Part shown: positions 1-64,000 of the stretch, one piece after another
Layout: each line of letters begins with the position of its first letter
Numbering within the stretch: position 1 is the first letter of the stretch
Assembly (NCBI GenBank): GCA_015146655.1
Contig: VKHL01000124.1
Location: 1-64,000 of the forward strand
Source: Ochromonas danica
Taxonomy: Eukaryota > Sar > Chrysophyceae > Chromulinales > Chromulinaceae
Reading direction: 5' to 3'
Length of the DNA: 64,000 bases
The notes under the pieces: generated by a model
The model's database searches: none
Seen by the model: the letters and a program-made list of their open reading frames with translations, nothing else
Told to the model about the DNA's origin: nothing
Made by a program: the position numbers and the translations under genes

Positions 1-49
1 TGGTGGTTTTAATGACAGTTTGTTTTTTGTTTTTAAAATTTCTGAACAT
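1..49 (-). CDS. start of an AT-rich ORF, cut by the window edge
   Basis: Reading the minus strand from the ATG at 49 there are 16 open codons rich in Lys, Asn and Thr before the window ends. It lies immediately beside the left 557-bp repeat, exactly as the 173-aa ORF at 1203-1724 lies beside the right one, and both begin with a similar Phe-Lys-rich stretch. I infer a second member of the same small-gene unit. Too little is visible to say more. Confidence 0.3.
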   Translation of the reverse strand, partial: MFRNFKNKKQTVIKTT

Positions 50-52
50 TGC

Positions 53-609
53 TATATATAATAATACTATATATTTTAATTTCTTTAAATTAGTTTTTAT
101 TAATTAAATTATTTTATAAAAGAATTGTTCTATATATTTTTAATTTTTTTAGAAACCCGGGCCATCATTATTTAAGGATATAAATATCCTTAAATAATTC
201 TTCCCACCAAGCCCGGTGTGCCTTAATCCATTCCTTCATCCCCTTCTCACAATCAATGATTGTTGCGATGCCAAGGAATGGGGCACGCTAACGCTCTAAA
301 TATTTTTAATTTTATTAGAAAACATAACCATCAGCCATCAAGTCCAGCCAGTCCAGCCATTCCAGCCAGTCCAGCCATTTTTGTTTGAAAGTTTTTGGGA
401 GTTGTGGTTTTGGGTTATTTGATTTTTCAATTTTTGATAATGGGAATAGTTGGAATGATTGGAATAGTTGGAATAATATAAATAATATGAATATATAGTA
501 TTAGTATATATAAGTTATTATATTCTTTATTTATTTTATTAATTTAATGAAAACTATTTAAAGAAATATTATTTTATTAAATATATAGATTAATTAAGTT
601 TTCAATTTA
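53..609. repeat. left copy of a 557-bp direct repeat
   Basis: This block matches 1733-2289 at a constant offset of 1680 bp, with only a few substitutions. It contains a perfect 14-bp-arm hairpin (168-197), a nested stem structure (218-286), a CCAG-rich minisatellite (about 334-378) and four 9-bp units of the type GGAATAGTT (about 443-478). It has no clear TG...CA ends. Each copy abuts the start codon of a minus-strand ORF, so it may be a shared upstream region rather than a long terminal repeat. Confidence 0.85.
168..286. other. nested hairpin/structured element, copy 1
   Basis: Perfect palindrome at 168-197: 14-bp arms around a 2-nt loop. It is followed by a nested fold in which 218-222 can pair with 282-286, 228-236 with 273-281 (9 bp) and 249-255 with 257-263 (7 bp, 1-nt loop). 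The whole element is identical in the second repeat copy. It could be a structured RNA or a DNA cruciform; no known family is recognised. Confidence 0.6.
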
Positions 610-665
610 AAGAAGTTTATAATTTTTGGTTAAGTTGGAATAGGGCTATGCCCGTTTCACACCCC

Positions 666-890
666 TTAAACCCTTGTGGTTTTGATTCGTGTGTGTGGAC
701 AAGAGGCGACAAAGTCAGCTACAACTCGGAACGGTATAGAATGACCAGGATAGAAGTGGTTCAAGGCTAACCAGGTACGTCTAGCACCAAGGTGCCCCAT
801 TCTGCCTCCATGTACTGAAGTAAGTACTTTGCTAATCGTTGCATTTACGTCAATAGGAGAAGGAGACTTGAGGCGGGATTCAGGTACCAA
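666..890 (-). mobile_element. retroelement integrase fragment (fossil)
   Basis: A short minus-strand stretch encodes a pattern like the N-terminal zinc-binding region of retroelement integrases (His...GHLG...T...FYPG...V..FV..CP). It is an isolated, broken piece of an LTR-type or related integrase-bearing element; no reverse transcriptase, capsid or clear terminal repeats were recognised nearby. Its upstream end overlaps the left arm of the 870-1271 inverted repeat. Confidence 0.5.
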
Positions 891-1271
891 TTAAAGAAAC
901 TGAGGAATTGTCAGTTAAAAGAAGATGAGAACCTTTAAAAGAAGAACAGGTGAGAGAGTCGGAGATTTTCCTTCTCTCTCGTATATTAAGGTGATTTACC
1001 TTAATATAATAGTTGTAGGGGAACAGACGTTAATTACAATAAAAGATTCTAAATACATGACAAAGTCTGCACCCTACATATTTACATAACTACAGAGAAA
1101 AAGCTTAAATAAAGTTAAGGAAATACGTAAATGCAATAAGGGTTGCAGGCAACACTACAACGAGAGAGAAGGAAAATCTCCGACTCTCTCACCTGTTCTT
1201 CTTTAAAGGTTCTCATCTTCTTTTAACTGACAATTCCTCAGTTTCTTTAATTGGTACCTGAATCCCGCCTC
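870..1271. repeat. 113-bp inverted repeat around a 177-bp spacer
   Basis: 870-982 is the reverse complement of 1160-1271 apart from one inserted base. The right arm includes the last codons of the 173-aa ORF, so the left arm is an inverted copy of that ORF's 3' end and downstream flank. Transcribed, it would form a long hairpin. Confidence 0.85.
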
Positions 1272-1724
1272 ATTTCTCATATAATTCACCAACAAATTTA
1301 TATCGTGTTGTGTTTCATAATCATTAATTTTTGATAATGGTAAAAGTTGTTTTTGTTGTTCAGTTAATGCTTTATGAGATTTCTCTTTTAATATTAGCAA
1401 ATACAAAATTAAAAAATTATTAATTGGAATATCAGATTTAAAATAAATGTTTAGTTTATCACAATACAAAAATATATAACTTCCAACAACAATTAAATTA
1501 TCTTTTATATGCTTATTATAAATTCCCATTCTATCAGTTTTATAAGTTGTTGTTTTGTTTGAAAGTGTAATCAGTTCATCTAATGTTAATAATATGTTAT
1601 TGTTAATATATTTACTTATTTCTTCTTTGTTTGTTTCTATATCGTATGTTTCTTTAACCTTTTTTTCACATTGTTTAACAACTTCAACTTTTTTGATTTC
1701 TTGAGTTTTAAATAAATTTGACAT
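1203..1724 (-). CDS. AT-rich hypothetical protein, 173 aa
   Basis: An intact ORF from the ATG at 1724, rich in Lys, Asn, Ile and Leu. The first third is charged; the middle has a hydrophobic stretch near residues 78-88 and a second near 102-112. No family is recognised. Its A+T content is far above that of the host genes further right, and its upstream region is the right copy of the 557-bp repeat. Its 3' end is part of a perfect-looking inverted repeat. It may belong to an integrated foreign element, but nothing proves expression. Confidence 0.45.
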   Translation of the reverse strand: MSNLFKTQEIKKVEVVKQCEKKVKETYDIETNKEEISKYINNNILLTLDELITLSNKTTTYKTDRMGIYNKHIKDNLIVVGSYIFLYCDKLNIYFKSDIPINNFLILYLLILKEKSHKALTEQQKQLLPLSKINDYETQHDINLLVNYMRNEAGFRYQLKKLRNCQLKEDENL

Positions 1725-1732
1725 TTATGGTT

Positions 1733-2289
1733 TATATATAATAATACTATATATTTTAATTTCTTTAAATTAGTTTTTATTAATTAAATTATTTTATAAA
1801 AGAATTGTTCTATATATTTTTAATTTTTTTAGAAACCCGGGCCATCATTATTTAAGGATATAAATATCCTTAAATAATTCTTCCCACCAAGCCCGGTGTG
1901 CCTTAATCCATTCCTTCATCCCCTTCTCACAATCAATGATTGTTGCGATGCCAAGGAATGGGGCACGCTAACGCTCTAAATATTTTTAATTTTATTAGAA
2001 AACATAACCATCAGCCAGCCAGTCCAGCCAGTCCAGTCATTCCAGCCAGTCCAGCCATTTTTGTTTGAAAGTTTTTGGGAGTTGTGGTTTTGGGTTATTT
2101 GATTTTTCAATTTTTGATAATGGGAATAGTTGGAATGATTGGAATAGTTGGAATAATATAAATAATATGAATATATAGTATTAGTATATATAAGTTATTA
2201 TATTCTTTATTTATTTTATTAATTTAATGAAAACTATTTAAAGAAATATTATTTTATTATATATATAGAGTTATTAAGTTTTCAATTTA
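1733..2289. repeat. right copy of the 557-bp direct repeat
   Basis: Near-identical to 53-609. Differences are confined to a few bases in the CCAG-rich minisatellite and the last 20 bp. It lies 9 bp upstream of the ATG at 1724. Confidence 0.85.
1848..1966. other. nested hairpin/structured element, copy 2
   Basis: Identical counterpart of 168-286, offset by 1680 bp, with the same palindrome and nested stems. Confidence 0.6.
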
Positions 2290-3343
2290 CTATTAAGAAT
2301 AACCCTTACGGGTTATTGTGATTGATATTTTCAATTATAAATAATTGAAAACAATATAAGGTTGTTCCAGTTCCGCTTCGCTACACCTACACAACCCAAT
2401 CAAGTTTAGATCAGCCTAAGGCTTAAATTTACAAGCAATTGGAAATGGGCTTTGCCCTATTCCACACCCCCTTCAAGCTTGCTTGTTGTTTCGTGTGTGT
2501 GTCACTTCGCCTGAGCTTGCTTCAGAGTAAGGCCATTTCTCATGACGCCATGGGGCAATAAGTCGCATGTAGATGGCGGACGCGACACATGACTGTTGTG
2601 TAATCGTGTGTTTGTGTCTCCTGTATGAGCACCGCATTCTTGATAAAAAAGGATAAGAGATAAGTGATCTTATTCCGCAATTATCAAGAATCTCATCTCT
2701 TATCCTTATTAATCAAGAATGCGGTGCTCATACAGGACACACACACACACACACACACGATCACACAACAACAGTCATGTCTTTGGCATGTCTAGCAAAC
2801 TCAGGTTTACTAACAGTAGACTAGAGGAAAGAGTGTTGTATAACCTCTAGACTAATACAGAGACTGCCTAGTGCTGGCTGAGAGGTCTCTTCTCTTCATA
2901 GATGAAAGAAGAACCAAAAGAAAGATTTCTTCAGCATCATATGTCAATAGCATACTATCATACAATAGCATATAAACCATCAGACTACCACCAGTACTGT
3001 GCTGTGTTACATCTTGCCATTATGGAGTAAATCTCAGTGGTTAGTGAGGTGGGCCACGTGTGGTGTTAGCTTCCCTACCCTTACAAGAAGACTAATCATC
3101 GCTTGAAACATCGAAAACTTCATCTTTTAATCATATCATCAAACCCTTGATTGATATTGCATCATCTGTTAAGAGTTGCTTCAGCATGGTGAATAGGCTT
3201 TACAAATCATCAATCTAGACTTTTCATCTCCTCACCTCACCTCACCTCACCTCACCTCACAGACTGCAATCATCCAATGTCGATCTTGTCAGACAATCAT
3301 CAGAATTGCTGTTTGTTATTGTGATTGTTGTAAGTGAGAAGCA
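2290..3343. other. intergenic region with hairpins
   Basis: No convincing gene. It contains a short hairpin (AATAACCC, TTAC, GGGTTATT at 2298-2317), the long inverted repeat listed separately (2587-2780), a CA microsatellite at about 2738-2758, and a (CTCAC)n run at about 3231-3260 shortly before the F-box-like gene. Confidence 0.6.
2587..2780. repeat. long inverted repeat / foldback
   Basis: The left arm (about 2587-2670) and right arm (about 2695-2780) are near-perfect reverse complements around a short AT-rich loop. The right arm holds an expanded CA run. It resembles a foldback MITE or a hairpin RNA precursor; no transposase or clear target duplication was seen. Confidence 0.75.
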
Positions 3344-4993
3344 ATGAGTGTTATTTGGCAGTTACCAGGAGATATTCTTCACAGTGTTTATAGCGAGTGG
3401 TTGGGATGGAAGGATGTGTCAAGATTGGATGTAGCCTGTGTGGGCAAGAGTGATCGAGAAGTGTGGTTGACTTCTTTGACTGACCTTAGGATATTCAATG
3501 CATTAGGCATTAATAGGGTTTCAGATGGTAAATTGAGGTTATTGTACATTTGGCTGAAGAGTCGCAGGGTATTTTGTGTGGAAGATTTCCCTGTTAGTGT
3601 GAATGTGTTAGAAGATCTTATGGTGGGAGGGTTAGACATGGAATCCTATTATCCTGCTCTTCGCTCTTTTCATATAAGTAGAGGGAGTGGTATTAAAAGC
3701 AACCCTGATGTTGATGAGGTGAAGGATAATCTGTCTGACTTCTTGAGTCATTGTCATAGTCTAGAGGGAGTGGCAATGACGATAAAGGATGATGACAGTT
3801 ATTTCAATGTTGTGTTAGGAGTGTTGGTCGAGAAATTGAGAGAGAATTCTCTCGTCAAGATATCTCTACCGCATCAGCTGCACAGCAGCTTGACACTCCA
3901 TGAAAGTCAATTGTTGATGGTAACTCTTTTGACAAAGCATGCCTGCAGCTTACGAGATCTGAGTCTTAATGCGATGAGATTGGATTTGTTCTTCTCCTCA
4001 CTTATTAAGAATGAAGTTCATCTGAGGGTGTTGGATGTCTTTGTTGTTGACGATCTTTCTGAAAATGTTTTGTTGAATATTTCTTCTCATTTGATATCCT
4101 ATCTGTCATCAGCTGGAGACTTATTAGAGAGTCTGAAGGTTGATAGGTGGCCGGGGTACTACAAAATCGATGATATTTTAGTCTCAGCGGCGACATCGTG
4201 TCCAAAGTTGACTCGCTTAGAGCTTAATGGTGGGGATACATGCAGCATGGAGAAAGTGCGTCTCCTCTATGAACAATGCCCATATCTCCAGGATGTGTGT
4301 ATTCCTCGTACTATTGACACAAATGTGGTAAGGAAGAGTATGACTATATATGTGAAAGGTTCCAATGATGATTGGGCAGTTTGTTTATCTCATGCATTAA
4401 GAAGAAGACAGTTCAAGAAAGTGACTTTAATTCTAATAGGATGCTACTATCATTCAGTCGTCAATCTGAAGTCCATGCTGGAACCATATGAGATTTGTTT
4501 ATCTGTGGAAACATCTGACGACTCTTTTATCTCCTTACTACAGGATCTTCCCCATTTGAGCAGTTTATACCTGGGCCTGAGTTTTTGCCAACTCTACCTT
4601 GACGCTACATTGACAACCATCGTCACACAGCACACGAAGCGGCTGACAGAGTTACTAATGGAGTTTGATGATGCGGACCTGAATAGTGATGGCCCCAGGG
4701 TTTATGACAAGCGGATGAGTGACTTGATCAAGACATGTCAGTTGCTTGAGAGGTTAAAAATGCCTTGTGATGGATTGGAGAGTCTTGTGGCAATATCGAA
4801 GCACTCCAGCCTGAGAATTGTAGATCTAACTATGACTGAATCAGTTCCTATAAAGATGTTAGATGGATTGCTGCTGAATGATAAAGTGACATTACCTTCC
4901 AGTTTGGTAAGAGCGTGTATCAGAAAACGCAACTACTATTATGAGTTCGATGAGAACATACCTTGTCACTGGAGCAAACAAAAGCTGTATTGA
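3344..4993 (+). CDS. F-box/leucine-rich-repeat-like protein, 549 aa
   Basis: A single-exon gene. Residues about 5-50 have an F-box-like pattern (LPGDIL..VYSEWL..KDVSRLD.AC), followed by irregular Leu-rich segments with CPKLTRLEL-type and CPYLQDV-type repeats of the kind found in F-box LRR proteins, to about residue 500. Such proteins usually recruit substrates to SCF ubiquitin ligases; that role is inferred from family resemblance only. Fragments of related genes occur on the plus strand between the ankyrin genes at 16.6-17.1 kb and 21.2-22.4 kb, so this may be the intact member of a local family. It has no visible introns, and the start is the first ATG in frame. Confidence 0.7.
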   Translation: MSVIWQLPGDILHSVYSEWLGWKDVSRLDVACVGKSDREVWLTSLTDLRIFNALGINRVSDGKLRLLYIWLKSRRVFCVEDFPVSVNVLEDLMVGGLDMESYYPALRSFHISRGSGIKSNPDVDEVKDNLSDFLSHCHSLEGVAMTIKDDDSYFNVVLGVLVEKLRENSLVKISLPHQLHSSLTLHESQLLMVTLLTKHACSLRDLSLNAMRLDLFFSSLIKNEVHLRVLDVFVVDDLSENVLLNISSHLISYLSSAGDLLESLKVDRWPGYYKIDDILVSAATSCPKLTRLELNGGDTCSMEKVRLLYEQCPYLQDVCIPRTIDTNVVRKSMTIYVKGSNDDWAVCLSHALRRRQFKKVTLILIGCYYHSVVNLKSMLEPYEICLSVETSDDSFISLLQDLPHLSSLYLGLSFCQLYLDATLTTIVTQHTKRLTELLMEFDDADLNSDGPRVYDKRMSDLIKTCQLLERLKMPCDGLESLVAISKHSSLRIVDLTMTESVPIKMLDGLLLNDKVTLPSSLVRACIRKRNYYYEFDENIPCHWSKQKLY

Positions 4994-6827
<1,834 letters not shown>

Positions 6828-7784
6828 TCGATCATCTCTTCTCCTACCACTACACCTTGTCTTGTTGTTTATATCTTACTATATGATAGTATGAGTGAGT
6901 CCTACCCTGTCAGTCAGTCAGTCAGTCTGCAGACCACTACACACTACCTCCCCCCACCACTACCTCTATAACTACTACCCCTTAACTTAATATGGTAATT
7001 AACACGAATTAGTTTTAAAGGATTCATTGATAGTTTAGCTAGTGTAGGTCATGTTTTCACAGCAGAAGAGAAGACTTGACTGGACTACAGTACAGTACGG
7101 TATAGTACATACTTTAGCAGTATAGGCTATGTAACCACTACTGCTAGACTTCTGGATCACTCCTCCTCTACACAGTACAAGATGAACAACACACACACAC
7201 ACACACAGCTTCTCTTCTACTGTAAGAGGTGTTCTAGTAGGGCTCTATTAGGTGGTGGTCGTCTATCGTCTATATACTGTATCTGCTGTCACTACTGTAA
7301 CTACTGTCTACTTAGTTAGTTAAGTTAGCTAGTCTACTGTAGTGAGAAGAAGAAGAAGAAGAAGAAGAAGAAGAAGCTGTCTGACTAGACTAGACTAGAC
7401 TAGACTAGATCAAGTAGACCAGACCACTGTAAGCAGACTACAGTAAGTAGACCACTGTAAGTAGACTACACTGGTACAGCAGTAGCTTAACTAACCTTAC
7501 AGACCAACAACAGGCTAGTACTACTAATAGCAGTCGAGGAAGTTGTCCACATTGGCAAGTATCTTTTCATCAATTTATTGTTACTATTATTAATATATTA
7601 TATTGTTATATTATTATTGTTATGCAATGGGTTCGTGCATAGCATAGCATAACATAACAATGGCATCAGAGATGATCAAACAGTAGAAGATGACGTAGAA
7701 GAAGCAGACTAGAAGTAGCAGGGGTAGGTAGGAAGGTAGGTAGGTAAGGATAGTTATTGTAGTAAGTAACCGTTGATATCCTCT
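6828..7784. other. convergent 3' spacer between H3 and PGK
   Basis: No gene seen. Several microsatellites: GTCA repeats near 6909-6927, CA near 7190-7206, GAA near 7346-7374, and TAGAC repeats near 7388-7410. A TTAACTTAA near-match to the promoter-like motif lies at 6982-6990. Confidence 0.5.
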
Positions 7785-10170
7785 TTAAGCAGCAGCAGTA
7801 GCAGTAGAGGTAGTGGTAGCATTATCATCAACAGCAGGATCTAAAGCAGCAATACCAGGTAGCACTTTGCCTTCTAACAACTCTAAAGAAGCTCCACCTC
7901 CTGTAGAGATATGAGACATCTTCTCTGCTAAGCCTGCCTTCTCCACCGCTGCCACTGAGTCTCCACCCCCAATGATCGTCGTTACCTGCTTCTCTGTCGT
8001 TAACTTAGCAAGAATCTCCGCTACCGCATTGGTTCCTTTGGCAAAAGTTGGGAATTCAAATACACCCATAGGACCATTCCATAAGATCATTTGACAATCA
8101 GATAATACCTTTTCAATCTGATGAATAGTCTTTGGTCCAATATCTAATCCCATCCATCCATCAGGTATACCACCACTACCTCCTTCAACATCAACTTCAA
8201 CATCAACAACTTGTACTTCAGCATCATTAGCAAATCGATTAGCAATGACAACATCATCCGCTAGAATCAATTCAACATTTCTCTCTTTTGCTAATGTTTC
8301 TAATCGTCTAGCAAGATCTAATTGATCATCTTCTACTAATGAATTACCTATCTTCCATCCACGTGCTTTCAGAAAGGTAAAGACCATACCACCTCCTAAG
8401 ACTAACTTGTCTACCTTATCCTCTAATAACGTCTCAATCACTGTAATCTTAGATGATACCTTTGATCCACCTATAATAGCTGCAAAAGGACGTCTACTTG
8501 ATGGTAATGGTGATTCAATCATACCTTGTAGATAGGTTAACTCTTTCTCTAAGAGAAATCCTGCTACTGCTGGATGTAGATAGGCGGCCACCCCCTCGGT
8601 AGAGGCATGTGCACGGTGTGCAGTACCAAAGGCATCATTCACATACAAGTCAGCATTGCTAGCTAATGCTTGAGCAAAGGAAGGATCATTCTTCTCTTCT
8701 TCAGGGTAGAAACGAACATTCTCTAATAGAGCTACCTCTCCTTCCTTCATAGCTTGACTAGCCGCGGCTACTGACAATCCTTTACAATCAGGTACTAACG
8801 GTACATTACATTGAAGTAACCTGGATAGCCTCTCTGCGATAGGAGCAAGAGAGTATTTAGCTTCATATCCACCACCTTTAGGACGACCTAGATGAGAGGC
8901 TAGTAGCACCTTAGCACCTCTCTGTCGAAGGTAGTTGATAGTAGGTAGTGAAGCTCGAATACGAGTATCATCTGTGATGACTACCCCATTGAGAGGGACG
9001 TTGAGATCACAGCGAACAAGCACTCTACCATATCATGTCATTATCATTAGCAAAGGTGTAGCAGTAGGGGGGAAGGGGAAAGGGGGACAGAAGGGGTACT
9101 TACCGCTTTCCCTTAAGGTCAGCCTCAGTCAAGGAAGCTAGAGATCTAGTCACCATCATACAACACACCCGCATAAGAGGTATAATATAGTGTGTGTGAG
9201 AGAGAGGTAGTACTATTATTACCTGCGCGGGACAGTCTTCACTCTAGCAGGGGGCTGCTGTATGAGAGGGGGCCAGCGACCAGGCTCTGCTACTCCAGCA
9301 TAGCCTCGACTCGTCACTCCCGGGTAGTCGATACTACTCTTATCCAGTGCGGTAGTAGTAGCAGGAGGAGGAGGAGGGTGGACTACGAGCTTCTTAGAGG
9401 CTTCTTTGAGTTCTTTAATGCGATCCTCTGCATACTTACGAGCTTGAGCTAGCTTGTCAGCTGAAGTGATACGAGGAGTTGCTACTGGAATAGAAGAAGA
9501 GATAGAAGAAGTCAATCGTGTCGTCTCCTCTACCACTGTGTTAGTACTAGTAGTAGCAGCAGCAGCAGGAGGAGGAGGAGAGGTAGTAACAGCAGCTGGC
9601 ACCTGAGCGGGTATGGTGGTAATTATTCTTGACACAACAGGTTTGGTTAGACCTGTGACACTGGCAGCACTTACAGTGATGACCTCAGAGGAGGAGGAGG
9701 AGGAGGTGGAGGAGGAGGTCTTCTTCAAGGAGGAGGTAAAGGGTCTCTTCAGCCAGTCTAGGAGAGCTAGTAACAGAGAGAAGAAGCGGTCCTTGATCTT
9801 CGTCCAGAGAGACTTCTTCTCTCCTGCTTCTTCAATACTCACGAAGAGACGAGAGGAGGAGGAGGAGGAGCCTGAGGGGTAGCAGACAGTCTGTTAGGAG
9901 GAGCAGGAGGAGGTGGTGGGGTGGGGTGGAGGAGGAATTGTTACCTTTAGCTCCTGTAGTAGCTCTCCTAGCATGGGATGACACCAGCGAGGAGGTGGAG
10001 GAGGAGGAGGAGGAGGAGGGAGGTAAAGTGACTCTTCTCCGTGACCAAGCACCATTCACTCTCCCTCTAAGAGAAAGGGTAGTAGAGGTAGTGGTAGTAG
10101 TGAAAGCCCAGCAACAGTCCAGAGCACAACAAATAACAATTAATAACCCAAAGAAGAGTCTTCCTCTCAT
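7785..10170 (-). CDS. PGK: phosphoglycerate kinase, plastid type, with long N-terminal extension
   Basis: Four exons (10170-9945, 9871-9223, 9145-9104, 9024-7785) read in one frame as 718 aa. The last ~425 aa are a complete PGK that interconverts 1,3-bisphosphoglycerate and 3-phosphoglycerate: [44 protein letters not shown]-like WNGPMGVFE and the nucleotide-binding [14 protein letters not shown]. The sequence is of the cyanobacterial/plastid type. Residues 1-23 are a signal peptide ending CWAF, then Ser/Thr/Arg-rich sequence, matching bipartite plastid targeting. Between this and the kinase lie about 215 residues of Ser/Pro-rich and coiled-coil sequence that PGKs normally lack. An alternative is two genes: exon 2 reads into a stop right after its donor, and an ATG at 9174 could start a shorter PGK. 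The matching phases of all four exons favour one gene. Confidence 0.8.
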
Positions 10171-10523
10171 CTTATCTTGAGTTAGTCAGTTAGTCAGTTA
10201 GTCTACTAGAACAACAAAGAGAGAATGAGAGAAATGACACCAGACTAGACTAGACTAGAACAGCTTAGACTTGATAGACTGCTGCTTCTTACCTTCAAAT
10301 CTTCTTGCAACAACAACAGCACGAGCAGCACAGACACACAGACACAGTGACAGTTGTGGTAGTGGAAGAGTGAACTATTGTTGTGGTGCGTGGGAGAGAC
10401 ATGTTTGGTGGGGGAGAAGTAAAACACCCTTCAAACTGGTTTTTCGACTGCAAAGTGTTTATTTCGCGATCGTTGTTACCATCAGCATCAGCAGTGCAGC
10501 AGAATTGAAGAAGAAGAAGAAGA
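10171..10523. promoter_or_regulatory. divergent upstream region of PGK and a plus-strand ankyrin gene
   Basis: It holds GTTA/GTCA-type short repeats near 10180-10205. Around 10353-10372 there is a degenerate copy of the TTATTATTGTGGTGCGTG motif found also at 21463, 25364 and 39324. No coding sequence supported. Confidence 0.4.
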
Positions 10524-10956
10524 ATGGGAGAGAATAGAACGATGACAACAGTTGATACTACTACACAGTTTATGCTTCTCACAACTAATTCTCAGATTGA
10601 TGAGTTACGTTCAATGCTATTGACGACCATAGAAAGAGATTTGTCAGAGAGATTGGTCAACTCTGTGGAGGTGAGCAAAGAGACATCATCTGTGCTAATG
10701 CTAGTCTAATACCCCTCCCCCTCTCCTAATAATGTTATTGTGTTCAGGAAGAGTTGAAAACCCCTCTTATAATGGCAGGATGTTATAATGAAGATGTGTC
10801 TATAGCTCGTTTATTACTGCAAGAAGGAGCTGATGGCTATGCCACTGACCAGGTAGACTACTACTAGCACTATAGTAGTAGTATGGTAGTACTATAGTAG
10901 TAGTATGGTAGTACTATAGTAGTAGTATGGTAGTACTATAGTAGTAGTACCGTACA

Positions 10957-11020
<64 letters not shown>

Positions 11021-11538
11021 CTTATTGTAGTAAAGTACCTCTATGCTTCCTCTTCTTGATTCACAGCCATCTACTCTATCATATTCCGTTTCTTCAGGAA
11101 GGATGTAGTGTGCTATGGCGTAGTTGTCAAGTCTGTAATGCAGATCTCGTACATCTTCTCCTTCAATTACAATGCTGTGATATCAATGAAGCGAATCAGG
11201 TAGAAACAACTTCCCTAGACTACTAGATCTCTTTTAACTCTAACTCATCTGTTATTCTCTAGCTCGGATGGACTCCTTTACATCAAGCTGTTCTCATCGG
11301 CTCTGAGGCTCTTGTTCGAGAATTGCTTCAAATGCCTGGAATCCGTCCTCTACAAGAAGATCAGGTAGACCAGAGCATTACTTGACATCCTCAAATTATT
11401 ATTATGATACTATTGTTTGTTATGTGGAATTAGTTTGGAAGAACTCCCTTGTTCTATGCGAAGGTCTATGGAAGATCTTCAATAGCATCGATGATTGAAA
11501 TGAGAATCACATGGTTGGAAGACAGTTGGACATTGTGA
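10524..11538 (+). CDS. small ankyrin-repeat protein, about 186 aa
   Basis: Five exons (10524-10670, 10748-10852, 11098-11199, 11263-11364, 11434-11538), all phase 0, give a complete ORF. Exons 2 to 5 each encode one ankyrin-like repeat of 34-35 residues (GWTPLHQAV...LVRELLQ is the clearest). Ankyrin repeats mediate protein-protein binding; partners are unknown. The one-repeat-per-exon layout is the same as in the six large minus-strand genes further right, but the repeats are more diverged, there is no coiled coil, and the strand is opposite. Intron 2 contains a 22-bp minisatellite and CT/CA runs. Confidence 0.75.
10866..11019. repeat. minisatellite plus (CT)n and (CA)n
   Basis: About four copies of a 22-bp unit built on TAGTAGTATGGTAGTACTA, then a CT run from about 10957 and a CA run to 11019, inside intron 2 of the plus-strand ankyrin gene. 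Confidence 0.9.
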
Positions 11539-11898
11539 ATGACATGTTGACATGGTGTCATCAATCTTTCTATTTGTTTTCATGACTCTTATAGGATACT
11601 TTGTTCACATCGTATATCGACTAGTCTTGACATATTGCTGTTGTTGCTGTTATTGTGTCTTATTATGTGACATTTAAAATTACTAACTCATCTCATCACA
11701 TGGTAGTGATGGTAGTGAAAGAGAAAGTTATTGTGGTATTGATATGGATATGACGTGTTACATGACGTCATGGTCACACTTTAGTGAAGTTGAACTGTGT
11801 TATCGGTGGTCTCTGATAGGGTGAGGGTTGCTCCTCTCTGTAGTGGTCATCATAGGAGCACTGCTCTAGTTGAAGAGAAGGCGAGCCTTCAGTCACTG
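11539..11898. other. convergent 3' spacer
   Basis: Between the ankyrin gene and the small minus-strand gene. No gene, repeat or structured element recognised. Confidence 0.5.
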
Positions 11899-12355
11899 TT
11901 AAGCCTTCATTCTCTTCATAAACTTCTCCCAAAGCTCTTGTAATTGATCTCTCAGAGAGTCATACCAGAAGCGTACATGATAATAACATGTTTCTAGGAA
12001 GGAGAAGTCTTCCACTTCACCAGCTATATCATTCCCATCTTCACCATCCCCACCCAACTAGTCCATTAGAGCAATTTGATGACTCTGTTATAGAGGATTG
12101 GCTTCACTTACCTCTTAAGAATTGAAAGCCTATGGGGACAAGAGCGTTGTTAAGACTGGCTTCTGTTATAGCAGATGCCACTTTGTATCCCTTCCCATTA
12201 TGATGATCATTATTATTATTATTTTTTTTATTGTTATTATAACCGTGAAGTGGTTGGAGTAATCGTGATATGAGAGTAAAGCTCTTCCCAGACCTAGGCA
12301 GTAAAGAGAAGAGGAAGAATAGGAATGTGATGAACCACCAACACCTGATCATCAT
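11899..12355 (-). CDS. small secreted or plastid-targeted protein, 122 aa
   Basis: Two exons (12355-12112 and 12023-11899) read as 122 aa. Residues 1-26 are a strongly hydrophobic signal peptide followed by SF and a basic Leu/Arg stretch, which resembles plastid bipartite targeting (Phe after the cleavage site). An Asn-rich run follows. The C-terminal third is aromatic and charged (FWYDSLRDQLQELWEKF). No family is recognised. The intron (GTAAGT...ATATAG) is assigned because it keeps the frame; an unspliced reading stops after 83 aa. Confidence 0.55.
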
Positions 12356-12679
12356 TTGATTTCAATTTGAGATGGCTGACGAGAAAGAAGAAGAGAAGCA
12401 AACTGGAAAAATGCTAGTTATAACTCAAAACGTAAACTTTTCGCTGTCCGAAAGTGCCACACATTCCCATTTCAAACTACGTTCACTTGTTCACTTCACA
12501 GCAAGCAGCAGGTTTTAGCAGCCGCTGTAGCAGTAAAAAAGTGCCAAACTCAAACGTCCGATTGCCTCATAATCATCATTATCATTATCATCATTATCAT
12601 TATTATCTCCTTGACTATCATAGCTTATTCTTCCTTCATCATGTCTTATCGATACTTAAAGCAATCAACCTCTTCTTCA
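12356..12679. other. intergenic, upstream of the small protein gene
   Basis: A TCA/CAT-rich simple repeat lies at about 12572-12606. No gene seen. The 3' end of ankyrin gene A follows. Confidence 0.5.
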
Positions 12680-15600
12680 CTATATTGCTCCCTTGGCCCT
12701 CAGAAGTGCTTTAATGTCTTTTGTCTTAGCATAACACAGAGCAGTCTTTCCTCTCTAACTCATCAACAACCACAAGATACAAGACAACATAAGACAGAGA
12801 GGATGACAAGGTTAGAGTCAATAACAACAACACACTCTGTCAACATAACTACCACTGCCACTGCCATCTTACTAGTACCATATAACCTACTAACATATAA
12901 CATATAGCAGTAGTACCATCTAATCACTGTACTCCAATAATAACCACACATCATGTCACTCACTCTAATAATACTCTACACCCTATTGCTAACCTCTCAT
13001 ACACACCACCATAACACATAATCCATTTCATACATCTTGTGACAAACACATGATAGAAAGAAGCACAGATGAGACATTACTAAAACATCAATACTCTGCC
13101 ATCATATACAAGACTCACATCAATATTAGTATCTCATAGTACTCATAATAATCATGACAATAAGCATTATATTAATACTATTCTACAGATGAGACAAAAC
13201 ACAGCCTAGCTTACATTATCAGCCTTGTTAACATCCGAACGCCCATCACGTAATAAAACAAGAAGCACTTCAATATATCCACTATTGCTTGCATACATCA
13301 AGGGAGTCACTCCAGCCTGATCAAACACAGTCATATATATTAGCTATCATAATAATAACGACATTGTTATCATTCTATATCTGACCATACCAACATATGA
13401 TAATACTAACACCTACACTAACCTATTACACACAAACCATCATAACAGACTAACTATTAGATATATACTCATAGTAACATATACTATATAGTAACATATA
13501 CCATACTCTACATACTCATCTGCTTTCTATCTACACTAACACTAACTTATAACATACTACATATCATAATTGTGACATACTGTACTATACAGTACAAGAC
13601 TACTACCATGTGAGGTGTATAAGGGATAGCCATACTTACATTATTGGTCTTATTCACATCAACACGATCATCAAGCAATAAGAGCTTCACAACTTCGTCA
13701 TGACCATTCTTGCATGCAGTATGCATGGTTATCGCTCTATGCTAATCAAACAGAGTCACATAAAATATCTATGATAACAATAATGAAATTATAATCATTC
13801 TATCCATACCAATATAAGCCAATACTAACACCTGCACTAACCTATAAAATATACACCATCATAACAGACTAACTATTAGACAGGTAGGTATATACTGTAC
13901 TATACATTAACATGTTCATCTGCTTTCTACCTTCGCTAACACTAACTTAGAACCTGCCATGTTAGGTGAAAGAAAGCATAGCCACACATACCTTATTGGT
14001 CTTGGTCACATCTACCCGCCCATTAAGTAGTAACAACCTAATAACTTCAACATGACCATGGTGGCATGCTGTATACAAGGGCGTACAGCCGCCCTTGTGA
14101 AACACGGTCACATACATTAGCTATAGTAACAAGACTACTACCATATAAGGTGTAAGGAAGCGTAACCACACTTACCTCTTCAGTCTTGTTCACATCAACC
14201 CTCTCATCAAGCAGTAAGAGCTTCACAACTTCGTCATGACCATTCTTGCATGCAGTATGCAGGGGCGTCCATCCATTCTAATCAAACACAGTCACATATA
14301 ATACTAAGACCTTCATCTACCTTACACAAACACCTTCCTTAACACTAACATAGGGACATACTATACCATACTATACTATAACTTGTACTGTACTATACAG
14401 TATAAGACTACTGCTACTACCATTAAAAGTGGAAGAAAGCATAGCCACACATACCTTATGGGTCTTGGTCACATCTACCCGTCCATTAAGTAATAAACTT
14501 CTAATAACTTCAACATGACCATAAAGACATGCTGAAAACAAGGGCGTACAGCCGCCCTTGTGAAACACGGTCACATATATTAGCTATAGGAACAATAATA
14601 ATGACATTGTACTCATTCTGCTCATACTAACATATGCTAATTATTGTGACATATTATGCTATACAGTACAAGCCTACTACCATATAAGGTGTAAGGAAGC
14701 GTAACCACACTTACCTCTTCAGTCTTGTTCACATCAACCCTCTCATCAAGCAGTAAGAGCTTCACAACTTCGTCATGACCATTCTTGCATGCAGTATGCA
14801 GGGGCGTCCATCCATTCTAATCAAACACAGTCACATATAATACTAAGACCTTCATCTACCTTACACAAACACCTTCCTTAACACTAACATAGGGACATAC
14901 TATACCATACTATACTATAACTTGTACTGTACTATACAGTATAAGACTACTGCTACTACCATTAAAAGTGGAAGAAAGCATAGCCAAACTTACATTAGCA
15001 GTCTTGTTCACATCCATCCGCCCATCAAGTAATAAACTCCTAACAACTTGAACATGACCATAATGACATGCTGTATACAACGGCGACCAACCTTCCTAAT
15101 CAACAACAGTCACACTTTACTAACACTATCACCTATGTTATAATACCTACTAACTTCCACCAATACCATAACTCATCATTTCTCTACTATATAAGACCAG
15201 AAAGACCGCAAAGATACACAACGGCCACTCTTACCAAATCAGCCATGTTTACATCTATCCGAGGAGCACCCAATAAGAGTTTCAAAACTTCTGCATTCCC
15301 ATTTATTTTGCACACAACATGTAAAGGAGTACTTCCGTCCTAATCAAAACCAGTCACCAACATTAGTATTAGTATGCAATAGCAATAGCAACATCATAAT
15401 TGTCTAAACACTAATTTATACACAATAACACTGTCACACGCCATAAATATTTGTATGCTCACCGTACTGTCCACAGCATTGACATCGATTGCTGGATGAA
15501 GTAACAACAGTCTCGTCATCTCAACATTACCCTCTTCAGCTGCCACATGCAAAGCTGTCATATCCTACAGACCATTAGTAGACATTCACCACATCATACC

Positions 15601-16303
15601 ATCTCTATTAGAATGCACAGCAACATAGTTGAGCTATACACAGACATCTCTCCCGCCTACATCATAACAACTACAATACAATAGCAAGCATCATCATCCT
15701 AGCTAACAGACTTAGTTAGCTAGAGTACACTGTTCTCCCTCATGACACCACCTTCTACACACTATAGCAACCAGCAGCCTATAATCAGTACTTTACCTCG
15801 AATTCTATACCATCTACAGTCATTGAGAAGCTATGGTTGATTAGTGAGGCAGGGATTCTATGAATTGCATTGTAAGTCTCCAGTGTTTTCAATACAGTCA
15901 CATCTCCTGATTCAATCATTTGCTGCCAATTAGTGTAGCAATGGAGAAGTTGAATAGCTATCTGACCGTCTTTCAGTTGAGTAACTAATTTGTCATTCAT
16001 AGTCAGAGCTTCTTTCAGCTTTCCCTCCAACTCAACTCGTGCTGCTTTTTCTCTTTCTAGTTTATTATTCAAGTCAGCTATCTCAGTCTCAGTCTGCAGA
16101 CTTGACTCCTGTATCTGTTGTAGCTTTTTCTCCGTCTCAACTTGTCTTGCCTTTTCTTCCTTGTAAGGGATAGCATAGTCCTCTTCTTCTTCTACCTCAG
16201 CAAGACTTCTCTTGTTGTTCAGTATTCTTCTCACTTCTTCAGTTTTTCTATTTTCTTCCTCTGGGTTATCTGACTTCTCTAAGTTCGACTTTATCTTTTC
16301 CAT
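12680..16303 (-). CDS. ankyrin gene A: coiled coil plus 9 single-repeat exons, about 500 aa
   Basis: Exon 1 (16303-15797) encodes a Glu/Lys-rich coiled coil ending in the family-wide segment NWQQMIESGD...LKTLETYNAIHRIP. Nine exons follow, each one ankyrin repeat: 15564-15463, 15339-15235 (35 residues), 15095-14994, 14816-14715, 14556-14455, 14277-14176, 14093-13992, 13741-13640, 13316-13215. A terminal exon (12754-12680) encodes KTKDIKALLRAKGAI and stops. All exons are phase 0 and, except one, 102 nt. The ATG at 16303 follows an in-frame stop, so this copy lacks the membrane segment seen in genes D to F. Repeats carry TPLH.AC, GH.EVVKLLLL and DVNK motifs. A scaffold or recognition role is inferred; the partner is unknown. 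Confidence 0.8.
15565..15796 (-). repeat. intron 1 of gene A, near-identical in all six ankyrin genes
   Basis: 232 nt long. Counterparts at 20396-20627, 24658-24889, 36766-36997 and 41655-41886 are also exactly 232 nt; the one at 28942-29189 is 248 nt. It contains a stem of two 9-nt arms, CTAGCTAAC and GTTAGCTAG, around a 7-nt loop at 15700-15724, kept in the copies (one base differs in gene E). Confidence 0.9.
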
Positions 16304-17716
16304 CACCTTCAGCTAATAGGAAAATATGAGATGAAATAAATAATTTTAGAAAGAGGTAACTACTAGACTAGATGAAATTGGAAATGGGGCACAATGTGGT
16401 CTGGCCAAGTGCAATGCGAATTCCATTTTAGAATTCCATGGAATTGATTTTTTGGATTCACACCCACGCAAGCTGCGCCAAGTGGTTTTCCAAGCGGTCG
16501 TAATAATAGCTCACACTTCTTCCCTCAGCTCTGAACTACCCGTAGTCTAGTACTGTACTGCATATAGAAAGTATACAGTCCATCCTATGTCAACTGAACA
16601 AAGATCTCTCTTATAGTGTTCTAAGAGAATGGTTGACCTGGTCTGATCTCTCTCAGTTAGATCTTGTCTATTATCTCAATCCAGCATGTCGACAACTCTG
16701 GTTGAGTCAGCTCTCCGATCTTCTCCTTCTACCACCCCTCTCCCCCTCCTTATTCCACAGACGCCTCATATTCCTCTGATATCACCTTGACCTCCTCTTA
16801 TCAGTGGATAGGTAGGTAGCGGACAGGTGAAAGTGGAAAGTTGTCGTGTAGTGATGGCATGGTCTACTCTGCTTGACTGGTTGTAGAAGGATTCAATGGA
16901 TACGTATCGATATCGGGAAACCCATTGTTGGTGATGATAAATTAGTGAGCATACCACCACTACTACTCCTTGAAGAAGTTGGTATGGTTAGATCTATCAG
17001 ATCGATCTGTCTTTTCCTTTTCTGATGAGAAGATTCAAGAGATGATTCGTGTTTGTAGGGGATTGGAAAGGTTTACAACTATCATACCACCTAATTGTCC
17101 TTCTTATAAGGAAGAAGAGATTAGACAAAGGTAAGTATGGAAGAAAGAATGGCTTTTGATAAGGTAGTGTAGATTCTCATAGGGCTTGTAATGTGTGGAT
17201 GTCATTCTTCTATTGTATCCAAGTAGTCTGGCTAGGTGATGGAGCTATATATTGACGCAGTATGCAGTTAGACTGTGTTATGTTTGCCATCAAGGTCATT
17301 GCATAGTTTTGTTAGTCTGCTGTCAGTGTTACTTTAGAGATGTTGGATGAATGATGATGTCTATTAGATGAGATAGTGCTGCTGCAGTGGTCTTCTATCA
17401 AGTCTGATTGAAGGAACATACAGTATTACTAGATCATCGAGCAGGGTCGATCATCATCGAATGAGCTAATCTAATCTAATCTAATCTAATCTAATCTAAT
17501 GGGTGGTACTTCTTTTGACTTCCGTGGTCTTCCACTTCAAAGCACATCCCAGTGTTATGCGCTGACTGGTAAAGTAGTCATAGGAGTGGAAGTGGAAGTA
17601 GTCTAGCAGCAGTGATTGCTTAGACTCTGTAGTGTTACTGTATGTTAGGAGGAGGATGCTTCCTTCATTAGTCCATCAGATAGACTAGACTAGACTAGCT
17701 ATATAGACTGCAGCAA
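16304..17716. other. spacer between ankyrin genes A and B
   Basis: It contains F-box-like gene fragments on the plus strand (listed separately), an ATCTA-type repeat (CTAAT)n at about 17465-17500, and TAGAC repeats near 17680. Otherwise nothing recognised. Confidence 0.5.
16585..17134 (+). pseudogene. F-box/LRR-like gene remnant
   Basis: 16585-16779 encodes a segment (DLSYSVLREWL.W.DLSQLDL) that aligns with residues 8-50 of the intact protein at 3344-4993. 16970-17134 encodes a C-terminal-like segment (LVWLDLSDRSVF...MIRVCRGLERF) nearly identical to 22226-22400. The two parts are out of register and most of the LRR region is missing, so this is a deletion remnant. A splice-like CTTCCCTCAG occurs at about 16501-16513. 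Confidence 0.6.
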
Positions 17717-20700
17717 TCAACCTCTTCTTCCCTGTATTGCTCCCTTGGCCCTCAGAAGTGCTTTAATGTCTTCGGTCTCAGAAACATCCAGAGCACTTTG
17801 TCCATTCTAACCCAACAACAACAACCACAAGATACAAGACAACATAAGACAGAGAGTATGACAAGGTTAGAGTCAATAACAACAACACACTCTGTCAACA
17901 TAACTACCACTGCCACTACCATCTTACTACTAACATATAACCTACTAACAAATAACATATAGCAGTAGACTAGTACCATCTAAGCACTGCACTCCAATAA
18001 CACATCTTGTGACAAACACATGATAGAAAGTAACACAGATGAGACATTACTAACACATCAATACTCTGCTATCATATACAAGACTCAAGTCAATATTAGT
18101 ATCTCATAGCAATCATAATAATAATGATACTGATATTAATACTATTCTACAGATACTCATAGATGCTGAGACAATAAACAACCAAGCTTACATTATTAGA
18201 CTTGTTCAAATCAGCACAATTAGAAAGTAACAAAAGCTGTACAACGTCAACTTGACCTCGTATGCATGCATACATCAAAGGTGTCCATCCATTCTAGTCA
18301 AACACAGGCACATAGATTAGCTATCACAATAATAATGACATTGTAATCATTCTATATCTTCTCGTACCAAAATATGATAATACCAACACCTTCATCTACT
18401 TTACTTACTACTTCACTTTATACTAACACCTACACTAAACTATAACATACACACCATCATAACAGACTAACTATTAGATATATACTCATAGTAACATATA
18501 CTATACATTAACATATTCATCTGCTTTCCACCTACACTAACACTAACTTACATATTATTACAGTGACATTCTATACAGTACAAGACTACCACCATGTAAG
18601 GTGTAAGGAAAAATAGCAACACTTACTTCATCAGTTTTGTTCACATCCACCCGATGATCAAATAATAAAACCTTCACAACTTCAACATGGCCACTGTTGC
18701 ATGTAGCAAATAGGGGTGTCATTCCATTCTAGTCAAATACAGTCACACATATACTAGTATTAGTTATCACAATAATTAAATTGTGATCATTCTATATCTG
18801 CTCATTTTAACAATAACAACACTTACATTTCTAGGTTTCTCCACTTCTACCCTTGGATCAAGCAATAAAATCCAAACAATTTCAACATGACCGTTGCTGC
18901 ATGCACTATACAAGGGTGAACATCCACTCTGGGTAAAAACAGTCACAGTCACATAAGTTAGCTGCAACAGAAATAAAGACATTATATTCTGACATACTAT
19001 ACAGTACAAGACTACTGCCATATAAGGTGAAAGAAAGAACAGTCAAACTTACAATTTCAGACTTGTTCACATTCACCCGCTCATCAAGTAGCAAGAGCTT
19101 TACAACTTCTACATGACCTTTGTTGCATGCAATAAGCAAGGGCGTCCATCCATACTAGTCAAACACAGTCACATAAGTTAGCTGTAACAGAAATAAAGAC
19201 ATTGTATCTAACATACTGTACAGTACAAACTGCAAACATGTTAGATAAAAGAAAGGATAGGCGCACTTACATTGTCAGTCTTGTTCACATCAACACGCTC
19301 GCCGAATAATAAGAGCTTTACAGCTTCTACATGACCATTTTTGCATGCAATAAGCAAGGGCGTCCATCCCCACTAGTCAAACACAGTCACAAAGATTAGC
19401 GATAAAACTATTAATGGCATTGTAATCATTCTACCTACACCAACACTAACTTATAACATACTACTACATATTATTACGGTGAAACTCTATAAAGCACAAG
19501 CCTACCACCATGTAAGGTGGAAGAAAGAATAGCCAAACTTACCTGATCGGCCTTGTTCACATCCACCCGCTCATCAAGTAATAAGAGCTTTACTACTTCA
19601 ACACGACCTTTGTTGCATGCAATAAGCAAGGGCGTCCATCCATACTAGTCAAATACAGACACATAGGTTAGTACAGAAACAAAGACATTGTACAAGACTA
19701 TACATACTATAAGGTGCATAACTACAACCATGTAAGATGATATAAAGGGCAGCCAAACTTGCATAGTCAGTCTCGTTCACATCAACACGCTTGTCGAGTA
19801 ATAAGAGCTTTGCAACTTCAACATGACCCTTCTCGCATGCATAACGCAAGGGTGTCCATCCTTCCTGGTCAAACACAGTCACATAGATTAGTTATAACAA
19901 TAATAATGACATTGAAATCATTCTATATCTGCTCATTCTAACATATGTTAATACTAACACCTTCATCTACTTTATACTAACACCTACACTAACCTATTAC
20001 ATATACACCATCACGACAGACCAACTATTAGAACTATACTCATAGTAACATATACTATACTATGCATTAACATATTGATCTGCTATCTATCTACACTTAC
20101 ACTAACATATAACATACTACATATAATAATTCTGACATACTATACATTACAATACTACTAACAAGTAAGGTGGAACAAAGGAACTCATATCTACAATTAT
20201 AAGGAAGCTAGATACATATAATACTGTATGTACAAGTATAAGCAGACTATCAGACATCGTCACTACTAGTTAATGTGATGGTTAAGTGTTCACCTTTCCG
20301 CCAATAGCATTGACATCTATTGCTGGATGAAGTAACAACAGTCTCGTCATCTCAGCATTACCCTTCAGAGCTGCCAAGTGCAAAGCTGTCATTCCCTACA
20401 GACCATTAGTAGACATTCACCACATCATACCATCTCTATTAGAATGCACAGCAACATTGTTGAGCTATACACAGACATCTCTCCCGCCTACATCATAACA
20501 ACTACAATACAATAGCAAGCATCATCATCCTAGCTAACAGACTTAGTTAGCTAGAGTACACTGTTCTCCCTCACAACACCACCTTCTACACACTATAGCA
20601 ACCAGCAGCCTATAATCAGTACTTTACCTTGATTTCTATACCATCTACAGTCATTGTGAAGTGATGGTTGATTAGTGATACAGGGATTCTATGAATTGCA

Positions 20701-21089
20701 TTGTAAGTCTCCAGTGTTTTCAATACAGTCAAATCTTCTGATTCAATCATTTGCTGCCAATTAGTGTAGCAATCTCGAAGTAGAACAGCGATCTGGCCCT
20801 CTTTGAGTTGATCTAATAATTTGTCATTCATATCCTGAGCTTCTTTTAGCTTCCCCTCCAACTCAGCTCGTGATGCTTCTTCTACATTGTGAGGGACATC
20901 ATCCAGAAGACCACAGACCTCTTCCTCTTCCTCAGTGCGATGTCTTTTTTTCAGTATCTTTCTCACTTCTTCAGTTTTTCTATTTTCTTCTTCTATATCT
21001 TGCATATCTTTCACTTCCTGTATCTTTCTCACTTCTTCAGTTTTTCTATTTTCTTCTTCTGTGTCTAAGCTCGACTGCATCTTTTCCAT
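17717..21089 (-). CDS. ankyrin gene B: coiled coil plus 8 single-repeat exons, about 455 aa
   Basis: Exon 1 (21089-20628) encodes a coiled coil with a duplicated EEENRKTEEVRKI unit, then the conserved NWQQMIES...AIHRIP segment. Ankyrin exons: 20395-20294, 19864-19763, 19644-19543, 19372-19271, 19154-19053, 18928-18827, 18728-18627, 18293-18192, all 102 nt and phase 0. The terminal exon (17806-17717) ends AKGAIQGRRG. The exon at 19763 is followed by GCAAGT, a GC-AG intron. Upstream of the ATG the frame still encodes a hydrophobic segment like that of genes D to F, but without an ATG in frame, so the membrane anchor appears lost by a small deletion further upstream. Confidence 0.78.
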
Positions 21090-21241
21090 CACCTCCAGCA
21101 AATAGGAAAATATGAGATAAGTAAGTAATTTTAGGATGAGGTAGATAGGATAAAATAATGTTCTGAGCTTGTATCTCTTTTATGAGATTAGTTGCGATCA
21201 AATTCGGAAATGGGGCAAGAGAGGCAATGCCTTGGTAAGAG

Positions 21242-21822
21242 ATGAGGGTTGAAACTAAGAATATGCGAGGTTCGGATTGTGACTTTCCCCCTTCTCCTTC
21301 TGCCATCTCCTTTGTGTCTTATAGAGTGACTCAAGAGGAGTCGTTCTTGCCATCCATGTATTCTGTATTCCACTGGAAGTATCACAACATTCATTGGTCT
21401 GTAGGTCAACCAGAGTCTACAATTTACGTACACACTGCCCACACCTTACGGAGGGCGGTAAGTTATTATTGTGGTGCGTGGAGTAATTCCTCAGAAGTGG
21501 TCTTCCAAGTGTTCGTAATAATATCTCACTCTTCTTCTCCTTCTTTCAGGTCACAAGTTCAATTAGTGCTGTACCAAAATTCAGAGTCATTCTCTAATTG
21601 CACGATTTCCATCCAAATTGGTCGAGTCACTGTGACTATGACATCAGCTTGTTCTCATCTCATGACTTGTACTGGACAGTTTTGCAACATCTTCACCAAG
21701 GAGACTTATCACTTCTGGGTGCAGTACAGCACTGTACTACTCGATTCGTGTTGACTACAGTATCTCACATTAGAAGATTATGTGACAGCTTATGGAATAC
21801 AATATACAAATATGGAGAATAA
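21242..21822 (+). pseudogene. fragments of a second F-box-like gene
   Basis: A possible first exon (21242-21457) ends at a GTAAGT donor; after a TTTCAG acceptor near 21550, 21598-21822 encodes an F-box-like stretch (SSHDLYWTVLQHL..GDLSLLGAV). A diverged copy of the same junction and first coding residues (HDFHPNWSSH) occurs at 25359-25590. No long continuous protein results, so I treat it as a remnant; a short rapidly diverging gene cannot be excluded. Confidence 0.4.
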
Positions 21823-21910
21823 CGAAACTTGACAATATCAGATTGAAAGTATTGTCAAGGGTCTCCAAGATCATTTCCTTGTCCTAGTGAGTGAAACAAC
21901 ATCCACGACT

Positions 21911-21914
<4 letters not shown>

Positions 21915-21956
<42 letters not shown>

Positions 21957-21960
21957 AACA

Positions 21961-22011
<51 letters not shown>
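21915..22011. repeat. (GAT)n microsatellite
   Basis: About 30 GAT units with one AACAAT interruption near 21957. It opens a poly-Asp reading frame that I do not consider a gene. Confidence 0.95.
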
Positions 22012-22013
<2 letters not shown>

Positions 22014-22158
22014 ACCTTCTTTACTTTCTTGAAAGAAAGATCTTCCTTGCTCTTCTATTATCTCTCAGAGTTCTCAGGAGAATGTTAATGTTCAGAGGCT
22101 AACTTGATCGATATAGTGTAGAGTTTTCCTAATCTATGAGCAAAACAATTAGTCTAAT

Positions 22159-22428
22159 ATGAATGTTCCCCGTGCCAGCTTGCAACACTTTACTGACATG
22201 GTCTTAGATGCCATAATATCAACTGTATCCTTGAAGAAGTTGGTATGGTTAGATCTATCAGATCGATCTGTCTTTTCCTTTTCTGATGAGAAGATTCAAG
22301 AGATGATTCGTGTTTGTAGGGGATTGGAAAGGTTTACAACTATCATACCACCTAATTGTCCTTCTTATAAGGAAGAAGAGATTAGACAAAGGAATGAACT
22401 AAGTCATGGAAGAAAGAATGGCTTTTGA
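22159..22428 (+). pseudogene. F-box/LRR-like C-terminal fragment
   Basis: An 89-codon ORF from an ATG at 22159. Residues from about 24 on (LKKLVWLDLSDRSV...CRGLERF) match 16970-17134 almost exactly and resemble the C-terminal LRRs of the 3344-4993 protein. No N-terminal part is attached. Confidence 0.5.
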
Positions 22429-22559
22429 TAAGGTAGTGTAGATTCTATTCGGGCTTGTAATGTGTGATTATATAGTTTGACTATCATAGAGTTCCAGCTT
22501 CTTCTACTTCTTCCTTCAACATGTCTTATCGATACTTAAAGCAATCAACCTCTTCTTCA

Positions 22560-25333
22560 CTATATTGCTCCCTTGGCCCTCAGAACTGCTGTAATCTCTG
22601 CAGTCGAAGTATAAGCCAGAGCAGTTCTTCCATACTAACTCATCAACAACCACAAGATACAAGACAACATAAGACAGAGAGGATGACAAGGTTAGAGTCA
22701 ATAACAACAACACACTCTGTCAACATAACTACCACTGCCACTGCCATCTTGCTACTACTATATAACCTACTAACATATAACATATAGCAGTAGTACCATC
22801 TAATCACTGTACTCCAATAATAACCACACATCATGTCACTCACTCTAATAATACTCTACACCCTATTGCTAACCTCTCATACACACCACCATAACACATA
22901 ATCCATTTCATACATCTTGTGACAAACACATGATAGAAAGAAGCACAGATGAGACATCACTAAAACATCAATGCTCTGCTATCATATAAACGACTTATTC
23001 TACACCACTACCTTGTACTTTAATACTGCACATAGACACACTTACATCATCAGTCATGTTCACATCCACTCTCTGATCGGCAAGCAAGACCTTCACAGCT
23101 TCAACATGACCATTTTTGCATGCAATATGCAAAGGTGTCCATCCATTCTAATCAAACACAGTCACATATTTAGCTATAACAATAATAGTCACATAGTAGT
23201 CGTTCTATATCTGCTCATATTAACATATACTATACATTACACAGCACAAGACTACTATCACATGAGAGCAAGAATAAACGCACTTACATTATCAGTCTTT
23301 TTCACATCCACCTTTGGGTTACATAGCAAGATGTTAACGACATCATCATAACCCCAAAAGCATGCAATATACAAGGCAGTCCGACCAATCTAGTCAAACA
23401 AAGTCACTACATCAGCTATAACAATAATAGTAAATTTGTAATCATTCCACATCTGCACATGTAAGGTGGAGAAAGCACAGCAACACTTACGTCAGAAGCG
23501 TTGTTCACATCCAATCGATCATCCATTAGCAAGATCTTAGCAACTTCAGCATAGCCATTCTCACATGCAACATGCAAGGGCGTCCATCCCCACTGGCCAA
23601 ACACAGTCTCATATATTAGCTATCACAATAATAATAGCGTGAAAGAAAGAATAGCAATACTTACATTAGTACCCTTTCTCACATCCACTCGTTCATCAAG
23701 CAACAAGATCCTAACAACTTCAACATAACCTCTGAAGCATGCAGCAAACAAGGGTGTCCATCCATCCTAGTCAAATAAAGTCACATATATTAGCTATTAT
23801 AGTAATAATAATCAAATTGTAATCATTCTAGATCAGAGCATACTAACATATGCTAATACTAACACCTTCACCGACTTTATACTAACACCTGCACTAACCT
23901 ATTACATATACACCATCATAACAGACTAACTATTAGATATATACTCATACTAACATATACTATACTATACGTTAACATCTGCTTTCTACCTACACTAACA
24001 CTAACTTATATCATACTCATTATTTTGACATACTATACTATACAGTACAAGACTGCTTCCATGTAAGGTGGAAGAATGTATAACAGCACTTACATTATCA
24101 GCCTTGTTCACATCCACCCGCTCATCAAGCATTAAGAACTTCACCACTTCAACATGACCATATCTACATACTGCATACAAGGGCGTCCATCCCATCTAGA
24201 CAACACACACAGTCATACATATTAGTTATAACTTAATCATTCAATATCTGCTCATACTAACACATTCAAATAATACAGATGCGCATCAAAAAATGCAAAC
24301 TGCTATTCCACATATACTACAATATATACATGGTTATATATACAATCTACATATAAGTAAATCTATAGACTCAGTTATATATAGGCTATTATATACAGTT
24401 ACATCCAGCCTACTCAAACACTGAGAATGCTCGCAAGTTAATACCCTACACATTATACCACTGGTGCTTACAACCACTACGGCTAGGTTTACGCACAGTT
24501 ATAAGCACATCTCAGACATCCTCATTAGCAACGGTTGAAATGATTGCATGCTCACCTCACTGTCCACAACATTGACATCTATTTCTGGATGAAGTAACAA
24601 CAACTTCGCCATTTCCACATTACACTTAGCAGATGCCACATGCAAAGCTGTCATATCCTACAGACCATTAGTAGACATTCACCACATCATACCATCTCTA
24701 TTAGAATGCACGGCAACATAGTTGAGCTATTCACAGACATCTCTCCCGCCTACATCATAACAACTACAATACAATAGCAAGCATCATCATCCTAGCTAAC
24801 AGACTTAGTTAGCTAGAGTACACTGTTCTCCCTCACAACACCACCTTCTACACACTATAGCAACCAGCAGCCTATAATCAGTACTTTACCTTGATTTCTA
24901 TACCATCTACAGTCATTGTGAAGTGATGGTTGATTAGTGATACAGGGATTCTATGAATTGCATTGTAAGTCTCCAGTGTTTTCAAAGCTGTCAAATCTCC
25001 TGATTCAATCATTTGCTGCCAATTAGTGGAGCAATTCTGAAGTAGAACAGCGATTTCATCCTCTTTTAGTTGAGTCAGAGCAGCAATCTCAGTGTGACTT
25101 GACTTCTGCACCTGCTGTAGCTTTTGCTTCAAATCAACTCGTCTTGTTTCTTCTTCCTTGGAAGGGATATCATAGACCTCTTCCTCTTCCTCAGTGCGAT
25201 CTTTCACTTCCTGTATCTTTCTCACTTCTTCAGTTTTTCTATTTTCTTCTTCTATATCTTGCATATCTTTCACTTCTTGTATCTTTCTCACTTCTGTAGC
25301 TTGTAGCTCTTCTATGAGATGAAATGCAATCAA
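22560..25333 (-). CDS. ankyrin gene C: short coiled coil plus 6 single-repeat exons
   Basis: Exon 1 (to 24890) encodes a coiled coil with repeated KIQEVKD units and the NWQQMIESGD...AIHRIP segment. Ankyrin exons: 24657-24556, 24195-24094, 23766-23665, 23592-23491, 23389-23288, 23147-23046, all 102 nt. The terminal exon (22634-22560) diverges (YTSTAEITAVLRAKGAI). About 376 aa if the frame is taken from 25333, but that codon is TTG and the first in-frame ATG is inside the coiled coil; the membrane segment of the paralogues is absent. The true start is therefore unknown, and the gene could be 5'-truncated by the rearrangement that joined it to plus-strand F-box-like sequence. Confidence 0.65.
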
Positions 25334-26586
25334 ATGGAACGATGCCTGTTGGAGGGCGGTAAGTTATTATTGTGGTGCGTGCATCAATTCCCCGCTATGT
25401 GGAAGTGGTCTTCCAAGTGTTCGTAATAATATCTCACTCTTCTTCCCCTTTTGTTGTCTTTCAGGTCAAAAGGTTAGTCACAAATTTAATTAGTACTGTA
25501 CTCAAATTCAAAGTCATTCTCTCATTGCACGATTTCCATCCAAATTGGTCGAGTCACTCTGTGACTGTGACCACAGCGTGCCCTCATTGATTGGATTGAC
25601 CTTATTGGATTGACCTTTTGGTGTGTTACGTGGTACTGTAGCGTTATGCTTTGTTGCTTTCTGTGTGTTGTATTAGTATGATACAGAGAGGCTAACGAGA
25701 GAGAAGTTTTGTCCAAAACATGGATGTCGAAAAATGATATTAGGCAAGTTTCTAAACCAAAGGAGGAGGATATAGAAGAGGATGTTATTATGTGGTATAT
25801 GAATATTCCTGCTGTTGTATAGCATTGGGATGGGCAATGTCAAGCATTACAAGTTAATTGAATTGTTGATGTTCTCTTCATCTAGACATCAGACATATAC
25901 TACTGTAGTATCAGACAAGCTAACCAACAGCACGTGTCAATCAACCATTGACAAGCTATACAAGGTGGCTTGGGGTATTAATGGTCCATCTCAATCTAAC
26001 CCAACTCAGTATAACAACTTATTGTTATCATCCCTTGACTACTGTAGCTTCTTCATCTTCATCATATATGTTAACATGTTGTCATAGTTTAAATAAACTG
26101 ATCAATTCTAATACGATGAATGTTGAAAATAGAAGTTATAAGAATAGTCTATGTTAGCAGATTGTTGTTATCTGTTTAATCAGACTATTAACATCAATGA
26201 TACTGCAAGTAGCAATAATAGATGATCTAAAGTTACAACAAATATGACAACTTTCATGTTTTCACCTTGTCATCATAGATGATTCTATCTATCAACCTCT
26301 AACATGTAATACAGCTCCAGTTGTTAATAAGTGTAAACAACATATCAATCATCTTTATAGTAATGTTTTATAATATGATGGTTATACTATCTATGATGGT
26401 TATAGTAGTTTACATCAAACTACATGTCTTAATTTAATTTACTCATTCAAATAATATACTAGTATTATCAACATACTTTAGATGTTTAGAATCATATTTT
26501 AAAATGTCTTTATAGATATCATAGTTAACTAAACAACATTGATCATTTAATATTAACTGGTGTCTTGACAATAGTGCTTACTGCAA
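25334..26586. other. spacer between ankyrin genes C and D
   Basis: It starts with a diverged copy of the 21.45-21.65 kb F-box-like junction (to about 25590), including the TTATTATTGTGGTGCGTG motif (25364-25381). From 26238 to the 3' end of gene D it matches 31941-32262, the downstream flank of gene E. No intact gene. Confidence 0.55.
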
Positions 26587-29500
26587 TCAACCTGTTCTTC
26601 CTTGTATTGCTCCTCTGGCCCTCAGAAGTGCTTTAATGTCTTCTGTCACAGCAACATTTAGAGCAGTTCTTCCTCTCTAACCCAACAACAACCACAAGAA
26701 ACAAGACAACATAAGACAGAGAGTATGACAAGGTTAGAGTCAATAACAACAACACACTCTGTCAACATAACTACCACTGCCACTGCCATCTTGCTACTAC
26801 TATATAACCTACTAACATATAACATATAGCAGTAGACTAGTACCATCTAATCACTGCACTCCAATAATAACCACACATCATGTCACTCACTCTAAGAATA
26901 CTCTACACCCTATTGCTAACCTCTCATACACACCACCATAACACATAATCCATTTCATACATCTTGTGACAAACACATGATACAAAGTAACACAGATGAG
27001 GCATTACTAACACATCAATACTCTGCTATCATATACAAAACTATACAGATACCACTAGTATTCTACAGATACTCATAGTCTTTGTCATACTATATTTATA
27101 TTTGTGACATACTAGTACTACACAGTACAAGACTACTATCATGTAAGGAGGAAGAATAAACAACGACACTTACGTTTTCAGACTTGTTAACATCCACACG
27201 AGCGTCACGTAATAAAGCATTAACTACACCAACATGACCAGTATAGCATGCCGTATACAAGGGTGTCCATCCATACTAGTCAAACACAGTCACATAGATT
27301 AGCTGTAATAACAACGCCATTGTAATCATTCTAGATCAGAGCATACTAACATATGCTAATAGTAACACCTTCGTCTACTTTATACTAACACCTACACTAA
27401 CCTATTACATATACACCATCATAACAGACTAACTATTAGATATATACTCATAGTAACATATACTATACATTAACATATTCATCTGCTTTCTACCTACACT
27501 AACACTAACTTATAACATACTACATATCATTATTGTGACATATTAAATAGTACTACTAACATGTTCGGTAGAACACCGGATAGCGACACTTACCTTATCA
27601 GTCTGGTTCACATCCACTCGAGTGTCACGTAATATAACATTAACTACACCAGCATGACCATTAAAGCATGCAACATACAAGGCCGTGCATCCAATCTAGT
27701 CAAACACAGTCACATAGATTAGCTATCACAACAATACCATTGTAATCATTCTGTATCGGATCATACTAACACCTTCATCTACATTATACTAACACCTACA
27801 CTAATAACCTATTACATACACACCATCATAACAGACTAACTATTAGATATACTCATAGTAACATATACTATACATTAACATATTCATCTGCTTTCTACCT
27901 ACACCAACACTAACTTATAACATACTACATATCATTATTGTGACATGCTGTACTATACAGTACAAGACTACTACCATATAGGGTGTAAGGAAGCATAACC
28001 ACACTGCCATGTTAGGTGCAAGAAAGGATAGCGACACTTACAATATCAGTCAGGTTCACATCCACTCGAGTGTCACGTAATAAAACATTAACTACACCAA
28101 CATGACCATTAAAGCATGCAGCATACAAGGCCGTGCATCCAATCTAGTCAAACACAGTCACATAGATTAGCTCTCACAACAATAATAGCATTGTTATCAT
28201 TCTATATCCGACCATACCAACATATGCTAATACTAACACCTTCACCTACTTTATACTAACACCTGCACTAACCTGTTACATATACACCATCATAACAGAC
28301 TAACTATTAGATATATACTCATAGTAACATATACTGTACATTAACATACTCATCTACTTTCTACCTACACTAACACTAACTTACAACATACTACATATCA
28401 TAACTATACTATACAGTACAGGACTACTAACATGTTCGGTAGAAGACCGGATAGCGACACTTACCCTATCAGTCTGGTTCGCATCCACCCGAGCGTCACG
28501 TAATAGCACTTTAACTACCTCAACATGACCATCGAAGCATGCAGCATGCAAGGGTGTAAATCCATACTAGTCAAACATAGTAACATAAATTAGATATCAC
28601 AATAATAATAATTGCAGTAGACTACTGCATAGAAATAACGACATTAGCAACATTCTACAGATACTCATACTCAATAACCCCTTCACTTACTTTATAATAC
28701 CAACTACACCAACAACATCTTTAACATAAAACATCATCACTGTGATAGACTACACCATACAACAAGGCTACTCCACCTAGTCACAAATATACTGAGTCAT
28801 ACTTTAACGCCATTCCTATTATACAATCCGACCATTGGTCATACTCACCTCACTGTCATTAACATCTATTGCTGGATGAAGTAACAACAGTCTCGCCAAT
28901 TCCACATTACCCTTCTTAGCTGCCAGGTGTAGTGCTGTGCCCTGCAGGTCATTAGAAATTCACCACATCATATTAGACACTAATTGTCATATAGACACTA
29001 TTAGAATGCACAGCAACATAGTTGAGCTATACACAGACATCTCTCCCGCCTACATCATAACAACTACAATACAATAGCAAGCATCATCATCCTAGCTAAC
29101 AGACTTAGTTAGCTAGAGTACACTGTTCTCCCTCATGACACCACCTTCTACACACTATAGCAACCAGCAGCCTATAATCAGTACTTTACCTTGAATTCTA
29201 TACCATCTACAGTCATTGTGAAGTGATGGTGGATTAGTGATACAGGGATTCTATGAATTGCATTGTAAGTCTCCAGTGTTTTCAACAGAGTCGCATCTGC
29301 TGCCTTACTCATCTGCTGCCAAGTAGTACTGCAAATCCCCAGAAATAGAACGTCTTGGCTTTCTTGTAGTTGAGAAAGAAAGTTGCGAACTAGCGCCTGC
29401 GCTTCGTTAGCCCTTCTCTCTTCCCCAATTCTTTCAGCTTCTTTAATGTTGACAGCCTCTTGCAGGTTGGCCCTCAGTACAGCTATCTCAGTCTGAGATG

Positions 29501-30164
29501 TCTCTCGCAACTGTTGAAGCATTGTCTCAGCCTTAGTTCTGGCTGCTGCCTCTGCCTCCTTGTCATTGACAGCTTCTTCCAGTTTAGTCTTCAGTACAGC
29601 TATCTCAGTCTGAGATGTCTCTCGCAACTGTTGAAGCATTGTCTCTGCCTTAGTTCTGGCTGCTGCCTCTGCCTCCTTTGCTTTGTCTGCCGCTTTGAGG
29701 TTGGACTTCAGTACAGCTATCACAGTCTTAGTGGATGCTTGGACTTTGCCAAGCTTTGTTTCAGTCGCATTTCTCATTTTTGATTCTGTCTCTCTTGCTT
29801 TGATGCTCTCTTGTAGTTCAGACAACAGCTTCTCATTTACTGCCTGACATTCTTCCAGCTTTCTCTCTAAAGCAATTCGTCTTGCCACTTCTGCCTTATT
29901 AGCGATGTCATCCACAAGATCGTAGAGCACCTCCTCTACCTCAGCACGACTTCTCTCTTCCTCTATCCTTCTCTCTTCTTCAGTTTTTCTATTTTCTTCT
30001 TCAGTATCTGTCTTCTTCAAGCTCGACAGGATCTTTTCCGTCCCCTCCACCAAGAAGGAAAATATAATATGAAATAATTTTAGAATGAGGTAGATGAGAT
30101 AAATTACAAGTCTGAGCTCAGCTTGTAGTTCTTCTATGAAAGCATTCAGTAGCCATAGAAGCAT
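26587..30164 (-). CDS. ankyrin gene D: membrane segment, coiled coil and 5 single-repeat exons, about 521 aa
   Basis: Exon 1 (30164-29190) starts MLLWLLNAF, has a hydrophobic segment at about residues 18-42 (YLIYLILKLFHIIFSFL), then about 250 residues of coiled coil. The coiled coil holds two copies of a 39-residue unit (AEAAARTKAETMLQQLRETS). Ankyrin exons: 28941-28849 (93 nt, shortened first repeat), 28566-28465, 28143-28042, 27695-27594, 27275-27174; terminal exon 26676-26587. Three repeats (28143, 27695, 27275) are close copies with VLLRDTRVDVN, so local exon duplication is recent. Likely a membrane-anchored scaffold with cytosolic ankyrin domain; function inferred only. Confidence 0.8.
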
Positions 30165-32262
30165 GGTGATGATATTCTTCTGTCTTTCTGTTGTGAGAGT
30201 GGACTTGTCTTTTGATCGTGACTTGAGAGCACCACTTCCGCAGTTTCGTAGTTCTGGATGTTCGATGTTTCGTTGTTTTGGAGTTTGGGGAAGTAGTCAC
30301 TCCCTACGCATACTAACAATAGGTCAGCAATGTCTCATGATGAGAACTTGATTGAGAACGATGAAGAGGTATCTGAGTATAAACACTTCTGAGAATGACA
30401 ACAAAGAGGATGTCAGCATGGATGAAATCCTTGGTGATGCTGAGAAGTGTAATCTATATTTCTTGTATTTCTTTCTTGTATGAAGAAGACAAACAGTCAG
30501 TGAAGTCACTATGGCGGAAGACAGTGAAGCAGCTGAAGCGTGAAGCCTCCGTGTGGAAGAACAAGAACTATCAACTTCCTCACCTTTCACATCCCTTCTT
30601 CACAAGCTAGAAAGTGGACTAAGGAAGATGTTGTTGGTCAACTACAGCACACCCCAGTTCTCTCTAATGTCAGCATTAGCATCATTCTCCATCTTGAAGA
30701 CATCTCATACTAAGATATGCACACTGACCTTCTTCATCCAGCATGTCTCCTCACCAAGCATGTCTCCAGTATAGAAGTTAGTTAGTCTGAAGAGTTGGGA
30801 AGAATGCCATCACACTGTACTGTAGCAAGATAGATCATCTACTATAGTTAGTCTAGATAGAGTTAATATTTCACATGTTTTGCAGTCTCAAGTAGACTAC
30901 AGGTTCAAATACTTCTTCCTTCAATAATATATCTAAAGTTACATATATGACAATTTAATTTACTGATTCAAATAATATATTATCATACACCACCACGTAT
31001 TGTGCACCATGAGGTCTAAGAATTAACTTTCTGATTTATCTATTTTGATCATTTTCCCTCCTTTTCTCATCATTTAAAAGAGGTCTTTCACCATGAAGCA
31101 TAGGAATGAACTTATTCTTAAAGTCCTGAGTCATTATCGGGAAAGCTATCGATGATATTGCAACTCAATGGAACGTACCAACTAGTGATGTCTACGACTG
31201 GAACTCTACGACTTATTTCAACAGAGTAAACGCTTCAAGCAGCATTCTTCTGACATCTTTCATCATGTCCAAGAAGAAGACATCGATCTGCTACTTCTTT
31301 GATCACCCTATTTCGTATCTATCCGAAGCTCTTACTTTTATTTATGAGCAAACAGGCCGATGATTGTCTGCTGTATCTGCTATTTCAAGAGTTCTTCACG
31401 ACTATCATGTTAAAAGAAACAGTATCGAACTTCGCGCGATGCCATTACAAGAGATGTTTCGGTGTCATATAGTGAGGTTCTTAACTGCTCAATTAGTCTA
31501 ACCCTATGTAATCCATTCACTTTTCGCAGATCATTCATTCAATATACTCCTAGATCATTCAAAAACGCATGCTCATATTACCCTTATGGAAGACTGTGAG
31601 ACAAGAGCATCGTTATATTCTTTCTTCCACCTATTCCTACGACTTTGCGCCAATTGTGTTGAGTTTCACCAGATGAAAGCTTATCTAAAGAGAAAATATG
31701 CAATGAAATAAATTACAGCAGACAAAAGGCTAGTTGAAGCTTTTAAAGAGATCAAGGATCATCATTGGGGATATTATTAACTGTTTCTTCTTAGTACAAT
31801 GCAGTACTCAATCATTACTATCTTCATTATCGAACTTTCTCTTTCTGTTACTTTTCCTCTTGTTAGCAAGAGCAATGCTGAGCTTCTAATTGCCTTCTCT
31901 CCTCTTTCATTTCTTCCTTTTAGCTCGCGTGAAAGTTGTTACAAATATGACAACTTTCATGTTTTCACCTTGTCATCATAGATGATTCTATCTATCAACC
32001 TCTAACATGTTGTAATACAGCTCCAGTTGTTAATAAGTGTAAACAACATATCAATCATCTTTATAGTAATGTTTTATAATATGATGGTTATACTATCTAT
32101 GATGGTTATAGTAGTTTACATCAAACTACATGTCTTAATTTAATTTACTCATTCAAATAATATACTAGTATTATCAACATACTTTAGATGTTTAGAATCA
32201 TATTATTGATATCATAGATCATTTAATATTAACTGGTGTCTTGCCAATAGAGCTTACAGCAA
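30165..32262. other. spacer between ankyrin genes D and E
   Basis: Upstream flank of gene D resembles that of gene E. A decayed copy of the GST gene 3' end is visible at about 30850-30925. A transposase remnant lies at 31093-31790 and the 31941-32262 block duplicates 26238-26586. Short ORFs at 30.4-30.8 kb have no recognisable homology and are interrupted. Confidence 0.5.
31093..31790 (+). mobile_element. degraded Tc1/mariner (IS630)-like DNA transposon
   Basis: The plus strand keeps an N-terminal helix-turn-helix pattern (KAIDDIATQWNVP..DVYDW, from about 31140), then AISRVLHDYHVKRNSIELRA near 31390, as in Tc1-type transposases, interrupted by a TGA before it. Around 31645-31790 lie a DFAPI-like stretch and MKAYLKRKYAMK, matching the NPIE...K region near the transposase C-terminus. 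A frameshift occurs near 31130 and the catalytic middle is not recognisable. No terminal inverted repeats were found. Dead copy. Confidence 0.5.
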
Positions 32263-35200
32263 TCAACCTCTTTTTCTTCCTTGTATTGCTCCCTTGGCCC
32301 TCAGAAGTGCTTTAATGTCTTCTGTTTTAGCAACATCTAGAGGAGTTCTTCCTTGCTAACTCAACAACAACCACATGATACAAGACAACATAAGACAGAG
32401 AGTATGACAAGGTTAGAGTCAATAACAACAACACACTCTGTCAACATAACTACCACTGCCACTACCATCTTACTACTAACATATAACCTACTAACAAATA
32501 ACACTCACTCTAACAATACTCTACACCCTATTGCTAACCTCTCATACACACCACCATAACACATAATCCATTTCATACACCTTGTGACAAACACATGATA
32601 GAAAGAAACACAGATGAGACATCACTAACACATCAACACTCTGCTATACTCAAATCAATATTACGGATTAGTATCTCATAGTACTCATAATAATAACGAT
32701 AATGATATTATTACTATTCTACAGACACTCATAGATACTGAGACAAAGAACACACAAAGCACAGCCTTGCTTACATTATCAGCCTTGTTAACATCAACTC
32801 GCCCATCAAGTAATAACATCTTCACAACTTCAAGATAACCATTCTCACATGCAATATGCAAGGATGCCCATCCATCCTACTCAAACATAGTCACACAGAT
32901 TAGCTCTCACAATAATAATAACATTGTAATCATTTTATATCTTCTCATACTAACATATACTAATAATAACACATTCACCTGCTTTTTACTAACACCTACA
33001 CTAACCTATAACACAGTAGTATACACCATCATAACAGACTAACTAGTATACTGTATAGCTATCTACTCATACTAACATATACTATACATTAACATATTCA
33101 TCTGCTTTCTACCTACACTAATACTAACAACATGCTACACATCATTATTGTAACATAATGTACTACTATAGTATACAGTACCAAATAAGGTGTATAAAGG
33201 GATAGCCGTACTTACATTATCAGTCTTATTCACATCCACCCGCTCATCAAGTAATAACATCTTCGCAACTTCAATATGACCACCCTGACAAGACAAATGC
33301 AAGGGTGTCCTTCCAATCTGGTCAAACACAATCACATATACTTGTATTAGCTGCTGTAGTAATATTGACGTTTGCAATCATTCTATATCATCACAGATAT
33401 ACACCATCATAACAGACTAACTATTAGATATATACTCATACTAACATATACTATACTATACTATACATTAACATATTCATCTGCTTTCTACCTACACTAA
33501 CACTAACTTATAACATACTACATTTCATTATTGTGACATACTGTGCTATACAGTATAAGACTACTACCATGTAAGGTGGAAGAGAGGATATACACACTTA
33601 CATTATCAGACTTATTCACATCCACCCTCTCATCAAGTAATAACATCTTCACAACTTCAATATGACCACCCCTACAAGCATAATGTAAAGGTGTCCGTCC
33701 ATCCTAGTCAAATATAGTCACATAGATTAGCTACTATAGTAATAATAATGACATTGTAATCATTCTATATCTGACCATACTAACATATGCTAATACTAAC
33801 ACCTTCACCTACTTTATACTAACACCTACACTAACCTATTACATATACACCATCATAACAGACTAACTATTAGATATATACTCATAGTAACATATACGGT
33901 GCTATACATTAACATGTTCATCTGCTTTCTACCTACACTAACACTAACTTAAACCCTGCCATGTTTGGTGAAAGAAAGGATAACCACACATACCTTATCG
34001 GCCGTGGCCACATCTACTCTCTCGTCAAGTAAGAACATTCTAATAACTTCAACATTACCTTTGCTGCAAGCGCGGTGCAAGGGAATACATCCATCCTAAC
34101 AAACACAATTATATAAATTAGCTATCACATTAATAATCACGATGTAATCATTCTATATCTTCTCATGCTCACGTACGCTAATACTAACACATTCATCTGC
34201 ATGGTAACCTAGTAACCTACACGATGGTAACTTATACTATAGTACTATATATACTGTAGTAGTAACCTACTATATATACTCATAGTAACATATACTATAC
34301 ATTAACATCTTCATCTGCTTTCTACCTACACTAACACTAACTTATAACATACTACATATCATAATTGTGATATACTATAGTATACAGCACGATAATGCTG
34401 CCATGTAAGATGGAGGAAAGGATAACAGCACTTACATTATCAGCCTTATTAATATAGACCCGTTCATCACGTAGCAAGAGCGTAACAATTTCTACATGGC
34501 CAATTCTACATGCGACATGCAAAGGTGTACGTCCATTCTAGTCCAACACAGTCAGTCACATAGATTAGCTATCACAATAACAATAATAATAACATTGAAA
34601 TCATTCTATATCTTCTCATACTGCCATATACTAATACTAACACCTTCACCTACTTTATACTAACACCTACACCAACCTATAACATACAAGTATACACTAA
34701 CATAACAGACTAACTATTAGATATAACTCATACTAACATATACCATATATTAACATATTCATCTGCTTTCTACCTACAATAACACTAACTTATAACATAC
34801 TACATATCATTATTATGACATACTATACTATACAGTATAAGACTACTACTGTGTAAGGTGGATGAGAGGATAAGTACACAAACCTTATTGGTCTTATTCA
34901 CATCCACCCGCTCATCAAGTAATAACATCTTCACAACTTCAATATGACCACCCCTACAAGCATAATGTAAAGGTGTCCGTCCATCCTAGTCAAATATAGT
35001 CACATAGATTAGCTACTATAGTAATAATAATGACATTGTAATCATTCTATATCTGACCATACTAACATATGCTAATACTAACACCTTCACCTACTTTATA
35101 CTAACACCTACACTAACCTATTACATATACACCATCATAACAGACTAACTATTAGATATATACTCATAGTAACATATACTATACATTAACATATTCATCT

Positions 35201-38116
35201 GCTTTCTACCTACACTAACACTAACTTATAACATACTACATATCATAATTGTGACATACTATACTATACAGTACAAGACTACTACCATGTAATGTGAAAG
35301 AAAGAATAGCAACACTTACATCAGTAGTCATGTTCGCATTCACCCTGGGATCATGCAATAGCAGCGTTACCAGCTCAACATGACCATTCTTGCATGCAAT
35401 GGTTAAAGGAGTATAATCATCCTAGTCAAATATAGTCACATAGATTAGCTATCACAACAATAATGACATTTTTAATCATTCTATATATGATCAAACTAAC
35501 ATATGCTAATACTAACACCTTCACCTACTTTATACTAACACCTACACTAACCTATTACATATACACCATCATCACAGACTAACTATTAGATATATACTCA
35601 TTGTAATGTATGTACAATCACACACATCACAGTAGAAGATTACCTGATCTCTGAACCAACTTAGATAAAACAACCAACTTAACTTTCTCGAAGTAATGTT
35701 ACAAGTAGGCTTGTTCACGTCGACCGGGCCACCAAGTAGGAAGACCTTCACCACTTCAACATGACCATAATGACATGCAGTATAGAAAGGTGTCCATCCA
35801 TCCTACTCAAACACAGTCAGTCACATAGATTAGTTATAACAATAATAATACCATTGTAATCATTCTATTTCTGATCATTCTAACATATGCTAATACTAAC
35901 ACCTTCATCTACATTATACTCACACCTACACCAACCTATAACATACAAGTATACACTATCATAACAGACTAACTATTAGATATATACTCATAGTAACATA
36001 TACTATACATTAACATATTCATCTGCTTTCTACCTACACTAACACTAACTTATAACATGCTAGATATCATAACTGTGACATACTATACTATACAGTACAA
36101 GACTACTACCATGTAATGTGAAAGAAAGAATTGCAACACCTACAGTACCTTATCAGCCTTGTTCACGTCCACACTATTACGATAAAGTAATAACGTCCTA
36201 ACAATTTCAACACAACCACTGCTGCAAGCAACATGCAAGGGTGAACATCCATTCTGGGTAAACACAGTCACGTAAGTTAGCTGCAACAGAAATAAAGACA
36301 TTTAATGTGACATACCATACTATACAGTACAAGACTACTACCATGTAAGGTGGAAGAAAGTATAGTCATACTTACCTTATTGGCCTTGTTCACATCTATC
36401 CGAGGAACAGTCAATAAGACTTTCACAACTTTCGCATTCCCATCTATTTTGCACGCAACATGTAAAGGAGTAGTTCCATACTAATCCAAACCAATCACCA
36501 ACATTAGCATTAGGATAATATAGTAATAACAACATTATAACTATAGCATATCTTGTCATACTAACAAAATACGACCATTAGTGATTGTTTACAACCACTA
36601 CATACAACCATTACAATTGTATTGGCTTTACATTAGTAATAGTTGAAATGTTTGCATGCTCACCTCACTGTCCACAACATTGACATCTATTTCAGGATGA
36701 AGTAACAACAACCTTGCCAGTTCTTCATTTCCATTAGCGGCTGCCATATGTAGCGCCGTCATTCCCTACAGACCATTAGTAGACATTCACCACATCATAC
36801 CATCTCTATTAGAATGCACAGCAACATAGTTGAGCTATACACAGACATCCCTCCCGCCTACATCATAACAACTACAATACAATAGCAAGCATCATCATCC
36901 TAGCCAACAGACTTAGTTAGCTAGAGTACACTGTTCTCCCTCATGACACCACCTTCTACACACAATAGCAACCAGCAGCCTATAATCAGTACTTTACCTT
37001 GAATTCTATACCATCTACAGTCATTGTGAAGTGATGGTGGATTAGTGATCCAGGGATTCTATGAATTGCATTGTAAGTCTCCAGTGTTTTCAACAAAGTC
37101 GCATCTCCCGCCTCAATCATTTGCTGCCAATTAAAACTTAAGGAGCAATTCCGAACAAAAGCGGCTTGACCCTCGTTTAGCTGAGACAACAACTTCTCAT
37201 TCCGAGACTGACCTTCTTTTAGCTTTCCCTCTGCCTCAACTCGTGCTGCGAGTTTTCTTTCGAGTTTATTGTTCAAGTCAGATATCTCAGCGTGACTTGA
37301 CTCCTGTACCTGTTGTAGCTTGCTCTCTGTCGTAGCTCGATCAGCTTCTCTTGCATTGTCGATGGCTTGGAGTTTATTGTTCAAGTCAGATATCTCAGCG
37401 TGACTTGACTCCTGTACCTGTTGTAGCTTGCTCTCTGTCGTAGCTCGATCAGCTTCTCTTGCATTGTCGATGGCTTGGAGTTTATTGTTCAAGTCAGATA
37501 TCTCAGCGTGACTTGACTCCTGTACCTGTTGTAGCGCTTTCTCCAGCTCAACTCGTGCTGCATTTTCTCTTTCAAGGTTAGTACGCAAGTTAGCGGTTGC
37601 CATCAGTACCTGTTCCAGCTTTCTCTCTAAAGCAAGAACTTTCTCTTCCTGTATTCTTCTCACTTCTTGAGCTGTTCTCTTTTCTTCTAGTAATCTTCTC
37701 TCTTCTTCAGTCTTTTTCGTTTCTTCTTCTGCATCTTGCATATCTTTCAATTCTTGTAATCTTCTCTCTTCTTCAGTTTTTCTATTTTCTTCTTCAGTAT
37801 CTGTCTTCTTCAAGCTCGACAGGATCTTTTCCGTCCCCTCCACCAAGAAGGAAAATATAATATGAAATAATTTTAGAATGAGGTAGATGAGATAAATTAC
37901 AAGTCTGAGCTCAGCTTGTAGTTCTTCTATGAAAGCATTCAGTAGCCATAGAAGCATGGTGATGATATTCTTCTGTCTTTCTGTTGTGAGAGTGGACTTG
38001 TCTTTTGACTGTGACAGACTGGGAGGAGAGAGAGAAGGCGCACCATTTCCGCAGTTTCGTAGTTCAGTTTTTCGATGTTTCATTGTTCTGGAGTTTGGGA
38101 AGTTCGGCGCCATCAT
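32263..38116 (-). CDS. ankyrin gene E: largest member, 11 single-repeat exons, about 798 aa
   Basis: Exon 1 (38116-36998) begins with about 53 basic residues, then the MLLWLLNAF start of gene D, a hydrophobic segment (YLIYLILKLFHIIFSFL) and a long coiled coil with a 36-residue unit (LNNKLQAIDNAREADRATTE) repeated at an exact 108-nt spacing (37271, 37379, 37487). Ankyrin exons: 36765-36664, 36480-36376 and 36253-36149 (35 residues each), 35802-35644 (159 nt), 35421-35320, 34985-34884, 34537-34436, 34095-33994, 33703-33602, 33317-33216, 32876-32775; terminal exon 32355-32263. The repeats at 34985 and 33703 are almost identical. The 159-nt exon has lost the usual donor position and uses a downstream CAG/GTAATC, adding 19 residues. 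The internal ATG matching gene D is an alternative start. Confidence 0.8.
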
Positions 38117-38170
38117 GAGAGAGAGGGGAGGAAAACTAGATCTTTATGCCTTGAAACGTGTTTTTCAAGT

Positions 38171-38180
38171 TTAACTTAAG
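38171..38180 (-). promoter_or_regulatory. TTCTTAAGTTAA-type motif upstream of ankyrin gene E
   Basis: TTAACTTAAG on the plus strand, 55 bp from the ATG at 38116. The equivalent site upstream of gene F is 42604-42613. Confidence 0.45.
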
Positions 38181-38267
38181 AAAATTATCATCACATCATC
38201 ATCATCCATACTGTACATAACTATTATAGCTTACTAACTCTATCTGATATAGTAGCCTACAGTAATT

Positions 38268-38512
38268 AGAATGCGCTCTTCTAGACTAGATAGAGTTAAC
38301 ATTTCACATGTTTAGCTATCTCACGTACAGGTGCAAATACTTCCTCATAACATTGTATAGATGATTTCGCATTTTCCATCCATTGTTGTACTTTAGGAAA
38401 ATACGAATAATCAACTAAATTACAAGCTGATAGATATAATTGTTGAGGATGGCTATAAACGTCGATAGACTTGACTCATAGCATTATGAGTATAGAAATG
38501 ACTCCAATATAA
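38268..38512 (-). pseudogene. truncated copy of the GST gene 3' end
   Basis: Near-identical to the C-terminal coding end and 3' flank of the GST at 42731-43591 (38268-38433), then jumps over about 170 bp of the gene to resume with the segment matching about 43050-43125. It breaks off at the CCCTAA array. Same strand order as the intact ankyrin F-GST pair, so it came with duplication of the whole unit. Confidence 0.85.
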
Positions 38513-38522
38513 CCCTAACAAC

Positions 38523-38588
38523 TAACCCTAACCCTAACCCTAACCCTAACCCTAACCCTAACCCTAACCCTAACCCTAACGCTAACCT
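38523..38588. repeat. interstitial telomere-type repeat (CCCTAA)n
   Basis: About ten tandem CCCTAA units with a few variants at the edges. It sits exactly at the breakpoint of the truncated GST copy, far from a visible chromosome end. Confidence 0.95.
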
Positions 38589-38606
38589 TACTGTAGCACT
38601 GGCCCA

Positions 38607-39149
38607 TTAGAAGTGATGAGGATCCTCGATATTCAGCTCTACCAAGACACAACTATCATCAATGACAGTCTCCACCTTACCATCTTTCTTAGCAGCTTGA
38701 AGGAAGGCAGAGACCTGTTCATTGAGAGTACCAGGCTGGAAGAAGAAGTGCTTGTAGCCAAGGGACAGTCCCTCCTCCACCACCCCTTGAGTGACAGCAG
38801 GGGGTGTGACCACAGAGACACCAATCTGACAGACCTTGTCTCTGTGTTTCTCAGCATAGGCAGTCAGTGAAGCCTCACAGGAAAGACCTTCAATAGTGGG
38901 TACTTTCTTATTAATCGGAGTGACAGGATAGCCTTTTAGTTGATAAGCACGTAAGACTTTGTTTCCAAATTTAGCTTTTTCATTCGATGCTCCAACGACT
39001 ACAAAAGCAGGGAGGTCAAAGTAGTGTTTGTGGTTCACAGTAGAGGATGATGACATGGCAGCTCGAAGACGAAGAAGACGATGATTGGCAGTGTTGTGTG
39101 CTAAGAGATGATGGATTCTGACAGAAGAAGAGATCAAGGAGGTGGTCAT
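38607..39149 (-). CDS. CoA-binding domain protein (YccU-like)
   Basis: From the ATG at 39149, about 180 aa. Residues about 45-165 form a Rossmann-type CoA-binding domain: FVVVGASNEKAKFGNKVLR, GYPVTPINKK, a VSVVTPPA strand and GYKHFFFQPG. The N-terminal 30 residues are Ser/Arg/His-rich without acidic residues and could be a mitochondrial presequence; a second ATG at 39056 would give the bare domain. The open frame continues upstream of 39149 through Cys-rich sequence to a TTG, which I do not accept as start. Domain family binds CoA in bacteria; substrate here is unknown. Confidence 0.75.
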   Translation of the reverse strand: MTTSLISSSVRIHHLLAHNTANHRLLRLRAAMSSSSTVNHKHYFDLPAFVVVGASNEKAKFGNKVLRAYQLKGYPVTPINKKVPTIEGLSCEASLTAYAEKHRDKVCQIGVSVVTPPAVTQGVVEEGLSLGYKHFFFQPGTLNEQVSAFLQAAKKDGKVETVIDDSCVLVELNIEDPHHF

Positions 39150-39665
39150 CGATGGTGGCAATAAGATGAATAGAACTAGACAATAATAAGACCAGAAATA
39201 AGGAGAGAGACAGTTGACGATTAGATTGGACAGCTTTGTCGTGAGAGAACAACAATTACAACAACAATAAGAACAAGAACAACGAGGCAAAGCAACAGCA
39301 GAGTGAGTGAGAGAGAGGGTAAGTTATTATTGTGGTGCGTGTGATAAGACTGGTAGTTTGTGAGGCATTTAACATTTACGCCCAAGCCCGGGGACAGGGC
39401 CTGACCCTGCTGGTGCTCTCGTAGGTCCGCAAGGTCTGTGGTGATAGATAGTCTAACTGCACCAACTTGGTGATAACGCAAGGGCTTACTAGCTATTATA
39501 TAGTGGCGCAAATCTGGTAACTTGGCTCCTTCGCTGGTGGTGGGGGTGGTATGGTGAGATGCAAGGGCTAACTTAGGCCTTGGGTCTGGAACCACCCTAA
39601 TTGAGAGATTGAGATGTTTACTGAGTTAATAATTAAAACCTATTATCGTGTTCACACAGAATACA
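39150..39665. other. spacer upstream of the CoA-binding gene
   Basis: It contains the TTATTATTGTGGTGCGTG motif (39324-39341), 170 bp before the ATG. From about 39370 to 39600 the sequence is distinctly richer in G+C and open on the minus strand for about 124 codons, with Pro/Thr/Ala-rich translation; no family recognised. It could be a mobile-element fossil. Confidence 0.4.
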
Positions 39666-42462
39666 TTACTGTAGTGGTCTTTTTAGTTTTATGACTCGTA
39701 TTTTACTGTAAGTTTTGGTCTTAAGAATTGCTCCCTTGGCCCCCTTGGCCCTCAGAAGTGCTTTGATCTCTTCTGTCTCAGCAACATATAGAGCAGTTTG
39801 TCCATCCTAACTCATCAACAACCACAAGATACAAGATAACATAAGACAGAGAGTATGACAACAACAATGATAATAATAATGATATTAATACTATTCTACG
39901 GATACTCGTAGATAATGAGACAAAGCACACGCAACGCACAGCCTTGCTTACATTATCAGCCTTGTTAACATCCACTCGCCCATCACGTAATAACATCTTC
40001 ACAAGTCCAACATGACCACTGACGCATGCATAATGCAAGGGTGTCCACCCACGCTAACCAACCATAGTCACATATATTAGATATAACAATAATAATAACG
40101 GCATTGCAACCATTCTAAATCTGATCATACTAACACATGCTAACGCGCATGATAGAAAGTAACACAGATGAGACATCACTAAAACATCAATACTCTACTA
40201 TCGTATACAAGACTGAAATCAATATTACGGATTAGTATCTCATAGCAATAAGCATGATATTAATACTATTCTACAGATACTCATAGATGATGAGACAAAG
40301 CACCCAGCCTAGCTTACATAATCAGCCTTGTTAACATCCACACGATCATCAAGCAGCAAAATCCTAACAACATTAACATCACCATTCTCGCACGCACCAC
40401 ATAAGGGCGTCCGTCCATCCTAGTCAAACACAGTCTCATAGATTAGATATCAAAGTAATAATCACATTGCAAACTATTAACTATTAGATATATACTCATA
40501 GTAACATATACTATACTATGCATTAACAAATGCATCTGCTTTCTATCTACACTAACACTAACTTATAACATACCACATATCATAAATGTAATATATTATA
40601 CTATACAGTATAAGACTACTACCATGTAAGGTGGAAGAGAGAATGATAGCAGCACCACTTACATCATCAGTTTTGTTCACATCCACGCGCTGATCAAGCA
40701 ACAAGAGCTTAACAACTTCAACATGACAGTCCTCGCATGCAACACGCAAGGGTGTCCATCCAACCTAATCCAACACGGTCACATAGATTAGCTATCACAA
40801 TAATATTGACGTTTGCAATCATTCTATATCTGATCATTCTAACATATGCTAATACTAACACCTTTACCTACTTTATACTAACACCTACACTAACCTATTA
40901 CATATAAACCATCATAACAGACTAACTATTAGATATATACTCATAGTAACATATACTATACATTAACATATTCATCTGCTTTCTACCTACACTAACACTA
41001 ACTTATAACATACTACATATCATAACTGTGACATACTATACTATACAGTACAAGACTACTACCATGTAGAGTGGAAGATAGGGTAACGACACTTACATCA
41101 TTAGTTTTGTTCACATCAACGCGCCGGTCAAGCAACAAGAGCCTAACAACTTCAACATGAACGTCCTCACATGCACAACTTAAGGGCGGCCATCCATACT
41201 AGTCAAACATAGTCACATAGATTAGCTATCACAATAATATTGACGTTTGTAATCATTCTATATATGATCAAACTAGCATATGCTAATACTAACACCTTCA
41301 TCTACTTTATACTAACACCTACACTAACCTATAACATATACACCATAATAACAGACTAACCATTAGATATATACTCATAGTAACATATACGGTGCTATAC
41401 ATTAACATGTTCATCTGCTTTCTGCCTACTTCAACATATAATAATGATGAAATATAATAATAATAACCCTTTACACTCTTCGTATTTCACGGTATTCCCG
41501 TGATATATTCAGACATAGTCATTAGTAGTTGTTGAAATGTTTGCATGCTCACCGTGCTGTCTGCAGCATTGACATCGATTGCTGGATGAAGTAACAACAA
41601 CCTCGTCATCTCAACATTACCCTCTTCAGCTGCCATATACAACGCTGATGTATCCTACAGACCATTAGTAGACATTCACCACATCATACCATCTCTATTA
41701 GAATGCACAGCAACATAGTTGAGCTATACACAGACATCTCTCCCGCCTACATCATAACAACTACAATACAATAGCAAGCATCATCATCCTAGCTAACAGA
41801 CTTAGTTAGCTAGAGTACACTGTTCTCCCTCATAACACCACATTCTACACACTATAGCAACCAGCAGGCTATAATCAGTACTTTACCTCGATTTCTTCAT
41901 CATCAATAGTCATTGAGAAGGAATGGTTTATTATTGAGCTTGGGATTCTATGAATTGCATTGTAAGTCTCCAGTGTTTTCAATACAGTCAAATCTCCTGA
42001 TTCGATCATTTCCTGCCAATTACTGGAGCAATATCCGAGCAGTACTGGGATTTGGTCCTCTTGTGGCTGAGACAAGAATACATCCTTTAGAGTCTGAGCT
42101 TCTTTAGCTCTTGCCTCTGCCTCAACTCGTGCTGCTTTCTCTCTTTCTAGTTTATAATTCAAGTCAGCTATCTCAAACTGACTTCCAAAGGCAAAGGCCA
42201 TGTGCATAAACTTCCCCAAATCTTCCTGCATTCCTCTCATTTCTTCAACTTTTCTCTTTCTTTCCTGTATCTTTCTCTCTTCTTCAGTTTTTCTATTTTC
42301 TTCTTCTGTGTTTAAACTCGACTGGATCTTTTCCATTACCTCCAGTAAATAGGAAAATAGAATATGAAATAATTTTAGAATGAGATAGATAACATGAATT
42401 AAAAATCTGAGTATAGTTCGTAGGTTTTCCATGATATCATTCTGTAGTCCTGGCAGTGGCAT
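39666..42462 (-). CDS. ankyrin gene F: membrane segment, coiled coil and 5 single-repeat exons, about 408 aa
   Basis: Exon 1 (42462-41887) begins MPLPGLQNDIMENL, then a hydrophobic segment (RFLIHVIYLILKLFHILFSYLL, residues about 19-40), a coiled coil and the conserved NWQEMIESGD...AIHRIP block. Ankyrin exons: 41654-41553, 41198-41097, 40764-40663, 40419-40318, 40053-39952. The terminal exon (39806-39666) is longer than in the paralogues because a KGA duplication and loss of the usual stop carry the frame into a basic tail. Repeats 41198 and 40764 are close copies (CED.HVEVV.LLLLD.RVDVNK). Upstream lie the TTAACTTAAG motif and the GST gene, in the order also seen, decayed, after gene E. Confidence 0.8.
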
Positions 42463-42603
42463 GGTGACGATGTTCTTCTTCTGTCTTTGGTCTTTCTGTT
42501 GTGAGAGATGAGATGACTCGAGGCACCGAGGAGAAGGGAGAGCACCACCCGAGTTTCGAAGTTTCGTGTTTCTGGAGTTCCGGAGTTTGCGAAGTTCTTT
42601 TGT

Positions 42604-42613
42604 TTAACTTAAG
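42604..42613 (-). promoter_or_regulatory. TTCTTAAGTTAA-type motif upstream of ankyrin gene F
   Basis: TTAACTTAAG on the plus strand, about 142 bp from the ATG at 42462, in the spacer before the GST stop codon. Confidence 0.45.
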
Positions 42614-42730
42614 AAGAGAGTAGTATCATCGTCATCATCATCCATACTGTACAAACTATTATAGTTTACTAACTCTATCTGATATAGTAGCCTACAGTAA
42701 TTAGAATGAGCCCTTCTAGACTAGATAGAG

Positions 42731-43591
42731 TTAACATCTCACATGTTTAGCTATCTCACGTACAGGTGCAAATACTTCCTCATAACATTGTATAGATGAT
42801 TTCGCATTTTCCATCCATTGTTGTACTTTAGGAAAATACGAATAATCAACTAAATTACAAGCTGATAGATTTTGTTGATCTAATTCAGGTAAGATCAACA
42901 AGTCAGCAATTGTAGGATGAGTCTTAGAAGCTAAGAACTTTTGTTCAGGAGAAGCAGCCTCTAGCTTATGTTCCATGAAGGATAAGGATTTGGATAAGAC
43001 AGCTTTACTTTCTTCTAATGTATTTACAGCTTTCTTACTCTTTGACGATGAAGAGGATGGCCATAAATGTCTACGTAAGACTTGACTCATAGCATTATGA
43101 GTATAGAAATGACTCCAATGTAACCAAAAATGAATTAATGCACGATCATGTACATCATGTGGATACCATTCTTCTAATTGATTTTTATCTGCTAAGTATT
43201 GTAAGATAGCACCTGATTCAGCAAGACAGAAACCTTGATCTTCAATGAAAGGTAACAGACCAGAAGGATTTTTAGCATGGAAATCAGGTTTTTTATGATC
43301 TTTTTTAGAATAGTCAATAGGAATGAAGTGATAAGGAACTTTAGTTTCTTTTAATAACATGAGAATACCACGTGTTGGTTGACTTGCTTCAAAACCATAC
43401 AGTGTGATTGCTGGTGGAGATGGTGCAGCAGCTGCTGGTGACGGTGTGGTAGGAGTCTTCACAGAAGAAGAGAAGAGAGCACAGGGGAGAGGACGAAGAA
43501 GATTGTTGGTAGTAGAGGGAGAGAGACGAGAGGATCGAAGAAGAAGTAGAGAAGAAGAAGAAGAAGACTTCATAGCAGAAGGAAGGAACAT
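42731..43591 (-). CDS. glutathione S-transferase-like protein, 286 aa
   Basis: Single exon. Residues 1-60 are Ser/Arg/Pro-rich with few acids and may be an organelle presequence. The thioredoxin-like N-terminal GST domain begins ITLYGFEASQPTRGILMLL and includes the glutathione-binding NPSGLLPFIED and LAESGAILQYLA (Glu-Ser pair). The all-helical C-terminal domain has HPTIADLLILPEL, the usual ADL motif. The family conjugates glutathione to electrophiles; the arrangement is theta-like. Two decayed copies of its 3' end lie at about 38.3-38.5 kb and 30.85 kb. A second ATG six codons downstream is an alternative start. Confidence 0.85.
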   Translation of the reverse strand: MFLPSAMKSSSSSSLLLLRSSRLSPSTTNNLLRPLPCALFSSSVKTPTTPSPAAAAPSPPAITLYGFEASQPTRGILMLLKETKVPYHFIPIDYSKKDHKKPDFHAKNPSGLLPFIEDQGFCLAESGAILQYLADKNQLEEWYPHDVHDRALIHFWLHWSHFYTHNAMSQVLRRHLWPSSSSSKSKKAVNTLEESKAVLSKSLSFMEHKLEAASPEQKFLASKTHPTIADLLILPELDQQNLSACNLVDYSYFPKVQQWMENAKSSIQCYEEVFAPVREIAKHVRC

Positions 43592-44424
43592 TTCTTTGTT
43601 GTCGTCTGGTCGAGGGTTGGACTGTCTCGAAGGGTGATGATTGTGGTCTTTGTCTACGTTGGATTATGACAGACGGCAGTGCAACGATGCGGCGTTGACC
43701 ATGTCAGGCCATGCCGAAGCGTTGAAGTGCGACCTTTCGGGCTTTCTTGGCCATGATGCGCAGGATGCGCGATAACTCCATGGAAACGTCGTGGATTCCA
43801 CATAGGTTTTAGAGTAACAGAGTAATTCCTCAAAAACGCATTTTTTATTTTTCGTTTTTATGAAATGATTTTGTAATGAATATTCTATTTTTGTATGTTT
43901 TTGATTGTGATAGTCAGATATAACGAGTGAAGAGGGGAAACGAGGCGTCTCCAGTTTAAACACATTGATGATTTTGCATACTGATGCAAGATTTCAATCT
44001 TCCCAAAGCATCATCAGAATTATTACTACTATTACTTCCTATATATATACATGCTTTTCGTGAGCCGTATCTCCTTGTTCCTCGCCGTATCGACAAAGTT
44101 GATTTCGCCTTTGATTGTGCTCCGAACTTTCTTAGTGAAGGAATGATGGTGTCTCGCTTTACCACCACTTACAAATACCTGACAGTTTCCCTGTCAAAGG
44201 AGAAGAATCTCGCAGCTTTTATGCATCCATGCAGCTTCTAATCTTCCGCCCACACAAGAGACGCACTATTTCAAGTTTGCAGTTTTAACGAAAAACATAA
44301 AAAGCCAGCAGAAACTTGATAATTGAGTTCCGTGCACACCCCAGTTTATACACAAAGTTACAATTTATAGAATACCTTATTAAATGGTAACAAACTAACA
44401 AACAAGCCAAATAACAAACCAAAA
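43592..44424. other. spacer between GST and the low-complexity gene
   Basis: 43660-43810 is G+C-richer than its surroundings and contains a short basic minus-strand frame (MELSRILRIMAKKARKV). An 85-codon plus-strand ORF at 43984-44241 has no recognised homology. Neither is convincing as a gene. Confidence 0.35.
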
Positions 44425-45777
44425 CTAATGGATAGGAGAAAGCTCTTTGGAGTATTTATCTTTCCATCCTGATAGTTTATACTGTAACTCTGATAATTGA
44501 GATAGTGGGATTGGTGCTAGTTTATGCCCTCTCATAGTCTGTTCCCCAAGAGGAGAAAGAGATAAAGTAGCCTGTGACACAACTTGCTGCTTTCGATCCT
44601 GTTCTGACGGTCTGGGTAGAAGATCTTCTAAGCTAGCTGCCCGCTGATTGGTATAGAGATGACGTAGTGTCCAATAGTGATACCCTTCTTTCCACGCATG
44701 CACTCGACTACCACTTTGTTCCAACTCTTCAAGCTCTTCCTTTATTCCTTCTAATGGACTATCTGTCTGACAGCCTGTACTATAAGAGATAGGTGAGGGT
44801 ATAGACTCTGTCTGTGCACTCTGACATCTTGTTCTAACACTGCTACGTGTATTCTCATGATGAGATGAGGAGAAGACAGAGCCTCTATCTCGATTAAGAG
44901 GAGGAGCTGTTGTTGAAGGTTGAGAAGGATTGGAAGAGGCAAGATGAACCTCTGCCATCTCCTTTTCAAGTGTTGCTAGTCTGTCTAACAATGAAGATGA
45001 TCTCCCTCCTCCTGTGATCTTATCAACTTTAGGTGTCTCTGAGGTAGTAGTGGTAGCAGTAGAGGAGGAGGAGGAGGAGGAGGAGGGAAAGGTAGGAAAA
45101 GAGGGAGACCTCATATCAGGTTGGAAATGTACATGAGCAGCTGAGGGAGGGCAATGACTACTACTGCTACTCTTCATCTGACTAGCAGGAGTGGTAGGAG
45201 GTTTACCATAAGAAGAAGTGAGATGGTCTATACCAGAAGTCTCTGACTCCTCTAGCCTACGCTTCTTAGGGGTAGCCCACTTCTGACCCTCTCCTTTCTC
45301 TGCTGGAGTATTATTACCTCTCTTAGGCATGTTGTTACTACTACCACTACTACCTAATACACTACTGTTAGTGGTAGCAGTAGAGGTAGAGGTAGTGTTG
45401 GTAGTGTTAGAAGAAGAAGAAGATTGGTGTAGGGTATGAGCAAGTCTCCATTTCAAGAAAGCATTCTGTAAGATTAGTTGTTGATAGTCTCGTTGTAATC
45501 GTGCTACTACCATATGATGTAAAGTTAACGATATCTGAGATAGTTGAGATTGTCTATTAGGAACAGTCTTCTGTGAAGAAGGATAGAGTAGAGAACTGTC
45601 AATAGGAATCTCCACTGCCACACTTTTAGTCGCTGCCATCATCATCACTGGTGGAGTAGTAGTAGAAGGAGGAGGAGGAGGTGGTTTACCATCTCGAGAA
45701 GGAAGAAGATTATGTTTGATATTTTGCTGATAATTAATAGGCAAATCAGCAAAAGGAATTCTCTTTGTCGTACTCAT
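44425..45777 (-). CDS. low-complexity hypothetical protein, 450 aa
   Basis: Single open frame from the ATG at 45777. It begins MSTTKRIPFADLPINYQQNI, has a Pro run at about 32-37, an amphipathic helix-like segment at about 95-118 (ARLQRDYQQLILQNAFLKWR), then long Ser/Thr/Asn-rich stretches, a short coiled-coil-like piece (LLDRLATLEKEMAEV) and a conserved-looking C-terminus (LSELQYKLSGWKDKYSKEL). No family is recognised. CTTAAGTTAA lies 67 bp upstream (45844-45853), supporting it as an expressed gene. The Ser/Thr expansions match those in other proteins of this genome. Confidence 0.6.
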   Translation of the reverse strand: MSTTKRIPFADLPINYQQNIKHNLLPSRDGKPPPPPPSTTTPPVMMMAATKSVAVEIPIDSSLLYPSSQKTVPNRQSQLSQISLTLHHMVVARLQRDYQQLILQNAFLKWRLAHTLHQSSSSSNTTNTTSTSTATTNSSVLGSSGSSNNMPKRGNNTPAEKGEGQKWATPKKRRLEESETSGIDHLTSSYGKPPTTPASQMKSSSSSHCPPSAAHVHFQPDMRSPSFPTFPSSSSSSSSTATTTTSETPKVDKITGGGRSSSLLDRLATLEKEMAEVHLASSNPSQPSTTAPPLNRDRGSVFSSSHHENTRSSVRTRCQSAQTESIPSPISYSTGCQTDSPLEGIKEELEELEQSGSRVHAWKEGYHYWTLRHLYTNQRAASLEDLLPRPSEQDRKQQVVSQATLSLSPLGEQTMRGHKLAPIPLSQLSELQYKLSGWKDKYSKELSPIH

Positions 45778-46124
45778 GGAAGTAATCGATTTTCTTTCTT
45801 TTCACTTAGACTGTGGTGTGTTATTGATGTTTTCAAATACTTCTTAAGTTAAAGGTTAACGGGTGTTCTAATAAACGTGTTTTTGGTTTGGTGAGATGAA
45901 AAGCAGTTTGTTTCTCTGGGAGGGCAGGGGGTTGTGATGATGATGTGAAAGTAGTTTTGCAGTTGAAACTGAGGGTTACTGTACTGTAGGGTTAGGGTTA
46001 GGGTTGACACCTGCTGCTGCTGATAACTGATAACTGCCCCATCATTACAGAGTACCTATCCTCCCTCCCTTCCTTATTACTGCTACTACTATTACTATTA
46101 CTATTAGTATTGTTGTTACCAGAT
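45778..46124. promoter_or_regulatory. divergent upstream region of the low-complexity gene and prolyl hydroxylase
   Basis: CTTAAGTTAA is at 45844-45853. A telomere-like (GGGTTA)n of about three units is at 45988-46006. Short TTACTA repeats lie just before the plus-strand ATG. Confidence 0.4.
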
Positions 46125-46568
46125 ATGAAAGTATTCTTCTCTTGTTCTTCTCTTCCTCTAGGAATGATCTTTCTCTTATGGGCTAGTATTACCACTAGTC
46201 CTTCCACTATCACATCTGCTACTACTACTACTACTACTTCAACAACGACAACAACAACAGGCAGTGAAGAGTGTGTTTCTATTGATGGTGAAGTCTGTCT
46301 TAATGAACAAATCCCTAGTATTGGTGCAAAAGCTAAAATAGCTAAAGGTTCTAATGAACGAGGTGAACCACCTAAAGCTAGCTTTACATCTTGTCAAGAT
46401 CGTTATCCACAGTGTAATGATTATGCTTCATGGGGTAAGTGATTGTGTCACCTCACCCTCTCTCATGATAGTGGTGTTTGGTGTTGAAGGGGGTGAAGAA
46501 ATTGAATGACATGACGTATCTTTCACGTTTTACAGTCCTTATTGAAATATACGCTAGAGGGTACATGT

Positions 46569-46628
<60 letters not shown>

Positions 46629-47740
46629 CCCTCCCTTGCTATCATTCATTCCCTCACTATGTGTCTGTCTCTGTCTATCTCTGATCTATCACTATTCCAG
46701 GAGAATGTACCAAAAATCCAGGATGGATGATTGTAAACTGTCCTTTCAGTTGTAAATCATGTCATCTTCGTGATCCTAAGATACGTTGTGATCGTTCTTT
46801 CTTGAACATCTCTAGTCAACCTATCTTTGAACCAGGTGATATGGATCGAATGTTTAGCACTTTAATTGATCGTGTTGGACATAAATATCCTATTACTATG
46901 CATTCTTCCTCTCCTTGGGTGTTTACTTTTGAGAACTTTACTACTGAAGATGAGGGTATTGCTATTTTGAATGTAAGTTCTCACTTTCTCTTATCACCGT
47001 TGTATACCCTATTATTGTTTGCGTGGAAAATGTGTGTGTGTGTTATTATTGCGTGGTGCGGGGGTGTCTGTATACTACTGTACTGTACTGTAGTCTGTTC
47101 AAGACCATTGGGAACGTAGTACAGATTCTGGTTCAGAGAATGAATTTGGTGAAGCAGGTCGTATTCTTTCATCAGGACGTACTTCATCAAATGCATGGTG
47201 TCGTCAGAATTGTATGGATGATCCTCATGTACAGAATGTGATGAAGAAGATTGAAGAAGTTACACTTGTACCAACAGGTCATTCAGAAAGTTTACAAATC
47301 TTAAGATATGAGAAAGGACAATTTTATAATACACATAACGATATGGGCCCGTAAGTTCCTCTTAACTAACTTCCACAGTATGTATACATACTTACGCCAT
47401 TTGTTACATGGATGATGGTATTATGTATTATAGAGGTCAGAATCATTTAGCATGTGGACCTCGTATCTTAACCTTCTTCCTCTATCTATCTGATGTTGAA
47501 GAAGGTGGAGAGACAAACTTCCCTAATATTGGTATTAAAGTACAACCTAAGAGAGGTCGTGCTGTACTCTGGCCTAGTACAATGAATGACAACCTTCTCA
47601 AGATGGATCCTCGCACTAACCATCAAGCTATGCCTGTTATTAAAGGGATTAAGCTGGCTGCCAATGCTTGGATTCATCTATATGACTTCCAACAGAGCAA
47701 CTTGTGGGGCTGCACGGGTGCTTTTGATTATTTGGACTAA
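46125..47740 (+). CDS. prolyl 4-hydroxylase alpha-subunit-like, with ShK domain, 381 aa
   Basis: Four exons (46125-46434, 46701-46972, 47094-47350, 47434-47740) read without a break. An N-terminal signal/anchor is followed by a Thr-rich stretch. A six-Cys ShK/ShKT domain (CQDRYPQCNDYASWG, then CPFSCKSC) spans the first splice junction at about residues 90-125. The 2-oxoglutarate/Fe(II) dioxygenase domain holds the iron ligands: HND (about residue 276) and the distal His in NHQAMPVIKG (about 341) with the 2-oxoglutarate-binding Lys close by. It hydroxylates prolines of secreted or wall proteins in the ER/Golgi. The ShK-P4H pairing is common in algae and plants. Intron 1 carries a GT microsatellite; the start codon is the least certain part. 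Confidence 0.88.
46570..46627. repeat. (GT)n microsatellite
   Basis: 29 GT units in intron 1 of the prolyl hydroxylase gene. Confidence 0.97.
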
Positions 47741-48057
47741 TTATTCTTGTGAGCTACACTTTACATTCCAACTACAACCTGAACACGTTGATTAGGTTGT
47801 GTTTGTCATTGTTGGGACTATGTAGCACATGCTAACTTAGGACATAAGATTCTTATTTTTTTAATCCCAATATAATGCAAGAAGTAAAGAGTTTTTGGGT
47901 TGATTGGTCACGAATTAATAGCATTAGTAGTATATCGATCCCTAAGTGGTTTTATGGTATGATCGGCAGAATGCAAGCGAGTGTATTGATCTGACTGCTA
48001 CACACGCTTGATAACAAGTAATGACAAATGGAGTTGTAAGACCTGCTCGTAAATCTT
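47741..48057. other. convergent 3' spacer
   Basis: Between prolyl hydroxylase and the RRM gene. Nothing recognised. Confidence 0.5.
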
Positions 48058-49318
48058 CTAACGACGCTCACGAGAGCGATCACGAGAACCATCACGCTCA
48101 CGAGAACGGTCACGATCACCTCCTCTACACATCCCCAAAAACACATGTCATCTCATATCACTGGGTAAAATGAGAATGAGGAAATAATGACTAACCTGTT
48201 GTAGCTGTTAAAGTTATCACGACCGCCATCACGGCCACCATCGCGATCACGACCATTTCTCTCTCTACCATGATCGCGGTCCTTCTCTCTGCCGTAGTCA
48301 CGGTCACGACCGCCACCATTTCTATCTCTTCCATAGTCACGTTCACGTCCATAATCGCGATCGCGGTTATTGAAGTCACGATTGCGATCGCCATAACTAC
48401 GATCATGGCCACCGCGGCCACCAAAGTCGCGGTCTCTTCCGCCGGACTCGTTGAAGTCACGCTTGGGGCGACGTTCACCAGTGGAGACCTCAACACGCAC
48501 CTAATTGACATTCATCGCCTATTAACAGTGCCACACGGACAGCCGACAGAGAGATAGTAATAATACCCACCTGGCGGCCATCAATGGAGGAACCACTGAT
48601 ACCATCAATAGCAGCCTGAGCTTCCTCGGGCGTTTCCATCATAACGAAAGCAAACCCTCTAGAACGTCCAGTATTGCCATCAACTAACCAAAGGGAGGAT
48701 CATAGATTTAGTTCAATAAGAGGCCATTTGAAGTCGAAAAGACGGGAAAGAGCGATGAAGAAAGCCAATAAAAGAAAAGAAAGGACGTACTCGCAACACG
48801 GCATTCTTTCACGACTCCATATTTGCCAAAGAGCTCAAGCAGTTCCCTTTCTCCCGTCTACGGCGTGATGAGGGTCGTCATGTCCCCAGGACCAGAATAT
48901 AGAACACAACAAAGCAAGGCCAAGGGAGGGGAAGAGAACAATGAGGACATAGGAGGAGGGAGGGGATGAAGGGGGGGCAAGTAAGCGCGACATGGACATG
49001 GACATGGACAGGAAGGGGTGGGTAGGGAAGTATGCGGAAGGAACATGAAGGGACAAGGGATAGGAATTTTCTAGTCCCGTATAACGATGTGCATCATGTG
49101 CGAGAGAGATAGAGCAGAGGAGGGAGAGCAGGTCAGGCACAGTACATTATAGGTGATGTTGCCGATGAAGCACTTGCAGCCTTCTGTTGCGCCCTCTAAG
49201 AATAAATAACACAAACAAAACAAGAATTTAAAACAAAAAATAGGATTTAATGGAATAGGAGGAGGTAAAGAATAGCTAATCAAGGTAACTCACTGTTGGA
49301 ATCTCCTTGATCTGCCAT
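48058..49318 (-). CDS. RRM plus RGG/RD-rich RNA-binding protein, 208 aa
   Basis: Six exons (49318-49294, 49195-49146, 48857-48791, 48683-48571, 48500-48196, 48124-48058) add up to 627 nt in one frame. One RRM occupies residues about 15-95, with RNP2 CFIGNI (17-22) and RNP1 RSRGFAFV (54-61). The rest is Gly/Arg/Asp/Tyr-rich with repeated RDRDYGRER-type units and ends in SRERR repeats, like glycine-rich RNA-binding and SR-like proteins. It probably acts in RNA processing or cold-shock-type RNA chaperoning; the exact role is inference. The four-intron split of the RRM makes the short first exons easy to miss. Confidence 0.88.
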
Positions 49319-49631
49319 TTGATTAATACTATCCAATCCTTGATTGAGAGAATGTGAATGTCAAGGCAACAGAAGCACGCCATCTGATGAGACGTGGGGA
49401 GGGGAAAATCGCGCGCAATACAACTATTCCGTTTGAAGATTGTTACTTTGCGTGTGAAATGTCATTGGTTTATGGTTGATGCCTTGCAAACAAGTTCAAG
49501 ACACTCTATAGCTACAATTAACTTGACTACCTCATCTTCTATGTAGCTTTCGAATTCACTCGTACTGAATTAAAAGTAATCGCAACAGTAAACATTCGAT
49601 CCAAAAATGAAACAGCTTATGGGAATTAACT
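49319..49631. other. spacer between RRM and formin genes
   Basis: RRM upstream region and formin 3' flank (both genes on the minus strand). No gene seen; a partial ATTAACTTGA motif near 49519 is too weak to call. Confidence 0.4.
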
Positions 49632-52600
49632 TCAGGTCTTGATGGCTTTTCTTCTTGTTCGGGCTCGAGTTTGTACCACTTCAACAGCACTAGACAAACT
49701 GCGGCACAAATCCTTCACCTCAGCAAAGAAAGTGTCGGGATCAATAGTTACCACCACAGCGTTACTGCTTTCACCCCCTGGCGTTGATGGCGTTGGAGTA
49801 GTGGCACTGTTGCCGCTCGCACTAGTATAACCAAAGTAAATACACAGTTCGTGAAAATCGGACTGAGCAAGATTGACTTGTTCTTTAGCCTTTGAGAAAA
49901 TTTGAGAAAGTCGTTGTATGTGTTCTTGCAAATTGGTGGTGGCGAGAGGGCTGTTCCCTTCCACAGCCTGCAACTCCTTCAGCAAATCTAAGGTCTCTTG
50001 CATCTTCCTCACTTCAACCTGGATACGATTCAACATTACTTGCCTCCCACTATCAATGGACGGAAAGTCACCAGCAATATCCAAAGCCTCAGGAACAGTC
50101 TTTAGAAGCTTGAAGGCGACATATTGTTCCATTGTTTCTCCGCCATTGGTCTTCAATTGAGATAGCTTTCTCCAAGCAGGCAAATGAAAACCAGTAGCCA
50201 CACTACATCAGATTGAAGTATTGTAAGATAACAGCATGCAAAGAGACAAGCAAGGAATAGACGTCCTTACTTTTGATTTGCACGCTGAGCCAAGAGGTTG
50301 TTAAGATCAAGATAAGTACGTAATAAGAATCGTAATTTACCACTTCCTTTCACCTCAGCACAAGCATTTAGAAGTGCTTCTGATTGTGAGATAATACCTG
50401 GATAAGCCTCTGCAATATTCAAGACAGAGGCCATAGCAGTCAGTCGCTTCTCCACTAAGGTGACTTTTGAAATGGCATGGATATACTGCTCAGCTCGTCC
50501 GATATTACACTGTGTTAAAGTCTTACTGTTGATTGGATCAGCAGTGATATTCTTTTCAGTCATCTTCTTGTTCACAAAGTCAGTAACTTTCTTTACTTCA
50601 TCTGCAGTAGGAATAAATTGCATTAATGCACTGATTGAGGACAGACCCAATGCTTCAGCATCAAAATTCATAATAGCCTAATTATTAACATGGTCAACAC
50701 TTACTTCACTGACATAAATTAATAGTAATAATAAAGAATTCGCTTACATCAGCAATACTCTCTAGGCTTCGTTTGCCAAATTTGGCTAACATGATACTAA
50801 TATTTTGTGCACGTTGTGGATCCAAGATAGACTGATCGATTACAGAGACACACAAATAATAAGAAAGAATGACAAGAAGAGAACGATTAGATGTAAAAAA
50901 GAGGATTAATTATTAGAGTCTACTTACTTCACTCATTGCTCCATTAGAAGGTTTTGTTTGAAATCCTGGTTTTGTTTCTTTCTTCATACCACCATGCATG
51001 ACAATAGATTTCTTTCTTTTCAATCCTATAGTAAATTGCTCATCCAAATCATCAAATAGTTCTGATGCCTAATAAACAGAACAATGGACAGAATATTAGA
51101 ATAATGAGAAATAGCATAGGATAAGAGAAGAAGAAGCAACAGAGAAGGAGAAGCAACTTCAACTATCTTCACGTATCTTCAATGATCAAATACTGAAGAT
51201 CTTTTGAAGTGAGTTGTTTTTTCAGTATTTCATGCAAGATCTTCATATAGTATTCATCATCACATTCACTTACCGGTAAGAGAACTTCTTGAGGCTCAGC
51301 CCAGAAGGTTCCTTCAATATTGCCTAATTGGGTCAATTGCATCTGCTTGAACTTAGGCTTATTAGCAGCTTTAGGACCTTCTCCTATCGGAGTTGAACCT
51401 GGCAAAGGAAAAGGTGATTCTGCACCACTCTCTGGTGGAGCTTGGCGTGAAAAAGGGATAGGAGGCCATGTGGTTGGAATAGGAGGTGGAATAGGAATAG
51501 AAGGAGTCTTATTATCACCATCCTTATTCTTTGATATAATAGAAGCTCTCTTCTTTACTGGTTCATTATCATTACCTCGAGACATGATCATGACAGGAGA
51601 TGGAGTAGGTGATGGATCTACAGGACCAAAGCGCTTATTAAACATTAATGAGAGAGCATCCTTTGCATTCAGACTACTCACTCCTTTGATAACACTTTGC
51701 TTTCTTGCTTCACACATACGAACACTTAAAGATCGATGAAGACTAGATTTGCGCTCATGAGGGGGCATGGGGGCACTGTTGGCCTTCTCTGATGTCTTCT
51801 TCTTCTCTTCCTCCAATAACCTTGCTTCAATTGCAAGATTCTCCTTCTCACTTAGCCATGCAATTAGACCAAATGCCAATAGTTTAGATATAATACATTG
51901 CTTTAATAGTTGAGGAGTACACTTGCGAATGACTAATAATGTCCCAGTTGAACTTTCTCGAACCAGTTGATACCCTCCAGCACTATTTGTAATCAACGCA
52001 GTAGAAGACAATGCTGCCATCAAGTCATTAGCTGATGATTCTTTAGGAGGAGGCAAAAGGGAAGGTGCTTGATGAGAACGCAACGGTGATCCAGCTGGGA
52101 TACGTCTCCATGTTGAAGCATTCAAACCAGGGCTGTGTTGTTGAGAAGAATCTATCATAGTGGTAGCACAGGTTTGAACCGAAATCTTACCCAAGGGACT
52201 AAACACAGTGTTAGGCTGGATTTTCTCTTCCCTTGATCCAGATGAAAGGGTATCAACTCCCTTGCGCTCACTCATCACAGGGGAATATGGTGGCAGGATA
52301 GATGGTGCAGCAGTGGTATTATTTTGTATAATAGCTCGAGTGGAGGAAGAGGAGGATCCACCAGAAGCAGGTACTACTACCTTTCTATCCTCCCAGACAG
52401 AAGCATTTTCTAATATTTGAAACCACTTCAGCACTTCATCATCATTTGAATATGAAGTACTATTAACGTTTTTCCTGTCCGAGGGTTCTTCAATTGATGT
52501 CATAGCAGTGGTTGTAGCAATAACAGCCAGGCGAGATCGCTTGAATGATCCTGCGGAAGATATTAAAGCCTTTACCTGGGTTGAGGTAAATACAGCATCA

Positions 52601-53282
52601 TCAGGAAGGCGTTGAATATAGATAGCAATCGCATAGGGCCAAGAGTGAATAGGAGTGGATGCCCAACGAAGAGAACGAAGTCGATCTTTGAGCTCTTTAC
52701 CACAAAAGAATCGTTCACCATTGGAGAGATGATATCGTAACTTCTCTATCATATCCTCTACAGCTTTTGTAAGAGCATGCTGTGGACCCAAAAGACAATA
52801 TCGAACAGAATAACTGAGATAAAAAGCAAAATAACTTTTAGACCAATGATGAAGATTGTATTCTACTTGTCCTATTGCCATATCACAATCTGATATTGCC
52901 ATAGATAATACTCCTTCAGTAGTTAGTTTATTATAAATACATCGTGCTATTATAATAACCACATGCCCATACCCAAGACAAAGAATGTGTGAGTGATGAT
53001 AGTGGACAACAAGGGGATAGACTAGCAGTGGCAGACAAGACTTACCAAGAATAAGTTCTTTTAAAGCAGAGGGATAGGATTCCTTTGTGAAATAAAGTAA
53101 TCCTAGATGGAAATGACTTTCTGCTGTTTTCTCATGAATATGTAAGAGTTTAACTCGTAGCAGTAGTCCTCGTCCACAGAGTTCCATGGCCTCGTCCAGA
53201 CGATTGATATTAGATAACAAAGATGACGAAATAAAATCTATATCATAGCAATCAAACAACCATACACATTGAGTTAATCAAC

Positions 53283-53333
<51 letters not shown>

Positions 53334-54017
53334 TCTTATATTGAGAGTATTAATAATAGCCTATATATAATATATATGTATATGTATTATACTACTACTA
53401 GTATTATATGATATATAATTCATGTATTATATATATTGTACTTCGATATGACATTACAATATTAGTAGTACGATAGTAGAAGTATTATTATTATTATATT
53501 ATATAATTCATGTATTATATACTATTATCTGATATTATGATATTATATGATATTACTATATTATAATCTAGTATATGATATAACTATTCAGAACATCTCA
53601 TCTCAAATAGACAGTGTTCATAATAATACAATAACTAACTATAGATAGTCTACTAAAACTACTACTGTACTCACAGAAGTCAGCAAGGAGGAGATGATCA
53701 AGTCCAGCAAAGACTTCTTGCACTAATGCCAGACAACCTTGCCATTGCCCCCAGGCCTTCTCTCTCTCAAAATTACTCTCACATTGGAGCAGATTAAATA
53801 CCATCGAGAAGACATAGAAGACATCTTTATAAGAATAGATTGATAGTGGATTACTCTGAGCTACCCATTGCTTGGCTTCATATAGAGAATAGGTAGCAAC
53901 TTCTTCATCTTCTTTCTCAATAGCTGAGATAATTAATTGATCAAGAGAGAGTTTGAATAGATTTAACTCTTGATTATCCATAGTTTCTATTGTCTCTTTT
54001 GTTTCTATTGTCGGCAT
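49632..54017 (-). CDS. formin with N-terminal TPR-like region, FH1 and FH2, 1136 aa
   Basis: Seven exons (54017-53675, 53237-53046, 52946-51274, 51068-50928, 50831-50748, 50677-50271, 50202-49632) sum to 3411 nt in frame. The C-terminal ~430 residues are an FH2 domain: PKFKQMQLTQLGNIEGTFWAEPQ-like start (the 'W' of the FH2 lasso/linker entry), LDPQRAQNISIMLAKF, IGRAEQYIHAI and GSGKLRFLLRTYLDLNN. A Pro-rich FH1 (IPIPPPIPTTWPPIP) precedes it at about 660-690. Residues about 60-230 are helical with TPR-like repeats (RLDEAMELC, AESHFHLGLLYF, SALKEL, SMAISDCDMAI). FH1-FH2 proteins nucleate and elongate actin filaments with profilin-actin. TPR-like sequence in place of the usual GBD/FH3 or PTEN region is unusual. 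CTTAAGTTAA lies 98 bp upstream. Confidence 0.85.
53284..53334. repeat. (AATC)n microsatellite
   Basis: About 12 AATC units in intron 1 of the formin gene. Confidence 0.95.
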
Positions 54018-54635
54018 GATCTAAGCGGAATAAAGCATACTAGGGATAAGAAGAAAGAGATTTTGATTCCAAGACAACAAAAGTCTTGCTGCTGCTGTGA
54101 CCGTTTCCGTACTTCTTAAGTTAACGATATTATGTAATTCATCTAACAGAATTACACAATAGCTTATTATTGACAACCATTAAAAAATATAGCTTATTAT
54201 TCTATATTCATTAAAATATATGGTACAACTTTCGTCGATTCGAATGAAGTAGTCATTGAGAATACTTCGAAAATAGGCAAAGATTAGAAATGATCCAACG
54301 AGCTTTCTGCGCAGGCAGAGCAACAAGAAGCGCGTCAGTTTTTTCCCGCGCAGCCTCACAGCCCTCACGCACTGGCACTCTCTCTTTCGCTGTCTTGACA
54401 ACAACACTCCCGACTCTCTTTCACTGACCAGACCACTCTCCTTGGTGACAGTTTTTCATTTATATATACTAACATAATATATATATATATTGTGATCTCT
54501 ATTCTAGACAGTCTAGTCTATCTATACCAATACTATCTATCCACAACAGAGTACTAGACTACGTCTAGACTAGTAGTAGTATAGCAGACTGACTTGGACC
54601 TTGTTGACTAGACTAGACTAGACTAGTATTGAGAG
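54018..54635. promoter_or_regulatory. divergent upstream region of formin and sulfotransferase
   Basis: CTTAAGTTAA at 54115-54124, preceded by ACTT as at 45840. A TATATA-rich stretch lies near 54460-54492, upstream of the plus-strand gene. TAGAC repeats near 54605-54625. No gene supported. Confidence 0.45.
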
Positions 54636-57407
54636 ATGGTGAATAATTACAATGATAATAATGAGAGGAAGGTAGTGGTAGAAGGAGGAGGAGGTGGAGG
54701 AGTGGTAGTAGTGGAGGAGAGAGGAAGGCTAAAAGGCATCCTCTACCTTCTCTCTGCTCTCTCTTTACTACTACTACTCCCTTATATCATCTACTTCTCC
54801 TACTCCTACCGTCTTAGTCACAAGAAACATCATCGTCATGTAGAAGAAGATAAAGACTTAAATAAATTAATAAAAATACTTGAAATAGATCAACAAGATG
54901 AACCTTGGAATGTTGAAGAAAAGAAAAGATTACGAACAAAAAGTAAACCACAAGGAGGAGGTAAGAAGAAGGAGAAGAAGAAGAAGAAGAAGAAAGGTAG
55001 TAGAGTTAGTGATGGTAGTGGTAGTGGTAGTGTGAGTATTGGGCCCATTGATGATGATGACGATGATGAAATTACCTCTACCTCGACTACCCTAGCAGTA
55101 GAGTCAGGATACTACCCTTACCCCTACCCCTACTTCAACCTCTCCTTGTTCTTCTCTCAGACAGTGTCTAGACAAGAAGAAGCGGTAGACCATCTGTTAG
55201 GAGACTTGGATACCTTCCAAAGAAACATGATGTTCCTCACTGTACAAGCACAAGAAGCTTGTATGAATCATCGTAACTATCTCAATCATCCCTACCTCTG
55301 TCCTTACTCCTCCTCCTCCTCCTCTGCTACTAATACTAACACCTCCTCTTCTGAGAGTAGTGGTGGTAGAGGAGGAGGCAGATGGAGGAGAGGTAAGAAG
55401 ATCTTCTATAATAGTAAACCTCATCAGACAGAAGCTTCTACCCTCCTTGCCTCTATCCTGTACCGTGAACTCTGTCTTAATCAAGGAATGAATTGCTATC
55501 TACCTAGTGCTACCACTACTAAGAAGACTAAGAGCAGTAGTGATGCAGGTAGTGTTCGAGGAGGTGCGGGTAGTGGCAGTGGTGGTAGTCTAGGCAGTCA
55601 AGTCTTACCAACTCCTTATGATAGTTGGTTACTATCTCATAATGATCTCTCTTCTCAAGATCTATTAACATCAACTGGTAATAGTAGTGGTAATAGTGTT
55701 AGTGTTAGTGGTACATCATATATTCATGTTACAACAACAAGTCATCCTAGTCAACGATTTGCCACTGCATGGGAACAACGAGTATATGCCACTACCGCTA
55801 CGAGTAATAGTAATAGTATAGATAAACAACAGCAAGAACAAGTTCATAATATGAAGAAAGAAGTCAATGTTAAAGATTGGTTAACTACTTTACAATCTCA
55901 TGCTATTCCTTATTGTAATAACCACTCTACTACTATCTCCTCTGATAATGATAACAATAACAATAACGTATCTTCTTTCTATCAAGAATGGTATAATTCA
56001 AAATGGGGAGGATTAGAAGCTCTCTCACAAGAAATGACTGGATTTTCCGTATTCCATCCATCATTCCATGGAATATTCTGGAATGGCTTAGTAAAGAAGA
56101 TTGCTTCCTATGAGATCTTTGTCTTAGTAACAGAGAGATTTGATGAAAGTATGATTTTGTTAAGATGGGTTATGGAATGGCCTATGGATGATTCCTCTTG
56201 GACCAAGGCTATGGCCATGACTACTACCACTAACCACTCCTCCTCCTCACTAGGGAATGCTACTATTACTACTGCTGCTGCGTCATTTAACAAGTTCTTC
56301 TCAGAGGGTCATCATGGTGCTCCTCCTATTGCAAGTCGATTCTCTCATGTTCATCTCTCTGGTGGAGCATTACCTAATAATAACAACAATAACGACCAGA
56401 AGAAGACAACCACAACCACCAACAAGCTACAACAACAAGGGCTACCTGCTACTACCACTACCACTTCTACCACTGTGAGTGAGGAGAAGGAGGAGGAGGA
56501 CAACAAGATGACCATGATGATGACGATGAAAAAGTTTCGTGATGAGAACATGTGGTATCTCCCTCTGAAAGTCAAACAGACTACTTCAACTTCAACTGAT
56601 ACTACCACATCATCCTTTTCTTTCCTCTCTCTAACCCAAGCCTATCAACCCCATGACTTCTTTATCAATCTCCTAGCTAATCGAGTCTTGGATCGCCTCA
56701 TTGTCTATTATGGCAAAGCAAGATTTCAACGTGATCTTCAACGATATCGTCAGAACTTGAAAGAGGTTCAATCTATTTGTATGAAGGAGGAATTGTCATC
56801 TTATTCCTATAATAAGGAAGAAGGAGGTTGTTCTTATAAGGCTTCAGCAGTATCACCACGAAAGACTACTACAAGCACTACTATTGACACAGCCACAACC
56901 GCTAACACAGTCACAGTGACAGACACAGTCAAAGAGACAGGTAGAGTCAGACTGTCAGTGGCTGACATAGAGACAGTCAAAGAGAAAGTATCAGCTGCTG
57001 CAGGACGAGGGGCAGGACGAGGAAACAAACATCATCAAGATGATCATAGTGATCATGATCAGAACAGTGATGGTGACTATGTTGGTCAGACTGAGAAGAA
57101 GAGTCATCACAGTCAGAAGATGACTGCTGAGAAACTGAAAAACAAGAAGACGAAGACAGCCTCCGCCACGTCAGCTTCATCGTCTTCTTCTTCTTCAAAT
57201 TCAACGTCAGCTTCAACTTCAACTTCACCATTCTGTGTGAGAACATTCCGTCAAGCATTGAAACATCTTCCACCAGACAGATTTATGTGTTGGTTATTAA
57301 GACAAGATGGACATGATCTTGTTCATCTCTATGGACAATTCTTAACAACAACTACAACTACTTCTTCTTCATCATCTTCTTCATCACTTCCTTCTGCTCA
57401 CTTCTAA
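54636..57407 (+). CDS. galactose-3-O-sulfotransferase-like Golgi enzyme, 923 aa
   Basis: Single exon. A type II membrane topology: short N-terminus, one transmembrane segment at about 33-58 (ILYLLSALSLLLLLPYIIYF), then a lumenal catalytic part. The PAPS 5'-phosphosulfate loop is represented by NSKPHQTEASTLLASILYR (about 258-277), followed by SQRFATAWEQ (about 371) and the family signature FVLVTERFDESMILLRW (about 492-508), then a PHDFFINLLANRVLDRL segment (about 672). The family transfers sulfate from PAPS to galactose-type sugars on glycans. The first loop has His where Gal3STs usually have Lys-Thr-Gly, so activity is not certain. Ser/Thr/Asn-rich and poly-Gly inserts more than double the usual ~400-aa size. 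Confidence 0.72.
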   Translation: MVNNYNDNNERKVVVEGGGGGGVVVVEERGRLKGILYLLSALSLLLLLPYIIYFSYSYRLSHKKHHRHVEEDKDLNKLIKILEIDQQDEPWNVEEKKRLRTKSKPQGGGKKKEKKKKKKKGSRVSDGSGSGSVSIGPIDDDDDDEITSTSTTLAVESGYYPYPYPYFNLSLFFSQTVSRQEEAVDHLLGDLDTFQRNMMFLTVQAQEACMNHRNYLNHPYLCPYSSSSSSATNTNTSSSESSGGRGGGRWRRGKKIFYNSKPHQTEASTLLASILYRELCLNQGMNCYLPSATTTKKTKSSSDAGSVRGGAGSGSGGSLGSQVLPTPYDSWLLSHNDLSSQDLLTSTGNSSGNSVSVSGTSYIHVTTTSHPSQRFATAWEQRVYATTATSNSNSIDKQQQEQVHNMKKEVNVKDWLTTLQSHAIPYCNNHSTTISSDNDNNNNNVSSFYQEWYNSKWGGLEALSQEMTGFSVFHPSFHGIFWNGLVKKIASYEIFVLVTERFDESMILLRWVMEWPMDDSSWTKAMAMTTTTNHSSSSLGNATITTAAASFNKFFSEGHHGAPPIASRFSHVHLSGGALPNNNNNNDQKKTTTTTNKLQQQGLPATTTTTSTTVSEEKEEEDNKMTMMMTMKKFRDENMWYLPLKVKQTTSTSTDTTTSSFSFLSLTQAYQPHDFFINLLANRVLDRLIVYYGKARFQRDLQRYRQNLKEVQSICMKEELSSYSYNKEEGGCSYKASAVSPRKTTTSTTIDTATTANTVTVTDTVKETGRVRLSVADIETVKEKVSAAAGRGAGRGNKHHQDDHSDHDQNSDGDYVGQTEKKSHHSQKMTAEKLKNKKTKTASATSASSSSSSSNSTSASTSTSPFCVRTFRQALKHLPPDRFMCWLLRQDGHDLVHLYGQFLTTTTTTSSSSSSSSLPSAHF

Positions 57408-58001
57408 AGAAGAGAAAGATGTCGATTAGCTTATTAAAGCAATTAACATAAGCTACTACTACTATTACTATTACTACTGTGTGATGGGATGAGGAAAAAG
57501 TCGTTTTCTTCGCTGTGTAAACAGCAGATATTTGAGTTATAACTACTGTGTTTTTTTTAAGGTAAGGGATAGCCTTATTATATGCAAACAACATTCATTC
57601 TATCAAACTTAGTAATCTAGTAATGAGGTCAGCTATGCTCAGTTTGGTTTGAGTTGATTATTAGAGGTGCAATTATTAGAGTCAATGTGTTAACTTAAGA
57701 ATTGTTTTAACTTAACAAGGACATTCCATTTTACTTTTTACTTGTCTAACAGTAAATAGACCTGTTAGTCTAGTTAACTACATTCTCTTTTAGCTATAGC
57801 AGCGAGCTTGTCTATCATAGCTATTGTAGCCAAGTCATAAGAAGAACCACCACCTACCAGGAATGTCACAATACAATACTAACACACACAAACACAAACA
57901 CACAGTAGTAGTCTAGACTATATACAATACTAGACTACTTTCTGTATACTGTATATTATAAACAACATAGTAGAGAATGAGAGAGACATAGCTACCATAG
58001 T
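57408..58001. other. convergent spacer between sulfotransferase and NTF2-like gene
   Basis: TTAACTTAAG at 57690-57699 and TTAACTTAAC at 57707-57716 lie here without a known gene start nearby; an unseen non-coding transcript is possible. No ORF supported. Confidence 0.4.
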
Positions 58002-58546
58002 CTAGCTCACTTCTTCTCCTCCCCCTACTGGAGGAGGTAGTAACTCAGAGATACAATGATGTTCTATGAAATAGATACGATGTTGATTATCTAGATGAAA
58101 GATATAAGTGCCTCGAATACGAAACTCTGACATCTATAATACGCACGTGCACACACACACAACCATCATATAAGTTAGTCTAACCATCATATATCTTTGA
58201 GCGGAGGGGTAGTAAAGGGGGGAAAGGGAGGGGGGCCCTACCGGGAAATTAGTCTTCTCTACATGATCTTTACTTCCCCCAGTGACAGTATTCAATTGAT
58301 CTGCTATATGAAGAGTCTTGATGACTAAGGCAGGTAGATGGTATACTCTTGTCTTATGCTTGTCCATCACTTGGAACCAGTCATACGATAGCAGACTACC
58401 CTTGATAGACACTTCCGCATATAGACGACTACCTGGTCGATCTGTTGATTGAGAGATCCAACTTCGATCTATATGAAGAGTGAAGTCTGGGATATTGACT
58501 ACACGCTCACAGAACACTTCTTGTACCTACAGTATACATAGCACAC

Positions 58547-58629
<83 letters not shown>

Positions 58630-59550
58630 ACATACACACACACACACACAAACAGTGTGAATGGCCTAGTGAGGGTAAGTGACAGGGGGAGGGGGTACAT
58701 TACCTTGGATAAGCCAGTTATCATAATAGGTTTAATACCAGCTAATGCCATCATGCCATTCTTGGATTGTACATTGTCTAGATAGTGACATGATGGCAAT
58801 GCAAACTCCTGCAAGAACCTGAACAACCACAACATAACATTAACACAACATACAGTAGCATAGCATAACATAACATAGTATGAAGAAGAACAACAATAAG
58901 GTTAGTACTAACAAGAATAGTGTAATCTGTGTCTGTGTACATAGCAGAAGACCAGGGGATACATACAGCAGGTCTAGACTAGACACTAGCTATATGGTAC
59001 TCTAGGATACTCTACAGTATTGCTATAATAGATCCAATATTCATATTCATATTCTACATAATACTGTATATTATAAGTATAACACACCATAACCATACTA
59101 TACTGTAGGCTAGTCTACATATAGTCTGCCTCCTCCTCCTCCTCACTACTACTACTTGACTATACTATACTATATTAAACTATACCTGTGCATGAGTTCC
59201 TGGCTTGCCCCATTGTCGACATTGGCATACATGGCGATGATCTGACGACGAAAGTCTCTCTTGATCACTCGAGGCGTCTCCCTCACTCTTCTCTTCCTCT
59301 TCTCTCGCTCTTCTTCTACATGGAAGGACAAGTCAGCATCTGGGTGATGATACCGATGATGACGAAGAACCTCCTCCTCCTCCTCCTCCTTGTCAAGGGG
59401 GTTGTTAACTTGAAGGGTAGTAGTAGTGGTAGTAGTGGTAGTAGTAGGTCTGTCACAGGTGAAGTTAAGGTCTCCCAGCCAGTCAATAGCCTGTTGATGC
59501 CACTGTTGTTGATCTATCTCACTCAATCCTGCAGCTTCTTCACTCATCAT
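58002..59550 (-). CDS. NTF2/SnoaL-like domain protein (tentative), 298 aa
   Basis: Four exons (59550-59186, 58818-58704, 58526-58242, 58133-58002) total 897 nt in frame. Residues 1-90 are polar with a poly-Thr and a poly-Glu run and a basic EREKRKRRVRET segment. The following part (VIKRDFRRQIIAMYANVDNGASQELMHRFL, written here by motif only: RDFRRQI, MYANV, LMHRFL) and the end (FRIRGTYIFHLDNQHRIYFI) resemble the NTF2/SnoaL-like alpha+beta domain found behind basic regions in many stramenopile proteins. Catalytic or regulatory role unknown. A CA microsatellite lies in intron 2. A TTAACTTAA element 52 bp upstream is shared with the divergent PPR gene. Confidence 0.6.
58554..58652. repeat. (CA)n microsatellite
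   Basis: Nearly 50 CA units with two interruptions, in intron 2 of the NTF2-like gene. Confidence 0.97.
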
Positions 59551-59601
59551 GGTCTTCCGTCTATTATGGACTAATTGTTGAGTTCGTGTGGGACTTCCTT
59601 C

Positions 59602-59610
59602 TTAACTTAA
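59602..59610. promoter_or_regulatory. TTAACTTAA element between divergent genes
   Basis: 52 bp from the minus-strand ATG at 59550 and 155 bp from the plus-strand ATG at 59765. It matches nine of ten bases of the recurrent motif. Confidence 0.35.
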
Positions 59611-59764
59611 TAAGTTGGAAGAAATGGTTTTTTGTGTAAAACTGGTTTATTCATAATCGCGTTTCTTGGATGAAAAGTCAAGCAGTCGTCTGGAAGTCAA
59701 GTTGAGTTGTGCAGATCGATTGAGTGACTAGACGACTTGTCTAGACTAGCTAGACTACTTGCCC

Positions 59765-62370
59765 ATGACTCCTTCCACGTCAAGTACCACTCTCTTGCTG
59801 CTCTTCTTTCTTACTATCTCTTGTCATCATCTTCTAGTCCATGGATATCCACGAATTCGTCCTTTATCCTCCTCCTTCTCCATCTCCTTCTTACCATCCA
59901 TTGGTCATCATCATGATGTCCATCAACGACTTAGTCAGACTGCCTTACCTATTCCCTCTGACTTCACTAATGATGAATCAATACATGATGTTCCTAAAAC
60001 AAAATCAAAGTTTAAAGGAAGTAGTCAATTAGATCGTGAACGTGCAAGACAGTTTGATCGTGTGATGAATAGTTTTCGTCTAGTTGATCGATCAGTTACT
60101 TTAAATGATGTCTTTAAACTCTATCGAGTTACACTAAGTGAGGTAAAGTCTGCCTGTCTGTATGGGTTTTCAGTTTTTTCTATCTTCATTTTTCAGTTTT
60201 CATATCTTCAGTTTTCAGTTTTCTTTTGGATACGATCTTTCACATATCTAACACACTGTCTCTCACTGTCTCTATCAGATCAATCATGCTATTGTCACAG
60301 CTGGTCGATTAGATCGAGTAGATGAAGCTATTGAGATCTTTGAGAAGATTCCTAAGTTAGGCTTCTCAGCTGATCTCATGTCATACAATAATATCATTTG
60401 GACTCTTGGTCATTGTGGTCGACTAGAGATGGCTAAGAAGTACTTCACTCGATTATCTAAGACAACTAAGCCTAATGTCTATTCTTATGGTGCTCTAATG
60501 CATGGATATGCACGATCTAAAAATGCTGTTCAAGCTTTATTATTATTAGAAGAAATGAAGAAGGCTAATGTTGTTCCTAACACTGTTGTCTTCACTTCAG
60601 GTATGCTATGACAATCCTAATGATGATATCATCATAACTGTGATGTGAATGTTAATGGTGCTGGTGATGATGACTAGCAATGGAAGCCTGTGTAGAATCT
60701 GGTCGACATCGAGAAGCCATGTCTCTCTTACAGACATTGTCTTCCTATGGCATTAAACCTGATCTAGCTATGATCAACTCTGCTATTAAGGCATGTTGTC
60801 TTGTAGGAGCTATGGATGATGCGGAGAGATTGTCTCAAACACTTCGTGAGAATGGGAAATTAGATCTCTTCTCTTATCATACTTTAATGATGGGACATAT
60901 GAAGAAAGGTGGATATCAACGGGTCATTATTCTCTATGAAGAGGCTATCGCTTCGGAGATTCAGGTTAGTATGTATGACAACAACGACTGACCATTCAAT
61001 ATTTGTAATTCATCTTGTTGTTCTTCATTAGTTGGATGGAGGTATCTTCTCTCTTGCTATGGTTGCAGCTATACAAAGCAAGTTATATTATCTTGTTCCT
61101 CGTATGGCTGAAAGTGCACGTGAAGTTGGAGCACAACTGACTGAACCATCTTACACTTTACTCATCCAAGCTTTTGGGGAATTGGGTGTTGTGGATGAGG
61201 CAATCGCATGTCTTGACCGCATGGAAGCTGATGGCTTGCGACCAAACGTAGTAACCTACTCGGCCTTGATCTCGGTTTGTAAGCACAGAGCTGACGATGT
61301 CTTGGCCTTGCTTAAGCGAATGGAAAAGTAAGGCCTTTGGTGATGCCATCACGATCATGATGGTCTGCTCTGTTCTGTTAGACTAATTGTTTGGTTTGTG
61401 TTTTGGTTACAGAAATCGTGTGAAACCCAATATCGTGACTCTAACTTCCGCTATTCATGCTTTGGCCATGGGAGGATCTGCCAATTATACTGACATGGCC
61501 TATGGGATTTGGAGGCGAATGGAAGATGTCGGTCCCAAGCCTAATCTGTACACTTATAATACCATCCTACGTGCTTTTGCTGAAGCAGGACGTGTAAAGG
61601 TCAGAGGTCATGAACTATACTTCGTCATCTAGCGGGCTAATGGGAGTCGTTTGTGTGTTTGATAGGAAGCATTTGGTGTGCTACAGACAGTCAAAGAACG
61701 CAATCTCTCTCCAGATCTCCACACATTCACAACGTTATTGCTTGCTTGTGGATATGCTAACCAATCTAGTTTAGTAGATGGTGTCTTGACGATGATGAGA
61801 CAGGATGGAGTTTTCCCTGACGAGATTGCCTATGGTGCCGCATTGGATGCTTATCGTCGTTCCAATGACTCCTTGAAAGCATTGCAGTTATTGCAGGAGA
61901 TGTTCCAAAATCATATCGAACCTTCTGCTGCACATATCAATTTGGTTATTCGGACTCTCAAGGCTCAAGGCTATGCAGACAAAATGTTCAAGATGATCAT
62001 GCAGTTAGTTCACAAAGAAGGAATTCGTATGAACGCGAACGCTTTTGAACTTGTGGTGGAGTCTTTGTTAGAATTTCCAAACAAACATAAGGATATCCTC
62101 TATCTCTTGCAAACAATGGATCGACTTGGTCATCGCCTCTCTCTTGACAACTGTGTTGCCTTCATTCAATACCTTGAGTCTCAACGGCAGTATAAGATCG
62201 CCTTGGGGATGTACAAGTACATGATAAAACAAGGATATGAATTCTATGAGAACAAACTGTTGAATGATATATTCACTCGAATGATCAAGCTTGCTGGACT
62301 GGGCGGCAGCGATATCAAGCAATCTGCTCCCATGAAGGACCTTTTCACTGAGCTAGAGACACAATCGTGA
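59765..62370 (+). CDS. pentatricopeptide repeat protein, organelle-targeted, 724 aa
   Basis: Six exons (59765-60142, 60279-60600, 60678-60964, 61032-61327, 61413-61599, 61666-62370) give 2175 nt in one frame. About a dozen PPR units run from residue ~125 on, e.g. SADLMSYNNIIWTLGHCG, PNVYSYGALMHGYARS, KPDLAMINSAIKACCLVG, RPNVVTYSALISVC and PNLYTYNTILRAFAEAG. Residues 1-27 form a signal peptide followed by a Ser/Arg-rich stretch, consistent with import into the complex plastid, though mitochondria are possible. PPR proteins bind organelle transcripts in a sequence-specific way for editing, cleavage or translation. No MutS-related, DYW or PRORP nuclease domain was seen. The ATG at 59765 is chosen over a TTG upstream. 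Confidence 0.88.
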
Positions 62371-62628
62371 GTGAGAAGAACAAGATTTTGGAGTGCTAGG
62401 CTACTGTAGGTGAATAGTTTAGAGTTTGAATGAGCTAGAAAGCATGTCATCATGTTTTGAAATAGTCTGGGGATTGGTTGCTTTGATAAAGGACTGCAAC
62501 AAAGGGGGTATGAAGGTGGGTAAGTTAGTAATGCCTGGGAGTATAATTTAGGTTGTTTTATGTAATTAACTGGTCAGTCAACTTTTGGCAAGTTTGGGTT
62601 GTTGTCAGGGTTAGGAGACTTCACTGTG
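62371..62628. other. convergent spacer
   Basis: Between the PPR gene and the partial coiled-coil gene. Nothing recognised. Confidence 0.4.
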
Positions 62629-64000
62629 TTAGCCATGAAGGTGAGAGAATGCAAAGGAATGGCGTCTACTGCGACTCTGTGTTGCACCATGCAATGAACT
62701 CATCTTTGCCTACAAACAACAACAAACAAATAAATTAACAATCACAGTAGAAAGACCAATGACAATGACGACACGAAAAGCATATAATTTATATGAATAG
62801 CATAGCATAGAATAGCACATATCATTACGTACTTTGAGTTGACTGACATAAGCAGTCCGCTGACTTTGCAAGAGATCTTGCAGAACAAACAGTCTCTCTT
62901 GATGATGCTTGACCAAGTCATTACGAAGACTCTCTTGACTGTCTTTCTCTCTATCCAAGTAAGAATGAACATCTTCCATTGCCTTCACAGCATCTTCTGC
63001 TACTTGTCGCATATTCTGATTACGATTAGCAATACTTTCCTTCTCCATATCTCGACCATGTTGACCAAGATACTTCCCTTATTACACATATCCAATAGAC
63101 ACAGACAGTATAAGAAGACAACAAATTTTAGAGCGGACGGGGTAGGAGGAGGAGGAGGAGGAGGAGGAGGAGGAGGGGAGCATTACCATCTAATAGACTC
63201 TGAAAGAGGATCTTCTTAGTTAAGACACGTTTCTGTGCCATGAGAAAGCAACGTTCCATAGTATCATTAAGATCTTTATAGACAGCACGAAACATCTTTT
63301 GTTGACTAACAACTTCTTTAGCATAAAGTTCTTCATAACTCATCAACCCTTTACTAACTGATGAACTACTAGTAGATACTAGCTTGTTATTATTACCATG
63401 TTCCATGGAATACCCCGTGGAATCCATCGTACCTTCCATAGGAAAAGTAAACTTGCTATTCTTGGTGGCCTCTACCGAGGAGGTGATATTATGCATTGAT
63501 CGAACTTGCTGTATAATCTTTACAAGACGATCATCTAAAGATTTCAGTTTACTTTCTTCATCTTCTGTGAAAGATTGTATCTTCAGTTTAAATCCTTCTT
63601 CAAGTTCTTTTTCGATGACGTCATGTTCTTTCTTATCCATTGCCAGAATCAATCGAATGACTTCTTCAATCTCAGCCACAAGATTGAAACCAATACTATG
63701 AATAAGATTATTAGCAATTGTCAAATTAGCAATTCCTTCTTCAATTCTTTTCATTTCATGTGATTTCAAATCAAATGATTTTGATAGATAAATACCTGCC
63801 ATAGGACGAAGACCAACTTGTTCATGACATTGTCGTGCAAGATGTAATCGTGCAGCATAATAATAATATAATAAAGGATCAGAGGTACGACTATGATGAA
63901 GAAATTGTTCACATCGACGATGATCTCGAAATTGTTTCTCATAGGTTGACTCTAAATCAGAGATCTCTTGTCGAAGCTTCTCGATATCATGAAGGTCTGG
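62629..64000 (-). CDS. coiled-coil protein, 5' part beyond the window
   Basis: Three visible exons (64000-63187 continuing off the edge, 63077-62833, 62709-62629) are in phase. The visible ~379 residues are strongly helical and charged, with heptad-like stretches (IEKLRQEISDLESTYEKQF, then EEVIRLILAMDKKEHDVIEKE) and a His/Tyr-rich linker (LLYYYYAARLHLARQCHEQV). The last exon is basic and ends SRRHSFAFSHLHG. A BAR-like or tethering protein is possible but no diagnostic motif was found. The intron acceptor TAATAAG at 63078 is weak but required by the frame. Confidence 0.65.
63140..63180. repeat. (GAG)n microsatellite
   Basis: About 11 GAG units in the intron between the two larger exons of the coiled-coil gene. 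Confidence 0.95.

Follow-up and report, generated by a model that had tools for sequence, protein, structure and literature searches.

The window, a 64,000-nucleotide stretch of the Ochromonas danica contig VKHL01000124.1, carries on its minus strand six tandem ankyrin genes, here named A to F, each made of a first exon, 5-11 repeat exons that encode a single ankyrin repeat apiece, and a short end exon (Table 1). The limits of the array were correctly placed in the initial annotation: gene A starts with an ATG at 42462, and the stop of gene F ends at 12680. Its 44 one-repeat exons, 39 of them of 102 nt, were likewise recovered by independent scans (5, 11, 5, 6, 8 and 9 exons per gene): a loose first scan returned 43 exons, a refined scan for AG, an ankyrin-like open frame and GT (minus strand, 12600-44000) returned 44, and a third, in which GC donors were also allowed, 44 with identical starts. 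A protein-only scan, the matrix of which was derived from the array's own exons, gave 46 matches (39 with exact AG and GT/GC flanks) and none in three shuffles. Gene A, the only gene scanned in spliced form, matches PF00023 (1.5e-38) and PF12796 (4.2e-38) and so falls in the ankyrin repeat superfamily.

Table 1. Genes, repeat exons and tandem repeats of the ankyrin array (positions in the window).
Feature	Position	Strand	Details
Gene A	39666..42462	-	first exon 42462-41887; 5 repeat exons 41654-39952; end exon 39806-39666
Gene B	32263..37957	-	first exon 37957-36998; 11 repeat exons 36765-32775; end exon 32355-32263
Gene C	26587..30164	-	first exon 30164-29190; 5 repeat exons 28941-27174; end exon 26676-26587
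Gene D	22560..25363	-	first exon open 25363-24890; 6 repeat exons 24657-23046; end exon 22634-22560, diverged
Gene E	17717..21179	-	first exon open 21179-20628, earliest in-frame ATG at 21089; 8 repeat exons 20395-18192; end exon 17806-17717
Gene F	12680..16312	-	first exon open 16312-15797, earliest ATG at 16303; 9 repeat exons 15564-13215; end exon 12754-12680
In-frame tandem repeat, gene B first exon, coiled-coil-like part	37262..37535	-	108-bp (36-codon) unit, 2.5 copies, 100% matches
Tandem repeat, gene C first exon	29449-29728	-	117-bp (39-codon) unit, 87% matches
105-nt repeat exons	36480, 36253, 15339	-	GC-tolerant scan
93-nt repeat exon	28941	-	GC-tolerant scan
100-nt repeat exon	35802	-	GC-tolerant scan
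Repeat exon, gene B	35320..35421	-	identical (102/102) to one exon of a family member on contig C181; 438-nt block, 433 identities
Repeat exon, gene F	14715..14816	-	identical to exon 14277-14176; 406-nt block, 390 identities
Tandem exon-plus-intron cassettes, gene A	40478..41429	-	434-bp unit, 2.2 copies, 87% matches
Tandem exon-plus-intron cassettes, gene B	34272..35606	-	436-bp unit, 3.0 copies, 82% matches

The first exon of gene A runs from its ATG through a hydrophobic stretch and a coiled-coil-like part to a conserved domain, and those of genes B and C contain internal tandem repeats. The exon layout first described stands for all six genes, but a clear first-exon ATG is found in A, B and C only, and the coiled coil of the first exons is a judgement made by eye. 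In genes D, E and F the first exon is open but has no clear start, so that some copies may be pseudogenes. The first exon of A is one codon longer than that of B; an ungapped comparison of the two (59/170) was therefore discarded.

The repeat exons are highly uniform. In the GC-tolerant scan the window contains 39 exons of 102 nt, three of 105, one of 93 and one of 100, meaning that 43 of the 44 are divisible by three; the original claim that all of them are fails for exon 35802 alone, where the usual donor is mutated and a cryptic donor (162 nt) is the sole way for the frame to survive. Exon 19864 needs a GC-AG donor to reach 102 nt, and the donors of exons 36253 and 34985 are weak. Both the refined and the GC-tolerant scans are biased toward multiples of three. 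A donor check blind to phase, with starts taken from the exons of the GC-tolerant scan, placed 42 of the 44 window exon ends at multiples of three, 38 of them at 102, and 173 of 182 when 15 of the 20 regions fetched from elsewhere in the assembly were covered together with the window. Across the window and the fetched regions (L057, an inverted near-copy of L053, being excluded from the totals), 154 of 189 repeat exons are 102 nt long and 22 are 105 nt.

Introns of the family are strongly G-rich and C-poor (mean coding-strand GC skew, +0.39). In the array region taken as a whole (30,400 bases, with first exons and first introns counted in), 9,400 bases belong to exact repeats of at least 40 nt, as compared with 109 of 20,000 at 44001-64000 of the window and none in a shuffle. 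Over the 90 nt nearest to the exons, 561 exon pairs have a mean intron identity of 0.67 upstream and 0.62 downstream (0.49 in the shuffled control), flank identity exceeding 0.95 in only three of these pairs. Shared intron blocks are thus abundant, as had been noticed, but "near-identical" is true of some introns only.

The array belongs to a gene family that is dispersed in the genome and the size of which, like the exon architecture, is read directly from the DNA. A search for the first-exon domain elsewhere in the genome, which the initial annotation had proposed, returned 47 matches across the 31-Mb assembly with E-values of at most 0.01, of which 37 fall below 1e-9 and six make up the window array; the end exon has 51 matches. 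The domain itself has no convincing match in PDB or Pfam, and a search of the first exon for a known signalling domain found none. A viral source for the first-exon domain is unsupported: two pattern matches fell in viral contigs and neither was confirmed. The assembly also contains 47 matches to chlorophyll-binding proteins, which indicate an alga, presumably of stramenopile type, and speak against a sponge; a search for Wnt was negative in the assembly but equally so in the control genomes, and so carries no weight. For one light-harvesting protein the best single-domain PDB match is 9m4f chain t, named XLH12 (2.5e-27), while the long chains of 9vfj, which head the PDB list for the same protein, do so by summed repeated domains, none passing alone.

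Exon copying between genes is demonstrated here, beyond mere possibility. Three times, genes located on different contigs share a single exon and its flanking intron sequence (150-280 nt to either side) at 99-100% identity. The exon that gene B shares with C181 has differing neighbours on both sides; C262 and C40 share a single-exon block (657/658 identical) that is flanked by different exons; and C262 shares another (598/598) with C246. This last block contains the last repeat and its similarity continues into the end exon, so that it may reflect a gene end common to both copies and not the movement of an exon. Downstream of the three blocks the next 150 nt still align (130/145, 113/139 and 136/147), with no sharp stop, and upstream identity falls (61/83, 94/130 and 25/36 aligned bases). 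Tandem cassettes are also seen directly: besides those of Table 1, cassettes of 692 and 458 bp each occur in four tandem copies. The assembly process could have produced some of the exact tandem copies; the array of 458-bp units sits at a contig end. Among 122 distinct 102-nt exons (first-repeat type excluded, identical DNA counted once; the same set served for the entropy and substitution analyses), 48 have their nearest relative within their own gene, as compared with 5.9 expected by shuffling; the nearest relatives of 32 window exons lie in the same gene for 19, in another window gene for eight and elsewhere for five. The earlier proposal that this array permits repeat change by recombination is directly supported by the near-identical blocks across contigs, the identical tandem cassettes and a repeat number that varies among paralogues.

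The site pattern of substitution is also a direct observation. Substitutions concentrate at the canonical ankyrin contact positions. For these we took six columns, the DARPin design positions (exon positions 1, 3, 11, 12, 32 and 34), a set picked after the entropy table had been viewed. By simple pairwise counts with pooled dS, omega is 1.39 (1.12-1.71) at these positions and 0.41 (0.34-0.50) at the rest in 33 independent pairs; over nested sets of 18, 33 and 57 pairs, contact omega ranges from 1.30 to 1.48 with intervals that exclude 1, and framework omega from 0.41 to 0.48. The six closest pairs alone give a contact omega of 1.42 (0.75-3.00), and the contact columns' own pS gives a pN/pS of 0.94 (0.68-1.48). 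None of 20,000 random six-column sets matched the contact-site pN. In a small control, eleven ordinary ankyrin repeats taken from this genome, these positions likewise rank among the most variable. Judged by these ratios, the ankyrin framework is under purifying selection, and the genes are therefore maintained. The recognition role that had been suggested for the array gains indirect support from a contact omega above 1 with pooled dS, but not from the value obtained with local pS.

We think it probable that these genes form a receptor-like family in which frame-neutral ankyrin cassettes are exchanged between genes, most likely for the recognition of variable partners. Gene ends would be constant (the first exon, a first repeat exon of a distinct type and the short C-terminal exon), the first exon providing the conserved domain, a putative coiled-coil-like stalk of variable length and, in several copies, a hydrophobic N-terminus; the variable middle would consist of the single-repeat phase-0 exons. 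These may be copied, lost and moved among near and far genes when their homologous introns undergo ectopic recombination or gene conversion. Since almost all cassettes are frame-neutral, recombined products would stay readable. Selection would preserve the framework and probably favour change at target-contact positions, a combination that makes variable partners the most likely targets; pathogens, symbionts and other cells of the same species are candidates. We infer that the proteins are made, located at the membrane and bind such targets.

The exon array could instead be a neutral by-product: similarity of the introns would let repeat exons recombine and their number drift in proteins that act as ordinary scaffolds, and variation at the contact positions would reflect relaxed constraint. 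The variable contact positions of the ordinary ankyrin repeats and the ratio obtained with local pS speak for this reading, but we give it a lesser chance, since with pooled dS contact omega exceeds 1 in all three nested sets and the constrained framework argues for maintenance. Repeat exons could also be skipped or chosen within each gene, giving many isoforms by alternative splicing. Nearly all cassettes are phase 0 and multiples of three, so that most skips would preserve the frame, and a precedent is reported for LRR exons in the ROCO genes of brown algae (PMC11378527); yet germline exon copying needs frame neutrality too, isoforms are not thereby proven, and we consider this reading rather unlikely.

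A reading in which only a few genes work and many of the copies are pseudogenes, or duplicates of these genes made by the assembly, is improbable, given the purifying selection apparent in the repeat framework and the differing neighbours of shared exons, which simple assembly duplication would not yield. Some decay or duplication would nevertheless fit the lost donor of exon 35802, an in-frame stop inside the conserved hydrophobic stretch of the gene F first exon, the unclear starts of D and E, stops within two of the 47 first-exon matches, and near-identical copies at contig ends (two on C135, 99.5%; C112/C252, 94.4%). A bolder and doubtful extension of the reading we favour is that the alga maintains a membrane-tethered repertoire for recognition that is based on ankyrin and owes nothing to NB-ARC or ROCO, the binding arrays of which are rebuilt by cassette traffic through G-rich introns, possibly coupled to transcription and possibly somatic too. 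Since several of its genes contain recent, near-identical cassettes, the family is suited to measuring the rate of array rebuilding and to asking whether it takes place in single cells.

By analogy, the array appears to work like the shuffled-exon candidate receptors of brown algae, with ankyrin repeats and a first-exon domain unmatched in Pfam and PDB. Brown algal LRR-ROC-COR (ROCO) genes are described as having shuffled 72 bp LRR exons of phase 2 and a ROC-COR GTPase, with positive selection at sites of the presumed binding face and with alternative splicing (PMC11378527; an earlier report of ROCO exon shuffling, Zambounis et al. 2012, is cited there). The array has in common with them one repeat per exon, a fixed exon length, a single phase and exon shuffling, the exchange between genes being seen in the gene B/C181 and C262/C40 pairs; unlike them, it uses 102 nt phase-0 ankyrin exons after a coiled-coil-like first exon, and a six-frame search of the assembly for COR-A gave no match (the same search was positive in one control genome). 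Brown algal NB-ARC-TPR genes, candidate immune receptors (Teng et al. 2023, via PMC11378527), also have shuffled single-repeat exons, with TPR in place of ankyrin; NB-ARC had no match in a six-frame search of the assembly that was positive in six control genomes. In Tetrahymena, arrays of 90-bp phase-2 LRR exons are reported to differ in exon number among close paralogues, with evidence of ectopic recombination (PMC6564038); fixed-length, one-phase exons and variable repeat number are shared, whereas fold, exon length and phase differ, and the ciliate has far more genes. Since its repeats are ankyrin, the array belongs to none of the ROCO, NB-ARC-TPR and Tetrahymena 90-bp LRR families.

Human NLR genes, which encode immune sensors, have LRR domains of strict exonic modularity and undergo alternative splicing (PMC6642158); their repeats are LRR, and the sections concerned do not describe a swapping of exons among genes. 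Membrane-bound ankyrin proteins have been tied to plant pathogen resistance in wheat leaf rust (PMC7878491) and among Triticeae ANKTM genes (PMC9353636); ankyrin repeats are the shared element, and the N-terminal hydrophobic stretch of the array is a putative membrane part. Judged by titles and abstract openings, we found no description of shuffled single-repeat ankyrin exons in the open-licence literature. These comparisons suggest that in this alga a third repeat fold, ankyrin after LRR and TPR, has been made into mobile, frame-safe exon cassettes; if true, the route that leads from exon structure to evolvable recognition would have been taken repeatedly.

The single-repeat exon architecture of the array stands, because pattern scans, a phase-blind check and a protein-only scan agree on it. 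The 64,000-base window covers bases 1-64000 of an 86.6-kb contig (C124) of a 31.2-Mb assembly in 337 contigs, and a minus-strand scan for open ankyrin-like frames between AG and GT recovered the six genes (A to F) and 44 repeat exons described in the initial annotation, in groups of 5, 11, 5, 6, 8 and 9; permitting GC donors gave the same 44 exon starts, and a looser pattern on that strand gave 43 exons. With GC donors permitted, 39 of the 44 exons measure 102 nt, the number first reported, but 43 rather than all 44 are multiples of three: the exon starting at 35802 (gene B) has lost its normal donor and retains the frame only via a cryptic one. The exon starting at 19864 (gene E) has a GC-AG donor. 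When phase was ignored, donors fell at multiples of three in 42/44 window exons, and in 173/182 cases once 15 other regions were added. The protein-only scan of the window gave 46 matches, 39 of them bordered exactly by AG and GT or GC (0 in three shuffles).

The six genes have a common plan: a first exon, a first repeat exon of a distinct type (LLLLHPxIDVN, its end shortened in gene C), variable repeat exons and a short end exon. All six first exons end in a conserved domain (NWQQMIES...NAIHRIP...), for which no convincing relative was found in Pfam or PDB. Searched for across the whole assembly, as had been proposed, this domain gives 47 matches at E 0.01 or better (37 below 1e-9), six of them in the array; a further one lies on the same contig, and a second tandem array is found on another (table). 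The special first repeat matches the assembly at 119 places with E 0.01 or better, where the weaker hits resemble ordinary repeats; the end exon has 51 matches. Using a scan that favours multiples of three, 189 repeat exons were parsed in the window and 19 of 20 retrieved regions (L057 excluded), 154 of 102 nt, 22 of 105 nt and 187 in multiples of three; genes with both ends in the DNA examined carry 5 to 15 repeats. One region, L055, holds two copies of the special first repeat exon, as would result from a fusion of two genes or the inward copying of a cassette.

Local amplification of exons and their exchange between genes both occur. For 48 of 122 exons the nearest relative belongs to the same gene, against 5.9 with shuffled labels; for 32 window exons it is in the same gene (19), another window gene (8) or a gene elsewhere (5). 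Genes A and B contain tandem cassettes of 434-436 bp, exons 14816 and 14277 of gene F are identical, and two other contigs each hold a cassette in four tandem copies, of 692 bp on C262 and of 458 bp at the end of C194. The exon tree has 69 changes of gene label as a raw count. Between genes, one exon of B has an identical counterpart (102/102) in a gene on contig C181, within a block of 433 identities in 438 nt, while the exons preceding and following it differ; the match drops at once upstream, and the downstream border is soft because alignment continues at 130/145 over the following 150 nt. A block shared by C262 and contig C40 is 657/658 identical, again with different neighbouring exons. 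The block common to C262 and contig C246 (598/598) may be a shared gene end, since it contains the last repeat and similarity continues into the end exon (136/147).

The simplest mechanism for such exchange would be ectopic crossing-over or gene conversion through homologous introns. The claim that these introns are near-identical holds in part: exact repeats 40 nt or longer cover 9,400 of the array region's 30,400 bases, but the nearest 90-nt intron flanks have mean identities of 0.67 and 0.62, with values above 0.95 in 3/561 exon pairs. On the coding strand, family introns are rich in G and poor in C, with a mean GC skew of +0.39 in 12600-43000 of the window and 15 other regions, the skew being positive in 156/158 and beyond 0.3 in 121/158, compared with 10/100 control segments of 300 nt from the same window beyond 0.3 in either direction; the mean for repeat exons is +0.29.

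The first exons, too, are mosaics. Those of B and C start identically (170/170 bases) and then diverge in the aligned coiled-coil-like part, which also grows by in-frame repeats, of 36 codons in B (100% matches) and 39 codons in C (87%). In A, B and C an ATG at the start is followed by a stretch of ~20 residues that is strongly hydrophobic (19-residue Kyte-Doolittle maxima 2.05, 2.29 and 2.29). Three further family regions, L041, L044 and L048, have it as well (2.12-2.25), and E has a weaker one (1.81); the maximum is below 1 in 7/19 first-exon frames examined. No clear start was found in the first exons of D, E and F, and in F a stop lies inside the hydrophobic stretch.

Among 122 distinct exons, position entropy is highest at exon positions 11, 1, 8, 12, 3 and 25. 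Exon positions 34, 1, 3, 11, 12 and 32 correspond to positions 2, 3, 5, 13, 14 and 33, which are randomised in designed ankyrin proteins; these six, mapped by hand and picked after the entropies had been seen, were compared as a contact set with the remaining positions. Over 28 independent pairs, contact positions have a pN of 0.298, a value reached by 0/20,000 random six-column sets, versus 0.100 elsewhere. With dS pooled over the exon, omega in 33 pairs is 1.39 (1.12-1.71) at contact positions and 0.41 (0.34-0.50) elsewhere; for nested sets of pairs, contact omega is 1.48 (1.02-2.11) in the 18 closer, 1.42 (0.75-3.00) in the 6 closest and 1.30 (1.11-1.54) in 57. Taking pS locally instead gives a ratio of 0.94 (0.68-1.48) at contact positions, and these positions also rank among the most variable in 11 ordinary ankyrin repeats that served as a small control. 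Purifying selection on the ankyrin framework is well supported by these substitution patterns; for the contact face, diversifying selection is likely, not proven.

An interstitial telomere-type array adjoins an apparent duplicated 3' fragment of a GST gene, judged by eye, and lies 8 bases from a 751-bp block 98% identical to contig C181, on which a pattern scan found no TAACCC array. Near the window start, two direct repeats and the frame between them, which has no Pfam match, are possibly a mobile element. The assembly also holds 47 matches to chlorophyll-binding proteins, which identify the organism as an alga, and the best one-domain PDB match of one light-harvesting protein is XLH12; a tandem group of light-harvesting matches is listed in the table. 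Neither NB-ARC nor COR domains were found in six frames of the assembly, which may be incomplete and where intron-split genes could escape.

Locations of the array, further family members and other features
Feature	Location	Position	Strand	Observation
Ankyrin genes A to F	C124	12680..42462	minus	
Gene B exon shared with C181	C124	35421-35320	minus	
Further first-exon match	C124	84210		
Second tandem array	C73	117589-138250	one strand	four first-exon matches within 21 kb, 66-75% identical to query
Doubled special first repeat exon	L055 (C40)	2041-2421 and 4692-5072		98.7% identical over 381 nt
TAACCC array	C124	38510-38587		12.8 copies, between genes A and B
GST-gene fragment	C124	38500-38320		cf. 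43300-42770
Direct repeats	C124	53-609 and 1733-2289		98.9% over 557 bp, AT-rich stretch
173-aa frame	C124	1203-1724	minus	
Light-harvesting matches	C224	8673-16382		four, equal-scoring, in tandem, ~2.4 kb apart

Two known families of shuffled exons invite comparison. In brown algal ROCO genes, each LRR is encoded by a 72-bp phase-2 exon, the exons are shuffled, positively selected sites lie on the concave face and alternative transcripts occur (PMC11378527); for Tetrahymena, arrays of 90-bp phase-2 LRR exons with ectopic recombination are described (PMC6564038). Both systems resemble the ankyrin family in their way of working, with shuffled exons of fixed length and phase, but differ from it in repeat fold, exon length, phase and N-terminal module, and the ankyrin family is a member of neither.
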